A stretch of 64,000 bases of DNA. It comes from Verrucomicrobiia bacterium (GTDB taxonomy: Bacteria > Verrucomicrobiota > Verrucomicrobiia > Opitutales > Cerasicoccaceae). The notes beneath the pieces were generated by a model that did no database searches, was not told where the DNA came from, and was given only the letters and a program-made list of their open reading frames with translations. Location of the stretch: positions 682,001 through 746,000 of the forward strand of contig JAUIHT010000001.1 in assembly GCA_030432235.1 (NCBI GenBank), written 5' to 3'. Made by a program: the position numbers and the translations under genes. Of the stretch, positions 1 to 64,000 are shown piece after piece (position 1 is the stretch's first letter; each line of letters begins with the position of its first letter).

Positions 1-1
1 G

Positions 2-3000
2 CCTGGCGTGGCAGTGGAAGAGGTTAGTGTGGATGGCATACAAGCGGCCTTGCGCCATGCGGAAGGGCAGGGGTGGATAGCTGCGCTGCAGTCGGAAAAC
101 CGAGTGGTGATTATTTCCGCATCGGAGCTAAATAGTCTGAAAGCGTTGATAGCTGACATTGCTGCTGGTAGCCCCGGACTTTGGTCCGGCGTGTCGCGGG
201 CGACTGTCCCTATGTGGTTGGACCGTTGGGACCGCTATGGTTTCCGCTTTTATTACAGACCGTGGGAGCTGCCCAAGGGAGAGTCATTGACGACCTACGA
301 TTTTGCGGAAGAGTTTTCTTTTGCGGAGCAAAGTGATCATGCCGGGATTATCCACTGGGCTAATTTTAACGACATTGATACCGCAGCGGGGCTGACCAAC
401 GAGGTCTGGTGGAACTGGTCCAGTGACGGTGCAGTGGATAAAGGTCTGCCGGTAGGCTTGAATATCATGACGGGTGGTACCGGAAAGTCTTCGTTCTTTA
501 ACGTGTTTCGCGACCAGGCTGCCAGCCATATGCCGCAATTTTCAGGTGGCTTTCACCGTGTGGCTTCCCCTTATTTGGGCGGTAATGGCATGCTCTCCTG
601 GGGGGCGACGGATGCCAAGGACGCGGAGCTTGCGGTATTGCAGCAAATGGTCGAGACCTATGCGTCGAAGCCCAATCTGGTTACGGTGCTCGAGCCCCAT
701 GGCGAAATCCGCCACGGCGTCCACAACTTCTTTCTGGAATACGGCCCGGTAGCGGATGCTTCTTACGTGAAATTTTTGCAGGAGCGCTATGCCTCCGTTG
801 AGCAGCTTAACGATGCGTGGGGGACGAACTACACATCATGGAGCCAAGTACGCGTCCCGGAAATCGCATCATTCCTGGGCTGGGGAGATGAGGCTCTTGA
901 TTTGTCGGGTGATTGGCGTATTCAGCACGAGGCATTCATTGAGGGCGATTCCTACACTGAAGAGGAATTGGAAACCAGGATGCGAACAAAGGTGGTGCCG
1001 ACTCAGGGTGCTCCGGAGGAATGGTTCACCGAGACTTTCGACGATTCTTCCTGGCCTGTTGTGACTGCGCCGGGCCACGACAGGACGCTCTTCCTGCCAC
1101 ATCGGCCAGCCGTTTATCGCCGCAGCTTTGATGTCAATCAAGATTGGCTCACGGCACATCCGAAAGCCTGGCTGTATGTGTGGGACATGAATTTCGGTAC
1201 CCACGATAAGGTCCAGGTCGTCCTCAACGGACAGCCTGTCAGCGAGACAAAAGTGCTGCACGTAACACCGCATTGGGTAGCCGTTGAAGTAGGGTCATTG
1301 CTACGCCCGACCGACAATCAGCTTAGTATTCGCCTGCCCAAAGGATACTTGGCTTACCGGGTTTACCTGTCACCGGATGAACCTTTGCAATACCCCGATC
1401 TCGGCCCTGGGTTAAACGCCCAGTGGGTGGACTTTATCGATTGGAATGCCGATATACGCGTTGATATGGTTCGTCGCGGTATGGAGATGATTCGTCAGGC
1501 GGCTCCGAACCAGCAGATTGTCCTGATGGCGCCGGACTACTACGCTGACGGAATCAAAGAGATGGCGAAACAGTATGGAGGCAATTTTCATAACACAGGC
1601 TACATGGGTGTCTTTTACGCGGACTATCTGCCGTCACTTATGAGAGGCGCCAATATGCCTTTCAGCTTGGAGCCCGGTAGCCCGGCGCCTGATTTGCAGG
1701 ATTTCAAAAAGAAGCTGGGGCTTTATAGCACCGAGGGCCTGCAAGGGCTGGATTACTATATCCACATTGGTAGCGTGATGTGGGACCCGAAAATCCGAAA
1801 TTATTTTCAAGATAATCTGCCGCTGGTTGATTTGATCGGAAAATACCACTCTCCGCGTGCCGAAGTCGCGGCTTTGTACGCGACGCGAAGCACCGGCTAT
1901 ACCGGCTATCCGTGGGGGCAGGATTCGAACACCAACCTGGCTTCGGGTTACTGGAAGTGGAACGTGCGTGCTTACCTGGATGATCGGTACGAGAGTGACG
2001 GCCTGACAGAGTCGTCCTTTGCCGATGGTGACGCAGACAGGTACAAGGTCATTATCGACACCAATACATCCATCATGGATGAGGCGCTGCTGCAGGCGAT
2101 TGAGGAGTATGTCCGCGAGGGCGGGACTTTCGTTACGTTTGTTCAGACGGGAAGGCACACGCCCACAAAGCCGGATACCTGGCCGATTTCACAGCTGACC
2201 GGATTTCGTGTCGCCAGCATCGACGCATATGATGACGAGGGTAGCCCTCTAAAAGAACATGGGCTGCATCCGGCTCCGAATCAGTCAGTCTTTACGGGTG
2301 ATTGGAGCGCCTACCGGGCGAATGGCCTGTTCCTGGAGCAGGTCGCTCTCGATGCCCACCCGCTCATGCTCTGGGACGATGGCCAAGTCGCTATCGGCAT
2401 GCGTAAACTGGGGAGGGGAGCCATTGTCCAGGTCGGGTGCAAGTTTACGGGACGCCAGATGGCGGACCGCATTGAGCCACCACGTGGTGTGCAACGTCCG
2501 ACCTATGACAACATACCCGAGTCGACCCAAGCGCTGAAGAAGCTTTTTGGGCAGCTCCTGCAATGGAAGGATATTGAGCCTATCCCGGTTCAATGGACTC
2601 CCGAAAACGGCAACGTGCGGCTTCGCCATTTTCTCAGCAATAACGGGCTCTATGATGTCTGGGTCGCTTGGAACCAGAGCGTAAGTGAGTCGGCCAATGG
2701 AACCATAGCCTGGAGCAAGAGTGTGGCAGTGCCAAGCTGGGCAATCGATGTCCGTAGCGCCAACCAGGAAACGATAGAGCACGGCAGTATCCCGGTGACA
2801 CTGGAGCCCTTGGCAATTCAGGCATTTCTGACTCCTCGCGATGAGCTATGCCAAGCCCCGTTGGCGTGGTTTGAGTTACAGCGTTCCTGGTGGCAGGCTC
2901 CCAATCTGCAATCCTCCAAGCGCCTGACCGCTCACACTTTTGACAATGTGATGGATTTAAGCCAGGGCTGGGCCTTCAAAGCCCTTGAGGAAAATGATAA

Positions 3001-3775
3001 CGCTAAGGAATACATTCAGCCCGATGCGGACGTTTCCGATTGGAGCCAAGCCGACATGGGTATTTGGAGCCTGGGAGAGCACAAGGGTGTTAAGCGGGCT
3101 CTGTTGCGTAAGACCTTTACGGTTCCCGCAGATTGGAAATCAGGCGAAGCTACCTTCTGGCTACAGTCGCAAACCGAGCCAACCTTTCTCGACCGGGCGC
3201 GCGTCTGGATGGATGGAAAGCTGGTGGTCGATTGGAAGGAACGTGGAATTAATAATCTGAATCCTGACGGTGCCCTGAAGCCGGGAAGTCGGCACACCGT
3301 GGCTGTTGAAATAGAAGGCAAGGGTTCGTTAGTCGGCTCGCGAGGAGCTGCCTGGCTCTGGTTTTGGGAAAAGCCGGAAAGTGCCATCGACTTGGCAGGC
3401 ACCTGGACATCCAGTAAGGACGCGCTTCGCTATGATGGAGAGGTTGAGATTCCCGGTCGTTACAAAGCAATGACCCTGCGACGTACGGTATTCATACCGG
3501 AAAGCGCGCGCGGCAGCGATGTCTACCTGAGTGTTGAAGATACAGGCAGGCTGGTTGGTGTCCTCGTCAATGGCCATTGGGTCAGACGATACCATCACTA
3601 TGTCGGGTCTAAGTATGAGCTGAACATCACTCCTTGGATAAAGTTCGATTCCCAGAATGAGATAGAGCTGGCCAGCATGGATGGTGTTTCGCAAGGGCGT
3701 TTGGACCTCGTACGCCTGGACCTGCGCGAAACAGAATCTAGTCGCACTTCGACGCCCTATAGCTACAAAGAGTAG
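2..3775 (+). CDS. GH42-like glycoside hydrolase with inserted and C-terminal jelly-roll domains (5' partial)
   Basis: The frame is open to the left window edge, and a GTG at 8 gives no plausible N-terminus, so the gene probably begins upstream. About the first 300 residues look like half of a GH42-type TIM barrel: an acid-rich LEPHGEI stretch, then LNDAWGTNYTSWSQV, a typical GH42 beta-galactosidase signature. From about residue 300 to 465 a GH2-type sugar-binding jelly roll (SGDWRI, then WFTETFDDSSWPV) interrupts the barrel. The barrel resumes at GLNAQWVDFIDWNADI, with a possible nucleophile region PFSLEPGSP, and is followed by a glutamine-amidotransferase-like domain around residues 610-850. 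Two further jelly-roll domains occupy roughly residues 980-1245. It probably cleaves a beta-galactoside or a related glycan. No signal peptide can be judged because the start is missing. The regulator gene follows 24 bases downstream, so the two are probably one operon. The exact family and substrate are uncertain. Confidence 0.75.
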   Translation, partial: PGVAVEEVSVDGIQAALRHAEGQGWIAALQSENRVVIISASELNSLKALIADIAAGSPGLWSGVSRATVPMWLDRWDRYGFRFYYRPWELPKGESLTTYDFAEEFSFAEQSDHAGIIHWANFNDIDTAAGLTNEVWWNWSSDGAVDKGLPVGLNIMTGGTGKSSFFNVFRDQAASHMPQFSGGFHRVASPYLGGNGMLSWGATDAKDAELAVLQQMVETYASKPNLVTVLEPHGEIRHGVHNFFLEYGPVADASYVKFLQERYASVEQLNDAWGTNYTSWSQVRVPEIASFLGWGDEALDLSGDWRIQHEAFIEGDSYTEEELETRMRTKVVPTQGAPEEWFTETFDDSSWPVVTAPGHDRTLFLPHRPAVYRRSFDVNQDWLTAHPKAWLYVWDMNFGTHDKVQVVLNGQPVSETKVLHVTPHWVAVEVGSLLRPTDNQLSIRLPKGYLAYRVYLSPDEPLQYPDLGPGLNAQWVDFIDWNADIRVDMVRRGMEMIRQAAPNQQIVLMAPDYYADGIKEMAKQYGGNFHNTGYMGVFYADYLPSLMRGANMPFSLEPGSPAPDLQDFKKKLGLYSTEGLQGLDYYIHIGSVMWDPKIRNYFQDNLPLVDLIGKYHSPRAEVAALYATRSTGYTGYPWGQDSNTNLASGYWKWNVRAYLDDRYESDGLTESSFADGDADRYKVIIDTNTSIMDEALLQAIEEYVREGGTFVTFVQTGRHTPTKPDTWPISQLTGFRVASIDAYDDEGSPLKEHGLHPAPNQSVFTGDWSAYRANGLFLEQVALDAHPLMLWDDGQVAIGMRKLGRGAIVQVGCKFTGRQMADRIEPPRGVQRPTYDNIPESTQALKKLFGQLLQWKDIEPIPVQWTPENGNVRLRHFLSNNGLYDVWVAWNQSVSESANGTIAWSKSVAVPSWAIDVRSANQETIEHGSIPVTLEPLAIQAFLTPRDELCQAPLAWFELQRSWWQAPNLQSSKRLTAHTFDNVMDLSQGWAFKALEENDNAKEYIQPDADVSDWSQADMGIWSLGEHKGVKRALLRKTFTVPADWKSGEATFWLQSQTEPTFLDRARVWMDGKLVVDWKERGINNLNPDGALKPGSRHTVAVEIEGKGSLVGSRGAAWLWFWEKPESAIDLAGTWTSSKDALRYDGEVEIPGRYKAMTLRRTVFIPESARGSDVYLSVEDTGRLVGVLVNGHWVRRYHHYVGSKYELNITPWIKFDSQNEIELASMDGVSQGRLDLVRLDLRETESSRTSTPYSYKE

Positions 3776-3799
3776 ATACTTTTTAACCACTTTAAAACG

Positions 3800-4918
3800 A
3801 TGACTCAGGAGCAAGGCACCATTTCCGAACACCATGTCGCACACCGGTATATTACGGATCGACTACGTGCTCAAATCCTTCGTGGCGATATGGCATCAGG
3901 CACCAAGCTGCCGTCTACGGGGGAGCTCAGTAAACGGTGGAACACGAGTAATTTTACCATCCATACCGCTCTCAAAAACCTGGTTAAGGAGGGGATGCTT
4001 GAGAGGCGGCATGGCCGCGGTACTTTTGTCTGTGAGCGCCCCGACCGATTAACCCGTGTGGGTATTTACCAGGGCAACCCGGACATATGGGTTCGTGAGG
4101 ACATGGGCTTCTACCGGCAAGTACATTGCAATTTGGAGAAGCAACTGGCTGCTATCGGTGCGACAGCGCGTGTCTTTTTTGACCGCCGGGACCCGGAAAA
4201 GCAGGACACGGTTTTACCTGAGTTGGCAGCCGCAGTCAGAAACAAGGAAATTCAAGGGTTGATCATTCCCTTGGCATCGGGGGTGAACCTGCCGCCCATT
4301 ATATCGTTACCCCTGCCGATCTCAGTCATTACAGGGGCAGTTGGTATACAGAACAAGATCGTCAGCTTGGACGCTAAAGCCTTTTTCAGGGAGCTGTTGA
4401 CGCGTCTATCCCGTAAAGGGTGCCGGAAAGTGGGGCTTATCACCTCGTCCCCCAAGGAGTTTGGCACTCCACTGAAGTCTGGCTTTCTGGACTTTGATCG
4501 CATTTTCCGGCTGGAGGCCGAGTCGCATGGCATGGAAACAAAGGATGCCTGGGTCGTCTACCCGGAAACCAAAGTTGATAATCCGATGAAGCTGGGATAT
4601 CAGGAATTTATGCGCATGTGGGGTCGGAAACAAAAACCCGACGCGTTGATTGCTCACCCGGACGTCCTGGTGCCCGGAGTTATCTCAGCCGCACTTCAAT
4701 TGGGGCTACATCACGGAAATGAAGTTCAGTTTTGCTTTCACCGTAACAAGCATTTTCAAAGCGTCTGCCCGTTTCCCGCTATTTGGGCGATTACCGATGA
4801 GGAGCTGATTGCCGAGAAGCTCGTGGAGTTGATTCAAACCCAGTTCCGGGGCGGAACCGTCTCACCTGTCCATGTGCCGGATACCTTTGTTGAATTGCAG
4901 AGCAGCGGGGTTGAATGA
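3800..4918 (+). CDS. GntR-LacI type transcriptional regulator
   Basis: This 372-residue protein has an N-terminal winged helix-turn-helix of the GntR family at about residues 10-78 (ITDRLRAQILRGD, LPSTGELSKRW, LVKEGMLERRHGRGTFV). A LacI/periplasmic-binding-protein-like effector domain fills the rest (GLIIPLASG, RKGCRKVGLITSS, KPDALIAHPDVLVPG). This fusion is common in Verrucomicrobiota and Lentisphaerota sugar loci, where it usually represses neighbouring hydrolases until a sugar ligand binds. It lies between the GH42-like gene (24 bases upstream) and the GH92 gene (60 bases downstream), so a role in controlling these two enzymes is the natural inference. The ATG at 3800 is chosen because it directly precedes the HTH domain. 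No operator could be assigned with confidence, since the likely promoter lies beyond the left edge. Confidence 0.88.
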   Translation: MTQEQGTISEHHVAHRYITDRLRAQILRGDMASGTKLPSTGELSKRWNTSNFTIHTALKNLVKEGMLERRHGRGTFVCERPDRLTRVGIYQGNPDIWVREDMGFYRQVHCNLEKQLAAIGATARVFFDRRDPEKQDTVLPELAAAVRNKEIQGLIIPLASGVNLPPIISLPLPISVITGAVGIQNKIVSLDAKAFFRELLTRLSRKGCRKVGLITSSPKEFGTPLKSGFLDFDRIFRLEAESHGMETKDAWVVYPETKVDNPMKLGYQEFMRMWGRKQKPDALIAHPDVLVPGVISAALQLGLHHGNEVQFCFHRNKHFQSVCPFPAIWAITDEELIAEKLVELIQTQFRGGTVSPVHVPDTFVELQSSGVE

Positions 4919-4978
4919 GCATATGGACACGGGAACAGGTTCAAGAATATCTACAGAGGATTATAGTTTGCGCGTATA

Positions 4979-7240
4979 ATGAGGGATTCCGTTTCCAGAC
5001 ATGATTTTGTTTCCTATGTCGATCCGTTGATCGCCACTTGTCAGACGCGCTGGATATTCTTCTCCTCCGCGTGCCGGCCCTTTGGCATGGTCAACCTTTC
5101 ACCCGATACGACCGCGATAGGCGACTGGGGAGCGGGGTACGCCTATCAAGAACGACGCATTCAGGCCTTCAGTCATGTGCATGCGTGGCAGATAGCGGCT
5201 TTGCCTATGATGCCGACAGTCGGAGCCTACACGGGGCCCGGTGTGCTGGAGGACTGGGAGGCGCCTTTCGGCCATGAAGATGAGGTAGCCGAGGCTGGTT
5301 ACCATCGAGTCGAGTTACCGTCGCTAAAGACCAGCGTGGAGATGACCTCCACCATGAGGGTAGGTTTGACACGGTTCACGTTTCATCAAGGCGGAGCCGC
5401 GCGTATCAACTTTGATTTGGGCGCCGAATTAGGCCCATCGGAAATGGGTGAGGCTTGCATCGAGCGAGTCGGGCGAGGCTGTGTCGAAGGCTACGTGACG
5501 AATCTGCCTACCAGGCGCCGACCCAAGCCTCTGAAGGTCTACTTTGTTGCGGAAATCGACACACCGGATGCCGAGCTCATCACTTGGAAAGGGGAAACTC
5601 TGCAAGCCAGTGACAAGCCGCTAACTGGCGAAGAGCTTGGTTTTGCCTTTGCCTTTAATGCCGTTTCGGGACGCCCCGTACAGGTCAAGGTGGCTGTCGC
5701 CTACACCAGTGTGGAGCAAGCGAGAAAAAACTTGGCTGCTGAATTGCCGGGTTGGGATTTTGACCGTGTGCGTTTTGAGTCGCGTGATGAGTGGAACCGC
5801 ATGCTGGGGCGAATTCGAGTCGACGGAGGCTCGGAGCAGAAAAAAATAAAGTTCTACACCGACTTGTTTCACGCCCTGCTTGGGCGTCGCACGGTCAGTG
5901 ATGTCGATGGCAAGTATTTCGACTACACGACGAGTGAACCGCGCATACGCCAAATTCCGCTCGATGCCAATGGCCAGCCGAAACATGCACACTACAACAG
6001 CGACGGCATGTGGGGCGCTCAATGGGCCATTAGCCAGCTTTGGCCTCTGGCGTACCCGGAAATCGCTTCGGGCTTCTGCCAATCGTTTCTGGATGTGTAT
6101 CGCAATGGTGGGCTCATTCCACGTGGGCCGTCGGGGGGCAATTATACTTTTGTCATGACCGGAGCCAGCAGCACGCCGCTATTTGTCTCGGCATGGCAAA
6201 AAGGGATACGCGACTTTGATATTAAGCTGGCCTATGAGGGCTTGAGAAAGAACCACATGCCGGGTGGCTTGATGAGCAAGGCCGGATATGAGCACCATTC
6301 GAGCGTTGGTGGTGGAATCGAGCATTATATGGAGCGGGGGTATGTGCCGGTCGGCCTGGAAGCGGATGCTTTTCATCTGCGTGGCGCGACGCAAACCCTC
6401 GAGTATGCTTTTGAGGACTGGGCGCTATCGGAGCTGGCGGCCGTACTGGGATACAGCGACGAAGCGGCTTACTTTGCCAAGCGTTCTGAAAACTACAGAA
6501 ACATTTGGAATCCGCAGACCGGCTTTATGCAACCACGCCGCATGGATGGAAGTTGGCTACCGGACTTTGACCCGATGTCGCCTGAAGGCTGGGTGGAGGG
6601 TAACGGATGGCAGTATCTTTTCCGGGTGCCTCATGCTATGGATTCCCTGGCTGAGCTCATGGGAGGGCGACGGGTTGCCGTACAGCGGCTTGACGCCTTG
6701 ATGAGAGCTGCTGAAGAGACCGGTTTCATCGCACCTCATGATGGGCATCACTTGAGTCCTCTGGATTATGGGAACCAGCCCTCAACCTTTTATGCCCACC
6801 TCTTCAATGCCCTGGGCGCACCAGAGATGAGCCAGTATTGGGTCCGGAGAGTGTATGATACCTGCAAATCGGCCGTTTCCCCGGAAGGAGGCTATGGCGG
6901 CGACGAGGACCAAGGGCTGATGGGAAGTCTGAACTGCATGTTTGCGCTCGGGCTCTTCGATATTGCAGGTGGCTGTGCCCGCAACCCGGGCTACGATTTG
7001 ACGACGCCTTTATTTGAGCATATCGAAATCGATTTGAATCCGGATTATTATTCCGGCGATAAGATTTCAATACGCTGCGATGCGTCGCCTGAGGTCTTCG
7101 GTGCCATTAAGGAGGTCAGTTTAAATGGAAAGTCCTCTGATGGGTTACGGGTCAGCCATGCAGACCTCGTGGCGGGTGCCGAACTGCGATTTTCACTTTG
7201 CGAGTTCTCGGAAAAATGCACTGAGGCTTTGGCGGTTTAA
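4979..7240 (+). CDS. GH92 family alpha-mannosidase-like glycoside hydrolase
   Basis: This 753-residue protein matches the usual GH92 length and layout, an N-terminal beta-sandwich followed by an (alpha/alpha)6 barrel. Recognisable features are the N-terminal VDPLIAT and RPFGMVNLSPDT stretch, GWVEGNGWQYLFRVPHAM with its conserved glutamate, and a C-terminal NPDYYSGDKISI strand. Characterised GH92 enzymes are calcium-dependent inverting exo-alpha-mannosidases acting on N-glycans or yeast mannan. The segment usually reading GNDD before the last helices is here GGYGGDEDQG, so calcium binding or specificity may differ. No signal peptide is evident, suggesting cytoplasmic action on imported oligosaccharides. 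The stop codon overlaps, on the opposite strand, the stop of the convergent isomerase gene. Confidence 0.87.
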   Translation: MRDSVSRHDFVSYVDPLIATCQTRWIFFSSACRPFGMVNLSPDTTAIGDWGAGYAYQERRIQAFSHVHAWQIAALPMMPTVGAYTGPGVLEDWEAPFGHEDEVAEAGYHRVELPSLKTSVEMTSTMRVGLTRFTFHQGGAARINFDLGAELGPSEMGEACIERVGRGCVEGYVTNLPTRRRPKPLKVYFVAEIDTPDAELITWKGETLQASDKPLTGEELGFAFAFNAVSGRPVQVKVAVAYTSVEQARKNLAAELPGWDFDRVRFESRDEWNRMLGRIRVDGGSEQKKIKFYTDLFHALLGRRTVSDVDGKYFDYTTSEPRIRQIPLDANGQPKHAHYNSDGMWGAQWAISQLWPLAYPEIASGFCQSFLDVYRNGGLIPRGPSGGNYTFVMTGASSTPLFVSAWQKGIRDFDIKLAYEGLRKNHMPGGLMSKAGYEHHSSVGGGIEHYMERGYVPVGLEADAFHLRGATQTLEYAFEDWALSELAAVLGYSDEAAYFAKRSENYRNIWNPQTGFMQPRRMDGSWLPDFDPMSPEGWVEGNGWQYLFRVPHAMDSLAELMGGRRVAVQRLDALMRAAEETGFIAPHDGHHLSPLDYGNQPSTFYAHLFNALGAPEMSQYWVRRVYDTCKSAVSPEGGYGGDEDQGLMGSLNCMFALGLFDIAGGCARNPGYDLTTPLFEHIEIDLNPDYYSGDKISIRCDASPEVFGAIKEVSLNGKSSDGLRVSHADLVAGAELRFSLCEFSEKCTEALAV

Positions 7241-8022
7241 ATATCCCTGCTGGCTCGGAGACTGGACTCACAGAGTCTATAGGTGGATTCAAGATGCTCG
7301 ACAGGATCCCTTTGAACCAAGAACTCGTGTCCAATATAGCCACTGAAACCGGTTCCCGAGATTGCCGAAAATATGGCCGGATAGTTGAGTTCCTGAGGTC
7401 CACTTAACGGGCCGCGCCCCGGATTGCCCGCTGTGTGATAATGGCCAAAGTACGTATGGTGCTTCTGGATGGTACGTATGATATCCCCTTCCATAATCTG
7501 CATATGATAAATGTCATACAGCAGTTTGAAGCAGGATGAATCAAGCTGTTGGCAAAGCCCAATGCCCCAGGAACTGCGGTCACATTGGTAGTCGTCATGG
7601 TCGACCTTACTGTTCAGCAATTCCATGATCAAAGTAACACCGGCGGCCTCGGCATGGGGCAGTACCCGCTCCAGGATAGTGGCACAGTTGTTCAGCCCGG
7701 ATGCATCACTGATACCTTCGCGGTTGCCGGAAAAACAGATCAGGTTGGGAATACGATACTCGACGGCGCGGTCAATGTTCTCGCGTAATTCCTTTTCAAT
7801 ACGGGTGGCATTTTCTTTTCGATTCATGCCCTGCTGGATGCTGGCGTGTCCGGCAACAGCGGCTACTTTCAGTCCTGCGTCATGAGCTATGGGCCAAAGG
7901 GCGGGCTCAATGAGCTCGACCGCATCATAGCCGATTTTGGCGGCGGCCTTTAGCAACGGGAGTGCTTCCACGCCTTTGTTGGCGAAGCACCACCAGGAAA
8001 ACGATTGCTTGAGATGGGGCAT
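7237..8022 (-). CDS. Hydroxypyruvate isomerase-like TIM-barrel sugar isomerase/epimerase
   Basis: This 261-residue protein belongs to the AP endonuclease-2-like (xylose isomerase-like) TIM-barrel superfamily. The opening LKQSFSWWCFANKG and the later LIMELLNSKVDH, LLYDIYHMQIMEGD and FGHYHTAGNPGRG resemble hydroxypyruvate isomerase-like proteins. Metal ligands (Glu and His) fit the ELLN, DIYHMQ and HYHTAGNPG strands. The ATG at 8022 is preferred over an in-frame TTG at 8046 because family members begin close to LKQSFSWW; the TTG would overlap the upstream dehydrogenase gene by 13 bases. The gene follows that dehydrogenase as the second gene of a minus-strand operon. Such isomerase/oxidoreductase pairs often process unusual monosaccharides released by nearby hydrolases, but the substrate here is unknown. 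Confidence 0.82.
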   Translation of the reverse strand: MPHLKQSFSWWCFANKGVEALPLLKAAAKIGYDAVELIEPALWPIAHDAGLKVAAVAGHASIQQGMNRKENATRIEKELRENIDRAVEYRIPNLICFSGNREGISDASGLNNCATILERVLPHAEAAGVTLIMELLNSKVDHDDYQCDRSSWGIGLCQQLDSSCFKLLYDIYHMQIMEGDIIRTIQKHHTYFGHYHTAGNPGRGPLSGPQELNYPAIFSAISGTGFSGYIGHEFLVQRDPVEHLESTYRLCESSLRASRDI

Positions 8023-8033
8023 GGCTTGGGAGT

Positions 8034-9032
8034 TCAGGTGTTCCAATCAAAAAGGATTCCCATCGTGCGGCCTCGGTCCCGATTGGCAGTCGTGTAAGCT
8101 TCCATACACTGGGCGGGGGTGAAAATATGGGAATTAAGGCCTTCGAGACTGAACCGCTTATCCTGCACTAGCGGGAAAAAGAGCGCGGTCATGGTGCCCT
8201 CGTTCCAGCCTTGGAGCTGATGGCCGTCATGGACACCAGTGATGCTCAACCCCTTCATGATGACGTCACAGGTTAAGGCCTGCCGCGCGGGCTGCCCCGT
8301 GTCGCCCAGGATGACGACACGCCCGTGTTGGGCGGCTAAATTGAGTGCCGCGGCAAAGGCGGCTGGATGGCCGGTTGAGTCAATAATCACACCGGGCAGT
8401 TGCCCGTCGTTTGCTGCCAGGACGTCGTCCCGAACAAGGTCCGCCGTGCTGGCGAGGTAGGTGTGCGCACCGCCTGCCGTGGAAATCCCCGATCGCTCTG
8501 CCACCGGATCGACCACGATGATGCGTAAGGCACCGGCAGCCCGGGCCCAGCGCAGTGACATTTGCCCAATTGGACCGGCTCCAATAATTAGCACGGTATC
8601 GCCCAGGCGGTATTGTGCGGCATGGGCTCCGTGAAAGGCTATTTTCGCCAGTGCGAACCAAATGGCTGATTCCGATGGGATCCCTTTCGGCACGGGATAG
8701 CAGGCGGCAGCTTTTAGCACGGCATGAGAAGAGTGTCCTGCGCGGTAAACCACGCGATCTCCCGGGCTCACGGTAGTTACATCGGGGCTGACTTTTTCCA
8801 CGATGCCCGCCGCCGCATAGCCGGGATAAAATGGATACTGCACCCAGTGATCCCAATGAGTGCCTGCATCGAACAATCGGTTGAAAACGATGTTCTCCGT
8901 CCCGGTGCTCATTAACGAGTACTGGCACTTTACGCAGATTTCTCCATCGGTCAGTTCGGGTAGTTCAAATGATTCAACTTCCACGTGCTGTTTCGCATGA
9001 AAGACAAGCCGTTGAGCGGGGGGGGTGAACAT
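8034..9032 (-). CDS. Medium-chain (MDR) NAD(P)-dependent dehydrogenase lacking zinc ligands
   Basis: This 332-residue protein has the MDR architecture. A GroES-like N-terminal domain (TDGEICVKCQYSLMSTGTEN, YPGYAAAGIVEKV) is followed by a Rossmann domain carrying VLIIGAGPIGQMSLRWARAAG at about residues 145-165 with an acidic residue at the end of the second strand (IVVDP). The catalytic-zinc cysteine is replaced in the SLMSTGTEN segment, and the four-cysteine structural zinc loop is absent. It therefore resembles the zinc-independent, BchC-like or sugar-modifying branch. A good ribosome site (AGGAGA at 9043-9048) lies 10 bases before the ATG at 9032. It heads an operon with the TIM-barrel isomerase and is divergent from the AraC regulator, which probably controls it. 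Substrate unknown; a sugar or cyclitol alcohol is likely. Confidence 0.83.
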   Translation of the reverse strand: MFTPPAQRLVFHAKQHVEVESFELPELTDGEICVKCQYSLMSTGTENIVFNRLFDAGTHWDHWVQYPFYPGYAAAGIVEKVSPDVTTVSPGDRVVYRAGHSSHAVLKAAACYPVPKGIPSESAIWFALAKIAFHGAHAAQYRLGDTVLIIGAGPIGQMSLRWARAAGALRIIVVDPVAERSGISTAGGAHTYLASTADLVRDDVLAANDGQLPGVIIDSTGHPAAFAAALNLAAQHGRVVILGDTGQPARQALTCDVIMKGLSITGVHDGHQLQGWNEGTMTALFFPLVQDKRFSLEGLNSHIFTPAQCMEAYTTANRDRGRTMGILFDWNT

Positions 9033-9070
9033 GCTTTCATTTTCTCCTGTAGGACCATTTTACCAAGTGA

Positions 9071-9101
9071 AATAAACGGCTAACTTTTGTAATAAATGGC
9101 T
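9071..9101. promoter_or_regulatory. Direct-repeat operator candidate for AraC-family regulator
   Basis: AATAAACGGCT (9071-9081) and AATAAATGGCT (9091-9101) are an 11-base direct repeat with one mismatch and a 20-base period, about two helical turns. They lie in the 77-base divergent gap between the dehydrogenase operon and the AraC gene. AraC/XylS proteins commonly bind such tandem sites. Binding by this particular regulator is inference. Confidence 0.45.
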
Positions 9102-9109
9102 GGAAGTGA

Positions 9110-9955
9110 GTGAATAAGGCCTATAAGTTCTTTATTTGGATGGGTAAAACGGCTCAAAAGGGATGGCGGAGTTTTGCAGAACAAGCTTCAGTGGCACCGT
9201 TGCCGCTCTTGGCTGGGTGGCAGGCTCCGGTCGCTGTGGGGCTTTGTTGTCAATTGCATGATCATGCCTCGGTGGAAATGGTTTATCATCGCAGGGGTAG
9301 CGGCATCACCCGTTTGGGGCCAAGCCGCCGTGAAGAGGTGGCATTCTCCGAGGGGAGCTGCGTAATCTATGCGCCTGGCTTGCTGCATGATCAGGTTATG
9401 GACACGGCCGGAGAGGATATTTGCGTCCACTTGGAAATGCCTTCTGGTTTTTCAGGCAGACTCAGTGGCTGCCTGGTTGTTCGTGATGCCTCGCGCTGGG
9501 TTTCTGAAGATTGGGACCGACTGACGTCCGGTAAAAAAATAACTGATAAGCTCGAGCAGAGGATACTGGACATGAGGGGGACTTCGGTACTGCTCGCCAT
9601 GCTTCGGCAGTGCTTTTCGCCGTCCAGAGATAAGCCTGCCTCGGCAGAGAAAAGCGTGCTCAAGGCGGAGGAATACATTCGGGAGCATTTTGCCGGAATA
9701 TCATCGATGCAAGAGGTCGCCGAGCACGCGGGACTCAGTCATGACCGCTTACGACATCTTTTTCGTCAGCAGCGTGGTATCAGCTTGGTTGGCTTTCTTA
9801 CCCGCATACGAATAGAGCGTTCCAAATCCCTCCTCTTACACTCAAAGCTTCCACTCAAGCAGATCGCCGAGCTATGCGGGTATCGCGATGAATATTACTT
9901 CTCGGCGGTGTTTAAACGCCAAACCGGGCAGCCTCCGGGGGCCTTTAGGAAGTGA
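9110..9955 (+). CDS. AraC family transcriptional regulator
   Basis: This 281-residue regulator has an N-terminal cupin-like sensing domain (about residues 35-130; HDHASVEMVYHRRGSG, with metal- or ligand-binding histidines) and a C-terminal double helix-turn-helix (about residues 185-281; EVAEHAGLSHDRLRHLFRQQ and QIAELCGYRDEYYFSAVFKRQ, ending GQPPGAFRK). The start is the GTG at 9110; an in-frame ATG at 9140 would remove ten residues and cannot be excluded. It is divergent from the dehydrogenase/isomerase operon across a 77-base gap with a tandem direct repeat, the classical arrangement for an AraC activator sensing a sugar. Plus-strand transcription runs toward a strong hairpin at 10041-10078, which carries no T-run in this direction. 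Confidence 0.88.
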   Translation: MNKAYKFFIWMGKTAQKGWRSFAEQASVAPLPLLAGWQAPVAVGLCCQLHDHASVEMVYHRRGSGITRLGPSRREEVAFSEGSCVIYAPGLLHDQVMDTAGEDICVHLEMPSGFSGRLSGCLVVRDASRWVSEDWDRLTSGKKITDKLEQRILDMRGTSVLLAMLRQCFSPSRDKPASAEKSVLKAEEYIREHFAGISSMQEVAEHAGLSHDRLRHLFRQQRGISLVGFLTRIRIERSKSLLLHSKLPLKQIAELCGYRDEYYFSAVFKRQTGQPPGAFRK

Positions 9956-10040
9956 AGATACCAGTGAACAGTAAAAGCATAAGCGAAGGAGGGCTAGTGA
10001 GAGAAGTGTTTGATAAAAGATACGATACTATGATAAGCAA

Positions 10041-10078
10041 AAAGCCGGCGATGGTAGCTAGGCTCCATCGCCGGCTTT
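10041..10078 (-). terminator. Strong intrinsic terminator of the esterase fusion gene
   Basis: Perfect 14-bp arms (AAAGCCGGCGATGG at 10041-10054 and its complement at 10065-10078) enclose a 10-base loop. Reading the minus strand the stem is followed by a short T-run (CTTTTTGC). It lies 13 bases past the stop of the gene at 10091-14368. Confidence 0.85.
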
Positions 10079-10090
10079 GTGCAGAAGGGA

Positions 10091-13000
10091 TCAGAGATTG
10101 TCCGAAACGGTGAAGTTATCGAACTCGAAGGTGGCGTCTTCCTGAGTGGTGGTGCAGCGGAACTGAATATCGGTCAGATTGGTGCTGCCGTAGTTCGTGT
10201 TACGCGGTTCGTTGCCCAGTAGCAGCGTCGTTCCCACCCAGAGTGAGCTGCAGAGGTCATCCAGGGTGTAGTTGTTGTCATCCGGGCCGATATAGCCTTG
10301 GGTTGAGCCGGAGGCGTTCAAGTACCACACCACGTGGACGAAGCTTCCGTCTGCCGCAAAAGTACCGGTATTGATGCTATTCATGCGGAAGCGGAACAAG
10401 CCGGTTCCCCCTGCCTTGATCGTCATATCGAAGGAACTGGAGACACTGGGCAAGTTGCTGGAGTAATCGGCCTGAGTGGTGAAGTCCCCTATTTTGAAGG
10501 AGGCCAGATCGGTGTACTGGTCGATGTTATTGGTGGCCAGGTCGAACTCGATCTTCAGTACCGCCGGAGGACCATCGAAGTCAGTGTAGCGCATGAAGCC
10601 GGAACCGGCTTCGTTGGAGTCGGCGATGGTGGTCGGGTCCGGGCGGACCAGTCGCAAGGCGCCATTGACGATGGACCAAGCGCCGCCGTACTGCTCGGTG
10701 CTGATGTCGTTGAACTGGTTGTCGCTTGGGCTGTAGACGTCATCGTAGTCGGCAACATTGGTGGAGCTATCGAAGTCCTGCATGAAGATTGCCGGGCTGA
10801 TCGTCAGATCGAAGTCGTTGATGGTGGCATCGGCGTCCACCCCAACGCTTCCGCTGCTTGCGAAGACGCCGACTTCTACCGTGGCGGCCAGTTCACTAAG
10901 GCTGGTGCTGTCGATTTGCGTATACGCCAGGCCATCGGAGGAAACCGCGATGCTGATTATGTCTCCCACGCGTTCGAGCAGGAGCCAGGCATCCGGGTAT
11001 GCGTATGACTCAGTGGTTGTTGTCTCTGAGGCCGAGCCATCCGTAGTCAACCGCTCAATGAGGGCGTAGTTGCTGCCTGTCGTTGTCGCAAGGGCAACCA
11101 TGCGGGCACCGGCTGCATTGCTTTCACGTATCATGATGCCGGCGCGTGGAGTGCTGCCCGAACTGGTCAGATCCTTCACCCGCGCGAAAACGGCAAAGTT
11201 GCCCAGCACGCCATCATGCTCGAAGTGAAAGCTGTCGGCGGTACCCGAAAGTCCCGAGCCCGAGCCGATCACTTCCCAGTCCAAGGTGTCCAGAATCCGG
11301 CTGGAGCCGTCGCTATTGGTACCGATGCTCGTACCGAAGAGGCCTTCGCTCTCAAGAGTGTCGTAGAGCGTATCGTCCGCTTCTTCGGCTGCCTGGTCGA
11401 CTACGGTAAAGTTGTCGATGCTGACCGTCACAGGTTGGTTGGAGGCCGTGTGAAAACGGAAGGCCGAGATTTCAGATGCGGTGTAATTCGGGTTCGGTGT
11501 AATGTCGTCGAGGATGAGCGTCCCGTTTATCCACAGGTCGCTGGTTCCGTCGGCTACCGTGTATGTATTAGAATCAGGGCCCGTGTAGCTTTGGCTTTGC
11601 CCGCTGATGTTTCCATACCAGGCCACTGCCACAGCGGTTCCGGTCGTGATATCCGAAACCGAAGATCCCTCCAACTTGAGGTAGTACAGTCCGCTGCCCC
11701 GTGCCTTAATAATCAGGGAAAAGGCTTTCGAAGCGCTGGTGCCACCGCTGCTGTCGCTGATCTCGCTGGTCCAATCCCCCAGCGTCAGGCTGGCGATATC
11801 GGCATAGCTGCTAGTTCCGGTGACATTCAAATCGAACTCGACTCGTGTGAAGGTCATCGGGCTAAGTCCGGAATGCCGTTGATAGCTCGCGCCGGTGGAT
11901 GTCTGGCCTGGACGCGTGATTTGCAGGGCACCGGAGCTGATGGACCATTGGTTGGTCCCGCTGGCGTCGGTGATAGTGTTGAACTGGCCGCTGTCGGGTG
12001 AGGTGTCGTTGATGTAAACGGCGAGCACGCTCGAGCTGTTGAAGTCCTGACTGAAGACGGTGGCGCCGCTCGGAGGAGTGCTTCCCGCCTCGACCGTGAT
12101 GACGATCGTATCGTTGGCAGTCAGTTCGGAGTCGTCAGCGGTCAGCCGCAGGGTGTAGCTGCCCACCGTATCCAGGGTCGCTGTGGTCTGGAGTGAATTG
12201 GCATTGGCAATCGACGGTGCGGAACCACCCGGGGATGAGATAACCTCCCATAGGGTGGTCAACGTGCTGGCGGGCAGGCCGTCGTCGCTGGCAAAGCCGT
12301 TGAGGTTCACCACTACGGTGGAGCCGGAGAGGGTCACCGTTTGGTCGCTGCCGGCGTTAACAGAAGGTGCGGTATTGGCCGGGCTTACCGTGATGACCAT
12401 CGTATCGCTGGAGGTCAGCTCCGAGTCATCCGCGGTGAGTCTAAGCGTGTAGCTGCCCAATGTATCTAGGGTTACTGTGGTCTGGAGTGTATTGGCATTG
12501 GCAATCGACGGTGCGGAACCTCCCGGGGAGGAGATAACCTCCCAGAGGGTGCTCAATGTGCTGGCGGGCAGGCCGTCGTCGCTGGCACTGCCATCGAGAT
12601 TCACCACCACCGTACTTCCCGACAAGACCACGGCCTGGTCGCTACCGGCGTTGGTGACAGGCGCTTGATTTGTAGCGGTGCCATTGGTCGTCATTTCAAA
12701 AGCGCCCAAGTAGGCAAGGCCATCGTGATTATCACGTTCGACCTCGATTAGGATTTTACCCTGCGAGGTGGGACTGACCCCCGATATCGTGACGTAGTTT
12801 GAGGTATTCAGGGCCGCCTCCAGGGAAGCCGTTTGCCCATGGATGGTATACAGTGACGTACGCACGCCGCTACTGGAGCGTGAGGCGAAGATCTTGAAAT
12901 CGTACGTTTGGGCAGGATTAAGGCCGCTGACCAGGACCGCCCCGTAGGGATCGGTACTGTTGACGTAGAACGCGTCGATTTGCGCGGTGGACGGGAATAC

Positions 13001-14368
13001 GTCGCCAGCATCGACACCCGCCTGTACGCCGTAGAAGTCGTCGCTGACTTCCACGAGGACGCCGGTGGCCTGCCCGCTGCTGTCCGTGGCGTTCACCACG
13101 AAACTGCCATTGTCGCCTGCATCGACATCGGTGATGTTGTTCCAATTAGAGCCGGTGCTATTACTGCTTCCGCCAAAATCCACCTGCATGGTATAGGCGC
13201 CGCTTTTGACCACGGTTACCATCACGGTGGACCGACCGATATGGTAAAGGGAGTCGGTGGTGATGCAGGAAATTTGGTGTATTCCCACGCTGAGATTGCT
13301 GATGCTCAGAGACGCACCGGTGCCCAGACTGCCATCAAGGTCGCTTTCCCAGATCAGTTCTGTGCCGGCGATGCTGTTGCTGTCCGCATCGACCGCGCTG
13401 GCCTGCAGCGATACCGAGTTGCCTTCGGCGACCAGTAGGCCATCCGTAGGCGATGATATCGTGATCGTTGGTTTCTGCTGGGCAAACAACCACGACCACA
13501 TGTTGGCGCTGTTGTAGGTAGCCGACCAACTGTTATGGCTGGCGCCGGGAAATAACGTGACTTTGATATTACTGTCCTCGTTGACGGGTGTGCCGCTTTC
13601 CCAGCCCCAGGTGCCGGTTTGGGAATCAAAGGATGCCGTGTAGGTGCTGCTTCCATCCCCCGGATAGGAGGCACGAACATCCGTTGGTGCGGTTCCCAGA
13701 AAGTAGCCCGCCAGATTGTTGGCGGAGCCTTCCGCCAGGCCGCGTTCGTTGGCAGAGGCGTTAATCTGGACCAAGGCCCAGTAGGGCGAACGAGTACCTA
13801 GATAGTCACCCTCGTCCTCATTTACTTTACCGCGCACAGCGCACACGACATAGGCCGTCGCTTGATCCGCATGAGGGTCCGTATTGATGAAGGCGTGAAC
13901 ACCCGAGCTGCCTGCGCTCAAGCCCGTCAGGTAGATGCGGCGCGGGTCTATTCTGTAGTAGGATACCACGAAATCGAGAAAGCCACGAATGGCACTCTGA
14001 GACCACCAGGTGGTATACTGCGGTGAGAGGACAATCACGTCATTCTGCTCGAACAGATTATGCAATGGATGGCTCGGCGTATTGAGAATCATGGGGGGGC
14101 CGTTTCCCAGCACCTCCTGCAAATGCTCATTGTAGGGCGGAGTGTCGCCCAGCATGCCGTCACCTGTTTCGCCCAGGCCGTGGAAGAATATTACCACGGG
14201 AAAATCCTGGCTGGGATTTTCATAGTAAGCCGAGGGCAGGAACTCATAGTAGCCGCGTGGATTGCCAACGGTGTTGATTTCCACGGGTGTGAAGGTGGGG
14301 TCTGCCGCTTGCATGAGAGCGGGAAACCACAGCGTTAAGGTAAACGCGACGAGGGTGAGGTATTTCAT
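10091..14368 (-). CDS. Secreted CE1-type esterase fused to Ig/PKD-like and repeated jelly-roll domains (1425 aa)
   Basis: A signal peptide covers about residues 1-21 (cleavage near MQAAD). Residues 25-295 are an alpha/beta-hydrolase of the CE1/PHB-depolymerase type, with an oxyanion stretch FFHGLGETGDG, nucleophile motif GLSAG (Ser151) and a candidate catalytic His278 (GASHNSW). Then come an Ig-like domain (300-388), a malectin-like beta-sandwich (390-560) and two nearly identical PKD/REJ-like repeats (565-745, each with ASTL.TLWEVISSPGG and SYTLRLTADDSEL). A roughly 220-residue jelly roll (from 770), a DUF1349-like concanavalin-type domain (from about 998) and a second jelly roll (from about 1193) run to the end. 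No PEP-CTERM or other sorting tag is visible. It probably deacylates a polysaccharide or phenolic ester outside the cytoplasm while the accessory domains bind glycan. The last two domains are closely similar to the C-terminus of the next upstream gene. Confidence 0.83.
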   Translation of the reverse strand: MKYLTLVAFTLTLWFPALMQAADPTFTPVEINTVGNPRGYYEFLPSAYYENPSQDFPVVIFFHGLGETGDGMLGDTPPYNEHLQEVLGNGPPMILNTPSHPLHNLFEQNDVIVLSPQYTTWWSQSAIRGFLDFVVSYYRIDPRRIYLTGLSAGSSGVHAFINTDPHADQATAYVVCAVRGKVNEDEGDYLGTRSPYWALVQINASANERGLAEGSANNLAGYFLGTAPTDVRASYPGDGSSTYTASFDSQTGTWGWESGTPVNEDSNIKVTLFPGASHNSWSATYNSANMWSWLFAQQKPTITISSPTDGLLVAEGNSVSLQASAVDADSNSIAGTELIWESDLDGSLGTGASLSISNLSVGIHQISCITTDSLYHIGRSTVMVTVVKSGAYTMQVDFGGSSNSTGSNWNNITDVDAGDNGSFVVNATDSSGQATGVLVEVSDDFYGVQAGVDAGDVFPSTAQIDAFYVNSTDPYGAVLVSGLNPAQTYDFKIFASRSSSGVRTSLYTIHGQTASLEAALNTSNYVTISGVSPTSQGKILIEVERDNHDGLAYLGAFEMTTNGTATNQAPVTNAGSDQAVVLSGSTVVVNLDGSASDDGLPASTLSTLWEVISSPGGSAPSIANANTLQTTVTLDTLGSYTLRLTADDSELTSSDTMVITVSPANTAPSVNAGSDQTVTLSGSTVVVNLNGFASDDGLPASTLTTLWEVISSPGGSAPSIANANSLQTTATLDTVGSYTLRLTADDSELTANDTIVITVEAGSTPPSGATVFSQDFNSSSVLAVYINDTSPDSGQFNTITDASGTNQWSISSGALQITRPGQTSTGASYQRHSGLSPMTFTRVEFDLNVTGTSSYADIASLTLGDWTSEISDSSGGTSASKAFSLIIKARGSGLYYLKLEGSSVSDITTGTAVAVAWYGNISGQSQSYTGPDSNTYTVADGTSDLWINGTLILDDITPNPNYTASEISAFRFHTASNQPVTVSIDNFTVVDQAAEEADDTLYDTLESEGLFGTSIGTNSDGSSRILDTLDWEVIGSGSGLSGTADSFHFEHDGVLGNFAVFARVKDLTSSGSTPRAGIMIRESNAAGARMVALATTTGSNYALIERLTTDGSASETTTTESYAYPDAWLLLERVGDIISIAVSSDGLAYTQIDSTSLSELAATVEVGVFASSGSVGVDADATINDFDLTISPAIFMQDFDSSTNVADYDDVYSPSDNQFNDISTEQYGGAWSIVNGALRLVRPDPTTIADSNEAGSGFMRYTDFDGPPAVLKIEFDLATNNIDQYTDLASFKIGDFTTQADYSSNLPSVSSSFDMTIKAGGTGLFRFRMNSINTGTFAADGSFVHVVWYLNASGSTQGYIGPDDNNYTLDDLCSSLWVGTTLLLGNEPRNTNYGSTNLTDIQFRCTTTQEDATFEFDNFTVSDNL

Positions 14369-14504
14369 GGCTTGTACTGATTTGGTTTATTCAATCCAGC
14401 CAAGCGACGCTGTGATGGGAAATAGCAACGAGTTGACTGGGGTTGAGGGATAGCGAAGCGAACGCTTCGGGTTGGGGTGTAGCGTCGTGGTTGTGCTTAA
14501 GGTG

Positions 14505-17500
14505 TCACAACGAATCAGAGACGGTGAAGTTATCGAATTGGAACACGGCCTCCTGGGTCGTGGTGGCACGGAAGTAGAGGTCCGTCAGATCGGTGCTGCC
14601 GAAGACACTGCTGCGCTGCACATTGTCGAACAGGAGCGTCGAGCCTATCCAGAGGGAGTTGCGGAGATCGTCGAGGGTATGGGTGTTGTTGTCCGGCCCG
14701 ACATAGTTCACGGACGAACCGGAAGCGTTCATGTACCAGATGACATGAACAGCAGTCCCGTCCGCCGCATAGGTGCTTGAATTGGTCCCGTTGATGCGAA
14801 AGCGGAAAAGGTCCTGCCCGCCTCCCTTGATGATCATCTCGAAGGATGTCGAGACGCTGGGAATCGATCCGGAGTAATCGGATTGTGTGGTGAAGTCGCC
14901 GATGCGCATGCCAGCGAGATCGGTGTAGGTGCTTATGTAGTTGACCGAAAGATCGAACTCTATTTTCAGCACCTCGGGTGCCCCGGGGAAGTCCGTGAAG
15001 CGCATAAAGCCCGCGCCTGCCTGAGTGGAGTCGGCGATGGTAGTCGGATCAGCCCGTTGGAGGTTAAGCGCTCCACTGACGATGGACCAGCTACCGCCGT
15101 ATTGTTCGGTGCTGATATCGTTGAACTGGTTGGCGCTGGGACTGGTGGCGTTGAAGTAGTCCGCGAAGTTCGTTGAGCTGTTGAAGTCCTGCACGAAGAT
15201 GGCGGAGCTGAGGGTCAGTTCGAAGTCATCCATGCTCGCCAGCGTGTTTGTGCCCTGGCTACCGCTGCTGGCGAAGAGTCCAGCTTGCACAGTGGCCGCC
15301 AGGCTGCTGAGGGTGACGCTGTCGATCTGGGTAAAGCTCTGCCCGTCGTCGGACACCGCGACGTTGATGATGTCGCCCACGCGCTCGAGCATAAGCCAGG
15401 CGTCGGGATAACTGTAGGATTCCGTCGTGACGGTTTCGCTGGCCGAGGCGTCGGTGGTCGTGCGCTCAATGACAGTGTAGTAGGTGGACGGTGTGGTTGC
15501 CAAGGCGACCATGCGGGCTCCGGCTGAGTTGCTTTCACGGATCATGATGCCGGCGCGTTGTGTGGCGCCGGCTCCGAACAACTCTGTTACTTGGGCGACG
15601 ATGGAAAAGTCGCCCAGTACGCCGGTTTGTTCGAAGTGGAAACTATCGCTTGTGCTCGATAGTCCCGTTCCTGAGCCGGTGATCTCCCATTCGCCGGACT
15701 GCAGGATACGGCTGGAGCCATCGCTGCCGGAGCCAATGTCCACACCGTATAGCTCTTTGCTTTCTAGCGTGTTGTAAAGCGTGTCACTGTTGATCGTCAC
15801 GGTGACTAGACCCCAGTCCTGCTCGGCCCCGTCGGTCACCAGGTAGGTGAAGGTGTCCGTGCCGTAAAAACCGGGCTCTGGAGTATAGATCACACTGGAG
15901 CCGAAAAGGCTGATTATGCCATGCCGGGCCTCGCCCAGACTATAGATGGAAAGCGCCGCCGGCTGGGAGTCACTATCCGTGTCGTTAGCCAGCACGTTGA
16001 TGGTGACGGCCGTTCGTTCGTCCGTAGTGGCTGTGTCAGCCGCTGCCACTGGAGGCGTGTTGACGAGGAAGCTGTCTTCGATTACAAAGTTGTCGAAGCT
16101 CATCGCGATAGGCAAAGAGGTGCCGCATCGCAGACGCATATTGGCAATGTCGTTGACAGAGTAGGCGCCTGAACGCGCGATATTATCCAGTACCAACGAG
16201 CTATTCACCCAGAGCGAGGAGCGGCCGTGGTCGATGGTGTGGGACTGCGTGTCCGGCCCCGTATAGGTAACCTGCTGGCCGGTGTTATTGACATACCATT
16301 CCACGGTGACGGGCGTGCCGTCGGCAGCGTAGGTGACGCTGTTTTGGCCAGACAGTTGAAAACGGAACAGGTCAGTGCCACCCGCCTTAAAGCTGAGTGA
16401 GTTGGAATAGACCGAGGTCGCGCCGCTGCTGTTATAGTCAGCCTGGCTACTCCATTCTCCCAAGTCGAGGGAGGCAAAGTTGACGAAGCTGGACACATTC
16501 TCTACGGCAAAGTCGAAGGAGACCTTCATCAGGTTGGGGGTTCCTTCGAAATCAACCAGGCGATAGAAGCCCGCTCCGTTGTCATCGCTGTCAATGCCGG
16601 GATTCGGACGCGTGAGCTTGAGCGTGCCGTTATAGATGGACCACGTACCAGCGTCATCTTCAGCTCCGATATCGGTGAACTGGTTGCGGTCCGGCGCCAG
16701 AGCATTGTAGTAATCGGCTATAGTCGTGGAACCGGAGAAGTCCTGCTCAAAGATGGACTCCTGCCACGGCGTGACGCTGAAACCGGTCGCCGTTACGCGT
16801 GCATTGGAACTGAAGACACCGGCGTAAACGGACTCCGGCAGGCCGTTGATGGTGACCGTATCGATTTGAGTGAAGTTTATGCCGTCATCCGAAACCAAGA
16901 AGGTGAGGGTATCCTCGAAGCGAGTCATGCGCACCCAGGCGCCGGGGAAGGTATAGCCGACCGACGGGTCTATTTCGGTGATAGTGCTGCCGATGGAGGT
17001 TCGTGCGGAGTAGCGATACTGTCCGTCCGTGCTGGTTGACAGTAGGGCCACACGAGCATCGTCACCCAGGTCTTCGCGGATCATAATGCCGCCGCGCGGA
17101 TTGGCTCCGAATGCGGTTAGGCTCGTAACCCGCAGGTCCAGGATGAAGTTTCCGCTTACGGCCAGTTGTTCGAACTGTATGCTGTCGGCGCTGCCACCTA
17201 AACCACTGCCAGTGGCGGTTATTTCCAAGTCACCATTAGCCAGCAGCCGGCTACCCCCGGTTGCGGAGCCGATGGTTTGCCCGTTTAGGCCAAGACTGTT
17301 CAGGTTCTGAGCCGTGGAGGTGTCATTGACAGTGACGGAGACCGTTGCCGTGTCTGTATCCGTTCCGTCAAATACGGTATAGTCGAATGAATCAGAACCA
17401 TAGTAACCCGGGTCGGGGGTATAGGTGAGCGTGCTGCCTGATTGCGTGACCGTCCCGTGTAAGGGAGTGTCGACATTGCTGATGACCAGGCCATCGGGGC

Positions 17501-20500
17501 CGTTGTCAGGGTCGACGTCATTGGCCAGTGGGGTGATGAACAAGGAGTTGCCTTCATCCACGGAGACAGTGTCGTTTACTGCATTGGGGGCGGTATTCGT
17601 GTTCGGATCCGAGCTGATGGGGAAGCTGTTTTCGATGATAAAGTTGTCGAAGCGCAGCGTTGCCGTGTCGCTCGATGAGGCGTGAAAACGGAAAGTCTTT
17701 ATACCTGATGCCCCATAGGTTCCGGGAGGCTCGAAGTTTTCATACATCACCTCGCCGTTAAGCCAGTAGGATGCCTTGCCGTCATCAATCTGATAGAGTG
17801 TTCCATCGGGGCCTTCATAGGTCTGCTGGGAGCCTGTGTCGTTCAGATAAAAAACGATGGTGCTCATTTCGCCATTTGCCAGGGAGTCTCCATATTTCGC
17901 CGAGCCGAATGGGAAGTGGTAGAGCCCCACGCCATTGCCCTTGATGGAGAATTGGCTGAACTTGGAGGCTGACGCTCCTCCCGAGTTGTAATCCGAAACC
18001 GAGGTGAAGTCGCCTGTGGTAACGGTTGCCATCGTGCCGTTGGTGGATGAGCCCGACACTGCGAAGTCGAAGCTGAACTTCACGACGGAGGGCGGCCCGG
18101 CGAAGTCCGTCAGCCGGGCAAAGCCCGCGCCGGAGTCCGATGAGCTTGAGCCTTCACGCACGATTTGAAGAGCACCATCGGTGATGCTCCAATCTCCGGC
18201 TTCGCTTTCTGCCACGATTTCACTAAATTGGTTCTGTGATGGAGAAGCGTTGAAGTAAGTGGACAGGTTTGCGCCGTCCGAGAAGGTTTGTGCCAGCAGG
18301 ACATTGCTGCCCAGAGACTGTCCCGAGACGGCAAAATCCTGCACGAGGCCGCGCACGGGTGTATTGGCCGAGCCGCCAATGAGGAACAGGCCCGCTTCGA
18401 GTTTGACCGGAAGGCCCGGCAGGACGCGGCGTCCGATTGTGTTGTAGCTCGTGTTGTTCGTGGAAACCTGCATCTCAATCACGCTGCCGGTACGTACCAA
18501 GCGCAGCCACGAGCCTGAGGCGGAAGCATCGCTTCCGGCGGTGGAGTCCGCCCCTGGCGCCGTGCGCGAGAAGTAAACATGATTGCCCGAAGCGTCGAGC
18601 CCCAGCGCGACGAAACGGCTGCTGGCGTTGTTGCCCTGGCGAACCATCAGGCCGATGGCGCCATCAGTCACCTGAGTGGAGTCGGTTATGTGAGCGGTGA
18701 TGGTGAAGTCGCCCAGCAGCGATATGCGTTCAAAGAAAGTACTGTCCGCGTTCCCTTCAAAGCCGCGACCCGCGCCGTTGAGCTCACCGGTCTGGCCATC
18801 CGCCAGCAGGCGACTGTGGCCCACGACGTAGTTGCCGACTTTGTTGTTCGCCAGATTCCAGCCTGCCAGGTCGTTGGCGTTGGCGGTATTGCTGACGGTA
18901 AAGTAAACCCGGGCAGTGTCATCATCCGTGCCATTCGTGACGGTGTATGCGACTGAATCCTCCCCGTAGAAGCCTGCGTCCGGCACATAGCGCACTTGGT
19001 TGCTGACGATGCTGACGGTACCGTGGCGCGCCTGTCCAACGGAGCTCAGGCTGAGCGATCCGGGACCGGTGTCGTTGGCCCGTACGTTGACATCAACGGT
19101 CGTACCCTCATCGAGTATGACGTAGTCGTCCTGCGCGACGGCTCCATCGAGCGTCTGCTTGTCCAGGCGAAAGGCGCGCAGTTGATAGGGATACATTTCG
19201 AGTGTCAGTTCACCCGTATTGCTGTCCACGATCTGGCCGGTGGCGGCATCTTCAACCAGGCCGCGTTCGGGTAGGGTAATGGTCACCGTGACATCGCTGC
19301 GCGCGGTGTTTACCACCGCCAGGTAGGTGCCGTAACCCTCCGTCTCGATGGCACGGACAACCACATTGGAGTCCGAGGTGGCACCGCTTAGCATTGTACT
19401 AGGCAGCGCAGGCAACGAGAGGAAGGCCTGATTGAAAGCGCGTACATAGGCCGGGAAGCCGGGGTTGTAACGCCAGGAGCAGAGGTATCCAAGATACCGC
19501 GGGTCGCCGTTGGCCACGGCCAAGGCCTCCTCCATCATAGAGAAGGAGTTGGCGTATTCGCAGTCAGAAACAAAATAGCCCAAGGGAATCACTTCGTTGG
19601 GGCCGTCTTTGTCGATGGTCATGGCATCTTCGTTCAGGCAGAAGTGGCGCACCACCGCAGTACCGGAGGGCGTCCGGAAGGCTTCCAGCGCCTCGGGCTT
19701 GGCCACGGTGAAATAGCGGTTGAAGGAGTAGGTCAGCATGCCGCCTTCATTATCCGTGTAGTTCTGAGGATCGTTCTCGAGGTCGGCATGTTGCCATTCC
19801 CAGCCGGCCCAGGTGTCGCGCGGCGTGGTCAGCCCACGGAAGTGCCGGTCGACATCGAGCGCGTCCTGCATACTGGTGGCGGCGACTCCTACCGAGCTCC
19901 AGGCCGTTGCGTCCTCGGCCACGAAGTCTTCCTGCCCCGGAGGCACATCGGCTTTACCGGTTTCTGTTGCGTCGGAGGTGAAGAGGATGTTGGCCTCGGG
20001 GTTGACTCCCTGATCGCGCAGATGATCGCGCATGGAATTAATGAAGTCCCGGCGTTTCTCAAACCACCACTGCTTGTAGTTTAGATATAGTGGTTCCGAG
20101 TCGATAATCTGTTGACGGGTCACGGGTATGCCGCCGTTTACCTCTTCCGAATAGGTGGCAAAATCGTAGTCGTTGAATGACATCGCCATCTGCGAAACGC
20201 GGGCACGGAACCATGCCCCGACGAAGTTAACCTTGTCCTTGTATTGGGAGATCGTGGCGTCAAGCAGCAGCTTGGCGTCCGCTATGGTATCCGGGTCGGC
20301 CAAGTCCACGCGCGAGGCTTCCGCCCAACTGATGTGCGTGTATATGGTCAGCGTGCCATTCAGAGGATGGGAGCGCTTTTGGGGGCCAAGGGCCAAGGAG
20401 CCGCTACCGCGGCTACCGGCATATTCAAAATAGGGCAGCACATCAAAACCGTAGTTGCCGATCATGTCCAGGACCCGGCGCCAGCGATCCGGCTCGCGAG

Positions 20501-21941
20501 CGACGTAGTACCAGGCATTGCCGCCGCCGATGCCGGTATCGAAGCCCTGATTGCTGCCGAACTCCAGCAAGTCCGTGGTGTAGGTGTTCATGCCCAGGAA
20601 TTTCATCCGCTTGGCTTTGTACTCGAACCAGTCGAGGGAATCGGCCACGCCGCGCTGTGTGGGATCGTAAGACCAAACCACGCCGTCGGCCATTTCTTCA
20701 CGGTAGAAGGTATGGCGGCGCGGTAGCCCATCGGGCGGCAGATTGAGCAGGAGCGAATAGGTAGCCTCATCCGGCGCTTCGTAGAGGCGTATTTTAGAAA
20801 CGGCCGCGCCGTTGGAAAGCGGGGCGTCGCTGTTGGCGAATTGGGCCACGATAACCAGGAAGCCGTCTTCCGGCAGGTCAGGATAAGGGCCCTCGCCGCG
20901 CGGGCGATCGATTCCGGAAAAGCGATCATGCAGATGAAACAGGTTTTGCCAGGTCTTGACCTCGCCGGACAGAGGCAAGTCGAGGGACTCCGCATTGGGG
21001 AAAACATACGGAGGTGTGAGGGAGTCGCCGACTGTCTGGCCGGTATGGAAGCCGCGGGTCATCGAGCCACCCGCATTGGTCACATACATAGTGCGGGAGA
21101 CATCGTCGGGATAGTCGACTTGAAGAACATAGGCCTTGCCGGCTTCCAGGCCCAGACCTTCACCGATGCGGTATGCGAAGTAACGCGCATCTGCTCCGTT
21201 GGGATTGGGCAGTACTCGCGTTGGCACGCCCAGGATAGTCTGGATTTGGCTGACGCCGCTGGGGTAGTCGACAAATTCGTGCGGGTCGTTGGGGTCGCCG
21301 CAATCGATTTCATCCACGAGCACGAGATTGTCAAAGGGGAGGTCAGGTAGTGTCGGGCCGCTGGGATCTGGTGTTCGCACGCGTATCGCGCTGAGCTTTC
21401 CGTTGCCTGCCGTGCCACTGGCAATCGCAACATTCAATTCGCCATCGGCTATGGTGACAGGGAATGTTTCAATAACCTCCGTGCGCTCTGGCGCCTGGGC
21501 GCGGATGTCAAACTCGTCCAGCTCCAGGTTGCCCTCAATGGATACGTCGAATACCCGGGTACCCAAGGCCGAGTTGTCGGCAAAATAGAGGTCCACGACA
21601 TAGTCACCATTTGCGATCGTGAAGCTGTAACTGAACGAGCTGCTGGACCAGCGGTAGTCATGATGAAGCTCGTCATCCAGTGTGCCCTCGATGTCGCCAC
21701 TGAGGCTGGTCATGGCGCCACCGGAATAATAGGCATCCCCCTCGAACTGGGTTCCATCGGCAGCCTCATACGCATCTCCGCCACAATTAACGGCATACAG
21801 TACTTCGCCTTGCAGATTGCTGGAGGTGACGAGGAAACAGCAGATTAATATTAGATAGTAGGCAAAAGGTGGGTTTTCGTGATGGAGGCGGGCAAAGAAG
21901 TTTCCAGCCGCCGTATTTCGGAGGGGCACTATAGATGTCAT
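14505..21941 (-). CDS. Giant secreted malectin/barrel protein with threefold cadherin-like - DUF1349 - jelly-roll repeats (2478 aa)
   Basis: A long n-region precedes a hydrophobic signal segment at about residues 28-46 (YYLILICCFLV). A malectin domain follows (47-195; LYAVNCGGDAYEAADGTQF), then a beta-rich segment (200-385) and a 540-residue region (390-930) that reads like a glycoside-hydrolase-like TIM barrel: WFEYKAKRMKFLGMNTYTTD, GNYGFDVLPYFEYAG, NFVGAWFRAR, then a C-terminal beta-domain. I do not recognise its family. From about 935 a module of cadherin-like (Big_9-type; ANDTGPG, GFYGEDSVAYTV), DUF1349-like and jelly-roll domains occurs three times, starting near 937, 1450 and 1964. The end (FDNFTVSDSL) closely matches the neighbouring 1425-residue protein. 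It presumably acts on or adheres to extracellular polysaccharide. No sorting tag is seen. Confidence 0.8.
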   Translation of the reverse strand: MTSIVPLRNTAAGNFFARLHHENPPFAYYLILICCFLVTSSNLQGEVLYAVNCGGDAYEAADGTQFEGDAYYSGGAMTSLSGDIEGTLDDELHHDYRWSSSSFSYSFTIANGDYVVDLYFADNSALGTRVFDVSIEGNLELDEFDIRAQAPERTEVIETFPVTIADGELNVAIASGTAGNGKLSAIRVRTPDPSGPTLPDLPFDNLVLVDEIDCGDPNDPHEFVDYPSGVSQIQTILGVPTRVLPNPNGADARYFAYRIGEGLGLEAGKAYVLQVDYPDDVSRTMYVTNAGGSMTRGFHTGQTVGDSLTPPYVFPNAESLDLPLSGEVKTWQNLFHLHDRFSGIDRPRGEGPYPDLPEDGFLVIVAQFANSDAPLSNGAAVSKIRLYEAPDEATYSLLLNLPPDGLPRRHTFYREEMADGVVWSYDPTQRGVADSLDWFEYKAKRMKFLGMNTYTTDLLEFGSNQGFDTGIGGGNAWYYVAREPDRWRRVLDMIGNYGFDVLPYFEYAGSRGSGSLALGPQKRSHPLNGTLTIYTHISWAEASRVDLADPDTIADAKLLLDATISQYKDKVNFVGAWFRARVSQMAMSFNDYDFATYSEEVNGGIPVTRQQIIDSEPLYLNYKQWWFEKRRDFINSMRDHLRDQGVNPEANILFTSDATETGKADVPPGQEDFVAEDATAWSSVGVAATSMQDALDVDRHFRGLTTPRDTWAGWEWQHADLENDPQNYTDNEGGMLTYSFNRYFTVAKPEALEAFRTPSGTAVVRHFCLNEDAMTIDKDGPNEVIPLGYFVSDCEYANSFSMMEEALAVANGDPRYLGYLCSWRYNPGFPAYVRAFNQAFLSLPALPSTMLSGATSDSNVVVRAIETEGYGTYLAVVNTARSDVTVTITLPERGLVEDAATGQIVDSNTGELTLEMYPYQLRAFRLDKQTLDGAVAQDDYVILDEGTTVDVNVRANDTGPGSLSLSSVGQARHGTVSIVSNQVRYVPDAGFYGEDSVAYTVTNGTDDDTARVYFTVSNTANANDLAGWNLANNKVGNYVVGHSRLLADGQTGELNGAGRGFEGNADSTFFERISLLGDFTITAHITDSTQVTDGAIGLMVRQGNNASSRFVALGLDASGNHVYFSRTAPGADSTAGSDASASGSWLRLVRTGSVIEMQVSTNNTSYNTIGRRVLPGLPVKLEAGLFLIGGSANTPVRGLVQDFAVSGQSLGSNVLLAQTFSDGANLSTYFNASPSQNQFSEIVAESEAGDWSITDGALQIVREGSSSSDSGAGFARLTDFAGPPSVVKFSFDFAVSGSSTNGTMATVTTGDFTSVSDYNSGGASASKFSQFSIKGNGVGLYHFPFGSAKYGDSLANGEMSTIVFYLNDTGSQQTYEGPDGTLYQIDDGKASYWLNGEVMYENFEPPGTYGASGIKTFRFHASSSDTATLRFDNFIIENSFPISSDPNTNTAPNAVNDTVSVDEGNSLFITPLANDVDPDNGPDGLVISNVDTPLHGTVTQSGSTLTYTPDPGYYGSDSFDYTVFDGTDTDTATVSVTVNDTSTAQNLNSLGLNGQTIGSATGGSRLLANGDLEITATGSGLGGSADSIQFEQLAVSGNFILDLRVTSLTAFGANPRGGIMIREDLGDDARVALLSTSTDGQYRYSARTSIGSTITEIDPSVGYTFPGAWVRMTRFEDTLTFLVSDDGINFTQIDTVTINGLPESVYAGVFSSNARVTATGFSVTPWQESIFEQDFSGSTTIADYYNALAPDRNQFTDIGAEDDAGTWSIYNGTLKLTRPNPGIDSDDNGAGFYRLVDFEGTPNLMKVSFDFAVENVSSFVNFASLDLGEWSSQADYNSSGATSVYSNSLSFKAGGTDLFRFQLSGQNSVTYAADGTPVTVEWYVNNTGQQVTYTGPDTQSHTIDHGRSSLWVNSSLVLDNIARSGAYSVNDIANMRLRCGTSLPIAMSFDNFVIEDSFLVNTPPVAAADTATTDERTAVTINVLANDTDSDSQPAALSIYSLGEARHGIISLFGSSVIYTPEPGFYGTDTFTYLVTDGAEQDWGLVTVTINSDTLYNTLESKELYGVDIGSGSDGSSRILQSGEWEITGSGTGLSSTSDSFHFEQTGVLGDFSIVAQVTELFGAGATQRAGIMIRESNSAGARMVALATTPSTYYTVIERTTTDASASETVTTESYSYPDAWLMLERVGDIINVAVSDDGQSFTQIDSVTLSSLAATVQAGLFASSGSQGTNTLASMDDFELTLSSAIFVQDFNSSTNFADYFNATSPSANQFNDISTEQYGGSWSIVSGALNLQRADPTTIADSTQAGAGFMRFTDFPGAPEVLKIEFDLSVNYISTYTDLAGMRIGDFTTQSDYSGSIPSVSTSFEMIIKGGGQDLFRFRINGTNSSTYAADGTAVHVIWYMNASGSSVNYVGPDNNTHTLDDLRNSLWIGSTLLFDNVQRSSVFGSTDLTDLYFRATTTQEAVFQFDNFTVSDSL

Positions 21942-22124
21942 GGGGTATTGAGGTTAGGGGTATCTCGGTGATTGCCTTCAGGAAATGATGGCAATCCCTA
22001 GGGGTAAGAATATCGCCGATAAACTATAAGGTTATATCAACGAAGTAGAGAACATCGGTATGCTGATACGGTATGGCATTGTGAGACTGCCAGAGAGTCA
22101 GTTTTAGGGTATAGCTACTATGAT

Positions 22125-22157
22125 ATCATAAATATCTAACAATTAGATAATTATGAT
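22125..22157. promoter_or_regulatory. 15-bp imperfect inverted repeat, operator candidate
   Basis: Left arm ATCATAAATATCTAA (22125-22139) and right arm TTAGATAATTATGAT (22143-22157) are complementary except for one position, with a CAA spacer. The site is AT-rich with no T-run, so an operator upstream of the giant secreted protein gene is more likely than a terminator. Confidence 0.4.
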
Positions 22158-22530
22158 TTATGTGAAAAATCGAAAAATGAGTTATCTCTCGACTCGGATA
22201 AACAAGAGGTAGAAGTGCTGACCGACTCTATGTTTAGCAAAAAGCATATTGGCAAGTAAAAAATAAAACGTTATATCTATATACTTGTATGTTAAGTGAC
22301 TAGCTGTTTTGCTTTTATTCGTTGAATAGTAAGAGAGCCATCAAAGGTTAAGTCGGGCAAGGGAGCCTCCTTGCTCTGGCCGTAAGTGTGGGTGCGCCAA
22401 CTTCAAGATGCGTCGTTGCACGATTTGTTTCTGCCGTGCCTTGCAATTTGCATGAATCGCGCGGCTGTCATTTGAGTGACCTGTTCACAAGTTGCTCTAT
22501 GATATGCGTTAAGGAGATAATAAATAGATG

Positions 22531-22547
22531 TGGTACGGCGCTAGCAA
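22531..22547 (+). promoter_or_regulatory. Possible sigma-54 (-24/-12) promoter overlapping the DUF502 leader
   Basis: TGGTACG, four bases, then TAGCAA gives GG and GC exactly 10 bases apart, with one mismatch to TGGCACG and one to TTGC. The predicted transcript would start around 22557, immediately at the GTG start codon, which implies a leaderless message and weakens the call. Confidence 0.3.
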
Positions 22548-22557
22548 TTAGCTAGGC

Positions 22558-23184
22558 GTGCGTTTACTATCCAGAATCTTCCTACAGGGCCTTCTCGCCT
22601 TTCTGCCCGTCTTTCTAACGCTGTACCTCTTGTTTTGGTGCATCAGTGTGGTGGAGGAGGGGTTTAGTGCGGTGCTTCAGACCATCCTGCCTGACCATGT
22701 CTACTTTCCCGGCATGGGCATCGTTCTTCTAATTAGCATCATCTTCTTAATTGGCCTATCTCTGCACGAGGTGCACTTGCAGTCTGTCTACGGTGTTCTG
22801 GAAAGCCGTTTTCGCAAGCTGCCGCTCATTCGTACGATTTATGGCGCCTGCAAAGACTTCCTCAACTTTTTCGCGGGTCACAAGAAGCGCAAGGAGTTCA
22901 ACCAAGTGGTCACCGTGCAGATGCCAAACTGGGAGTTTAAGATCATGGGCTTCATCACCGAAAAGGACCTGAGTCGTCACCATTCAGACTTGGCCGAGGG
23001 CGATAGCTGGGTGGCCGTTTACCTGCCCATGGGCTATCAGATAGGCGGCTACACTTTGCTGATGGACCGCCGGAATGTGACGCCGATTGATATGTCCCTG
23101 GAGGATGCCATGCGCTTCGTTCTCACCGCTGGTGTAGCGACCAACCAAGCGGAGACGCAGCCGCCCTTCAGAGTTGCATCATAA
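22558..23184 (+). CDS. DUF502 family inner-membrane protein
   Basis: This 208-residue protein has the DUF502 hallmarks: a short basic start (RLLSRIFLQGLLAFLPVFLT), two transmembrane segments at about 8-30 and 52-68, then RKLPLIRTIYGACKDFLNFF and a soluble C-terminal domain ending in a GGYTLLMDRRNVTPIDMS stretch. Members are widespread, of unknown function, and often linked to envelope integrity. The GTG at 22558 matches where family members begin, but its ribosome site is poor. Upstream, AAGGAG (22511-22516) precedes an ATG at 22528 that is in the same frame but stops at a TAG (22549-22551) after seven codons. The gene converges on the histidine kinase gene 32 bases downstream and lies within a group of stress and envelope genes. 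Confidence 0.85.
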   Translation: MRLLSRIFLQGLLAFLPVFLTLYLLFWCISVVEEGFSAVLQTILPDHVYFPGMGIVLLISIIFLIGLSLHEVHLQSVYGVLESRFRKLPLIRTIYGACKDFLNFFAGHKKRKEFNQVVTVQMPNWEFKIMGFITEKDLSRHHSDLAEGDSWVAVYLPMGYQIGGYTLLMDRRNVTPIDMSLEDAMRFVLTAGVATNQAETQPPFRVAS

Positions 23185-23216
23185 ACGCTCCGCGATGGCA
23201 TATGCCGTATGCGGGA

Positions 23217-25040
23217 TTAATCGTCGAGGTGGCGCGGCAGGCTAAAATAAAACTCGCTGCCTTCGCCTTTTTGAGACTCGCACCCGATGCTTCCGCCGTG
23301 TTGCTCGATGATTTGTTTCGCTATATGCAAGCCCAGGCCCGCGGAACCTACCTTAGTCGATTCCTTCCCCTGACTGTAGCGATCAAAAATATGCGGTATC
23401 ATATCCTCGTCGATGCCTTCCCCAAAGTCTTTCACGAAAAAGCGTATATTATACTCATCAGCATGGGCTCCAATGAGGACTTTGGAGCCGTGTGAACTGT
23501 GGCGCAGGGCATTTGAGAGGAAATTGTTGAGCACAATAGTTACCTTGTGCGGGTCCGCGTGAATCAGCGCGTCACCTTCTGCATGCTCGACTTCGATGGA
23601 AACTTCGCAGGCTTCCGACAGATCTTCGTGGGTAGCTACGGATTCGTTGATGATCTCGTTTACGCGACATGTTTCTTTGGTAAGGTCGGTTGCGCTCGAC
23701 TCCGCGCGGCTGAGGTCGAGCAAGTTTTGAATGGTAGCAAGCTGACGCTCCAGGTCCTCCTTTGCCGTATCGACCAAGTCGAGCTGATCTTCGTTCAGAG
23801 TTCCGATTTGTTGCTCACCTAAAAGATACAGTGCCATGCGGGCACTGGTCAGGGGTGTTTTGAGCTCGTGGCTCACGGTGGCGACCAGGTTGCCCTTGAT
23901 GTCGTCGGCCAATTTCATCTTGGTGACGTCCTGCAAGGTCAGGGCTACTCCGGGCTCGTTTTTCTGGTTGATGTCCTGGATATTCTTCAACAATTCCACG
24001 GGATAGCTGACCACCAGATAATAGCGGGGCTGCCCGTTTATCTTTAATTGTATGGCTTCGTGGAGCTGGCGCTGTATGTAGATGCTGTGGCCTTTCTGTG
24101 TTTTGGAGGCAATGTCGATCAACTCCCCGGGGAGTCCGCTTGCCCATTCCGGTGAACTTAAAAGCTCATCTGCCTGCGGGTTTGCATAGGTTATGCTGTG
24201 GTCCTGGGTCAGAAAGAGGATGGAGTGAGGCGAACGCTGCAGCACGGTCTGAAAAGTATGCGTGGTGCTGTGCAGACGCTCGTCTGTAAGGTTGCGGTAT
24301 AGCCGCAGATTGCGGATCATGCGGTTGAGGCTGTAGGCCAGTTGCCCGACTTCGTCCTTTCGGACGATGCGCACCTCCTGATCGTAATCTCCCTTGCCGA
24401 CGTCATCGAGCTTGGCCTGGAGCATCTCCAGTGGGCTAACGACAATCCGCCCGATCTGATAGCTGATTAAAATCGTACCGAAGATTCCCAGTCCGATACC
24501 GATGCCCAGAACGTAAAAAGACAGACGAATGCGCTCCCGGAACTGGAGCTGCAGTCCGAGGATATCCTTGATGGCGGTAGCCGAGACTTGACCGATCAAG
24601 GCTTCGGTTTTGTCCACCATGCGTATCGTTGAAGGGAAGATCGCCGGGTCGATGGCATTCCACTCGATGTCGACCAAGGACTCCAGGCGGACTTTCAGCC
24701 GCTCATTGTTGAGCAGCAGTGTTTTCATGGCCTTGGATTCCTGGATGCGCTCGCTTTCCCTGATTGTCTCAAGCGCATCCTCGTAGACATCCCAGGCGCG
24801 TTGCATCGCCTGAGTTGCCTCTTTGTCCGGCGCATCCATCAACTGCACCTGCAACTTGATTTCGTGGAGGCTGACCATGGCCTGGTCCACGGCATTGCCC
24901 AGGAGTTTCTGGCTTTCCTCCGTACTTTTGACCAGTCCCTCCAGGTTGTTGAGCAGGAAGATAGTCCAGACAATGAGCCCGACGAGCAGGAGCTGCAGTG
25001 GCAGGAGCGCCAGGTAAAAGCGATTTCGAAGCTTTTTCAT
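23217..25040 (-). CDS. Membrane sensor histidine kinase (HAMP-PAS-HisKA-HATPase), partner of NtrC-type regulator
   Basis: This 607-residue kinase has transmembrane segments at about residues 9-31 and 174-195 bounding a helical periplasmic sensor, a HAMP domain (about 196-250), and a PAS domain (about 262-375; HSILFLTQDHSITYANPQADELL). The HisKA domain has His391 in VSHELKTPLTSA, and the ATPase domain shows NNFLSNALRHS, DFGEGIDEDMIPHIFDRY and GLGLHIAKQIIEQHGG. Its ATG overlaps the stop of the upstream NtrC-type regulator by one base (TAATG), so the two are translationally coupled and surely form a cognate pair. The mainly helical 140-residue sensor region could respond to envelope state or a periplasmic partner; the signal is unknown. 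Confidence 0.93.
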   Translation of the reverse strand: MKKLRNRFYLALLPLQLLLVGLIVWTIFLLNNLEGLVKSTEESQKLLGNAVDQAMVSLHEIKLQVQLMDAPDKEATQAMQRAWDVYEDALETIRESERIQESKAMKTLLLNNERLKVRLESLVDIEWNAIDPAIFPSTIRMVDKTEALIGQVSATAIKDILGLQLQFRERIRLSFYVLGIGIGLGIFGTILISYQIGRIVVSPLEMLQAKLDDVGKGDYDQEVRIVRKDEVGQLAYSLNRMIRNLRLYRNLTDERLHSTTHTFQTVLQRSPHSILFLTQDHSITYANPQADELLSSPEWASGLPGELIDIASKTQKGHSIYIQRQLHEAIQLKINGQPRYYLVVSYPVELLKNIQDINQKNEPGVALTLQDVTKMKLADDIKGNLVATVSHELKTPLTSARMALYLLGEQQIGTLNEDQLDLVDTAKEDLERQLATIQNLLDLSRAESSATDLTKETCRVNEIINESVATHEDLSEACEVSIEVEHAEGDALIHADPHKVTIVLNNFLSNALRHSSHGSKVLIGAHADEYNIRFFVKDFGEGIDEDMIPHIFDRYSQGKESTKVGSAGLGLHIAKQIIEQHGGSIGCESQKGEGSEFYFSLPRHLDD

Positions 25041-26374
25041 TACGTCATGCCGAGACGTTTTCGCTTGCGATAGAGGGTGGCCGTATCGATGCCGAGGATA
25101 CGGGCAGCCTCGTCGAGGCTATCCGTCTTGGCAATGATGCGCCGGATGTGAGTTTCCTCCAGTTCCGCCAGGGAAATCATCTGTCCGGGGCGCGGGCCGC
25201 CTTCCTCGTCTTCGGAAAAGTCGCTGGGCAGGTCGGTGGTTTCAATTTCGTTGCCTACGGAAAGAATCACGGCCCGTTCGACAACGTTGCGCATTTCCCG
25301 CAAGTTGCCCGGCCATGAATAGTCAACCATGGCCCGCGCGGTGGTTTCGGAAAAGTGGACGTCACCACGCCCTTCGCGTTTGGTAAAGTACTGGAGGTAG
25401 CGCTCGGCCAGCGGCATGATGTCCAGCGGTCTTTCCGAGAGAGGGGGCATCTCCAGACAGATAACCTTCAGCCGGTAGAAAAGGTCTTCGCGAAATTTAC
25501 CTTCGGCAACTTCTTGAGAAAGGTCACGATTGGTGGCCGCAATAACGCGTATATCCGCCTTGCGGGTGCGGTTGTCTCCGAGCCGCTCGTATTCGCGATC
25601 CTGGAGGAGTCGGAGGAGCTTGGGCTGGATTTCCATGGGCAGCTCGCCGATCTCGTCCAAAAAGAGGGTGCCCCCTTCGGCTGCGGCTACCTTGCCCCAA
25701 GTGTCTTTGATCGCGCCGGTGAAGGAGCCTTTGGTATGGCCGAAGAGTTCGCTCTCAAGGAGTTCTTTGGAAAGGCTGGGGCAGTTGATGGTGATGAAGG
25801 GTTTGTCCCGGCGGGCGCTGCGCATGTGGATGTTGCGGGCCAGTACTGTCTTGCCCGTCCCGCTTGGGCCGAGAATCATGATGGTGGCTTCGGAGTTAGC
25901 CGCTTTGAAGGCCACCTCGAAAGTCTTTTGCACGACCGGCTCCTTCGACTCCAGGCTGATGGTCGAATTGTTGTCGGCCACCTGTTCCTCAAGTTCGTCC
26001 ACCTTGCGCTCCAGAGCCACGCTGGCTTCCAGCTTGGTGAGCATCTGGCGAATCTCTTCCGGAATGAAAGGCTTCTGGATATAGTCGTAGGCACCGCGCT
26101 TCATCGACTCCACCGCGGATTCGATGGAGGAGTGCGCGGTGAAAACGATGACCGGGATTTTCTCCTTTCGCTCCTTGAGCTTCGACAGGTAATCCAGGCC
26201 GTTCTCGCTCCCCAACATCACGTCGAGAAACATGGCGTCTATTTTTTCTTCGGCCAATACGAACTCAGCGCGGCGTGATGACTCCGCAGTGAAGGGAACG
26301 TGCCCCATGCTTTTCAGCGCAATGGAAGTCGTTCGCAAGATATTGGCCTCATCGTCGACAACGAGAATATTCAT
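25040..26374 (-). CDS. NtrC-family sigma-54-dependent response regulator
   Basis: This 444-residue regulator has three domains. The receiver (1-115) has phosphoacceptor Asp51 in FLDVMLG and Lys101 in YIQKPF. The AAA+ activator (about 145-380) has Walker A GPSGTGKT (169-176), the sigma-54 contact loop GSFTGA (216-221) and Walker B LFLDEIGE (237-244). The C-terminal Fis-type helix-turn-helix (about 410-444) contains DEAARILGIDTATLYRKRKRLG. Phosphorylated regulators of this class drive open-complex formation by sigma-54 RNA polymerase. The gene is followed directly by its kinase. It is the only sigma-54 activator in the window, which makes it a candidate controller of the -24/-12 promoters found upstream of the DUF1328 and lipoprotein genes nearby. 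Confidence 0.94.
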   Translation of the reverse strand: MNILVVDDEANILRTTSIALKSMGHVPFTAESSRRAEFVLAEEKIDAMFLDVMLGSENGLDYLSKLKERKEKIPVIVFTAHSSIESAVESMKRGAYDYIQKPFIPEEIRQMLTKLEASVALERKVDELEEQVADNNSTISLESKEPVVQKTFEVAFKAANSEATIMILGPSGTGKTVLARNIHMRSARRDKPFITINCPSLSKELLESELFGHTKGSFTGAIKDTWGKVAAAEGGTLFLDEIGELPMEIQPKLLRLLQDREYERLGDNRTRKADIRVIAATNRDLSQEVAEGKFREDLFYRLKVICLEMPPLSERPLDIMPLAERYLQYFTKREGRGDVHFSETTARAMVDYSWPGNLREMRNVVERAVILSVGNEIETTDLPSDFSEDEEGGPRPGQMISLAELEETHIRRIIAKTDSLDEAARILGIDTATLYRKRKRLGMT

Positions 26375-26387
26375 GAGGTTTCAGCGT

Positions 26388-26405
26388 ATTGCTATATACA
26401 TGCCA
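26388..26405 (-). promoter_or_regulatory. Possible sigma-54 promoter upstream of the activator gene
   Basis: On the minus strand TGGCATG-TATA-TAGCAA places GG and GC 10 bases apart, with one mismatch in each half to TGGCACG and TTGC. Predicted transcription would start near 26379, only about 5 bases before the ATG, which argues for caution. If real, it suggests autoregulation. Confidence 0.3.
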
Positions 26406-26507
26406 TCAGGAGCAATCGAGTGTCTACGTTTGTTTTTTAGGTGGAAATACTTATGCGAGTCTTGCTAGTTGCTGATATTCAGTTTCTTGTGAAGATGGCG
26501 CATGGCC

Positions 26508-26545
26508 GCTGTTTTTGAATAATTCACGACTATTCGAAAAACAGC
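26508..26545. other. Hairpin in the gap between regulator and phospholipase genes
   Basis: GCTGTTTTTGAATA (26508-26521) pairs with TATTCGAAAAACAGC (26531-26545) with a single-base bulge. A second shorter inverted pair, GCAAAATGC (26558-26566) and GCATTTTGC (26591-26599), lies nearer the phospholipase stop. Either could end minus-strand transcription, but neither has a T-run after the stem. Confidence 0.4.
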
Positions 26546-26609
26546 AGTCCGACCAATGCAAAATGCAATGGATGCGGGAGCCGGGCCGTGGCATTTTGCA
26601 ATGCCGGCT

Positions 26610-27824
26610 TTAGAGCTGTTCACGAAATGGACTCAGCAACAGATGGGTGACGTTCTCTTTCCAGTCGGGCCCTTCCCATTCGATAGGATCGAGACGTTTT
26701 GCTTCCTGTACGTCCTCGTCCATGGTCTGTCGCAGAGAGCGCACAAATTTCTCGGAGGCGGCAATTACGCCGATTTCCTCGTCCTTGCCCAGTGACCGGC
26801 GGTTGAAATTGATGGAGCCGAACATGGCAAAGTGGTCGTCACAAAGGACGAGTTTGGTGTGGATCATGGTCTTCTGATAGAGATGTATTTCCACACCGGC
26901 GGACATGAGCTCGTCAAAATACCGCGCGGATTCTAATCGCTCGAATCGTTTGTCCGTATACTTGCCGGGTATGAGAACACGGACGCGTACGCCGCTGCGT
27001 GCTTTCTCGCAGATGAGTTCCCGCAAGTCCTCTTCGGGCACAAAGTAGGGGGATATGATGTCCAGTTTGCTTTCAGCCAGGTTGATCAGCGCATGCAGGA
27101 CTTTATATGCGTTGCAGGTACGAAATCCGGAATGCGATTGAATGACCTGCAGAGGAATGTTCCCATTTGTCTCATCTGTGACCGCCGCCTGAGGAATCGG
27201 CAGTTCTTTGGAAACTTCGATCCAATTATCCTGGAATGCCCCCCGTAGATAACGCACGGAAGGTCCGGTGATTTTGAAATGGGTTTCACGCCATTCGCTT
27301 TCGTTGCGGGCATCACCTTCCCATTCCTTGGCAATGCCGACCCCGCCGGTAAAGCCAACTTTTCCATCGCAGATTAGCACCTTGCGATGAGTCCTCCAGT
27401 CGTAGCGAAAGAAGCTTCTCCGAATGGGGCGGAACCAGCAAACATCGACCCCCGCTTTTTCCATTTTGTCGACCAGGCGATCATCGATATCAGCACTGCC
27501 CATGGAATCGAGCAGCACTTTTACGGAGACTCCGGCCTGGGCGCGCTCGCAAAGAGCGTTTGCCATTTCTTCGGCGATATCGCCGGTCCAGTAGATATAG
27601 GTGAGAAATTCTATGAAGAAGCGGCTGTTGCGTATCGCGTTCAACATGGCGGGAAAAATTCGCTCCCCATTGTTCAGCGGTTCAACGGAATTGCCCTCCA
27701 CGAATGGCTGACCGAGGGCGATTTCCAGATAAGACCGCCGGGCCGCCAGGTCATTGGCCGGCTTGGTGCCGTCGACAGCATGTCTTGCTGAGTGCCTGGC
27801 TGGACTTTCAATTACGTTGACCAC
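26610..27824 (-). CDS. Phospholipase D family protein / cardiolipin synthase-like
   Basis: This 404-residue protein has two HKD motifs. The first is His146-Lys148-Asp153 (THRKVLICDGK, followed by GFTGG) and the second His322-Lys324-Asp329 (MIHTKLVLCDDHFAMFGSINFN). This is the pattern of bacterial cardiolipin synthases (ClsB/ClsC-like), which join phosphatidyl groups at the inner membrane. No transmembrane segment precedes the first domain, as in ClsB. The start is a GTG at 27824. It is the last gene of a minus-strand run YqaE - YciF - DUF2383 - phospholipase D, all with short gaps, consistent with membrane-lipid remodelling during stress. Confidence 0.87.
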   Translation of the reverse strand: MVNVIESPARHSARHAVDGTKPANDLAARRSYLEIALGQPFVEGNSVEPLNNGERIFPAMLNAIRNSRFFIEFLTYIYWTGDIAEEMANALCERAQAGVSVKVLLDSMGSADIDDRLVDKMEKAGVDVCWFRPIRRSFFRYDWRTHRKVLICDGKVGFTGGVGIAKEWEGDARNESEWRETHFKITGPSVRYLRGAFQDNWIEVSKELPIPQAAVTDETNGNIPLQVIQSHSGFRTCNAYKVLHALINLAESKLDIISPYFVPEEDLRELICEKARSGVRVRVLIPGKYTDKRFERLESARYFDELMSAGVEIHLYQKTMIHTKLVLCDDHFAMFGSINFNRRSLGKDEEIGVIAASEKFVRSLRQTMDEDVQEAKRLDPIEWEGPDWKENVTHLLLSPFREQL

Positions 27825-27878
27825 TGGGAACAGGGCTGCGGCGCACCCATGACAGCGGATGCGCCGCGCTCCTTAGGG

Positions 27879-28328
27879 TTATGCTTTAATAGTTCGAAGT
27901 TCGTTAATACTTTGCTCGGTATGCATCCTGAGCTCGATAAGGAGGGCCTGGGTGCCCCCGTCGACGGTATCTTCGATCAAGGTTTCGCGAATGGTCGTCA
28001 GCAATTGCTCCTCGCCGCGGATGCATTCCTCGATGACCGCTTCTGTGTCATCACTGGAAAAAACGTCCTTCAGCTTGAGCAATCCCCGGTGCAGGGAGCC
28101 CTTAACGCTTCCACCGGGCTCGCCGCTATCGCCGATGCAACGCTGGCGCTCCTGCAGCTCCTCGGCAAACTTCTGGCGCACCATCGCCCGGGCTTTCCAG
28201 GAGGCGGCCAGCTGCGGGTGATCTTCTTTCACCGCTTCGGCGGCGTCGTCATAGCCTTTGATGGAGTCGTGACAGTATTGCACGATCGACTTCAAATCGC
28301 TGGAGAGATCTTTTTTTAATGTACTCAT
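27879..28328 (-). CDS. DUF2383 / PA2169 family four-helix-bundle protein
   Basis: The 149-residue product from the ATG at 28328 (MSTLKKDLSSDLKSIVQYCHDS) matches the DUF2383 ferritin-like family: ASWKARAMVRQKFAEELQERQ, GSLHRGLLKLKDVF, then IEECIRGEEQLL. The reading frame extends upstream to 28373, but the extra residues resemble no family start and would overlap the YciF gene. Function is unknown; such proteins recur next to YciE/YciF proteins in stress-induced operons of proteobacteria. Here it lies between a YciF-like gene (25 bases upstream) and a phospholipase D gene (54 bases downstream). Confidence 0.83.
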   Translation of the reverse strand: MSTLKKDLSSDLKSIVQYCHDSIKGYDDAAEAVKEDHPQLAASWKARAMVRQKFAEELQERQRCIGDSGEPGGSVKGSLHRGLLKLKDVFSSDDTEAVIEECIRGEEQLLTTIRETLIEDTVDGGTQALLIELRMHTEQSINELRTIKA

Positions 28329-28353
28329 GGGTAGAGATGTTGGGAGGTTGATA

Positions 28354-28857
28354 TTATTGAACGGCCTGGGCATGGATGCCTTCGGAGAAGAGGCCGCCGT
28401 CGGCCAGCTTCTTAAGCAGTGAGCTGGCTTCGGATTCCTGACTCAGCGTTTCCTTCAGGAGATCGGCGTCTTGCTTTTCGTTGAGCACTTCGGCCAGGGA
28501 AATGGCGGTCTCGTAGGCAGCGATTTCGTAGTGCTCAACGCGGAAGGCGGCAGCGATAAGATGCGCGTCAATCAACTCGCTGGGGCCACTGGACTCAAGG
28601 GCTTCCTCGCCTTCTTTGATCAGCCCCTTCATGGCCTGGCAAACGTGGCCGCCAGCCTTGACGGTGGTATGTCCGTCGAAAATGGTCTTGAGGCGCTCCA
28701 CTTGGCCTTTGGTTTCTTCCAGATGCTCACTGAAAGCGTTCTTCAAGTCTTGTGAGCGGGCCTTCCAGGCCATTTTAGGCAGCGCATCCAGAAGCTGGGT
28801 TTCAGCGCTGTAGATATCTTGCAATTGTTCCAGGTATAGGTCTCTTAACGTGTTCAT
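28354..28857 (-). CDS. YciE/YciF family (DUF892) ferritin-like stress protein
   Basis: This 167-residue protein starts with the family signature LRDLYLEQLQDIYSAETQLLDALPKMA and carries the helices expected of a four-helix ferritin-like fold. Glutamate and histidine residues are placed for a di-iron site (AETQ, HLEETKGQ, EHYEIAAYETAI). YciF-type proteins are induced by osmotic and general stress in enterobacteria; their chemistry is not established. The gene lies 30 bases after YqaE and 25 bases before the DUF2383 gene, all co-directional, so a stress operon is likely. A second, divergent paralogue is at 32214-32726. Confidence 0.88.
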   Translation of the reverse strand: MNTLRDLYLEQLQDIYSAETQLLDALPKMAWKARSQDLKNAFSEHLEETKGQVERLKTIFDGHTTVKAGGHVCQAMKGLIKEGEEALESSGPSELIDAHLIAAAFRVEHYEIAAYETAISLAEVLNEKQDADLLKETLSQESEASSLLKKLADGGLFSEGIHAQAVQ

Positions 28858-28887
28858 GATACTTTCTAGTTGTATGGTTTGTGTGAA

Positions 28888-29058
28888 TTATTCCTTCGGA
28901 GTGCCCAGGATGACGATGACGGCATGAATGACGCCCGGCAGCCACCCCAGGAGGGTGAGAATAAGGTTGATGAGGAATTGGGTCCCGAGGCCTTTTTGAA
29001 CCGCGACCGCGGCCGGTGGTAAAAGGATGGCAAGTATGACTAGTAGGAGTTGGCTCAT
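28888..29058 (-). CDS. YqaE/Pmp3 family small membrane proteolipid
   Basis: A 56-residue hydrophobic protein with two transmembrane helices. The first reads LLLVILAILLPPAAVAVQKG, including the family PP.AV...G signature, and the second FLINLILTLLGWLPGVIHAVIVI carries the GW.PG.IHA motif of Pmp3/YqaE. Family members are induced by salt and cold stress and affect membrane potential. The ATG at 29058 is chosen because family members start at this point; the frame upstream to 29103 is not conserved. It appears to head the operon with YciF, DUF2383 and phospholipase D. Confidence 0.88.
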   Translation of the reverse strand: MSQLLLVILAILLPPAAVAVQKGLGTQFLINLILTLLGWLPGVIHAVIVILGTPKE

Positions 29059-29147
29059 GTGAAGTGTTGGTAATGATTTTCGAAAAGTGTTGCCGTTGCA
29101 CACGGCACGGAATTCGCGCAGGCGAAACTTTTTGGGTGGTTATTTAC

Positions 29148-29178
29148 TGCCCGGACGGGGTTCGGCCCGTCACGGGCA
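29148..29178 (-). terminator. GC-rich hairpin after the DUF1328 gene
   Basis: TGCCCG-GACGGG pairs with CCCGTC-A-CGGGCA around a GTTCGG loop with one bulged base. It lies 36 bases beyond the DUF1328 stop on the minus strand. No clear T-run follows, so termination efficiency is uncertain. Confidence 0.45.
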
Positions 29179-29213
29179 ATGGAATGTATCGCTAGTGTTG
29201 ACTAACGGGCTTC

Positions 29214-29387
29214 TTAGACCGGATTCTTGCCACGAATCGCGCTGGCGATGGCGGCAACGACGAGCAGTACTAAGAAGACAAAGAAAAGAATCTTGGCGAT
29301 TCCGGCGGCGGCCCCAGCGATTCCAGTGAATCCGAGAAGACCGGCGATGAGTGCTACTACGAAGAATATGAGTGCCCAACTTAACAT
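29214..29387 (-). CDS. DUF1328 family small membrane protein
   Basis: A 57-residue open frame read by eye from the ATG at 29385-29387 to the TAA at 29214-29216. It has two hydrophobic helices: [19 protein letters not shown], then a glycine/alanine linker [12 protein letters not shown], then [19 protein letters not shown]. This is the DUF1328 (YtjA-like) layout, an uncharacterised small membrane protein often linked to stress. A good ribosome site (AAGGAAAGGAA) precedes the start. A close match to a sigma-54 promoter sits at 29435-29452, giving a leader of about 38 bases. Confidence 0.88.
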
Positions 29388-29434
29388 GGTATTTCCTTTC
29401 CTTTATGGATTAACGTTAGATTCGATACCACTTA

Positions 29435-29452
29435 TTGCTGAGGTCGTGCCAA
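29435..29452 (-). promoter_or_regulatory. Sigma-54 promoter of the DUF1328 gene
   Basis: Minus strand TTGGCACG-ACCT-CAGCAA has a perfect -24 octamer and a GC at -12 exactly 10 bases from the GG; only the two bases before that GC differ from consensus. The predicted start is near 29425, 38 bases before the ATG. Confidence 0.65.
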
Positions 29453-29469
29453 CTAAGTCGACTAAATCT

Positions 29470-29494
29470 TAAGGCGCTAATAATAAGCGCCTTA
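29470..29494. other. Perfect 9-bp hairpin between DUF1328 and response regulator genes
   Basis: TAAGGCGCT (29470-29478) and AGCGCCTTA (29486-29494) enclose AATAATA. It may end transcription of the response regulator gene (stop at 29681) or insulate the DUF1328 promoter. There is no strong T-run. The remaining sequence up to 29680 shows no gene. Confidence 0.45.
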
Positions 29495-29680
29495 TGAAAA
29501 ATGGAATTTCTTGGCGGGTTCTCGATAGTGCAGATTGCATGGCGTTAATCGAGCCATGCATGACATATTGCATACACGCAAAAGCAGCCCAGGGCCGGTA
29601 TCACCGTATTCCGCAGAATGTCTTCGGTCAGGCGGAAATGGGAGCCACTATTTTGCTCCCGCTGGCGAGTCAGGGAAGAC

Positions 29681-30292
29681 TCAGCTATCGGTCCACAAGT
29701 GCTTCTTGCGGAAGAGGGTGGTGCGGTGTATCTGCAGGATTTCGGCAGCCTTCGTAATGCTCTTTTCCCTCAAAATAGTGCGGCGAATATGTTCGTTTTC
29801 AATGGCTTCGAGCGAGGTCCGATCCCCAAGCATGAGGCTGTCGGAATGAGGCTGCTGATCTACAATCATATCTTTCAGGCACTCGGGTCGCTCTGTCGAA
29901 AACAGGCTTGTCAAAACCTGCTCCACGTTCAGCGGTTTGATGAGGAAGTCCCGTGCACCCATCTTGAGGGCGGTAACCGCGCTTTGCAGGGAACGGTACT
30001 GACTCATCAAAACGATGGGAAAATCGGGTTGTGCATCCAGCACGTCGGCGAGCAGGTATAAGCCGTTGTTATCCCCGAGCCGTAAGTCCACACAGGCCCC
30101 GGAACAATCGTACTGCGAGAGACGGTCGCGCGCTTCCGCGATGGATTGCGCCAGTGTAACGGGACAGTGAGCGGCCTCGAACAGCTTCTTTGATTCCTTT
30201 AAGAAGCCTCTGGAGTCGTCCACCAGCAATATAGGCTTTGTCGGTATCAGCGCGTTAATCTTTTCAATGGGTAATCGTTTATTTGCCTCCAT
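29681..30292 (-). CDS. Response regulator with Fis-type DNA-binding domain (ActR/RegA-like)
   Basis: This 203-residue regulator has a receiver domain at about residues 18-130, with Asp25-Asp26, phosphoacceptor Asp69 (VDLRLGDNNG) and Lys118 (FLIKPLN). A short linker leads to a C-terminal Fis-like helix-turn-helix (about 165-203; EHIRRTILREKSITKAAEILQIHRTTLFRKK). There is no AAA+ domain, so it resembles ActR/RegA/PrrA regulators and does not activate sigma-54. It is divergent from the histidine kinase gene at 30427, its likely partner, across a 134-base shared promoter region. Confidence 0.9.
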   Translation of the reverse strand: MEANKRLPIEKINALIPTKPILLVDDSRGFLKESKKLFEAAHCPVTLAQSIAEARDRLSQYDCSGACVDLRLGDNNGLYLLADVLDAQPDFPIVLMSQYRSLQSAVTALKMGARDFLIKPLNVEQVLTSLFSTERPECLKDMIVDQQPHSDSLMLGDRTSLEAIENEHIRRTILREKSITKAAEILQIHRTTLFRKKHLWTDS

Positions 30293-30426
30293 ACATCTTC
30301 CCCTGATATTGCATCATCCTTTCATGTAGAGTTATTGATGGCAAGACGACAGACACCATTTGGGATTTGTAATTTATATCCGGGCTCGCAGGCTTGAGGC
30401 GAATGCGCGGCTTTTTCCGTGTTACT

Positions 30427-31662
30427 ATGAAAATTGAGACATTTCTCTCCGAAAACAGACAGTCCATACTGGACCACTGGCGGGCTCTGGCTACGCAAGA
30501 CAATGAATTGCGCTCTGCCAATTCCCTGTCTTTTCGTCAATTCAGGGACCACATCCCCGCAGTGCTGGATAAGCTGGAAAAGCACATCGCCGAAAGCAAC
30601 AACGGGGATACGCCTCCGCTGGCTTGGGCCAAGTCCGACCTGGCAAGGCACGGCTTTCACCGTTGGCAGCAGGGCTATAAGCTTTCCGAGGTTGCACGCG
30701 ACTGGGCACACTTGCACATGGCGCTTATTGCCACGGTCGAGGCTTACCTGGAGCAGGGCGGGGATTCGGAGTGTGCGCATACGGCCTATCGCCATATTGC
30801 CAATTTTATGCATCAGGGCAGCCTGGAAAGCACGCTTGAGTATGAGCATTTGAAGAGTGCCGAAGCGGCGGCCCACGTTCAGGAGATGAAGAATAATATG
30901 TTGTTGGTGGGTGAGAACGAGCCTGAGCAGTCGATAGATTTCAGTTACATCATTCACGATCTCCGCCACGAAGTAACACTGGTGGCCGGGGCCACTCAAC
31001 TCTTTGACGATAGCCTGAATGTGACGGCCCGGGAGCGCGCTTTAAACTATCTGAAGCACGGCATTTCATCCATGGAGTCGCTCGTCGGGGATCTGATGGC
31101 CCTCGTGCAGCTGAACTCCGGGGCTGGGAAGCTTAACCTGACGACAGTCGAGCCGGATACGTTCATCGCCAAGATTTTGAACAAATGTAAGGCGACCGCG
31201 GATCAAATAGGCATCGCACTAAAATACGCGAGCGATCCCCTCCCTTCGCTGCAGACAGACACTTCCAAGGTTACCCGCATACTTCAGAATTTAGTTATCA
31301 ATTCCATGAAGTATGCCAAAAAGGGAGAAATTAGAGTGACCTGGGGGCCGTCGACCATCGAGAAGCACTGGTACCTGCGCGTTGAAGATAACGGACCCGG
31401 CATGACTGACTCCACTCAGGCTCCCTTCGCGCAAAATCTTATTCCTGCGGATAAGCGAAAGAAGCCTCGGGCGACCGAAGCCGAGCAATGCGACGAGCCC
31501 CACGCGGAATCGGACAACCAAAGCCAATTGATACGCACTTCGGAAGGCCTGGGCCTGAGCATCGTGAAACGTCTTTGCGAAGTGCTCAACGGTACCTTCG
31601 AGCTGGATCCCAACTATACGGATGGCACACGGCTGACGGTTCATCTGCCTTTCCGCTACTGA
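30427..31662 (+). CDS. Soluble sensor histidine kinase with RsbRD-like N-terminal domain
   Basis: From the ATG at 30427 the product is 411 residues with no transmembrane segment. Residues 1-145 are helical (FLSENRQSILDHWRAL, GFHRWQQGYKLSEVARDW) and resemble the globin-fold RsbRD/RsbU N-terminal sensor found in stress-signalling proteins. The H-box is at His177 (IIHDLRHEVTLVAG), the N-box at NLVINSMKYA with Asn292, then DNGPGM (321-326) and EGLGLSIVKRLCE. The lid between the last two motifs is long and charged. An upstream in-frame ATG at 30394 would add 11 residues without support. It is divergent from the Fis-type response regulator. A cytoplasmic stress input is inferred. Confidence 0.85.
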   Translation: MKIETFLSENRQSILDHWRALATQDNELRSANSLSFRQFRDHIPAVLDKLEKHIAESNNGDTPPLAWAKSDLARHGFHRWQQGYKLSEVARDWAHLHMALIATVEAYLEQGGDSECAHTAYRHIANFMHQGSLESTLEYEHLKSAEAAAHVQEMKNNMLLVGENEPEQSIDFSYIIHDLRHEVTLVAGATQLFDDSLNVTARERALNYLKHGISSMESLVGDLMALVQLNSGAGKLNLTTVEPDTFIAKILNKCKATADQIGIALKYASDPLPSLQTDTSKVTRILQNLVINSMKYAKKGEIRVTWGPSTIEKHWYLRVEDNGPGMTDSTQAPFAQNLIPADKRKKPRATEAEQCDEPHAESDNQSQLIRTSEGLGLSIVKRLCEVLNGTFELDPNYTDGTRLTVHLPFRY

Positions 31663-31790
31663 GGCATCGTGCATTGTGCCCTGTTTCCGTGCGCCGATGC
31701 CTATGGATTTGCATTGCCGTGCTGTTGGTGTGTTTTAGGTCGTATCTTTAAGGTGCTCTAATTCAAGTGGTTGCGGAGTTGGTGTGCGAC

Positions 31791-31808
31791 TTGGCACGGG
31801 GTTGGCAT
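31791..31808 (+). promoter_or_regulatory. Sigma-54 promoter of the small lipoprotein gene
   Basis: TTGGCACG-GGGT-TGGCAT carries a perfect -24 octamer and the invariant GC exactly 10 bases after the GG; TGGCA differs from TTGCA by one base. The predicted start is near 31818, 18 bases before the ATG at 31836. Confidence 0.7.
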
Positions 31809-31835
31809 TACCATTAGGGAACACACCTAAATATT

Positions 31836-32030
31836 ATGAACAACATCAAACATTACCTGATTCTCATCGCGATTAGTTTTTCCCTGGCCTTTGCGGGCTG
31901 TAACAAGGATGCCGGAGACCACTTGGAAGACGCCGGTGACTCCATTTCCAATGCAGCTGAGGAAGCTGCCGATAGCACCGGCGACGCCATCGAAGACGCT
32001 GGCGACAAGGTCGAGGATGCTACGGATTAA
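31836..32030 (+). CDS. Small acidic lipoprotein
   Basis: A 64-residue protein with a lipoprotein signal peptide: HYLILIAISFSLAFAGC, lipobox FAGC with Cys22. The mature part is about 40 residues of short acidic, alanine-rich, amphipathic repeats (HLEDAGDSISNAAEEAADSTG and so on), probably a single helix. It resembles small stress-induced envelope lipoproteins such as the entericidin/YqjD-like group in composition only; no family is assigned. It has a strong -24/-12 promoter directly upstream and a perfect 14-bp terminator downstream, so it forms a single-gene transcription unit. Confidence 0.85.
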   Translation: MNNIKHYLILIAISFSLAFAGCNKDAGDHLEDAGDSISNAAEEAADSTGDAIEDAGDKVEDATD

Positions 32031-32108
32031 TACCCTCGGGTCAGTAGATGAACTTCTCAAAAAGACAAAGTAAGCGTTAACAGACTAAACGTTATTTGGC
32101 AGTAGGGT

Positions 32109-32145
32109 GGGCGACCGACTTTAAAGTCGGTCGCCCTTATTTTTA
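32109..32145 (+). terminator. Intrinsic terminator of the lipoprotein gene
   Basis: A perfect 14-bp palindrome (GGGCGACCGACTTT at 32109-32122 and its complement at 32123-32136) is followed by TTATTTTTA. It sits 78 bases after the lipoprotein stop and has the classical intrinsic-terminator form. Confidence 0.88.
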
Positions 32146-32213
32146 CGTGGATGGATAGGTCTACGTACTAGCCGTTAGATTGTGTCGACAGCGCTTTCGT
32201 ATCTGCTGAGGAC

Positions 32214-32726
32214 TTAATCCGTTTGATGCAGAATCTGTTGGTAAAGCCCTTTGCTAAAGAGTTTGCCTTCGGTAATTTGATTTAAGGAATGCCTCATACC
32301 CTCGACGCGTTGCAGACGAATAAGCAGGATATCCTCGATGTTTTTTCTTTTGGTCGCCTTAGCCGCCGCGAAAGCGCAGTCCAGCACTGCCTCCTGATAT
32401 GCGAGCAGGCGTCGGCAGCAACTGACGATGGAAACATCCTTGATGTTGTTGGTGGGCAGATTGGCAAGTATCTCGCGCCCTTGCCGGACGATGCCCTCCG
32501 CAGCGTAGCAACTATTGCCGAAAGTATCCTCACGGAGAATGGTAAAGATGGCGAAGATGTCCTCTTGGGACTCCGCGTTGTCTTTATGAAAACTTTCCAG
32601 AAAAGCTTTCATGCCGGGAAATTGCGCGGCGTTAACCAATTCTTTCAGAAATGGCCCCAGTAGGACTTCGGCATGGTATAGGTCCCGTAAGTCCGATACC
32701 ATCTGACACTGTAGAGATTTTAGCAT
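32214..32726 (-). CDS. YciE/YciF-like (DUF892) ferritin-like protein
   Basis: This 170-residue protein opens with SDLRDLYHAEVLLGPFLKELVNAA, a divergent version of the DUF892 start, followed by helices with FHKDNAESQEDIF, a CCRRLLAYQEAVLDCAFAAA segment, and an ending (LNQITEGKLFSKGLY) parallel to the DGGLFSEGIHAQ ending of the other YciF protein in this window. It is therefore a distant paralogue of 28354-28857. Several iron-ligand positions seem altered, so metal binding is uncertain. It is transcribed alone on the minus strand and ends the stress-gene region just before the biosynthetic cluster. Confidence 0.8.
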   Translation of the reverse strand: MLKSLQCQMVSDLRDLYHAEVLLGPFLKELVNAAQFPGMKAFLESFHKDNAESQEDIFAIFTILREDTFGNSCYAAEGIVRQGREILANLPTNNIKDVSIVSCCRRLLAYQEAVLDCAFAAAKATKRKNIEDILLIRLQRVEGMRHSLNQITEGKLFSKGLYQQILHQTD

Positions 32727-32937
32727 CTAAGCGATTAAAATTATCCTACTCCCCGTGCCTAGCAAGTGAATCCAACTGGATTACATGACGTTTTTTGCAA
32801 CAGTGGGAGGCTGGCGTCGGCGTACCGATTTCGGGATTCTATCGTCCCTGCCACGGCGGGATTGTCGGTTGCGCGGTTTAGACCAACTTGTACAGGCTTG
32901 CCGAGTGCGAGAGCCGGACTCATTGTTCGCGGGGTTC

Positions 32938-33678
32938 ATGTCAGCACGGAAACCACACGCTCAGATCGAAAAATATTACGGGGATGAGGCCGGAAAGCAG
33001 CAGTACCTGCGCTCGCTGTTTGATTTGGCTGCGCCCTACTATGAAGGCATTGCCAAGTGGGGCTGGCTGGGCACGGGAGGACGCTATCGTGTTTGGGCGC
33101 TCAAGCGTGCCGGGCTGAAGCCGGGCATGCGCCTGCTGGATGTTGCCGCGGGTACCGGGCCGACTGCCCGCGCGGCGGCGGAGATTTTGGGCTCCGCCGA
33201 CGGCATTACCTGCCTGGAGCCCTCCGCGGGCATGATTGCTGAGGCACGCAAGACGCTGTCTTGCACCTTCGTCCAGGCGGGCGCCGACGACATGCCGCTC
33301 CCGTCCGGTGAGTTCGACTTTCTCAGCATGGGCTTCGCCTTGCGTCATGTGGAAGACCTGCGTGGCGCCTTCTCGGAGTTCATTCGGGTACTCAAACCGG
33401 GCGGCAAGGCACTCATCCTGGATGAAACCGTGCCCAAGCGCGGGTTGCGCCGGTTTTTCATGAAGCTGTATTTCAAACATGTCCTGCCGGCGTTCACACG
33501 TATGTTTACACGCAGTCGGCCCGCGCAGGAGATGATGGACTACTACTGGGAAACGCTTGAGCGGATGGTAGAGCCCGAGGTGGTGCTTCAGGCCATGCGC
33601 GAGGCGGGTTTCACGGAGGTGAGACATCACCTTATCGCGGGCATGTTCAGCGAGTATTCGGGCATCAAGGCCTCTTGA
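32938..33678 (+). CDS. Class I SAM-dependent methyltransferase (UbiE-like)
   Basis: The 246-residue product has the Rossmann-type methyltransferase motifs: motif I LLDVAAGTGPT (residues 66-76), acidic LEPSAGMIAEAR, motif II FDFLSMGFALRHVEDL and motif III VLKPGGKALILDE. Overall it resembles UbiE/MenG quinone methyltransferases. The ATG at 32938 is preferred; the frame continues upstream to 32785, but that stretch does not look protein-like. Methyltransferases in aryl polyene clusters O- or C-methylate the aromatic head group, and location beside the chorismatase/ACP/ketosynthase operon suggests this role. Its 3' end overlaps by 14 bases the convergent lipoprotein gene. Confidence 0.82.
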   Translation: MSARKPHAQIEKYYGDEAGKQQYLRSLFDLAAPYYEGIAKWGWLGTGGRYRVWALKRAGLKPGMRLLDVAAGTGPTARAAAEILGSADGITCLEPSAGMIAEARKTLSCTFVQAGADDMPLPSGEFDFLSMGFALRHVEDLRGAFSEFIRVLKPGGKALILDETVPKRGLRRFFMKLYFKHVLPAFTRMFTRSRPAQEMMDYYWETLERMVEPEVVLQAMREAGFTEVRHHLIAGMFSEYSGIKAS

Positions 33679-34210
33679 GGGCGAGGGCGTGGATGGCATC
33701 CAACGCTTCGGCGATGTTATCACGAATGGCATTGGCGGAACCTGCGTTGCGGTTGCTGCCGGCCAAGCCTGTCACGCCACCCTGGGCGACGGTGATGATG
33801 TTCTGGCTCCAGAGGATTTTCCCGGAGTGTAAATCGATAAGGCGCCAGTACATCTCGGTTTCCGTCTCGGAACTGAGAGAAAAGAGGGCCTGGTTTTTGC
33901 GAACGAGCGAGGCGTAGAGCAGGTAATCGGCATTCGCCTTATCAGGCACAACCGGCGCGAAGAGGTTCGCGGCAAGTATTGAATGTTCGATGGCCTCGCG
34001 CAGCTCCGTATCGGAAACCTCCATGACGGCAGCCTCTCCGCTGTTGTCGCCGACTTGCACGGTGACGGACCCCAGAGGCTGCGCTTGATAGTCTACCTGT
34101 GCAACCTGCATGGACTCCGATGTAGTCGTGCAGCCCGTCAGCCAGGCGCTGATCAGGAAGAGCCCGAGCCGGTAAAGGTTTTTGCGCGGCTGGCTAGAAG
34201 CGGTACTCAT
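33665..34210 (-). CDS. Lipoprotein of unknown function, second gene of a lipoprotein pair
   Basis: A 181-residue protein starting at the ATG at 34210, with a lipoprotein signal (LYRLGLFLISAWLTGC, acylated Cys27). The mature part has a SDTELREAIEHSILAANLF helix, a YLLYASLVRKNQALFSLSSE strand pair and ETEMYWRLIDLHSGKILWSQN, a pattern of periplasmic lipoproteins that assemble with, or present, envelope components. I cannot name the family. It overlaps the upstream lipoprotein gene by 17 bases, and the pair is divergent from the biosynthetic operon. A role in anchoring or moving the polyene product at the outer membrane is inference only. Confidence 0.78.
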   Translation of the reverse strand: MSTASSQPRKNLYRLGLFLISAWLTGCTTTSESMQVAQVDYQAQPLGSVTVQVGDNSGEAAVMEVSDTELREAIEHSILAANLFAPVVPDKANADYLLYASLVRKNQALFSLSSETETEMYWRLIDLHSGKILWSQNIITVAQGGVTGLAGSNRNAGSANAIRDNIAEALDAIHALALKRP

Positions 34211-34793
34211 CGTTATATTGTGAGCTGCCTTGCTTGCCGCGACGGATGGTCTTCGTTTCCTCCTCGGGGATTTCCACGACGAGCGAAGGGTCCACCTCAT
34301 CGTAGATTTCATTAAGAGTTTCGTTGATCATATAGGTGGGCGGTTTGCGAATCGCGGAGGTGCGGTAGGACTCTCCAGAGGCCAGCAAATCTCCGCCGGG
34401 GGTCTTCATTTGAATATTCAGGCGGATCATATACATCGTCATGTCCCACATCCAGCGGTCCTGATAGGTCACCACGACATCGGTGTTTTCCGGGGCTTGG
34501 CCGGCCTCACCGGTGGCGGCCTTGAGCCCGCGTTCGCGCAGGCAATCGACAATCCGCTCATTGATTCCGCGGCCATCCTGGGGCAGCTGCTCCACGTAGT
34601 AATTGCCGCGCACGGCAAAGACTGGCGCATCGGCAGGGGCGGACTCGCCGACGGCGGTACTGATTTGTGTCCCCGGCACGACGGAGCCCTTCTGATGCCC
34701 CAGGCAACCGCCCAGCAGGAACAGGGGGATGAGCCACAGTGGGCATGAGTAACGGTGGAGTTTTTTTGGCAAGACGGATAAGTATGGGGACAT
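34194..34793 (-). CDS. Lipoprotein of unknown function, first gene of a lipoprotein pair
   Basis: A 199-residue protein from the ATG at 34793, with a signal peptide ending in LFLLGGC (Cys30). The mature domain includes FAVRGNYYVEQLPQDGRG, ERIVDCLRERGLKAATGE, DVVVTYQDRWMWDMTMYMIRL and LLASGESYRTSAIRKPP. This arrangement, a small alpha/beta domain followed by strands with an aromatic DRWMWDM stretch, recalls ABC-type auxiliary or DUF4136-like lipoproteins, but identity is not certain. It shares an 81-base divergent promoter region with the operon beginning at 34875, suggesting co-regulation with the biosynthetic genes. Confidence 0.78.
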   Translation of the reverse strand: MSPYLSVLPKKLHRYSCPLWLIPLFLLGGCLGHQKGSVVPGTQISTAVGESAPADAPVFAVRGNYYVEQLPQDGRGINERIVDCLRERGLKAATGEAGQAPENTDVVVTYQDRWMWDMTMYMIRLNIQMKTPGGDLLASGESYRTSAIRKPPTYMINETLNEIYDEVDPSLVVEIPEEETKTIRRGKQGSSQYNDEYRF

Positions 34794-34798
34794 CGTGT

Positions 34799-34829
34799 TT
34801 GAACTTTTTCGCCAAAGGCATTTTATGTA
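34799..34829 (+). promoter_or_regulatory. Possible promoter of the aryl polyene operon
   Basis: TTGAAC (34799-34804) and TATGTA (34824-34829) are separated by 19 bases in the gap upstream of the first plus-strand gene. The spacing is long for sigma-70-type promoters, so this is tentative. The same gap must hold the divergent lipoprotein promoter. Confidence 0.3.
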
Positions 34830-34874
34830 AACGGTGAAATCCGTATTTTCCCAATCCTCACTAAAAAACACACT

Positions 34875-35297
34875 ATGAAAATTACCCTGCCAATCTTCAG
34901 TCTCCTGCTCATCCTGGTTGCCTTCCAGGGCTGCGAATCGACCAAGGGCCTCTCCGCATCGACCAGCTACAACGAAGCGCCGCTGACCGTGGAAGTGCCC
35001 GCGGGCATGAGCAGTGCCGACGTGCAGAAAGCCATGGGAGCGACTTTTGCCGGCCGCCAGTGGACCGTGACCGATACCACTGGAGACAGTATGACGGCGA
35101 TTCTGAATCACCGGGGCTATCAGGCCAAGGCCACCATGGTGCGCAGCGGCAATACCATCCGCATTCTCAGCGAATCGAAGATGCTGGACAGCAAGACTGA
35201 TGAATACGTCCCCGCCGTGCCACTTGGCTGGTTGCAGAACCTGCAGAAGGACCTCCGTAAGCGTTTGTCCCAGGCAGCTTACACCGATTTTCAATAA
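34875..35297 (+). CDS. Lipoprotein of unknown function at the head of the aryl polyene operon
   Basis: A 140-residue protein with a lipoprotein signal (ITLPIFSLLLILVAFQGC, Cys20). The mature domain is a compact alpha/beta fold (SADVQKAMGATFAGRQWTVT, then DSMTAILNHRGYQAKATMV, then NTIRILSES, and a C-terminal helix), resembling small periplasmic domains of unknown function. It ends 9 bases before the chorismatase start and so is likely the first gene of the operon. A function in product handling at the envelope is inferred from position; no catalytic motif is seen. Confidence 0.78.
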   Translation: MKITLPIFSLLLILVAFQGCESTKGLSASTSYNEAPLTVEVPAGMSSADVQKAMGATFAGRQWTVTDTTGDSMTAILNHRGYQAKATMVRSGNTIRILSESKMLDSKTDEYVPAVPLGWLQNLQKDLRKRLSQAAYTDFQ

Positions 35298-35306
35298 TCC
35301 TGATTC

Positions 35307-36242
35307 ATGGCGGTTGAGCTCAGATACGGCGCACAGACCGCAGGCTGGCGGACAACGTCCGGTGGCCTGACACTGATGGTGCCCGTACCTGTGCTGGCGG
35401 GGGCGGAGTCGGGTATTTTGCTGCCGGGCGATGTTATCCTGCACGAGGAAGCCCCGGATTGCGTTCATGCCGAGACTGCCTGTGGTCATTTCGTCGCACT
35501 GAAAATGCCGATCGCGCAGGATCTGGCGGCGACGAGCGAGCGTCTCTACGACTCGCTTCTGACCAAGCTTGATGGGCTCTCACTATTGCGCATCTGGAAT
35601 TTCGTGCCCGCCATTAACATGGGTGAGGGCGAGGCGGAAAACTATCAGCGGTTTTGCACGGGGCGCGCACGCGGCTTTGCCGGTCGTGGAGTGCCGCTGG
35701 GGGCGTATCCGGCGGCCTCGGCGGTGGGATGCCAGGGCGACGCTCTGCTGACCTTCGCCGTGGCCACGACGGAGCCGGAGCCCATTCATTTCGAGAATCC
35801 GCTTCAGGTGCCTGCTTTTCATTATCCCAAGGAATACGGCCCCGACGCCCCCGCGTTTTCCCGTGCGACTGCCTGCGGGCTGGCCGACGGCGCGTTGTTT
35901 GTCTCGGGGACGGCTTCAGTACGCGGGCATCTCACCGTGCATCCCGGTGAATTGGCGGGGCAGCTGACAGTGACGGCGGAAAACCTGCGGGCTATTCTGG
36001 GGGCTGCCAAACGCGCCCCGGGGGGCGGTGAGCCGTCCTGGTGCTGCGCCTATGTGCGTCGAGCCGAGGACGCTGCTCCGGTGGAGGACTGGCTGCGTGC
36101 ACAAGGGTGGGCGAGGCTCGGGCGTTACACGCTGGTGCAGTCGGACATTTGCCGGAAAGACCTGATGGTGGAAGTGGAGCTGTCCTGGTCGCCGGGGCGT
36201 ACTGCCTGCCAGCCCGATGCGCTGGAGGCCGCGCGGGGATGA
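35307..36242 (+). CDS. Chorismatase, FkbO/Hyg5/XanB2 family (hydroxybenzoate-forming)
   Basis: This 311-residue protein matches chorismatases throughout: LYDSLLTKLDGLSLLRIWNF, then NYQRFCTGRARGF, PAASAVGCQGD, FENPLQVPAFHYPKEYGP, SRATACGLADGALFVSGTASVRGH and a C-terminal VQSDICRKDLMVEVELSW. Cys282 and Glu289 have the same seven-residue spacing as Cys327 and Glu334 of Hyg5, where the cysteine favours 3-hydroxybenzoate formation. Chorismatases split chorismate; the XanB2 type gives 3- and 4-hydroxybenzoate, and 3-hydroxybenzoate starts xanthomonadin synthesis in Xanthomonas. The gene overlaps the next by ATGA. This replaces the ammonia-lyase route of other aryl polyene clusters. Product type is inferred, not shown. 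Confidence 0.87.
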   Translation: MAVELRYGAQTAGWRTTSGGLTLMVPVPVLAGAESGILLPGDVILHEEAPDCVHAETACGHFVALKMPIAQDLAATSERLYDSLLTKLDGLSLLRIWNFVPAINMGEGEAENYQRFCTGRARGFAGRGVPLGAYPAASAVGCQGDALLTFAVATTEPEPIHFENPLQVPAFHYPKEYGPDAPAFSRATACGLADGALFVSGTASVRGHLTVHPGELAGQLTVTAENLRAILGAAKRAPGGGEPSWCCAYVRRAEDAAPVEDWLRAQGWARLGRYTLVQSDICRKDLMVEVELSWSPGRTACQPDALEAARG

Positions 36243-37513
36243 AGCATTACGATTGCCTGATCCTAGGGGGCGGTCCGGCGGGCGCGACCACGGCGGCCTG
36301 TCTGGCCAAGGGTGGGTTATCCGTCTGCCTGGTGGAAAAAGACGCCTTTCCGCGCTTTCACATCGGCGAGTCCCTCCTGCCCGCGGGCAACGAAATCCTG
36401 CAGGAGATCGGGGCCTGGGAGCGTATCGAAGCGGCAGGTTTTGTGCTGAAGCGCGGGGCGGAGTTCACCTGCGGTAATGGCAGCCGGACCGTGCGCATCG
36501 ATTTTCGCAAGGGTTTGGACCCGGCCCTCGGATACACTTGGCAGGTGCGCCGGGCGGAGTTCGATACCATCCTTCTCGACAATGCGCGCTCGCTGGGATG
36601 TGACGTGCGTCAGCCCGCGCGTATCGTTGCGCTGGAGCAAACGCCGGAGGGCTGGCAAGCCCGGCTGTCATCCGATGCGGGCGAGGAGAGCGTCAGCGCG
36701 GCCTGGCTTGTCGACGCAGGTGGGCGCGGTCGTTTTCTGGGCACGCGCCTGGGCCTGGAAATGCAGGCGGTGCCGCTGCCCAAGCGTTTCTCTGTTTACA
36801 GTCACTTTCGTGGCGTACAGCGGCGTAAGGGCGACCTGTCGGGCATTATCACGATTGTACGCATCCCCGACGGCTGGTTCTGGTCCATTCCGATTTCCGA
36901 GGAAGAGACTTCCGTCGGCTGGGTGGCCACGCGCGACAGTCTGGGAAAAAAATCGCCCGCCGAGGCCTTCGACGCTGCCGTTCGCGCACACCCGTTCATG
37001 GCGCAATGGATGGAGCGGGCTGAGAGGCAGCGTCCCTTCGTGGTGGAGTCGGACTATTCGTTCCTGTACCGGCACTGGGCCGGGGAGCGTTGGTTGTTGG
37101 CAGGGGATTCCGCTGGCTTCATCGATCCGGTCTTTTCCTCCGGTGTCTATCTGGCTCTCAAGAGCGGGCGTGAGGCTGCGCGGGTAATCCTGCGCGCCGG
37201 TGCTGACGGGCGCCTGTCTCGCGCGCAGCAGCGTGCCTATACGCGTTCCGGCATGGTACCTCTGCGGACGATGTTGAGCCTCGTGCGGGCGTTTTATCAC
37301 CCGCGTGATTTTTCGATCTTCATGCACCCGAAGGACGTTTTCTCGGTCGTCTCTGCGGTCAACTCCGTGGTGGCGGGGCGCGCGGATCTGCCTTTCCCAT
37401 TGTGGTGGCGCTTCCAGTTTTTCCTCCTGCTCTGCCGGCTCAACCGGGCTCTGCCGATTGCCCCGCGCCTGTCGTTAGGGGTGAACCCAGACAATGCACG
37501 GTTGACGAATTAG
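36239..37513 (+). CDS. Flavin-dependent halogenase-like FAD oxidoreductase
   Basis: This 424-residue enzyme has the FAD-binding GGGPAGAT near the N-terminus (10-17), the phenolic-halogenase-type FHIGESLLP (40-48), a lysine at the catalytic halogenase position (Lys71 in GFVLKRGAEF), the WxWxIP halogenase signature as WFWSIP (213-218), and FIDPVFSSG (294-302), matching the Fx.Px.Sx.G motif. These points favour a phenolic-type halogenase over a plain geranylgeranyl-reductase-like oxidase. Xanthomonadins are brominated aryl polyenes, so ring halogenation would fit. Flavin reductase is not encoded here and must be supplied elsewhere. It overlaps the chorismatase stop by ATGA. Halogenating activity is a strong inference, not proven. 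Confidence 0.8.
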   Translation: MKHYDCLILGGGPAGATTAACLAKGGLSVCLVEKDAFPRFHIGESLLPAGNEILQEIGAWERIEAAGFVLKRGAEFTCGNGSRTVRIDFRKGLDPALGYTWQVRRAEFDTILLDNARSLGCDVRQPARIVALEQTPEGWQARLSSDAGEESVSAAWLVDAGGRGRFLGTRLGLEMQAVPLPKRFSVYSHFRGVQRRKGDLSGIITIVRIPDGWFWSIPISEEETSVGWVATRDSLGKKSPAEAFDAAVRAHPFMAQWMERAERQRPFVVESDYSFLYRHWAGERWLLAGDSAGFIDPVFSSGVYLALKSGREAARVILRAGADGRLSRAQQRAYTRSGMVPLRTMLSLVRAFYHPRDFSIFMHPKDVFSVVSAVNSVVAGRADLPFPLWWRFQFFLLLCRLNRALPIAPRLSLGVNPDNARLTN

Positions 37514-37550
37514 GCGATTTTCTTAGCATCTTCCTATTTTTCATACGCTT

Positions 37551-37826
37551 ATGAGGGAACCGGATCTTAAACTACGCCTGAAGGTATTGCTCATTGAGGC
37601 CCTGGACCTCGAAGACATAAGCCCGGAGGAAATACCTGATGGCGAGCCCCTGATGGCATCCGGCCTAGGGCTGGACTCCATCGATGCGCTTGAGTTGGTA
37701 GTGCGCCTGGAGAAGGAATTCGGATTCAAAATCAAGAACAGTGAGGAAGCCCGCCAGGCCCTCGTTAATATCGATTCCCTCGCCGCCTTCATCGAAAGCA
37801 AAATGGCCGAAACGGCCGCCAACTGA
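37551..37826 (+). CDS. Acyl carrier protein
   Basis: A 91-residue four-helix carrier protein with the phosphopantetheine attachment site at Ser43 in SGLGLDSIDALELVVRLEKEF. It is acidic and starts at an ATG at 37551, 37 bases after the halogenase-like gene. In aryl polyene systems the aryl starter and the growing polyene are held on such carriers. Only one carrier is present here, as in xanthomonadin clusters (XanC), while enterobacterial clusters use two. It is followed 23 bases later by the ketosynthase gene. Confidence 0.93.
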   Translation: MREPDLKLRLKVLLIEALDLEDISPEEIPDGEPLMASGLGLDSIDALELVVRLEKEFGFKIKNSEEARQALVNIDSLAAFIESKMAETAAN

Positions 37827-37849
37827 ACCAACCGGAACGCGCTCGACCC

Positions 37850-39625
37850 ATGGCGCCCGTGACCGCCCTTATCGCCAGCGATTGTCTGACCCCGTTCGGG
37901 CACGCTGGAGATACCCTGTCGGCGCTGTGCCGGGGTGAGCGCGCACTGCAGATGCACCCGGTTTCCCCTGACTGCGAGGACAAGGTGCCGCTGGCATTGA
38001 TCCGTCCCCTTGAGGCTGAGGAGCCTGCTCGCTGGCTGGAGCCCTGCCGCGAATTGCTCCGGGGTGCGGAAGGCTATCCCTGGGGAAGGGCGCGTTACCC
38101 GGTCATCGTGACCAGCAGTAACTTTGGCATTGGCCAGCTCCTCGCTTACGCGCTTCGTGAACGGCAGGGGGATTTGTCCGCTGCCAGCCCTGAACGTGCG
38201 GTGGGTCAAATCGCACGCGCGCTGGAGTGGGGGCCGCACCGGATGATTCTCTCCAACGCCTGTGTTTCGGCGCAGCTCGGGCTCTTTCACGCCGCACGTA
38301 TGCTGTATGCGGACCTCGCCGACGCCGTGCTGGTGTTTTCCTTCGACTTTCTCAGTCCCTTCGTCGCGGGCGGCTTCCATTCGCTGAAGATACTCAACGA
38401 TGCCTGGCCCCAGCCCTATACCGAGTGCGAAGCGGGCTCCATCGGTCTCGGCGACGGTGCGGCCTACGCCATCCTGGGGCGTGCCGGAGAAAGTGAGTGG
38501 CAGCTCGGGCCGGGCGCCAATTTCAACGAGTGCTTCCACATGACCGGCAACGATCCTTCCGGCGACGGCTTCCGTCGCTGTTTTGGTTCCGTGGCGGAGG
38601 GCATTGAAGGGCGTAAGCTATGGGTGAAGGGCCATGGCACTGGTACCCAGGAGGCCGGCCATCTGGAAGCTCAGGCCGCGCTGGATGCATTCCCGGAGGC
38701 GCCGCTGGTTTCGTGGAAGGGCTCGCTGGGCCACACGTTGGGCTCCTGTGGACTGGTCGAGCTCGCCATCGCCCACGCAGGCATGCGGGCGGGCCGAATC
38801 CCCGGCAACATCGGCGGTGGTGATAAGGCGCTCAGTCCGCGCGTGCAGCGTGACGCTTTCGACGCAGCCCCTTACGATGGCGCGGTGCTGGTCAGCAGTG
38901 CCTTCGGTGGAGCCCATGCGGCTCAAGTGCTCCTGTGCGGCAAGCCGTTCAGGGAGCCCAGGCCGGCGCCGGTCTTGCGCCGCTATATCCATGCAGTCGA
39001 GGCCCTGGAGCCCGTCGAAACGCTCGACCCGGAGATGGTGCGGGCCTACCGGAAGAACTTTCCTGCCATGACGGCCCGCAAGCTGTCGCACTTGCCGCTT
39101 ATGCTCGGACAAGTGACGCGTGAGGCGGCCATCGGCCCGGATGACGAACTACTTTTCGTCTCTGAGTTTGGCGGGGTGCAGGCTCTGGAGAAATTCCTCG
39201 CTTCCTTCCCGGCCGCCTCGCCGATTGGTTTTCAGAACTCCACCCAGCCTGGGCCGGCATCGCTCGTCCTGGTGGCTCGGCGTCAGGCTGTTCGGCTCTT
39301 CACGCCGGTGGTTGGCGCGGATGGAATGGTCAACGCCCTGATGCTCGCGCTGCTGGCCGATCCGGGCCCGCTGCATCTGCTGGGCGGTGAGGAGCACGGT
39401 GCATGGTTGACCGAGGAGCAGCTTGGTTCGTCGAGCGCTTTTGCCTTTTACCTGAAACTTTCCGATGAGCCCGAAGGCGCGCTCGGAAGCCTGTCATGGT
39501 CACCTGGAGAGGCCGGGGAGAACGACCGTATGACGACCTCCGCCTTTACGTGTGCGGTGCTTGCGCGTCGCAATGCCACCATGGGAGCGCCGGGAGGGGG
39601 GCGGCTCGAACTGGCTTGGGCATGA
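37850..39625 (+). CDS. Ketosynthase fused to a C-terminal ketosynthase-like (CLF-like) domain
   Basis: The N-terminal 370 residues are a ketosynthase with a complete Cys-His-His triad: Cys138 (ILSNACVSAQLG), His262 (VKGHGTGTQEAG) and His295 (GSLGHTLGSCG). From about residue 385 the chain continues for 200 residues as a truncated ketosynthase-fold domain of the Ketoacyl-synt_2 type: MTARKLSHLPLMLGQ, then ELLFVSEFGGVQALEKFL, then SPIGFQNSTQPGPASLVLVA. That domain lacks an obvious catalytic cysteine and resembles chain-length-factor-like or accessory subunits encoded separately in other aryl polyene clusters. At 591 residues it is far longer than the usual 400-420. It would extend the hydroxybenzoyl starter with malonyl units. 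Its stop overlaps the next start by ATGA. Confidence 0.86.
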   Translation: MAPVTALIASDCLTPFGHAGDTLSALCRGERALQMHPVSPDCEDKVPLALIRPLEAEEPARWLEPCRELLRGAEGYPWGRARYPVIVTSSNFGIGQLLAYALRERQGDLSAASPERAVGQIARALEWGPHRMILSNACVSAQLGLFHAARMLYADLADAVLVFSFDFLSPFVAGGFHSLKILNDAWPQPYTECEAGSIGLGDGAAYAILGRAGESEWQLGPGANFNECFHMTGNDPSGDGFRRCFGSVAEGIEGRKLWVKGHGTGTQEAGHLEAQAALDAFPEAPLVSWKGSLGHTLGSCGLVELAIAHAGMRAGRIPGNIGGGDKALSPRVQRDAFDAAPYDGAVLVSSAFGGAHAAQVLLCGKPFREPRPAPVLRRYIHAVEALEPVETLDPEMVRAYRKNFPAMTARKLSHLPLMLGQVTREAAIGPDDELLFVSEFGGVQALEKFLASFPAASPIGFQNSTQPGPASLVLVARRQAVRLFTPVVGADGMVNALMLALLADPGPLHLLGGEEHGAWLTEEQLGSSSAFAFYLKLSDEPEGALGSLSWSPGEAGENDRMTTSAFTCAVLARRNATMGAPGGGRLELAWA

Positions 39626-40524
39626 GCGGGCAACGGCAGCGTAATCCGGGGCCGGACTGGGGTTTTGGCTGCCTGCGGTGGCTGTGCCGGACGCTGCCTC
39701 TGCCGATTTTGTATTTCTTGACCGTGATCGGCTCGACGGTGGCCTGGGCGGTCATGCACGAGTCGCGCCGGGCCTCCCGCGAATACCTGACGGCGTTGCA
39801 CTGTCGTCCGCCAACGACTTGCGAGAGCCTTCGGCAGTTTATCGCTTTTACCTGGGTCATGCTGGCCAAACTACGCGCGGGCGAGGGCGCTCCGGTCCAC
39901 TTCGATTGGGATTCGCCGGAGGACTCCCAGCATCACGACCTGCTTTTCGGCCCCGAGCAACTGCTGCTGGGTACCTTTCACGTTGGCGGCTCGGAGTTTC
40001 TTGGCTTTCACGGTCTGACGGAATCCCGCGATATCGCCATGGTGCGCCAGCGCCGGGATAACGCTGGCGACATTGAGGCGCTGACCGAGAGCCTGCGCGG
40101 CAAGTTGCACATCGTGTGGACTCAGAGCGGAGAGTCCGTCATTTTTCCCCTGCGCGACCTGCTGGCGGACGGCTACTCGCTGGCGATGCAGTGCGACCGT
40201 GCCGAGGACGCCTCGAAGACGGCGGTGTTTGAATTCCTCGGGGCTCGGCGGCGGCTGCCGGTGACGATTTATCGTCTGGCTTTACTCTACGGGCTGCCGG
40301 TGTGCTTCTGCGTGGCGATTCCGGAAAAGGACCCCATGCGGATGCGCGTAAAGGTGTTCCCGCCATTTCGTTCGCCGTCCGGAGCCACGCGCCGTGTCGG
40401 CATGGAGGCTGCGCGGGCGCATTTCCAAAGCGTCCTGGTCTGGCTCGAGGGCATTCTGCGGGCGCACCCGAGTCTGTGGTTCAACTTTATCCCCCTTCAG
40501 CGCCTTGCGCCGACGGATTCATGA
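39622..40524 (+). CDS. LpxL/HtrB-like lipid A type acyltransferase
   Basis: A 300-residue protein with an N-terminal hydrophobic segment (about 22-45), then the LpxL-type acyltransferase domain: GTFHVGGSEFLGFHG holds the HX4E catalytic pair His120/Glu125, followed by MVRQRRDNAGDIEAL and a DRAEDASKTAVFEFLGARR stretch. Family members acylate lipid A precursors at the cytoplasmic face of the inner membrane; homologues are regular members of aryl polyene clusters, where they help attach the polyene to a lipid. The ATG at 39622 overlaps the ketosynthase stop (ATGA). It may transfer the polyene to a glycolipid acceptor. Confidence 0.85.
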   Translation: MSGQRQRNPGPDWGFGCLRWLCRTLPLPILYFLTVIGSTVAWAVMHESRRASREYLTALHCRPPTTCESLRQFIAFTWVMLAKLRAGEGAPVHFDWDSPEDSQHHDLLFGPEQLLLGTFHVGGSEFLGFHGLTESRDIAMVRQRRDNAGDIEALTESLRGKLHIVWTQSGESVIFPLRDLLADGYSLAMQCDRAEDASKTAVFEFLGARRRLPVTIYRLALLYGLPVCFCVAIPEKDPMRMRVKVFPPFRSPSGATRRVGMEAARAHFQSVLVWLEGILRAHPSLWFNFIPLQRLAPTDS

Positions 40525-41318
40525 CAAGCACGTCCCCAGACGATGGCATCCGGGCCGGTTGGCGTTACCCGTTGTACATCGGGCTGGTGTGCTTCTACGC
40601 GCTGCTCATGCTGCTGCTTAACGGCGCCTGCGCGCTCTCCGCTTTGTTTCCGCATCGCGAACGTCGCTCGGGCGCGATTCAATGGCTGGCCGCGTGCTTT
40701 GCGCGCATGCTCCGCACCGCGATCGAGTGGAGCACGGTGGGTCGCGTTTACTGCGAGTCTCTGGGAAAATTGCCCGACGAGCCCTGCGTCATCGTGGCCA
40801 ACCATACCGGCATGCTTGACGCTATTCTACTGCTTACCGAATGGCCTGGCCTCGCTCTGGTTTTCAAGCGGCAGTTGCGGCGTAGTCCGTTCTACCGCTA
40901 CCTCGTCACCGAGCCCGGCTTCATCGGCAATGACGAGGGCCTGGCGCTGCTGCGGGAAGGCTGTCGCATGCTCGGGAGTGGGCGCTCTCTTCTGATCTTT
41001 CCCGAGGGAACGCGCACCGAGCGCGTTCCGGTCAACGCCTTCTATGGCGGCTTTGCCGCGGTGGCGCGCCGGGCCGGAGTGCCCATCCAGACCGTGCTGA
41101 TTGAAAACCCGTCCTGGGTGCTGGGCAAGGGGCGCGGGTTTTTCAGTCGCTACACATTTCCCTTCGACTATCGCTATCGGCTGGGAGAGCGTTTCGTGTC
41201 GGAGCCGGGCGAGGACAGTCATGCATTGACGGCCCGCGTCGAAAGCTATTTCCAACAGAACCTTTCCCACCTGACCGAGCCCCCATGGCGCGCACACTTC
41301 AGCAAGATTTCATCGTGA
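40521..41318 (+). CDS. PlsC-like 1-acylglycerol-3-phosphate type acyltransferase
   Basis: The 265-residue product has one N-terminal transmembrane helix (about 16-43) and the PlsC motifs HX4D (NHTGMLD, His95/Asp100) and FPEGTRT (160-166), with a YGGFAAVARRAGVPIQTV block for acceptor binding. PlsC-type enzymes acylate glycerophospholipid or related acceptors. Aryl polyene clusters typically carry such an acyltransferase beside an LpxL-like one, consistent with the final product being lipid-anchored. It overlaps the previous stop by ATGA, and its 3' end overlaps the following dehydratase gene by 34 bases. Confidence 0.85.
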   Translation: MTSTSPDDGIRAGWRYPLYIGLVCFYALLMLLLNGACALSALFPHRERRSGAIQWLAACFARMLRTAIEWSTVGRVYCESLGKLPDEPCVIVANHTGMLDAILLLTEWPGLALVFKRQLRRSPFYRYLVTEPGFIGNDEGLALLREGCRMLGSGRSLLIFPEGTRTERVPVNAFYGGFAAVARRAGVPIQTVLIENPSWVLGKGRGFFSRYTFPFDYRYRLGERFVSEPGEDSHALTARVESYFQQNLSHLTEPPWRAHFSKISS

Positions 41319-41605
41319 CCGAGGCAACGGGCTTTTGTGCCGGGCATTTCCCGGGGCATCCCATTGTGCCGGCAGCGGTGCAGCTCCAGTGGCTGGTGGC
41401 GTTGGCTCAGCGGCATCAACTCGGCCTGGACGGCTACGAGGTGAAGAATTTGAAACTCCTGCAGGAGTTGCCACCCGGGACTTCCGTCCGACTCGAGTTG
41501 GTCGAAACCGCCCGTGGCTGGCAGGGGACCGTACGCGGCGAAGCGGGCGAAATCTATGCGCGCTGCCGGTTCGATTTTCACCCACCGCAAGCAGCCGCCG
41601 ATTGA
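41285..41605 (+). CDS. ApeI-like hotdog 3-hydroxyacyl-ACP dehydratase
   Basis: A 106-residue single hotdog-domain protein. The motif AGHFPGHPIVPAAVQLQWLV (residues 19-38, catalytic His21) is the FabA/FabZ-type dehydratase signature in the form found in ApeI family members of aryl polyene clusters. A second strand pair (VKNLKLLQELPPG, then EIYARCRFDF) completes the fold. Dehydratases remove water from the 3-hydroxyacyl intermediate and so create each conjugated double bond. It pairs with the ApeP-like protein encoded at 45242-45649. The gene overlaps the acyltransferase by 34 bases and the glycosyltransferase by one base (TGATG). Confidence 0.82.
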   Translation: MARTLQQDFIVTEATGFCAGHFPGHPIVPAAVQLQWLVALAQRHQLGLDGYEVKNLKLLQELPPGTSVRLELVETARGWQGTVRGEAGEIYARCRFDFHPPQAAAD

Positions 41606-42369
41606 TGGACATGCACCGCAGCCACGTGGTCGTTATCCCGTCCTACAACACCGGGCGCATCTTGCAGAGAACGGTTCGCGAGGCGCTGGCCCGGTGGCAA
41701 CCGGTCTGGCTGTTCATCGACGGTTCCACGGACGAGGCACATCGCTGCTTCCTGGACGAGCCGTTAGCCTGGCCTGGCCTGCGCGTGTTCGTGAGCGAGG
41801 AGAATCGAGGCAAGGGCGCGACCGCGTTCTTGGCTGCCGAGGAAGCTGCCCGCGCGGGGTACACCCATATGCTTTTGATGGACGCCGACGGCCAGCACCC
41901 ACCGGAGTCCATCGTGCCCTTTATGCAAGCCTCTATCGACACCCCTGAAGCCATGGTGCTGGGGCAGCCGGTTTTCGGGCCGGAAGCTCCCTGGGTGCGT
42001 TTGGCAGGCCGCCAATTGAGCGTGGGCATGGTCTGGCTGGAAACCCTCGGCGGCGGCATCGGCGATCCGCTGATGGGCTTTCGTGTTTACCCTGTCGAGC
42101 CCCTGCGGGCGGTGGCGGCGCGGACCCGCTTCGCGCGGCGTTACGATTTTGACCCCGAAGTGGCGGTGCGTTTGTTCTGGGAAGGTGTGCCGCCGTTGCG
42201 CTTACCCGTGCCCGTGCGCTATGTTGCGCCGGAGGAGGGCGGGGTGAGTCACTTTCATTATCTGCGCGATAACCTCTTCATGATTTGGTTGCACCTGCGT
42301 TTGCTGCTGGCTTTCCTGCCAAGATGCTTGCGCGTGGCGAAATTCAGCCGCCGGTGTCGCGCCCGATGA
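41605..42369 (+). CDS. Family 2 glycosyltransferase
   Basis: A 254-residue GT2 (GT-A fold) enzyme: HVVVIPSYNTGRILQRTV at the nucleotide-binding start, LFIDGSTDEA, ENRGKGATAFLAAEEA, and the DXD-like metal site LLMDADGQHPPESI (Asp93/Asp95), then GDPLMGFRVYP. One short C-terminal hydrophobic segment follows (FMIWLHLRLLLAFL), suggesting membrane association. Glycosyltransferases of this type occur in aryl polyene clusters and may build the sugar part of the lipid anchor or decorate the head group. The ATG at 41605 shares a base with the previous stop; an ATG six bases later is an alternative. Confidence 0.85.
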   Translation: MDMHRSHVVVIPSYNTGRILQRTVREALARWQPVWLFIDGSTDEAHRCFLDEPLAWPGLRVFVSEENRGKGATAFLAAEEAARAGYTHMLLMDADGQHPPESIVPFMQASIDTPEAMVLGQPVFGPEAPWVRLAGRQLSVGMVWLETLGGGIGDPLMGFRVYPVEPLRAVAARTRFARRYDFDPEVAVRLFWEGVPPLRLPVPVRYVAPEEGGVSHFHYLRDNLFMIWLHLRLLLAFLPRCLRVAKFSRRCRAR

Positions 42370-42956
42370 TCGGGGGGCGGCTGTTGGTTCTACTGGTACT
42401 CATGGCCGGATGGGCTGAGCCCTTGCGGTCGGAGGAGCCTTCGCTGGACGACTGGCTGGCGCGTCTCACGCCGCCCCCGGCGGAGAGCCTGCCGCTCACC
42501 ATTCCCTTCAAGGAAGCGCGCACCTATCCCTTTCGGAAATACCCCAAGGATTTCTCCGGTAAAATAATCCTCGAAGCGAACGGCGACGTACGCGTCGACT
42601 ATGCGTTTCCCTCTGCTTATCGGCTGGTACTTACGGACGGTGGCGCGCGCCTGGAAGAGCCGGGAGGCGACACGCGGGACCTGGGCAATCCGCCCGGCCT
42701 GGCGTTGTTGCGTTCGCTCATGCGCTGGGATGTGCCCGGTATCGAGCGCGCTTGGGATTTGACCTCAGCCGCCGAGAGCGATGGTGCAACCATACTTGAG
42801 CTCGCCCCCGCTGATGCACGCTTCGCCGAAAAGGTGAGCAGCCTGACTATTGTCTTTCGCCCTGAACGCGTCACCGGCGTCACGGTGAAGCAGACCGACG
42901 GTCAGCAGCGCGATTATCAATTCGCGCCGCCGGTCGACGCAAGCGCGGCCCCATGA
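42366..42956 (+). CDS. LolA-like outer-membrane lipoprotein carrier protein
   Basis: A 196-residue periplasmic protein with a signal peptide (RLLVLLVLMAGWAEPLRSEE). The mature part has the LolA-type half-barrel pattern: FKEARTYPFRKYPKDFSGKII, VRVDYAFPSAYRLVLTDGG, then SSLTIVFRPERVTGVTVKQTD. LolA shuttles lipoproteins between membranes; cluster-encoded versions are a consistent feature of aryl polyene loci and are thought to carry the lipidated polyene toward the outer membrane with the MMPL protein. It overlaps its neighbours on both sides by ATGA, placing it in the transport part of the operon. Confidence 0.8.
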   Translation: MIGGRLLVLLVLMAGWAEPLRSEEPSLDDWLARLTPPPAESLPLTIPFKEARTYPFRKYPKDFSGKIILEANGDVRVDYAFPSAYRLVLTDGGARLEEPGGDTRDLGNPPGLALLRSLMRWDVPGIERAWDLTSAAESDGATILELAPADARFAEKVSSLTIVFRPERVTGVTVKQTDGQQRDYQFAPPVDASAAP

Positions 42957-45223
42957 GTTTACCCAGGAAAAATGTGATCGCGTTGTTGGCGCTGCTGGGG
43001 GTGCCGCTGGTCGGGCTGTTTTTCTTCAAGCTTCCCGAGCGCATTTCCACCGACCTGCTCGACCTCGCGCCGGCGGCCTCGCTGGATAACGCAGAAGCGC
43101 AGGCTATGCGTGCCGCCAATCAGGTGATCGCGCGGCAAGTCTTCGTGGGCATGGAGGGCTTCGCCGATGCGGAGGAACGCACGCAGGCCGCATCGTGGCT
43201 GGACGATTTCACCGCAGGCAACGCGGTCTTTTCGCACGTCTACGTACCGGGGCGGGCACAGCTCCCCGGCGACCTCCTGGCGGTCCTGCAGCGGGAGAAG
43301 CTCGCACTGCTCCTCCCGGGCTGGTTGGAACGCCGCCGCGCGGAGTTCGCCAAGGATGCGCCGGACGAGCCTTTTGTCGAGTGGCTTGCGCAATCGCAGG
43401 CTCGTGTACTCGACCGTTTTTTGGAAAGCCCCTACGCAGCACAGTACGCCGATGGAGTCACGCAGGACCCGCTGCTCCTGCTGCCTGACGCCGCCCAGGT
43501 GATGAAGGAAAGCGGGACCGCGCTGCAGGCTGAGGCCACGGACGACTCAACGCTGCTGGCCTGGCTCGGGCTGACCCTCAATCCGCTCGATACGGACGAC
43601 CAGGCACGCATCACCGAGGCGGTGGCTACACTCGAGACCCAGTTGGCCGAGGCCTTTCCCAACTGTGCGGTGACGACCGCGGGGGTCTACGCGGTCGCGC
43701 AGGAATCATCTTCCGCCGCAGCCGGGGAAGTCATGCGGCTCAACATCATGACGGCTCTGGCCGTGCTGGTCTTGCTGGGATTGTTCCTGCGGCGCTGGCG
43801 GAGCCTGCTCATCCTGCTGCTGCCGGTGAGCGCCGCTTTGCTCTGGGCTCTGTTCGCGGGCCTGTTGTTTTTCGAGCGCATCCATGTCTTCGCCCTCGGG
43901 ATGAGCTCCGTGCTGCTCGGGCTGGCAGTGGACTACGGCATCCACGCGGAGATGCATCGATTGACCGAGTCCGGCGCGGGCACGCTGTGGGCCAAGGTAC
44001 GCAAGCCGCTGCTGGCTGGTTGCCTCTCGACCTGCCTGGGCTTCCTCGTTCTGTTGGAAGCGCCCATCCTGGCGCTGCGGCAGGTCGGGGTATTGGTGCC
44101 TGCCGGTTTGCTCGGTGCGCTGGTCATGGTTTACCTGCTCTATCGTGCGCTTGGGCCGGTGGCGCAAAAGCCACCGCGCGCGCTCTCTCTGCGGTTGCCG
44201 GACATTCCCCGATGGGTGACGTTTGGCTTCTTTGGCGTGACCGGCTTGCTGGCGCTCTTTGTGGTCGTGACCCATTTCGCCCGACAGGATGGCATCAACG
44301 ACTATCAGTTGGCCGGCGGGCCGGCCAAGCAGCGCTTTACGGCCATGTTGGAAAAGCTACAGATCAAGGACGTCGGACCGCGTTGGGTACTCTTTGCGGA
44401 AGATCCGGCGGAACTTTTGGAGGCATTGCAAAAACTGCCCACGGGCACATTTCCCTTTGCAGATGTCATCCAGCCGGGACGTGAGCCTGGTCTCACTCCC
44501 GGGGAGCGCCAAGCCTTTGCGCAGGCTTTTGCCCGGGCGCTCGAGGAGGAAGGCTTCGACGCAGCATCCTTCGCGGGTTTTCTTGATGAGCTGGATGAGA
44601 CGCCCGCGCCGGATGCGTTTCCTCAGGCCCTGCAGGCGCTGTCGCAGGCACTGCCGGGGCCGCTCGGCCTGACCCTGGGTTATGAGGACGGCCTCTTCTT
44701 CGCGGTTGTCAGTGCGCCGGAGTCCGTCGTAAACGAGGCCGGAGTGCCGGTCGTGCGACTGGCTGAGCAGGCCCGGCTGGACTCCCTGCTGGCGCGTGCC
44801 AGCGACACGCTTATGCGGCAGTGCCTATGGGGCTGGCTGGTCATCGTGGTCATTCTGCTGGTGGTCTTTGGACTGCGTGACGGATTGGTCGCGGGCTTGT
44901 TGCCAGCTTGGGCCGGACTCTGTGGTGTGGCCTGGCAACTGGCCTTGCTGGGCAGCCTCAGTCTGATGGGCTGGATCGGACTCATCCTCGCGTATTGTCT
45001 GGCGTTGGATTACAGCGCTTTTGCCAGTGTGGAGAAGGAGCGGCCTCTGGCCTCCGTGCGGCTGTCGGCACTGACCACGGTGGCGGCCTTCGGAATCCTG
45101 GGCAGCAGTGCTATTCCGGCTTTGCAAACCCTTGGGCTGGCGGTTGCCTCCGCAATAGTGACCGCGGTCGTCGGCGTGGAGCTTTTCCAGGCACGGCGTG
45201 AGACGGCTTGCCCCCGAGCGTAA
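42953..45223 (+). CDS. MMPL/RND family exporter
   Basis: This 756-residue membrane protein has the RND-like duplicated plan: an N-terminal helix (VIALLALLGVPLVGLFFFKL), a large periplasmic domain, a five-helix block around residues 262-405 (LLILLLPVSAALLWALFAG, SSVLLGLAVDYGIHAEMH), then a second periplasmic domain and helix block (about 625-740; GLILAYCLALDYSAFASVEKE, which corresponds to the conserved aspartate-tyrosine motif). MMPL proteins export lipids or polyketides by proton-motive force. The family is a hallmark of aryl polyene clusters. It is coupled to the LolA-like gene by ATGA, supporting a shared transport function. Confidence 0.88.
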   Translation: MSLPRKNVIALLALLGVPLVGLFFFKLPERISTDLLDLAPAASLDNAEAQAMRAANQVIARQVFVGMEGFADAEERTQAASWLDDFTAGNAVFSHVYVPGRAQLPGDLLAVLQREKLALLLPGWLERRRAEFAKDAPDEPFVEWLAQSQARVLDRFLESPYAAQYADGVTQDPLLLLPDAAQVMKESGTALQAEATDDSTLLAWLGLTLNPLDTDDQARITEAVATLETQLAEAFPNCAVTTAGVYAVAQESSSAAAGEVMRLNIMTALAVLVLLGLFLRRWRSLLILLLPVSAALLWALFAGLLFFERIHVFALGMSSVLLGLAVDYGIHAEMHRLTESGAGTLWAKVRKPLLAGCLSTCLGFLVLLEAPILALRQVGVLVPAGLLGALVMVYLLYRALGPVAQKPPRALSLRLPDIPRWVTFGFFGVTGLLALFVVVTHFARQDGINDYQLAGGPAKQRFTAMLEKLQIKDVGPRWVLFAEDPAELLEALQKLPTGTFPFADVIQPGREPGLTPGERQAFAQAFARALEEEGFDAASFAGFLDELDETPAPDAFPQALQALSQALPGPLGLTLGYEDGLFFAVVSAPESVVNEAGVPVVRLAEQARLDSLLARASDTLMRQCLWGWLVIVVILLVVFGLRDGLVAGLLPAWAGLCGVAWQLALLGSLSLMGWIGLILAYCLALDYSAFASVEKERPLASVRLSALTTVAAFGILGSSAIPALQTLGLAVASAIVTAVVGVELFQARRETACPRA

Positions 45224-45241
45224 ATAGCCAAGACTGCGGGG

Positions 45242-45649
45242 ATGGCTTTTCCGCCGCCCAGTGAGATTTTGCCACATGCTCCCCCCATGGTGCTGCTCGA
45301 TGCCGTGCTCGAAGCAACGCCTGAGCGGGCGCGGGCAAGGCTTTGCCTCTCGCCGGAGGCACCACAGGTCGAGGACGATGGCGCGGCGGTGTCGTGGGCC
45401 CTGGAAATCCTCGCACAGACTGCCGCGTTCATCATCGTAGGGGAGGGGAGCAGTACGTTCCGTCAGGGGCGGCTCATCCATGTGAAGCGTTTCCATGCGC
45501 ATGTGGCCTCGTTGCCCGCGTCGGTTGTGCTCGAATCCCAAGTGACCTTGGACGCGGGCAGTGATTCCGGCGTTTTCCTTTTTCACGGTCAACTTAGCCT
45601 GGAGGACAAGGTGCTGGCCTCGGCCGAACTCACGCTCTTTGCCTCATGA
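45242..45649 (+). CDS. ApeP-like hotdog 3-hydroxyacyl-ACP dehydratase
   Basis: A 135-residue hotdog protein beginning ILPHAPPMVLLDAVLEA (His12), close to the LPHRPPMLLLD start of ApeP/FabZ-like dehydratases from aryl polyene clusters. It has a long central helix WALEILAQTAAFIIVGEG and a final strand pair including VFLFHGQLSLEDKV. In characterised systems ApeI and ApeP act together as the dehydratase that forms the polyene double bonds. It lies 18 bases after the exporter gene and overlaps the AMP-ligase start by ATGA. Confidence 0.82.
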   Translation: MAFPPPSEILPHAPPMVLLDAVLEATPERARARLCLSPEAPQVEDDGAAVSWALEILAQTAAFIIVGEGSSTFRQGRLIHVKRFHAHVASLPASVVLESQVTLDAGSDSGVFLFHGQLSLEDKVLASAELTLFAS

Positions 45650-46983
45650 GCCGAAGAGGAGAAGCGGCGCAGGCGGTATCACCGTTGCTTGAGGCTTGGC
45701 GGGCAACATGTCGTCGCAAGCCCGCTGCTCTCGCGGTGACAGTGCCGGCGGAAAACCGTGATGTGACTTTTGCCCAACTCGATGGAGAGGCCACTCGTTT
45801 ACGCACGGCATTGGCCTCGTTTCGCTTGGAGCGCCGGGCGGTGGTCCTGCATTTGCCGAACAGCCCGGAGTGGTTGGTGACTTTTCTGGCTTTACGGAGT
45901 TTGGGCGCACTGGTCATCGCCGTAGACGATGCGATTACGCCGGAGCGGGTGCACGAAGTCGCGCGGCATTTTAAGGCTGCGGGTATTTACGGTCCCGAGG
46001 GCTTTGTGCCGCAAGCGTCTCCGGCGCGTCGCTGGAAGTCAGGCTGCGCTCTGGTGAAGCTGACCTCCGGCACGAGTGGTACGCCTAAGGGTATTGTTTT
46101 TACCGATGCGGAAATGCTGGCCGACGCGGGTAATATTCTCGCGACGATGGGCATCGGTGAAACCGACCGGAATTTCTGCCTGCATCCGCTGGGGCATTCC
46201 TATGCCTTGGGAAGTATCGTTTATCCTTTGCTGGGATTCGGCGTGCCTGTGGCTATCGGTAGTGCTCCCCTGCCGGGCGTTCTCGCTGACGAGCTGCATG
46301 CCGCCCAGGCGACGGTACTGCCAACGGTTCCGGCGGTGCTGGAGATTCTTGGCAAGTCGACCGTCGAGAGCTTGGCGCCGCTGCGCCTAGTTATCTCCGC
46401 TGCCGCACCGTTAAGGCCGGAGCTGGCCCGGGCATTTTTAGAAAAGTTCTGCTTGCATGTGCACAACTTCTACGGGTCGTCGGAGACCGGCGGCATTGCC
46501 TATGACGTTACCGGGGAGGCAGGCCTGAGCAGCGATGCCTTGGGCGCGCCTCTGCGTAACGTGTCACTCTCACTGAGCCCTGGTGGGCGTCTGTGCGTCC
46601 GTAGCCTGGCGGTCAGCCACTATGGACGCCGGATGTCCGTTCACGCACCCGTCACCTGCCAGTTGGCCGATCGTGCCCAGCTCGAGGGAGGCCTGCTGAC
46701 ACTCTTGGGCCGGACTGATCGAACGGTCAAACTGGCTGGTCGCCGCGTGAACCTCGATACGCTGGAGCAGTCTCTAGCGGCCGGAAATCCCGGCGCGCGT
46801 TTGGCTGCCTTCCTGCGTGGAGACAACCTGTGCGTGGCGGTGGAACGTGATACGGTCGACATCGCGTTGTTTCAATCAACTGTTCGCGAACTTGCTCCCG
46901 GCAGGAGCCGCATTATCGCCCTTAAAAAGTTACCGAGGACTGGCCGTGGAAAGATCGACCAAGCGGCATTAAACAACCTCTAA
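45646..46983 (+). CDS. Aryl-acid AMP-ligase (acyl-CoA synthetase family, ACP loading)
   Basis: This 445-residue ANL-superfamily adenylating enzyme has the P-loop TSGTSGTPKG (140-149), YGSSETGG (276-283) and the C-terminal catalytic lysine Lys436 in GRGKID. It is shorter than most acyl-CoA synthetases, as are the AMP-ligases of aryl polyene clusters. Its likely task is to adenylate the hydroxybenzoate made by the chorismatase and load it on the carrier protein, like ApeH or the XanA2 3-hydroxybenzoate ligase. The ATG at 45646 overlaps the previous stop. It is the last gene of the operon. Confidence 0.87.
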   Translation: MSRRGEAAQAVSPLLEAWRATCRRKPAALAVTVPAENRDVTFAQLDGEATRLRTALASFRLERRAVVLHLPNSPEWLVTFLALRSLGALVIAVDDAITPERVHEVARHFKAAGIYGPEGFVPQASPARRWKSGCALVKLTSGTSGTPKGIVFTDAEMLADAGNILATMGIGETDRNFCLHPLGHSYALGSIVYPLLGFGVPVAIGSAPLPGVLADELHAAQATVLPTVPAVLEILGKSTVESLAPLRLVISAAAPLRPELARAFLEKFCLHVHNFYGSSETGGIAYDVTGEAGLSSDALGAPLRNVSLSLSPGGRLCVRSLAVSHYGRRMSVHAPVTCQLADRAQLEGGLLTLLGRTDRTVKLAGRRVNLDTLEQSLAAGNPGARLAAFLRGDNLCVAVERDTVDIALFQSTVRELAPGRSRIIALKKLPRTGRGKIDQAALNNL

Positions 46984-47477
46984 CGTCACTCCGCTCACCT
47001 CATTTCACTGCATATTACCATTCTCCGTCTTGACTATCGTTTTACTCTCTGAGCCATGGTTGCTTTACTTTTTTGGCTGATCCCGTTTTGGACTAGGGAG
47101 ATCATCACACTACTGCGGCTTAGTTTTCGAGGCTCTAGTCACAATAGAGCCGGAGTATGTCTGAAAGTAGCCTGTGGGAAGCAGGAGGCCTTTATCCGTA
47201 ACCGTGCGATAGAATTTATGTTTTAATGATCAAACAGATGTCTTCGTTGAATGGTAAGCGAGTAATGCGCTAGGTTTTTGGAGTAATTAGACTCAAGCAT
47301 AGCGTTCTTCTGTACTCCTTGGCGTTCTCGATGCGCTTTCGCCAACTTTTCCTCATGAATAGTAGAAGGCCATGCCTCAATATTCAGCGCTTTCTCTGCA
47401 TGTCGTGCTAGTTGTGCCCGCCAAGTAGAAAAGGGCTGTAGCTACGGTCTTCGACCATTTCATTTACACCTTATCCG
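46984..47477. other. 494-bp gene-free region between the polyene operon and the second glycan locus
   Basis: No open frame with protein-like content was found. No clear intrinsic terminator follows the AMP-ligase. A 20-base stretch at 47243-47262 matches 22318-22337 at 18 of 20 positions. The promoter for the downstream GH39-like gene should be here but could not be assigned. Base composition drops sharply from the GC-rich operon. Confidence 0.5.
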
Positions 47478-50183
47478 ATGACAAAAAGTATTCCATATAT
47501 CCTATTCTACGGAATCCTGATCGTTGCTTTAAACGCACAGGATATACAATTTTCCGTACATGCTGATGCGCCCAAAGGGATTGCGCCAGAGGATGGAAGA
47601 CTGACTCTCTTTGCCAAGGTATCCTCTTGGCAGCCGTCGGAACAAAGCTATGTCTTTTCTGCTGCCGTACGGGATTGGTCGGGACGTGAGCACGTTGTTG
47701 CGACTGATCCTTTCCAATTACGGCTTGGGCGTACGGTTAAGGATTTGCCCCTCACTCTGGATGAATATGGGCCGTTTTTCATCGAAGCCGTCTTGAAGGA
47801 TGCGGCGTCCGGAGAGGTTGTTGAATCCACCGAGCTCCGCGTTATTCGGCTCATACCGGCGCCCGAGTTGACGCCGGAGCAGCGTTTGCAGTCTCCTATT
47901 GGCCTGAATGTCCACCACGGCGTTGATTGGAACCTGATGGCCAGGATGGGGGTTCATTGGGTCCGGGACTATTCCTGGGGCTGGCTGGGGACTGCTGAAA
48001 AGGCCCCACTTGCGGTCAACGGAACCGACTTTCGCGCCAAACTGACCCGCGCCACGCAGGCCGGCGTTTACGTCTTGCCGTGCATGCGTGATACTTTGCG
48101 GGACGAGGAGAAGGGTTTCATGGACCCCGATGTGGTAAAAGCCGCCTACAGGTCATTGGGCGATGCCTTCCCGGAGATACCGTATTGGGAGCTTGAGAAT
48201 GAGTACGAACACCAGTTGCAGAAAAACAATTTGGATAGTCTGGAGATCTGGGGACCATTTATCGAGGCCGCTCATGCCGGGCTTTCTCAAAGCAAGAGCG
48301 ACGGGAAAATCGTTCTGAACGGAACCGCGGGCATCCTCAATGATGACACCGTCGAGCTACTGGACTCGGACTACGCGGCCGACTTTTCCGTGGTTAACTA
48401 CCACTATTACACCGGTCAGTCCCCGCCGGAATTAGCTGTTTCCAATATGAATGTTGGTGTCGACCCGGAGTTGAACCGGTACGCCTTTGTCGACCACTTG
48501 CGCGAGATTAACCGATTGGCCAAAGCCCACGGCAAGAAAGCTTGGTTTACCGAGTTGGGATGGGATGTAACCTATGGGCCGGCTGTCGGCATCCGCAATC
48601 AGGCTCGTTACCTGCCGCGCATGTATGTGCTTTCCCTCTGGGCTGGTACGGACAAGCTTTTTTGGTTCTTCGACCGTGATTCCGGAAAGAAGCGCATCTT
48701 TGGTTCCAGCGGTTTGTTCGACATCGACGGCAACATGCGCCCAAGCGGGGCGGCGATGGCGGCCCTCTCCGCGCATGTCAGTACAGCCAAAGTAGTGGGA
48801 CGCGTCGACTTGAGCAGCCCGGATATCTGGTGTGTGCTGATGGAAAAACCAGGCGGCGGATACGTTGTGCCCGTGTGGTCGGTCGAGGGCGATCATGCGT
48901 TGCCATCGGAGTTTGGCCAGGCGCGGGGCTTCGACATCTATGGCAACGAAACGAAGGGGCTAGCCATCAGCGGGGATATCCAGTATTTTCATTTTGCCGA
49001 GGTGCCCACTGCGTGGAAGGAGCAGGCTCCGGTTTCATTAATCACTCCGGTGCGGCAACCCGCTTTTGCCGGTCATGCACTGAATATCGAAGTAGAGTTT
49101 CCTTCTGCTCAGGCTCCCAAACTGATTTGGAAGACCCTGCCCGAGGACTTCATCGCCGGAGAGTGGCAGTCTGGTTCGGGGAAGGCGTTTAGCGAAATAA
49201 AACTCCCGGTAGGAACGGCGGAGGGAGAGTATACCTTGACCCTGCAGGCTATCGGTAAGTCCGGTTGGACGAAGACCTGGAGCATCACGGTAATCGTATT
49301 GCCGCCTCTCACACGCGGACCGGTTCCTTATAAGACTGGTGAGTGGGTCGATATGGGCTTTACGGCCAACGAGGGCACCGAGGGGGCTTGGCGTTTTTCA
49401 CTGGATAAGGCGGAAGGCGAGGTAAAGCCAGCAAGCCTGGACTTGAGTTCGGATGAAGAGCGCATGCTTAGTGTCTATGTGAAGGCTGCTTCCGATGGGC
49501 AGTCTGCTCCCATCGAGATCAAGGCGATACGGGATGACGGCCTTGCTCAATTTTTTTCTATTCCTCCAGCCATCCTTCAAGTGCCTCGTCGCACGGGCAC
49601 CGATGCCGATTTGGGGTCCGGTTCTGGTTCTATCCCCCCGGAGATATTTACGTACGACGACTCTGATTTTTCTGTAACTGGCAAGGTGCTCTGGTCGGAG
49701 CAGGGCCTGTACTGGCTGTTAGCTATGACTGGCACTCCCGGAGACAAGCCGGCCGTTCCGGAGAACTTCTGGGAGTCTGAGAGCATTGAGATTATGCTCA
49801 ACTCGCGTGCGGGTGAAAACTGGGGCTGGGAAGACGGGACTCATCAGTTTTTCTTTGTCCCGGTAGAAGGAACTGACGGCTGGAAGCTCCAAGGCGGCGA
49901 ATGGAAACGCAATGATGCCATTCAGAAATCCATTTTTGACGATAACCGTTTGCAGGCACGTTTGGTTGATATGGACGACGAGGGTTATTCGGTGGCGATT
50001 TTCATTCCCGCGCAGGTCATCGGCCTTGAACGTTTGAAAGCAGGCGACAAGATCGGTGCGGCTATCGCCAGGCGTCACTTCAAAGGATCACTCAGGGTCA
50101 TGTCCGACGCCTCCTGGCCGGTTTCTAAAAGCGAGTTGCTCTCCGGTGCGCACTATTGGGGGGAACTTTCTCTAATTGATTGA
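47478..50183 (+). CDS. Secreted GH39-like glycoside hydrolase with C-terminal CBM9-like domain
   Basis: This 901-residue protein has a signal peptide (IPYILFYGILIVALNAQD). After an N-terminal beta-sandwich, residues 140-430 form a TIM barrel with clan-A catalytic pattern: the acid/base in YWELENEYE (Asn241-Glu242) and the nucleophile in WFTELGWD (Glu359). This is closest to the GH39/cellulase-like group; the specific family is uncertain. The C-terminal 180 residues (from about 720; FTYDDSDFSVTGKVLWSEQ, then ESESIEIMLNSRAGEN) resemble CBM9/DUF1083 carbohydrate-binding modules. A similar module ends the esterase at 53221-54879. It opens a plus-strand run of coupled genes; its TGA overlaps the likely TTG start of the next gene. 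Confidence 0.8.
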   Translation: MTKSIPYILFYGILIVALNAQDIQFSVHADAPKGIAPEDGRLTLFAKVSSWQPSEQSYVFSAAVRDWSGREHVVATDPFQLRLGRTVKDLPLTLDEYGPFFIEAVLKDAASGEVVESTELRVIRLIPAPELTPEQRLQSPIGLNVHHGVDWNLMARMGVHWVRDYSWGWLGTAEKAPLAVNGTDFRAKLTRATQAGVYVLPCMRDTLRDEEKGFMDPDVVKAAYRSLGDAFPEIPYWELENEYEHQLQKNNLDSLEIWGPFIEAAHAGLSQSKSDGKIVLNGTAGILNDDTVELLDSDYAADFSVVNYHYYTGQSPPELAVSNMNVGVDPELNRYAFVDHLREINRLAKAHGKKAWFTELGWDVTYGPAVGIRNQARYLPRMYVLSLWAGTDKLFWFFDRDSGKKRIFGSSGLFDIDGNMRPSGAAMAALSAHVSTAKVVGRVDLSSPDIWCVLMEKPGGGYVVPVWSVEGDHALPSEFGQARGFDIYGNETKGLAISGDIQYFHFAEVPTAWKEQAPVSLITPVRQPAFAGHALNIEVEFPSAQAPKLIWKTLPEDFIAGEWQSGSGKAFSEIKLPVGTAEGEYTLTLQAIGKSGWTKTWSITVIVLPPLTRGPVPYKTGEWVDMGFTANEGTEGAWRFSLDKAEGEVKPASLDLSSDEERMLSVYVKAASDGQSAPIEIKAIRDDGLAQFFSIPPAILQVPRRTGTDADLGSGSGSIPPEIFTYDDSDFSVTGKVLWSEQGLYWLLAMTGTPGDKPAVPENFWESESIEIMLNSRAGENWGWEDGTHQFFFVPVEGTDGWKLQGGEWKRNDAIQKSIFDDNRLQARLVDMDDEGYSVAIFIPAQVIGLERLKAGDKIGAAIARRHFKGSLRVMSDASWPVSKSELLSGAHYWGELSLID

Positions 50184-52369
50184 TACGCCATCTCTTGCCT
50201 GCCGTGAATACCTCGAATACCGCGAACTCCATCGAAATTTCCGATGATTACTTCTCTTTTCACTGGTGTGTATCCGGTGACGAAGCATCCTTGGAGGGCA
50301 ATGGCCAAAACATCTGGAAGGGGCCTTTGCTTCCATCGCTTTGGTATCGGACACGGAAAGGAGACAATGCCTACGTCAAAGCAGAATTGAGCGAGGACAT
50401 TGCCTGGGAAAACGGGGAGAGGGGAAGAATCCCTCTGTGCTTCGGTGATGTGGCAACTGGTTTGATCGAGTTTCACTTAGAGGCTGACGGCCTCGTTTGG
50501 GATCGATGGGTGTTGGAATGGGTAGGGGAGCCCCTGCCTATCATTGCCAGCTACATTGGCGCCATGGAATTGACCCCGGAGGTCAGCCGTATCGTGCCTA
50601 CATTGGAGAAGCCATTTTGGCCCGGCTGGCACGCTTTTAGCCTTTGCATACCGAGTGGGCGTGTCGGGCCTTTACAGAGTTTTCTTCGTCGTTGGGATAA
50701 TGGTCGCGGTCGTATTGCGCTGGGTAATTTTGCGCCTGCCATGGGCACACCATACGGGGCGGCCTTTCCGCGTCCGATTTTGGCTGCCGGCTTCGGGGAA
50801 GACGCTGGCTGGCTGGTGATGGGCTGCCCGGGAGTTCCAGATGGCGCCATGAGCTTGCTGAATCAGTGTGGCTGCAGTTGTTTTGAGTTTTTGTACCACG
50901 AGGATATTTGGGGGGGCTTGCCCGGTAAGTCACGTCTTTGGGAAATGCCCCTTAAATTGGTCTGGGCCCGTCAGGCCATTGATGCATACGGGCGCTTTTA
51001 TTACGAGGAGCAAGCCGCCACATCCGATGCGCCCAAGCAGTACTCAATGTGGAACACATGGGGCGACTTTCGCGAGGGCATTTTTAATCTTCCTGAAATG
51101 GCCCACTACACACGGCGTGCTGGTTGCGATTTGCTGGTATATGACGACCTTTGGGAAACCATGAACTCCAGCGCCGAGCCGGACTATGAGCGCTTTCCGG
51201 ATTTCGATAAGAACATCGATGATGCCTTGAAATCCGGCCTGAAAATAGGCTTCTGGCAATCCGTTGGGTGGGTCGACCATCCTGATAAAGTCGGTTTAAC
51301 CAAGGATGATCTGCTGTGCGGTGTCCATGGTGAGCCACGCCTGTGCAGTTGGTCTTTTGACCCGCTGGATGATGGTCTCAAGCACTATGCGTTGGACCCA
51401 AGCTCGGCGCGCAGCCGTGAGTTCATTACTGGCCGTATTCGTCGCCTGCTTGAGGCCTTACCGGTGACCTTGCTTAAGATCGATTTTTATTATGGCTTGC
51501 CCGGTCCTGAAGTGGCCGTTCCACGCGACCCAATGTATCGGGGGGAGAGGCTCGGCTTCGCTTTGATCAAGCTCATCGCCGAAGTGGCCCACGAGGTCAG
51601 GCCGGAGTTGGCGATTCTCGGTTACACCTTGCATCCGGCCTTAAGTCATCACATCGATATGGTAGCGCTTGACGACCTCGGTGATGCCGCCGGACGCGAG
51701 GCAGATGGGCATGGACAATGGAGTTTTTGGTCTGTCCTGGCAGGGCGGGGCGGGCAGGCGGTGAATGCATCCAGTGGCTATGATTGGGCCGCGGAAACCG
51801 ACGTACTGCTTAACACCGCAGTGATTGGCGCTCCCGGCGGTATTCTGCCACTCAACCTGGAGGATGGGCCCGAAGTCACTGCCCGGCGTTTTCGATTGCG
51901 ACGCGCACTGGGGAAGTTTTTTCGTCGTACTAAAGGCTGGAAACCGCTCTGGTTGAACAGTTCTTTGGGAAGCGTTAAGAGTGAACCTGTTTTGCGTTGT
52001 TGGGGCCGCCTGGAAATGCGTGGCGAAGGAGAATATCTGGCCGCGTTGGCGTTACGTGATGGTGCCTTCGAGGGTGTCTCACTGTCTGAGTGGCCAGATT
52101 TGAAATGGGGAGGCAACTGGGCGCTCATCTCCCAGCAAAATGAGTCCATCTTTAACACGGAGGAATTGGCGTGTATTCCACTCGAGGGAACGATTCTTTC
52201 GTTTAACCGGGCCCACCCTCCCAAGGCGGTTACTATGTTGATCGAGACGGAAAAGGGAGATGTTGAGCTGCCATGCGACTTCTGGAAATGGCACGATGGC
52301 GTATTCACTCTGAATATAGAGAATAAAGCGGAAAAAGACGATTTAGTGGCGTGTGTCGTGCGCCAATAG
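50180..52369 (+). CDS. GH36-like alpha-galactosidase family enzyme
   Basis: This protein of up to 729 residues has a beta-supersandwich N-terminal part and a TIM barrel with the clan-D nucleophile motif LLKIDFYYG (Asp435), preceded by YDDLWETMN and KIGFWQSVGWVDHP and followed by LDDLGDAAGREADGHGQWSFW with a possible acid/base aspartate. A C-terminal beta-domain ends the protein. It fits the GH36-related group acting on alpha-galactosides. No signal peptide is visible, so it may be cytoplasmic. The start is unclear: a TTG at 50180 overlaps the previous stop, and a GTG at 50204 is another option; neither has a clear ribosome site. Confidence 0.78.
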   Translation: MIRHLLPAVNTSNTANSIEISDDYFSFHWCVSGDEASLEGNGQNIWKGPLLPSLWYRTRKGDNAYVKAELSEDIAWENGERGRIPLCFGDVATGLIEFHLEADGLVWDRWVLEWVGEPLPIIASYIGAMELTPEVSRIVPTLEKPFWPGWHAFSLCIPSGRVGPLQSFLRRWDNGRGRIALGNFAPAMGTPYGAAFPRPILAAGFGEDAGWLVMGCPGVPDGAMSLLNQCGCSCFEFLYHEDIWGGLPGKSRLWEMPLKLVWARQAIDAYGRFYYEEQAATSDAPKQYSMWNTWGDFREGIFNLPEMAHYTRRAGCDLLVYDDLWETMNSSAEPDYERFPDFDKNIDDALKSGLKIGFWQSVGWVDHPDKVGLTKDDLLCGVHGEPRLCSWSFDPLDDGLKHYALDPSSARSREFITGRIRRLLEALPVTLLKIDFYYGLPGPEVAVPRDPMYRGERLGFALIKLIAEVAHEVRPELAILGYTLHPALSHHIDMVALDDLGDAAGREADGHGQWSFWSVLAGRGGQAVNASSGYDWAAETDVLLNTAVIGAPGGILPLNLEDGPEVTARRFRLRRALGKFFRRTKGWKPLWLNSSLGSVKSEPVLRCWGRLEMRGEGEYLAALALRDGAFEGVSLSEWPDLKWGGNWALISQQNESIFNTEELACIPLEGTILSFNRAHPPKAVTMLIETEKGDVELPCDFWKWHDGVFTLNIENKAEKDDLVACVVRQ

Positions 52370-52498
52370 CGCAGAGAATCCAAGTCTATTTGATAGCTTA
52401 AACAGCGCTTTTTCTGGAACTTTTACATGCGGACTTATATAAAACTATATTTGTAAGTGGCCATAAAGCTGTCGCAGCCTGACCACTGGAGATCTGAT

Positions 52499-53224
52499 AT
52501 GCGAAGTTACCTCTATTTTCCGCTATTGACCTATTGCCTGGCTCTATTGAGTCTTCCGGCACAAGAGGTGCCTGCGCCGATTATTGACGTGAAGTTCACC
52601 GCGTTCATGTGGGATAAGCCACTCAAAGGGCATATCCATTACAGTAGTGAAGGCGAAGATATCCCCTTGAATTTGCCCAATTTACAGCGTTCACCGATTT
52701 ACAGCTATACTGGGCCTACCCCCTTGCCATTCTATACAATAGAAGCAGGAACGGACGGACAGACAATCCGCTCGACGGTGGCGGAGGCAAATATTCCTGT
52801 GGATATGAGCAAGCCGTTGCTGATATTTATTCCGGGCGGTTCAGGTGGCCTCGACTATCGGGTGGCGGTTCTTGATGACGAAGTAAAAGACTTTCGGCCA
52901 GGGAGTTACCGTTTTATTAATCTCAGCTCTTATGCAGTAAAAGGCAAAATCGGTGCTGTAGACGTAAATTTGTCCAAACGTGGTAGTACGGCCACGGTTG
53001 ATACGGGAGTAGACGAAGTCAGCTACGAGGATGTCATCTTTGCGATTGAGCAAAATGATACATGGAGGCCTGCCTTCCAAACCGTTTGGCGGATTGACCC
53101 TCGCGAGCGAATGCTGGTGTTTCTGACTGATTCCACTAAGCGCCATCTCGGACCGCTTGAGTTGAAGGCAATCCCACAGTTGGTTCTCAATCCCGTCCCG
53201 TCGGCAGGAGAGGAGAACCAGTGA
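52499..53224 (+). CDS. Secreted beta-rich protein of unknown function
   Basis: The 241-residue product from the ATG at 52499 has a clear ribosome site (GGAG at 52488-52491, seven bases before) and a signal peptide (YLYFPLLTYCLALLSLPAQ). The mature protein is beta-rich with no catalytic motif (PLLIFIPGGSGGLDYRVAVLD, then SYRFINLSSYAVKGKIG, then ERMLVFLTDSTKRHLGP) and looks like two small beta-sandwich halves. I do not recognise a family. The stop overlaps the GTG start of the esterase by GTGA, so the two are translationally coupled and may work on the same substrate. Confidence 0.7.
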   Translation: MRSYLYFPLLTYCLALLSLPAQEVPAPIIDVKFTAFMWDKPLKGHIHYSSEGEDIPLNLPNLQRSPIYSYTGPTPLPFYTIEAGTDGQTIRSTVAEANIPVDMSKPLLIFIPGGSGGLDYRVAVLDDEVKDFRPGSYRFINLSSYAVKGKIGAVDVNLSKRGSTATVDTGVDEVSYEDVIFAIEQNDTWRPAFQTVWRIDPRERMLVFLTDSTKRHLGPLELKAIPQLVLNPVPSAGEENQ

Positions 53225-54879
53225 CCGTACGCTTCTCTATCACCGTCCTGATTGCCTGCTTGGCTGGGTTTACATTGCGTGCTGCGCCCATGCCTGGTGA
53301 GCAGGTATATATGGACGACCTGAGTTACGGCTATTGGGTTTACCTCCCGTCCGACTATACCCCGGAGCGCTCCTGGCCATTGGTGCTCTTTCTGCATGGT
53401 CGAGGTAGTGGTCGTAACAAGGATGCCATGCTCGAGCACGGACCTCCGTTCAATGTCGCTCGCGGCGAAGATTTTCCATTCATACTGGTTTCGCCCCGCT
53501 CATTGCCGGGGGAGTGGTGGTCGGCAGAGGAGCTTCAAAAGTTTCTTGATATCGTCCTCAGCCGTTATCCGGTGGATACACGCCGCATATACCTGACTGG
53601 GCTCAGTATGGGTGGTTTCGGCAGCTGGGCATTAGGAGCACGGGCGCCAGAATACTTCGCGGCCATCGCGCCCATTTGTGGAGGTGGCAACCCGGACTGG
53701 GCATCTCAGTACGGCGATATGCCAATCAGGGCTTACCACGGAGCTTATGATAAAGTGGTAAAGCCCGAGAAGTCGGTAGAGATGGTAGACGCGATCAAGG
53801 CAGTTGGTGGTAATGCCGAATTAATCATGCTTCCCAAGGCCGCTCATGTATCTTGGCCTGAGGTCTACAACAACCCGGAGTTTTGGGCATGGCTGCTTTC
53901 TCATGAGCGCGAGAAAGGAGTGACAGTGGACGCTAATGCCGAACTGCGATATCGCTTGAAGGAGGAAGTCCAGTGGCGACTTTTCGGGCAGACCGCTGCC
54001 GGCTCGAATTTTCGAGAATTGCGTAGCTCCCTGGAGGTCAGGAACCGCTTGGAGATTGCCTGTCAGGTCGAGGCGATTTTGCAGCCATCCAGGGGTATCT
54101 CGGTTGAGCCGGAGTCCGTCTCCATGGATTTACTGCCAGGCCAGCAGAGGCAATTGCACGTTTCTTTCGTCGCGTCCGAGCCAGTTAACTGGGAGAGTGA
54201 GCCGGGGTGCAAAGTGATCCTCCGAACCAGCATAATGTTGCCGGACTGCGAGGCCCTAGAGCATGAAGAAACTCGCACGTATTCCTTTTCGCGTCATCAG
54301 GTTATTCCCACCCGTGAAATCTCCGTGACAGTAGACGGATACATCGAAGAGCAGGTTGAGATGTCCCATACGTTTATTGAAGACTACGTACTGGGAACGG
54401 CTGTTTGGACTGATGACGGCCTGTATCTCGCTTTTTCGGTCGAGGACTCAACTCCGTTCATGGATGCCAAGCTTCCAGTCTGGGAGCAGGACAGCTTGGA
54501 GATTCGCTTCGACTTGAGGGCAGGCGATGAGCAGAGCCTGCCGACAAAAGACTGGGATGATGTCTTGCCCGTATTAATTGCCCCTGGTCAGGGGGCAGGC
54601 GATGAGGTCGTTTGGAAGCGCTCGTCAATACCTGAAGAGGTCTGCTTTGCGGCCCGCAAAACGGAAACGGGCTACATCGTTGAAATAGAAATACCTAAAA
54701 AGCTGATGGAGGCCGTGCTGAGCCAGTCCGACGGGGCCTTTCGCATGAATGTTGCGCAGAATGATTTCGAAGTCGCTGGCCGTGGAGTAAAGCGCTGGTT
54801 TGAAGAAGATTGGAGAAGTGAAAGGGCGGACTCTTCCAAGGGCATTTTTGTGTTCGAGCAGGCATCACCAACATATTAG
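53221..54879 (+). CDS. Secreted CE1-type esterase with C-terminal CBM9-like domain
   Basis: This 552-residue protein has a signal peptide (ITVLIACLAGFTLRAA). Residues 25-235 are an alpha/beta hydrolase with an oxyanion stretch LVLFLHGRGSG and catalytic triad candidates Ser129 (TGLSMGG), Asp177 (GAYDKVV) and His209 (KAAHVSW), as in CE1 feruloyl/acetyl esterases and PHB depolymerase-like proteins. After a beta-linker, the C-terminal 190 residues (YVLGTAVWTDDGLYLAFSVED, EQDSLEIRFDLRAGDE) match the CBM9-like module of the GH39-like enzyme upstream. The GTG start at 53221 overlaps the previous stop. It probably removes ester groups from plant or algal polysaccharide. Confidence 0.83.
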   Translation: MTVRFSITVLIACLAGFTLRAAPMPGEQVYMDDLSYGYWVYLPSDYTPERSWPLVLFLHGRGSGRNKDAMLEHGPPFNVARGEDFPFILVSPRSLPGEWWSAEELQKFLDIVLSRYPVDTRRIYLTGLSMGGFGSWALGARAPEYFAAIAPICGGGNPDWASQYGDMPIRAYHGAYDKVVKPEKSVEMVDAIKAVGGNAELIMLPKAAHVSWPEVYNNPEFWAWLLSHEREKGVTVDANAELRYRLKEEVQWRLFGQTAAGSNFRELRSSLEVRNRLEIACQVEAILQPSRGISVEPESVSMDLLPGQQRQLHVSFVASEPVNWESEPGCKVILRTSIMLPDCEALEHEETRTYSFSRHQVIPTREISVTVDGYIEEQVEMSHTFIEDYVLGTAVWTDDGLYLAFSVEDSTPFMDAKLPVWEQDSLEIRFDLRAGDEQSLPTKDWDDVLPVLIAPGQGAGDEVVWKRSSIPEEVCFAARKTETGYIVEIEIPKKLMEAVLSQSDGAFRMNVAQNDFEVAGRGVKRWFEEDWRSERADSSKGIFVFEQASPTY

Positions 54880-55003
54880 TTTAATGACAGTTACACTAAA
54901 ATCTCCCGTGCGCTTTAGAACTATAGCTAGCCAGATGAAGCAACTCACCGGGCAGCTCTAATTGATGTTTTCCCCGACCCTGAAATCCTGAACCAATGGA
55001 ACG

Positions 55004-55315
55004 ATGCTCTACGAACTAAGAACCTACACTTGTAAGCCAGGAACGGTACAGACCGTCTTGTCATTGTGGAAAAATGAGGGAGAAGCCATGCTGGAGCCCT
55101 ACTTTAAAATGGTCGGGCAATGGACGTGCGAAGCAGGTGATGTAAATCGCATTGTGACCCTTTGGGCTTTTGACAGTTTTGAGCACCGTCGCGAAATGCG
55201 GAAGCAATTGCTGGTACATCCGGGTTTCGCGGAGTACCTGTCCCGTTGTCGTGAGTGCTATCTCAGTCAGGAGTCCGAAATACTAACCGCCACGTGTCTT
55301 TCTCCGTTGCAATGA
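55004..55315 (+). CDS. NIPSNAP family protein
   Basis: A 103-residue protein with a ferredoxin-like (dimeric alpha/beta barrel) pattern: MLYELRTYTCKPGTVQTVLSLWKN, then VGQWTCEAGDVNRIVTLWAFDSFEHR. The opening LYELRTYTCKPG is the family signature of NIPSNAP/Dabb-like proteins. Bacterial members are often found with sugar catabolic genes; their function is unknown. It lies between the esterase gene (124 bases upstream) and the rhamnosidase-like gene (111 bases downstream), all on the plus strand. Confidence 0.83.
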   Translation: MLYELRTYTCKPGTVQTVLSLWKNEGEAMLEPYFKMVGQWTCEAGDVNRIVTLWAFDSFEHRREMRKQLLVHPGFAEYLSRCRECYLSQESEILTATCLSPLQ

Positions 55316-55426
55316 GCCGAAAACGAACCTTTTGCGTGGGATTAGCTGGCAAGGTTCACCGGGCTACGAAGCGCTAGCAGCTAGTTCCAGGGAAGGGGGA
55401 CATTCAGGGTACTGCCGATTTCCATT

Positions 55427-57814
55427 ATGAGTGCGTTTGACCACATCAACGATGCAGCTTTTCTCAATCGAGGCGACGAAACTGAAAACGCCTTCAGCGG
55501 ATTCCTGCGCGAATTTGAACTGAAACAAGTCCCCGAGCGGGCAGAAATAGCCCTGACCGCTGACACGCATTACAAGCTCTATGTTAATGGACGTTGTGTG
55601 GGGTATGGCCCCGCTCCTTTTCGCCGTCCAGTCATGCGGGTGGACTCCTACGACTTGCACGATTTTCTGATCGCAGGGCTAAACAGTGTTTTCGTGCTGA
55701 CACGCTTCATCGGCATAGATTGTAAGTACAACGTTAAAGGCGAGCCGGGCTTTATCGGTGCAATCAAGATGGACGGTGAGGTCATCTTGAGTGACGATCA
55801 ATGGAGTGCGTTTCGGCTGGATGCATGGGAACATGAGACACCAAAGATTACCTGGGCTCTGCCGCCGATGGAGTGTGTTAATCTGTCCTCCGCATCTTAC
55901 GGCATCCTGACGAGGTACGCATGTGAAGACTTTGCGGCGAAAAGTGATGTGGAGCAGGATTGCAAGGTGCCGATACGGACTCACAGTCCCGCGGGCATTA
56001 CCTTCCAGAAACGTGGCGTGCCGAATCTGCATTGGGAGGCGCCCTGCGCCCTGCGTCTCAAGGAGGTTTTCCGCACCGTTAACGAGGTTTACAACCTTAA
56101 GGATTCACCTCTGCGCCTTGATCGCGAGGGACTGAAACCGGCATGGGACATCGAGGCCTGCGATATCTTTGGCAATCCTCAGCCGAGCCTTCCTCGCAAG
56201 CGTGGAGAGCCTGGCTACGCGCTACTGTACGACACATTGAGGATGACCGCAGGTGACTTCACCGTGGAGATCGAGTCGAGCGGCCCTGCCACGGTGGACA
56301 TCGGATCGGCGGAGCAATTGATCTCCGGGCGGCCTTTCATCTCACGTAATGGTAGTTACTATGTCACACGCCTGCATCTTGTTCCCGGTGTGAACCGTTT
56401 TCGTCTCTATGCTTTCACTGGCTTCCGGTATCTTTACCTCGTTGCACGTGATTTTGAGGGAATCTTGAAGATCAGAAAGCTTGCGTACAACGAGTGCTAT
56501 TCCGCATTGGACTATCGTGATTCCTGTGACCTGGGCGACCGTGCCTTTGCGGCCATTTACGAGATTTCACGCCGCAGTATCCAGCTTACCACGCAGGCAG
56601 CCTACCATGATTGCAACACTCGTGAGCATGGCAACTACTGGGGGGACGCCATCTGGGTGGCAGATATGCTCGGCCACATGAGCGGTGATTTCTCGCACAT
56701 GCGCGAGCAGTGCCTGGCCATGCCCGGTGAGTACGAGGCGCTTGGTACGCTTAACTCCAGCCTCTACGGCAAGGGTCGTCCGCTAATCGACTACTGCATG
56801 ATCGCCGTGGAAATGCTCCGCCGTTACGTGCGCTACACCGCGGATTTTGAAACCGCTCGCAAAGCCCTTCCGACCTGCCGGGCTATCGTGGGAGACTTTT
56901 CATCGGCCCGTGACGATGCCGGATTTGTCCGCTTGGAAAATCTGAAGGCGCTTAAGCCGGAACCGTATGAGAACGCCATCATCTTTCTCGATCATCCCGG
57001 ACTGGGCTGGCATGGTCGTACCACGACTGGCATTGAGCGTGCCGAGCCGAGTGCGGGATTAAACCTTTATTTTCTTCAAGCTCTGCAGGCCATCCGTGAA
57101 CTTTCGCTATGGCTTGGCGAAAGTGACACCCTCGATGATCCGATCGAGCACCTGCGTGGGCTCATTCGAACTCGTTTTTACTGCCCAAACACAGGCTTGA
57201 TTGCAGACTCTCTCGATGGGAGTGGAAAGCCCTCGGGTTATAGCCAGATCGTCAACGCATTAGCTGTTATGAGCGGCGTACTGGAGGGGGATGCTGCGTG
57301 CCGGGCCATGCGAATGGTATGTGATCTGGAGCAGCATCCCTGGGTGGCCCAGGGCACACCTTATACTTACTTCTCCATTTTCGAAGCGCTTGGGCGCTTG
57401 GGGCTGGAGGAACTGGCTTTACGCGAACTGCGCACCCGCTGGCTACCCATGATCGAGCAGGGCGCGACCACCACTTGGGAGACTTTCCGTTGCGATAATC
57501 ACGATTCTCTCAATCATGCTTGGAGTGCTCCTCTGCCATACTTCGTACGCCGTTGGCTGGCCGGTATTGAGCCCCTTGCTCCTGGCTATAGTCGGGTACG
57601 CATTGCCCCGTCTCTGCACGCACGCGAACGTGCATCGATTACCATGGTCTTGCCTCAAGGGCCGGTTGGCATTGGCTGGCTGACACAGCCTGACAGTGTC
57701 GTCGGAGTCCACGTGGAAATCCCCAAGGGCGTGGAGGCGATATTGGTTACTGGCGCTGGCGAGCAGCCTCTGAAATCCGGCCTGAATGAATTGCAGGTTA
57801 CTCTGAAGAGCTAA
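55427..57814 (+). CDS. GH78-like alpha-L-rhamnosidase family protein
   Basis: This 795-residue protein has an N-terminal jelly-roll (ADTHYKLYVNGRCVGYGPAPF) common to GH78 and related enzymes. A second beta-domain follows (GDFTVEIESSGPATVDIGSAEQL), then an (alpha/alpha)6 barrel from about residue 375. The barrel begins with DCNTREHGNYWGDAIWVADM (Asp395, Glu400, Asp407), aligned with the rhamnosidase DCP.RDERLGW.GDA catalytic region but with changed residues; NHAWSAPLPYFVRRWLAGIEP and a beta-sandwich close the protein. Family assignment is good; rhamnose specificity is not certain. No signal peptide is seen. Confidence 0.82.
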   Translation: MSAFDHINDAAFLNRGDETENAFSGFLREFELKQVPERAEIALTADTHYKLYVNGRCVGYGPAPFRRPVMRVDSYDLHDFLIAGLNSVFVLTRFIGIDCKYNVKGEPGFIGAIKMDGEVILSDDQWSAFRLDAWEHETPKITWALPPMECVNLSSASYGILTRYACEDFAAKSDVEQDCKVPIRTHSPAGITFQKRGVPNLHWEAPCALRLKEVFRTVNEVYNLKDSPLRLDREGLKPAWDIEACDIFGNPQPSLPRKRGEPGYALLYDTLRMTAGDFTVEIESSGPATVDIGSAEQLISGRPFISRNGSYYVTRLHLVPGVNRFRLYAFTGFRYLYLVARDFEGILKIRKLAYNECYSALDYRDSCDLGDRAFAAIYEISRRSIQLTTQAAYHDCNTREHGNYWGDAIWVADMLGHMSGDFSHMREQCLAMPGEYEALGTLNSSLYGKGRPLIDYCMIAVEMLRRYVRYTADFETARKALPTCRAIVGDFSSARDDAGFVRLENLKALKPEPYENAIIFLDHPGLGWHGRTTTGIERAEPSAGLNLYFLQALQAIRELSLWLGESDTLDDPIEHLRGLIRTRFYCPNTGLIADSLDGSGKPSGYSQIVNALAVMSGVLEGDAACRAMRMVCDLEQHPWVAQGTPYTYFSIFEALGRLGLEELALRELRTRWLPMIEQGATTTWETFRCDNHDSLNHAWSAPLPYFVRRWLAGIEPLAPGYSRVRIAPSLHARERASITMVLPQGPVGIGWLTQPDSVVGVHVEIPKGVEAILVTGAGEQPLKSGLNELQVTLKS

Positions 57815-57851
57815 CTTCTCAGTGCGTTTCGTTGCAAAAAAAGCTTCGAAA

Positions 57852-58664
57852 TCAAGCGCGAGCGAGAGGCACTTCTTCTGGGTTGATATTTATCTGGGAT
57901 GGCTCGTTTACCAAGTTCTCCTTAATATAGTCAAAGCTCAGCTTTAGAGAGTCGAAGGGGTCGCCTGGGCAGCGGTCCTGCTCAACCATAAACCATTGGC
58001 AACCTGAGGCTTCCGCGGCATCTATGATGCGCTTCATGTTGAGGTTTCCATAGCCGATTTCGGCAAAGGCGGGCTTGTTCTCGTCATCAATACGATAGTC
58101 TTTGAGATGGATGAGGGGTAGGCGGCCTTTTAGCTTTTTACACCATTCGACGGGGTCGCCGCCACCGTATTGGACCCAGTAGATATCCAGTTCTCCCTGG
58201 ATTCTAGTCTCGTTGAAAATTCTGTCTAATAATATCTTTTCACCAAAGCGACGGAATTCGAATTGATGGTTGTGGTAGGTAAGTACCTTGCCGGCCTTGG
58301 CCAATACTTCAGTGGCCTTTTGCAGATCGTCTATCAGGGCATTTACTGAATTGATGTCAGTAAAATCCACGCCTGCAGGAAATGGAAACGCCGTGTAGTC
58401 CGTGCCGAGTTCTTCAAGGACCTCGATGATTTTTTCCGGATCGTCGCGTAGTTGCTGAGCCGAAGCATGCGTTGAAGAAATGACCAAGCCGTTATCCTTG
58501 CAGAGTTGCTTGAAGAGTTTCAGCTCGATGGGTCCGATGTTGCTTACCTGTACTGCACGGTAGCCGATGGCACTTAGTTTTTCCAGGCTTGTAGCGACAT
58601 CTTCAGGCGTTTTTAAAAAGGCCTTGATGGTAAACATTTGCGCGGCGACTTGATCTATTTTCAT
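57852..58664 (-). CDS. Sugar phosphate isomerase/epimerase family TIM-barrel protein
   Basis: A 270-residue xylose-isomerase-like TIM barrel: KIDQVAAQMFTIKAFLKTPED, then LSAIGYRAVQVSNIGP, LTYHNHQFEF, GELDIYWVQYGGGDP, LPLIHLKDYRI and WFMVEQDRCP. The His/Glu/Asp pattern at the barrel end suggests a metal-dependent isomerase, as in IolE/IolH-like proteins. The ATG at 58664 is chosen because family proteins begin at KIDQVAAQ; the frame upstream to 58733 is unlikely. It is convergent with the rhamnosidase-like gene and divergent from the gene at 59098. It probably converts the sugar released by the neighbouring hydrolases. Confidence 0.85.
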   Translation of the reverse strand: MKIDQVAAQMFTIKAFLKTPEDVATSLEKLSAIGYRAVQVSNIGPIELKLFKQLCKDNGLVISSTHASAQQLRDDPEKIIEVLEELGTDYTAFPFPAGVDFTDINSVNALIDDLQKATEVLAKAGKVLTYHNHQFEFRRFGEKILLDRIFNETRIQGELDIYWVQYGGGDPVEWCKKLKGRLPLIHLKDYRIDDENKPAFAEIGYGNLNMKRIIDAAEASGCQWFMVEQDRCPGDPFDSLKLSFDYIKENLVNEPSQININPEEVPLARA

Positions 58665-59097
58665 GGTGCTATGTTCTTTCGGAATTAGACAGGAAGTGGG
58701 ATGAGGTTGCTTCCAGGGTTTGGATACCGGCAAGGAGTGCTAAGTGTGTCTCTTTCCGGAAGAAGAACCTATGTCACAGCGCCTGCGACGAATCTAGAAG
58801 GAGATTGTTTTACCTTATAAACGGGTCCGGCATTCTGGCTCTTGGCGTTTGCGACACTCTATTTTGCTTCATTCCGCACCTCCTTGGTTTGCATTTAGTA
58901 TTACGCCATCTTGATTGAGATGGTGGTAAATATTAGTGGTGGACTTGTGGATAATGAGCAGAATTGTCACCTGCATTCGTTTTACTGTTTAAACGGGTCC
59001 TCGTTTGAATCTTTCCACTTTTTCGGAGAGACTGGCTTTACAGCAGAAAAAGCTTCCTCGTCGTACCTAGTCGAGGACACAAACAAGAACCCCAAAT
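58665..59097. other. 433-bp divergent intergenic region with a repeated 11-mer
   Basis: No supported gene lies here. TAAACGGGTCC occurs at 58818-58828 and again, same strand, at 58990-59000, which could be paired operator half-sites for the divergent promoters of the isomerase and the secreted protein genes. An open frame at 58911-59117 has no protein-like features. Confidence 0.4.
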
Positions 59098-59739
59098 ATG
59101 CAATTTATGATACATAAGCTTATTACATCCATTCAGATTTCAGTAATCGCGTTGAGCTCTCTCCTGGCTCTAACCGCGCAGGCAAAAGAAGAGACGATGC
59201 TTATTACTGATTTTAGTATTCCGGGCGAATGGACTCAATCACGCTGGAATAAGGCTGATGGCCGCATCGCGTTACGCCCTAATGTCCCGCCCGCCCTCAA
59301 GGATACCGAAGACGCTCCTGAGCAGTCTCTGGGAGTAAAAATCGAATGGCCTGGTGGAGAAGGTTTTCGTTTCTTCAATGTCGAGCCCGCGAACAGTGAG
59401 CCCATCCCGTTTGAAGTCAAAGAGTTACGTCTGTGGTATAGCGGAACGGGCACCGGCCATTTGCTGGTGGTTGTCGTTGATGATGCCCAAGGCAAGTCGC
59501 ATAAACTGCCTATTGGTAAAATGGAATCCACGCAATGGGAGCAGGCACGTTTGCGGGTCCCCGCGAAGGTGGCGCAGCCCATTACCATTAAGGCCATCAA
59601 CCAGCATGATTGGGGCATTCCAACTCCTGCCGAAACGACCGCGTATTTTTCCAGGCTTGAAGCTGTCGTCGATACAGAAAAGCCACTTGGAGCCGGGTCT
59701 GCCTCGGGTGGAGCTGGCAAGCGCAATGACGACTGGTAA
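59098..59739 (+). CDS. Secreted protein with a CBM-like beta-sandwich, function unknown
   Basis: A 213-residue protein with a signal peptide (LITSIQISVIALSSLLALTAQA, cleavage near AQAKE). The mature part is a single beta-sandwich: DFSIPGEWTQSRWNKADG, IEWPGGEGFRFFNVEPAN, FEVKELRLWYSGTGTGHLL, then WEQARLRVPAKV. This resembles carbohydrate-binding or carbohydrate-esterase accessory domains. The C-terminus is a short glycine-rich tail (GSASGGAGKRNDDW). No catalytic residues can be assigned. The ATG at 59098 is used; a second in-frame ATG three codons later would leave the signal peptide intact. Confidence 0.72.
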   Translation: MQFMIHKLITSIQISVIALSSLLALTAQAKEETMLITDFSIPGEWTQSRWNKADGRIALRPNVPPALKDTEDAPEQSLGVKIEWPGGEGFRFFNVEPANSEPIPFEVKELRLWYSGTGTGHLLVVVVDDAQGKSHKLPIGKMESTQWEQARLRVPAKVAQPITIKAINQHDWGIPTPAETTAYFSRLEAVVDTEKPLGAGSASGGAGKRNDDW

Positions 59740-59909
59740 TGATTTTTAGAGAACGCACTAAGGAAGCGTTGCTGCCCGTTCGCCCAACCTGAAATAAGCC
59801 ACTAGCCTATTAAGTCCGCACAGAAGATAAGTAAGGTATATTTGACTGTTTAAATGGCTATGGTTTTGAGTCTCAGAGAGAATGCGTATAAAAGCATTAG
59901 TGAAATTGA

Positions 59910-62900
59910 ATGTTTCTGCATTTTTCAAGTTTTGCCCCAAAGGATGTAAAGACAAAGCCCCTGCTTGAATACACCAGAACAGGTGGCGGGCAGCATGGTT
60001 TTGCCTTGATTGTGGCGCTTACCTTGATGGCGTTTCTGGTTCTGTTACTCATGGGCCTTCTGGCGGTTGTGTCCGTCGAGACACAGTTGACCACCTCTCA
60101 GCAAAAATTCAATGAGGCCAAGGCAAATGCTTTATTGGGATTGCAGGTCGCCCTTGGGCAATTGCAGGAGTATGCGGGCCCGGATCAGCGAATCACGGCA
60201 ACTGCGTCGCTTTTTGATGAATCCCCGGACGCCCCGGATGTCACCGGTGTGGCCAACCCACACTGGGTCGGCGTCTGGAATGGACAATATGGGCGTAGTG
60301 CCAGTTTTAACCAGTCATTTGATCGTGGGGATTCCGTGCTTACCTGGCTGGTGAGTGGCAATGAAAGAGCTGATTCGGGTAGTCCTGAGCTGGATGCGGT
60401 GACCGATACTTTGAGTTCTGACGATAATGATACTGTTTTTTTGGCGACTGCGGGGAAAACGGTTGAAAGCATTGCCGATGAAATACGAGTCCGTAAAACA
60501 CCCATTGAGGACCGAGGTGCTTATGCATACTGGGTATCGGATGAAGGGATAAAGGGCAAGATTAGTCCGGACGATGCGCGCCTCATTCCCGGGAGCGCTT
60601 TGGCAGACCAGCCAATGGCGAACCGCATTAATCTTGGCAGCGGGCTTCATCCGCACATCGAGTTCCTTAATGGTCTGGCGGATTTTCCCGGTGATTATAC
60701 GCAGGGCCAAAGTATTTTGAGCGGGATTGGCGACCTGAGTCTGATTGATGAAAACTATGCCGTGCCAGGTCGCGAATATTTCCATGATTTGACCACCTGT
60801 TCCTATGGAGTGCTGTCCGATCCAGCCCGCGGTGGCCTTAAGCGTGATTTGTCACTGGCCTTTGAAATGGATGAGAACACATTCCTCCAGACGGAATTCG
60901 CCGGTGATTACGGACGTCAGAACTATGGAGAAAACTTTGCAGTCAGCTTTCTGTTTCATGAGCAGGTTCCCGGCAGTGGCCGCAAGGTGCGTGGGCCGAC
61001 GTGGCATTTGATGCGGGACTTCCACCGCCTTTATAAGCAGGTGGACAATGCGGCTGACAATCCATCGATTGCCACTCGTGCAACTTTTCCGAATGTACCC
61101 GAAGTATACCGGTTGGGGGTAAGCTCCGCGAAAAATGAAGGGCCCTACTGGAACTACCGCAACAATGACTATCTTGAGGAGGTGGATGAGGATGATAAGA
61201 ATATCGTTTTGCCGAATGCCACCAAGGCACAGGTTATGCCGGTCTTAAACCGGCTGGTGTATTACTTCTATATGGATGTCGGACTGGATCCCAATAATCC
61301 TGGGCTAGGCGAAGATGTCCGGCTTATATATAACCCCGCGATTTTCTTATGGAACCCCTATAATGTCGCTATCACTTTTGAATCGGTCGTTTTGGAGACA
61401 CAGTATTTGCCTATGAGATTGGAATATATGGTGGTGAGACGCGATGGGCCTGATGATACAAGCCCGACCGTAAACGGTCCCCATATTTTAACAGTGGCCG
61501 AAGCCATGCAAGGGACGCTCAATGAGGGCTTCGAATCATTTAAGCGAAAGAGCGATGGGACACGCACTGTTAAAGGACGAACCTATATCACCTTCATCAT
61601 CAATAAAGATGGTAGCTCAAACTCCGCTCCTGTTACTATGGAGCCGGGAGAAATAAAAGTCTTTTCCATTAATGACCCAACGGTTGTGGGGTTTCAGGAA
61701 GAGATCTATGCGGGGGAGGGCTGGTCAGTTGATGGCGGTGCGGCTATTTCAAGAATAAAGCCCTATGAGAATGCCGACGGCACTGAAGTGCGCTACGACC
61801 CAGTAAGTCTTTCTGAAAATGATTCGCTCGATGATATTAAGCTGGTGCCCACCGATAGTCACATAGCGCTTTCATTGATGGACGTAAAAACCTTGAATGA
61901 CCCGCACCGTGTTCCCTTGGACATCGATTTAACTTCGGAGCATTTTCGGAACAAGGTGCCGGAGGCATGGGGGGCTAGCATCGAATTTGTGGATTGGGAT
62001 TCGGCAAAAACAGGAGAATTGCACGAGGACGGTCCTTTTGACTATATCATCATGCAGGAGGAGAAACAGTCCATTGCGGCGGTTGATATCTTCCTCAAAG
62101 CCGCTGCAGAAGACCAGTATCCTAATGAGATGTTTGGCTTTAGTAATGTACGCAGCCTCCGGCAGCATTTCAAAAACGCCAGTATTTCCCGTGGTGAAAG
62201 CTATCGCTGGGGATTTTGGGGGATTCGGTACCATGATATAAGCACGCCAAACGGAAATTTCCTGCAGTTTGACGGAGCCAGTAATCGCGGATTCTGGGGG
62301 GATGGCTATTCGTCCAGCAGCCAAACGCATGTCGTCAGCTTTGAAGTGCCGACTTACCCTCCGGTGTCACTGGGGATGTACCAGCATCTTGATATTTCGC
62401 CCTCGGCCTACAATCCGGCCTATGCGATCGGTAATTCACTGGCTAGTCCGTTCTTCGATAGGGATACATGGATTCGGGTGGGCTCTGGACAGGACCGTAC
62501 GACTTGGGATGTGTCCTGGCTGGCCAATCGAAGTCTTTGGGACCGCTATTACCTTTCTTCTCTGGCGCCTGAGGTTGATTACGGAAGCAGCAGTTATAAT
62601 GAGTTAAGCGATATTGAGGCGGTTGTTGCCTCGTTGGCTGGTGATGATGAGCGCATGCTCAGAAACGGACGCATGAAGTTGTATCGCGAGACAGGCACGG
62701 ATTTAGCGAGTCAGCTCCTTTCTTCTGGTTCTCTTGATCCGCAAAGCTATCGTGCTTTGACCGGGCATTTGATGGTGGATGGTTCCTTTAATGTAAACTC
62801 TACCTCGGTTGAGGCTTGGAAGTCCCTCTTGATGTCAACCTCTGGTGCTGAAGTGGATACTAACCAGGAAGGGGCAGGGGTCAGCGTAGAAGCCGTAGCC

Positions 62901-63539
62901 AATGATCAGGCGGCGCTGGGACGCTTTTCACTGCCCGGAGGAGAGCAAGGTGACAATTGGAAGGGTTTTCGTGCTCTGACTGAACCGGAGGCCCAGACGT
63001 TGGCAGAGTTGATTGTAACTGAAGTCAAGACAAGGGGCCCTTTCCTGTCACTGGCGGACTTTATTAATCGCCGCTTGGCTAACGACGATACCGGCCTCAA
63101 GGGTGTCCTGCAGGCGGCCTTGGACAAAACCTCAATCAATAGTAGCGTTGAATATGATGCGGTGTACAAAAGCAACCGCATGCCTAACCCAGAAAATATG
63201 GGAGATGACACAGGCCGGGGGATTGCCGGGTATATCACGCAAGGAGACCTGCTTACTCCCTTGGCGCCACAGCTGGCGGCACGTTCAGACACATTCATCA
63301 TCCGTGCATATGGTGAGGCTTTGAGTTCTATCACGGGAAAGCCTGTTAGTGCGGCATGGTGCGAGGCAGTGGTTCAGCGATTTCCTGATTTCGTAGATGG
63401 TGCCAATGCTGCGCATACCCCCATGGATGATGCGGAAGCTGCGATGCTTGGCTTGAATACTCTTACTGAAGAGAACCGCGATTTCGGCCGTCGCTTCCGT
63501 ATTGTTTCCTTTCGATGGCTCAATGAGGATGAGGTCTGA
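59910..63539 (+). CDS. Verru_Chthon cassette protein A-like, prepilin-type giant protein
   Basis: A 1209-residue protein with a prepilin-like N-terminus: a short leader, then HGFALIVALTLMAFLVLLLMG (residues 29-49) and VSVETQLTTSQQKFNEAKANAL, as in PilX/pilin-like assembly proteins; the usual +5 glutamate is absent (Val35). The remainder (LLGLQVALGQLQEYAGPDQR, NLGSGLHPHIEFLNGL, RLIYNPAIFLWNPYNVAITFE, then PPVSLGMYQHLDISPSAYNPAY) follows the pattern of the Verru_Chthon cassette A proteins known from Verrucomicrobiota, normally the first of a four-gene cassette (A-D). No B, C or D gene is beside it, so this copy is orphan. Function unknown; an export or pseudopilus-linked role is inferred from the N-terminus. 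Confidence 0.72.
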   Translation: MFLHFSSFAPKDVKTKPLLEYTRTGGGQHGFALIVALTLMAFLVLLLMGLLAVVSVETQLTTSQQKFNEAKANALLGLQVALGQLQEYAGPDQRITATASLFDESPDAPDVTGVANPHWVGVWNGQYGRSASFNQSFDRGDSVLTWLVSGNERADSGSPELDAVTDTLSSDDNDTVFLATAGKTVESIADEIRVRKTPIEDRGAYAYWVSDEGIKGKISPDDARLIPGSALADQPMANRINLGSGLHPHIEFLNGLADFPGDYTQGQSILSGIGDLSLIDENYAVPGREYFHDLTTCSYGVLSDPARGGLKRDLSLAFEMDENTFLQTEFAGDYGRQNYGENFAVSFLFHEQVPGSGRKVRGPTWHLMRDFHRLYKQVDNAADNPSIATRATFPNVPEVYRLGVSSAKNEGPYWNYRNNDYLEEVDEDDKNIVLPNATKAQVMPVLNRLVYYFYMDVGLDPNNPGLGEDVRLIYNPAIFLWNPYNVAITFESVVLETQYLPMRLEYMVVRRDGPDDTSPTVNGPHILTVAEAMQGTLNEGFESFKRKSDGTRTVKGRTYITFIINKDGSSNSAPVTMEPGEIKVFSINDPTVVGFQEEIYAGEGWSVDGGAAISRIKPYENADGTEVRYDPVSLSENDSLDDIKLVPTDSHIALSLMDVKTLNDPHRVPLDIDLTSEHFRNKVPEAWGASIEFVDWDSAKTGELHEDGPFDYIIMQEEKQSIAAVDIFLKAAAEDQYPNEMFGFSNVRSLRQHFKNASISRGESYRWGFWGIRYHDISTPNGNFLQFDGASNRGFWGDGYSSSSQTHVVSFEVPTYPPVSLGMYQHLDISPSAYNPAYAIGNSLASPFFDRDTWIRVGSGQDRTTWDVSWLANRSLWDRYYLSSLAPEVDYGSSSYNELSDIEAVVASLAGDDERMLRNGRMKLYRETGTDLASQLLSSGSLDPQSYRALTGHLMVDGSFNVNSTSVEAWKSLLMSTSGAEVDTNQEGAGVSVEAVANDQAALGRFSLPGGEQGDNWKGFRALTEPEAQTLAELIVTEVKTRGPFLSLADFINRRLANDDTGLKGVLQAALDKTSINSSVEYDAVYKSNRMPNPENMGDDTGRGIAGYITQGDLLTPLAPQLAARSDTFIIRAYGEALSSITGKPVSAAWCEAVVQRFPDFVDGANAAHTPMDDAEAAMLGLNTLTEENRDFGRRFRIVSFRWLNEDEV

Positions 63540-63640
63540 CCAGCGGCATGCCTGGGCTTCATTATGAAAAGAGGAGTGGTGCGTCCTGAGGAGGTGTTCT
63601 TGTTTCTCTTTATTATCATAAATAGACTTTATATAATAGT

Positions 63641-64000
63641 ATGCGAGGTTTTCATATTGATATGAATGGCGGCCATTATCCGCTAGAGTATTTAGAGACA
63701 TGGATACGCCAGTTGGCAGAGCTGGGTTACGATACGATTCTGTGGGAGGTCGAAAACTGCATTCAGTGGGAAACTTGCCCGGGATGTGTGGCTCCGGGGG
63801 CTCATTCCAAAGCGGATTTCAAGGTACTCTTGAAGGTAGCGAATGAGCTTGGCTTGCGGCCTATTCCTCTTCTGCAAACTATCGGGCATGCCGAGTATGT
63901 GCTTAAACGAGACGAATATAAATTCCTCGCCGAGCTGCCGGACAACATCTCGCAATATTGCCCCTCTAATACACAATTGCTCCCGTTTCTGCATCGCTGG
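63641..64000 (+). CDS. GH20-like glycoside hydrolase (3' partial)
   Basis: An open frame from the ATG at 63641 continues to the right window edge (120 codons, no stop). The translation begins MRGFHIDMNGGHYPLEYLETW, then LGYDTILWEVENCIQWE and LGLRPIPLLQTIGHAEYVLK, which is the start of the TIM barrel of GH20-like (beta-N-acetylhexosaminidase-type) proteins. No N-terminal extra domain or signal peptide precedes the barrel. The ATG lies 4 bases after a TATAAT box (63632-63637), suggesting a leaderless message, or a later start such as the in-frame ATG at 63662. Catalytic residues lie beyond the window. Confidence 0.72.
   Translation, partial: MRGFHIDMNGGHYPLEYLETWIRQLAELGYDTILWEVENCIQWETCPGCVAPGAHSKADFKVLLKVANELGLRPIPLLQTIGHAEYVLKRDEYKFLAELPDNISQYCPSNTQLLPFLHRW

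Follow-up and report, generated by a model that had tools for sequence, protein, structure and literature searches.

A tightly packed gene unit at 34875 to 46983 of the window (the whole 64,000-nucleotide stretch of DNA that was analysed), with a small lipoprotein gene at 34875 followed by a chorismatase gene and the rest through to an AMP-ligase gene, probably makes a hydroxybenzoate-primed aryl polyene (APE) and moves the product to the cell envelope. Sequence comparisons provide good support for an APE operon that is primed by the chorismatase product. More tentatively, and at not quite an even chance, we read it as an Opitutales APE synthase lacking any ApeQ-type ketoreductase, in which the housekeeping FabG would reduce the chain and ApeO and ApeC form one protein in this genus. 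The features are as follows.

32938 to 33678, plus strand: MT, UbiE-type SAM methyltransferase (PF01209, E = 5e-25)
33665 to 34210, minus strand: LP1, lipoprotein with a lipobox, weakly GNA1162-like (PF05643 at 18.9 bits, below the cut-off of 25.9)
34194 to 34793, minus strand: LP2, lipoprotein (no Pfam match)
34875 to 35297, plus strand: LP3, small lipoprotein, 9-base gap to the chorismatase gene (no Pfam match)
35307 to 36242, plus strand: CHOR, FkbO/Hyg5-family chorismatase, the starter-unit enzyme (TIGR04444, PF21168, PDB chains)
36239 to 37513, plus strand: HAL, flavin-dependent halogenase-like enzyme (PF04820, PDB halogenases, motifs)
37551 to 37826, plus strand: ACP (PF00550; best NCBIfam match NF006617, 64.8 bits, cut-off 70)
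37850 to 39625, plus strand: KS-CLF, 591 aa (ApeO-like KS, residues 1-361; ApeC-like CLF, about 372-591)
39622 to 40524, plus strand: AT1, LpxL-type acyltransferase (no Pfam match itself, PF03279 in 8 of 11 aligned homologues; PDB sequence search gave nothing convincing)
40521 to 41318, plus strand: AT2, PlsC-type acyltransferase (PF01553, E = 1e-15)
41285 to 41605, plus strand: DH1, hotdog dehydratase, ApeI-like (profile matches to 3esi, E = 4e-11, and 6QSR chain A, E = 1e-9)
41605 to 42369, plus strand: GT2, glycosyltransferase (PF00535, E = 5e-12)
42366 to 42956, plus strand: LolA-like carrier (profile against PDB LolA chains, best E = 4e-7)
42953 to 45223, plus strand: MMPL-type exporter (PF03176, E = 5.5e-9)
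45242 to 45649, plus strand: DH2, hotdog dehydratase, ApeP-like (best PDB match of the profile 6QSR chain B, E = 8e-12)
45646 to 46983, plus strand: LIG, AMP-forming ligase for the aryl starter (PF00501, E = 3e-42)

The sequence-only reading had named a chorismatase, a halogenase-like enzyme, ACP, ketosynthase (KS), two acyltransferases, two hotdog dehydratases, GT2, LolA-like, MMPL and AMP-ligase genes, with a methyltransferase and lipoproteins upstream, and each was found where it had been placed. Two of its details needed correction: the KS reading frame encodes a single fused protein in which an ApeC-like chain-length factor (CLF) follows the KS, and the upstream lipoproteins, while present, comprise LP1 and LP2 on the minus strand and LP3 inside the packed unit. 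Its assignment to an APE-type operon stands, with KS and CLF matching ApeO and ApeC, dehydratases matching the 6QSR chains, and a conserved gene order; its view of this parts list as the definition of an APE cluster passes over the missing ketoreductase. The APE assignment is weakened by several NCBIfam scores that lie far below cut-off (99.9 against 407 for the KS with NF006618, its best match; 158.6 bits against 325 for the chorismatase with TIGR04444). A promoter/terminator scan gave no excess over shuffles (2 against 3.0; 14 against 16.0).

In the pathway that we propose, the chorismatase would make 3-hydroxybenzoate, perhaps with 4-hydroxybenzoate, the AMP-ligase would load it onto the ACP, and the fused KS-CLF would extend this starter with malonyl units. 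Keto groups would be reduced by an enzyme outside the operon, DH1 and DH2 would dehydrate the chain to a conjugated polyene, and the acyltransferases, GT2, LolA-like and MMPL proteins would attach and export it. The aryl head is probably methylated by the UbiE-type methyltransferase and perhaps also modified by the halogenase. By analogy with the protective yellow APE pigments made by similar gene sets of other bacteria, the product may be a coloured pigment with a lipid anchor that protects against light and oxidation.

The chorismatase matches TIGR04444 with E = 2e-46, passes the Pfam cut-off for PF21168 and matches FkbO/Hyg5-family PDB chains (best E = 1e-37). Its residues E289, C282 and G201 (E334, C327 and G240 of Hyg5) are present in all 102 aligned homologues. 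At position 139 it has Ala where Hyg5 has Gly, an Ala shared by 16 of the 17 proteobacterial homologues inspected. The predicted family and the catalytic Glu and Cys are both in place, which supports the earlier proposal of a hydroxybenzoate starter supplied by this enzyme. In Azoarcus, ArcB produces 3-HBA and ArcT activates it (PMC3949708).

The same core recurs in related genomes. The order ACP-KS-CLF-AT1-AT2-DH1-GT2-LolA-MMPL-DH2-ligase is identical in 8 of the 9 other family genomes, so the gene set is not a chance assembly, and GT2 is the operon's best conserved gene (64-76% within the family). Among 177 genomes sampled from the order, the KS was found in 37, of which 36 also hold the chorismatase and 25 the halogenase; overall, the chorismatase exceeds the cut-off in 41 genomes and the halogenase in 26, with the KS in 25 of the latter. 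Co-occurrence with the KS is strong for both (Fisher p = 5e-31 for chorismatase and 3e-20 for halogenase, p values that ignore relatedness). A chorismatase accompanies 44 of 49 distinct cores, a count biased by the recruitment of most cores through the chorismatase search, which kept the best 80 of 265 confirmed places. The named relatives with the closest chorismatases among those best 80 of 265 are Cerasicoccus species and Opitutales or other Verrucomicrobiota MAGs, and the original guess at a Verrucomicrobiota-like lineage was right. The earlier view that a chorismatase together with a halogenase marks only the Xanthomonas branch was wrong, the pair being common across Opitutales and published in beta-proteobacteria such as Azoarcus (PMC3949708); this chorismatase-primed, halogenase-bearing APE type is common in one Verrucomicrobiota order, and is neither a Xanthomonas nor even a proteobacterial trait. 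The GC content is 63.5% in the cluster, against 54.2% elsewhere in the window. Recent horizontal import, considered for this jump, was rejected as needless, since all but one of the 9 other family genomes have this core and, at each of the 8 family loci where GC was measured, the cluster is as GC-rich as its flanks or richer.

The upstream genes recur to differing extents. The methyltransferase also adjoins a chorismatase or halogenase gene at loci L033, L041, L055, L057 and L162 of other genomes, and certain loci of proteobacteria (L067, L103, L115) show the same arrangement. A homologue of LP2 (44%) adjoins the methyltransferase in L033 (the same as L055, Cerasicoccus arenae), and an LP3 homologue sits at the same place in several relatives. 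A tie of LP1 to the APE pathway is unproven.

The halogenase-like enzyme is over the PF04820 cut-off (E = 1.7e-26) and matches PDB halogenases including ChlB4, PltA and CmlS with E = 1e-46 or better. Flavin-dependent halogenases carry the FAD motif GxGxxG, a catalytic Lys and WxWxIP. HAL has GxGxxG at 10, WFWSIP at 213 and, lined up with the corresponding Lys in ChlB4 and 8zop, K71; its halogenating activity is putative, and a halogenated product is unproven. The chance that HAL instead hydroxylates or otherwise oxidises its substrate, the pigment being a non-halogenated aryl polyene, falls slightly below even. HAL is just 30-34% identical to the halogenase-like genes of proteobacterial APE loci and equally similar to unrelated halogenases, and the polyene of Azoarcus is described in PMC3949708 as non-brominated even though the cluster holds a halogenase gene (arcA). 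Against such a reading, the halogenase Lys and WxWxIP are kept in HAL and in all 21 of its relatives with identity of at least 37%.

Of the remaining enzymes, the ACP, PlsC-type acyltransferase, GT2, MMPL and AMP-binding proteins pass Pfam cut-offs. DH1, DH2 and the LolA-like protein have no match over cut-off singly (DH2 scores 19.4 bits against the ApeP-like PF22817, cut-off 27; the LolA-like protein scores 19.3 bits against NF053544 LolA2_flexi, far under its cut-off of 125), and their identities rest on profiles. DH1 matches chain A and DH2 chain B of one PDB entry, 6QSR (ApeI:ApeP), pointing to an ApeI and ApeP pair of hotdog dehydratases. The predicted AMP-ligase, acyltransferases, GT2, LolA-like and MMPL proteins are likewise among the parts expected of APE clusters, and the envelope-type export genes proposed at the outset are borne out by MMPL over its Pfam cut-off and the LolA-like protein by profile.

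The KS has 7F28_B and 6QSP_A as its best PDB sequence matches, and the profile of the CLF half matches 7F28_A and 6QSP_B (E = 6e-4 and 2e-3). Foldseek with the CLF half gave 6qsp_B, 7f28_C and 7f28_A as the top three (E = 2.5e-9 to 1e-7, TM 0.57-0.66). These sequence and model comparisons argue for an ApeO-type KS and a paired ApeC-type half-KS, here in one fused gene. The AF2 model of the fused protein has a mean pLDDT of 77, with a poor CLF half, and when searched whole it ranks FabF-type KSs and the PfaC KS-CLF among or above ApeO, a ranking that weighs against the APE assignment. No position equivalent to the Lysobacter CLF glutamine Q166 was placed in the window CLF. KS and CLF are fused in 2 of 56 distinct pairs (two overlapping stretches of G153 taken as one, as in the count of 49 cores) and separate in the other 54, among them all 8 from the family, and the genus is represented by this genome alone; even so, a sequencing or assembly artefact is improbable. 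A second fusion, of 644 aa, occurs in a single-contig genome from another family (G116), and the window junction has no nearby stop in any frame (the next lie at 39069 and 39121, in two other frames), so a single indel would not restore a normal KS/CLF pair. Besides the operon KS, a profile search of the genome found four other KSs. L171, a KS behind an ACP-FabA fusion, shares 49-54% identity with KSs encoded next to APE cores elsewhere in Opitutales but was rejected as an ApeR equivalent; it is present in all 10 family genomes, including G008, which is without an APE KS.

No ketoreductase (ApeQ, ArcH or ORF13) was found in the window by SDR motif, and BLAST with FabG found no FabG-like gene in the loci (about 20 kb) of 48 of the 49 distinct cores, the sole exception being a weak match at one core, with many loci being 20 kb long or ended by contig ends. 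By comparison, 10 of 22 proteobacterial chorismatase loci hold a FabG-like gene. Work on Acinetobacter and Lysobacter indicates that a dedicated ketoreductase is needed, A. baumannii FabG having failed to replace ApeQ in vitro (PMC8041823) and deletion of ORF13 having abolished pigment in Lysobacter (PMC3691225); yet 48 of 49 cores here are without one nearby. Either FabG suffices when suitably partnered, or the step belongs to an unknown reductase.

Our best guess is that a canonical FabG supplies keto reduction in trans, and sequence comparison makes the cell's single canonical FabG the most likely reductase. It is this genome's closest protein to all 10 proteobacterial APE-locus reductases; its canonical Phe and longer lid, unlike those of the 10, count against the role. 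If FabG does reduce the polyene, pigment synthesis would be wired directly into fatty acid synthesis. That the same APE pathway uses a dedicated reductase encoded elsewhere, whether another SDR (such as L054 or L177) or an unrecognised enzyme, is possible but somewhat doubtful. The genome has 29 SDR hits, of which 26 were examined (the other 3 are weak; for G005 the comparison covered 16 of 20), and a reciprocal best hit in every one of the four relatives compared was seen only for FabG, L054 and L177. Clusters can also be split: the Cerasicoccus-type genus has its MT-chorismatase-halogenase block unlinked from the core, and the arc genes of Azoarcus lie at two unlinked loci (PMC3949708). However, FabG, L054 and L177 all occur also in G008, and hence none of the 26 SDRs tracks the APE genes genome-wide; nor does any of the 26 clearly show both reductase hallmarks, on a coarse reading in which lid length was readable in just 8.

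A third reading, that there is no ketoreductase and the operon yields not a polyene but an aryl polyketide left wholly or partly unreduced, is very improbable indeed. It would fit the absence of a reductase from nearly all cores, but ApeI/ApeP-type dehydratases are retained, and FabA/FabZ-type dehydratases require beta-hydroxyacyl substrates. At an E-value threshold of 1e-4, several of the more distant loci gave no DH1 or no DH2 match, and the dehydratase argument is therefore weaker outside the family.

Among known systems, the arcuflavin (arc) clusters of Azoarcus sp. BH72 resemble the window in having chorismatase arcB beside halogenase gene arcA, a KS with a half-KS partner (arcK, arcJ), ACP, dehydratases, acyltransferases, GT, LolA, exporter, AMP-ligase and methyltransferase, and in that the genes may be divided between two loci; they differ in a reductase gene (arcH) and in separate KS and partner genes, and Azoarcus also has a dialkylresorcinol cluster (PMC3949708). 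The xanthomonadin systems of Xanthomonas (by description) and Lysobacter enzymogenes resemble the window in a 3-HBA-forming enzyme (XanB2 and ORF5; putative in the window), a KS with an ApeC-like partner (ORF17/16), ACP, two DH, GT and LolA-like proteins, but Lysobacter needs ketoreductase ORF13, which has no counterpart in the window operon (PMC3691225). A halogenase gene, present in the Xanthomonas cluster and in the window operon as expected of the xanthomonadin type, is absent from the Lysobacter cluster and so is not a strict requirement of that type (same source).

Another natural KS-CLF fusion, the PfaC didomain (PDB 6riw), ranked third when Foldseek was run with the fused model, but PfaC is larger, two-part and of another pathway (it belongs to a PUFA synthase), with low alignment quality (TMt 0.37). 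The ape clusters of E. coli, Xenorhabdus and Acinetobacter (PMC8253772, PMC8358021 and PMC8041823) share ApeO-ApeC elongation, ApeI/ApeP-type dehydratases, ligase, acyltransferases, LolA and exporter with the window operon, which differs from them in having no ApeQ or ApeR, one ACP rather than two, and a starter from chorismatase. Those ape systems encode ApeO and ApeC as two proteins; in the window their counterparts are fused, a single-chain version of the heterodimer that would be useful for structural work.

The chorismatase-primed aryl polyene (APE) operon proposed by the sequence-only reading is real, and it is order-wide. In the 5.72 Mb source genome (42 contigs), thirteen genes, all on the + strand, run from the lipoprotein gene LP3 (34875) to the ligase gene (46983) with intergenic gaps of −34 to +37 bases; 5′ of this packed set lie a UbiE-type methyltransferase gene (+) and two lipoprotein genes (−). 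Several single-sequence scores fell under family cut-offs, so profiles were built from relatives. The ketosynthase (KS) and chain-length factor (CLF) match ApeO and ApeC: in PDB sequence searches the KS part comes closest to 7F28_B and 6QSP_A, and the C-terminal part, whose model (mean pLDDT 91) also has 6QSP_B as its first Foldseek match, to 7F28_A and 6QSP_B. The 6QSP entry is titled ApeO in complex with ApeC, and 7F28 we take to be the Acinetobacter ApeO–ApeC complex. Of the dehydratases, DH1 matches chain A of 6QSR and DH2 chain B; this entry is presumably the ApeI:ApeP pair. Counter to this identity, the whole fused model (pLDDT 77) has FabF-like ketosynthases among its top Foldseek matches. 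The operon is flanked by the following features.

27879-29103 and 32214-32726, − strand: DUF2383 protein, two DUF892 (YciE-like) proteins and Pmp3 proteolipid; stress-type genes immediately 5′ of the cluster
29681-30292, − strand: response regulator with Fis-type HTH
30394-31662, + strand: RsbRD_N-domain histidine kinase, back to back with the response regulator
47478-52369, directly 3′ of the operon: two large ORFs with GC below that of the operon; one has a weakly CBM9-like end, the other no Pfam match

The regulator/kinase pair (29681-31662) possibly regulates the neighbourhood, and the two 3′ ORFs are probably carbohydrate-related.

The chorismatase retains the equivalents of Hyg5 Glu-334 and Cys-327 (numbered by alignment and the available text of PMC7170507), and E289, C282 and G201 are invariant in 102 distinct homologues from the fetched loci. 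At position 139, where Hyg5 has Gly, 94 of these carry Ala, seven Gly and one Cys, and 16 of 17 proteobacterial homologues inspected have Ala. This Ala points, though not conclusively, to a subtype resembling ArcB/XanB2 more than Hyg5. The halogenase-like enzyme and 21/21 relatives (≥37% identity) retain K71 and WxWxIP. It shares 30–34% identity with its counterparts in proteobacterial APE loci, no nearer to these than to unrelated solved halogenases. The presence of the gene makes halogenation no more than possible, as PMC3949708 reports a halogenase gene alongside a non-brominated product. Other Opitutales APE clusters carry, adjoining the halogenase, a second gene that is absent from the window operon.

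L149, L151, L152, L153, L154, L155, L157, L159 and others: second Trp_halogenase-family flavoenzyme, ~520 residues

KS and CLF genes are adjacent, with identical core order, in eight of nine other family genomes; the exception, G008, has neither. Some genera have the methyltransferase–LP3–chorismatase–halogenase block linked to the core; in the Cerasicoccus genus (two genomes examined) it lies on a different contig. Among 177 sampled genomes of the order, KS was found in 37 (E ≤ 1e-30), chorismatase in 47 (E ≤ 0.001; 41 above cut-off) and halogenase in 26 (E ≤ 1e-60). KS occurs together with chorismatase in 36 and with halogenase in 25, and all 26 halogenase genomes have chorismatase; Fisher tests on the two KS co-occurrences ignored relatedness. 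Outside the family, the halogenase (16 genomes) lies within 5 kb of KS in 11 and on another contig in four; in G116, a one-contig genome, it is ~60 kb away. At L165 (G008:C57), halogenase-like, ACP and ligase genes adjoin a KS with a mere 26% identity, perhaps a diverged or different cluster, G008 being without an APE KS. In relatives, one or more further genes sit between halogenase and ACP, encoding another ACP-like protein, an additional KS or a small membrane protein that is TVP38-like by appearance.

L153 10249-12588, L018 6055-6633 and L024 5722-6745: extra genes between halogenase and ACP

The available portions of PMC10927696 and PMC12193912 (Opitutales strain ASA1) and PMC9865893 (Oceaniferula) report antiSMASH 'arylpolyene' regions. 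A search that left most subscription journals outside its reach found no literature linking xanthomonadin with Opitutales; PMC11968836, one of seven papers that combine xanthomonadin and Verrucomicrobia terms, has xanthomonadin only among its references.

The aspect of the operon worth pursuing is its missing ketoreductase. Across the window and 28 further loci, no SDR-family reductase was detected by a motif scan, which can miss some members (it recognised 5/6 known SDR loci of this genome), and BLAST with the genome's own FabG found no FabG-like gene in 48 of 49 distinct cores, L083 giving the sole match (35%, 107 bits). Among the best 80 of 265 chorismatase loci, 22 bear proteobacterial titles; 10 of these contain a FabG-like gene scoring above 120 bits and one more a weak match, against three weak matches in the 58 others. 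The source genome holds 29 SDR matches, one of which, adjoining FabF, exceeds the FabG cut-off. Just three of the 26 SDRs examined (FabG, L054 and L177) gave reciprocal best matches in G005, G002, G007 and G008, and these three do not track the pathway, being present in G008, which lacks an APE KS. Where this genome's FabG has Phe and a full lid, all ten proteobacterial reductases show Ile or Val together with a lid 2–3 residues shorter, a pattern that fits the ApeQ–FabG differences (Leu185/Phe183, shorter ApeQ lid) in the accessible text of PMC8041823; that text also states that ApeQ cannot be replaced by FabG. Lysobacter without ORF13 lost its pigment, according to PMC3691225.

The absence of ApeR from the operon is no obstacle, since ApeO–ApeC alone gives full-length polyene in the accessible portion of PMC8358021. 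Elsewhere in the genome, L171 8850-11074 (G000:C39) encodes an ACP–FabA fusion followed by a KS with 49–54% identity to KS genes adjoining other Opitutales APE cores; this pair occurs in 10/10 family genomes (60–82% identity).

Finally, KS and CLF are separate ORFs in 54 of 56 distinct pairs and a single ORF in two, those of the window and G116. The window junction has no stop close by in any frame, unlike a simple one-base artefact. Such a fusion is already known as such from PfaC (6riw), a natural KS–CLF fusion that appears in the Foldseek list for the fused model and resembles the window operon in this respect. In the described APE systems, as far as the available published text goes, ApeO and ApeC are two separate proteins, whereas the window operon carries ApeO-like and ApeC-like parts in one ORF.
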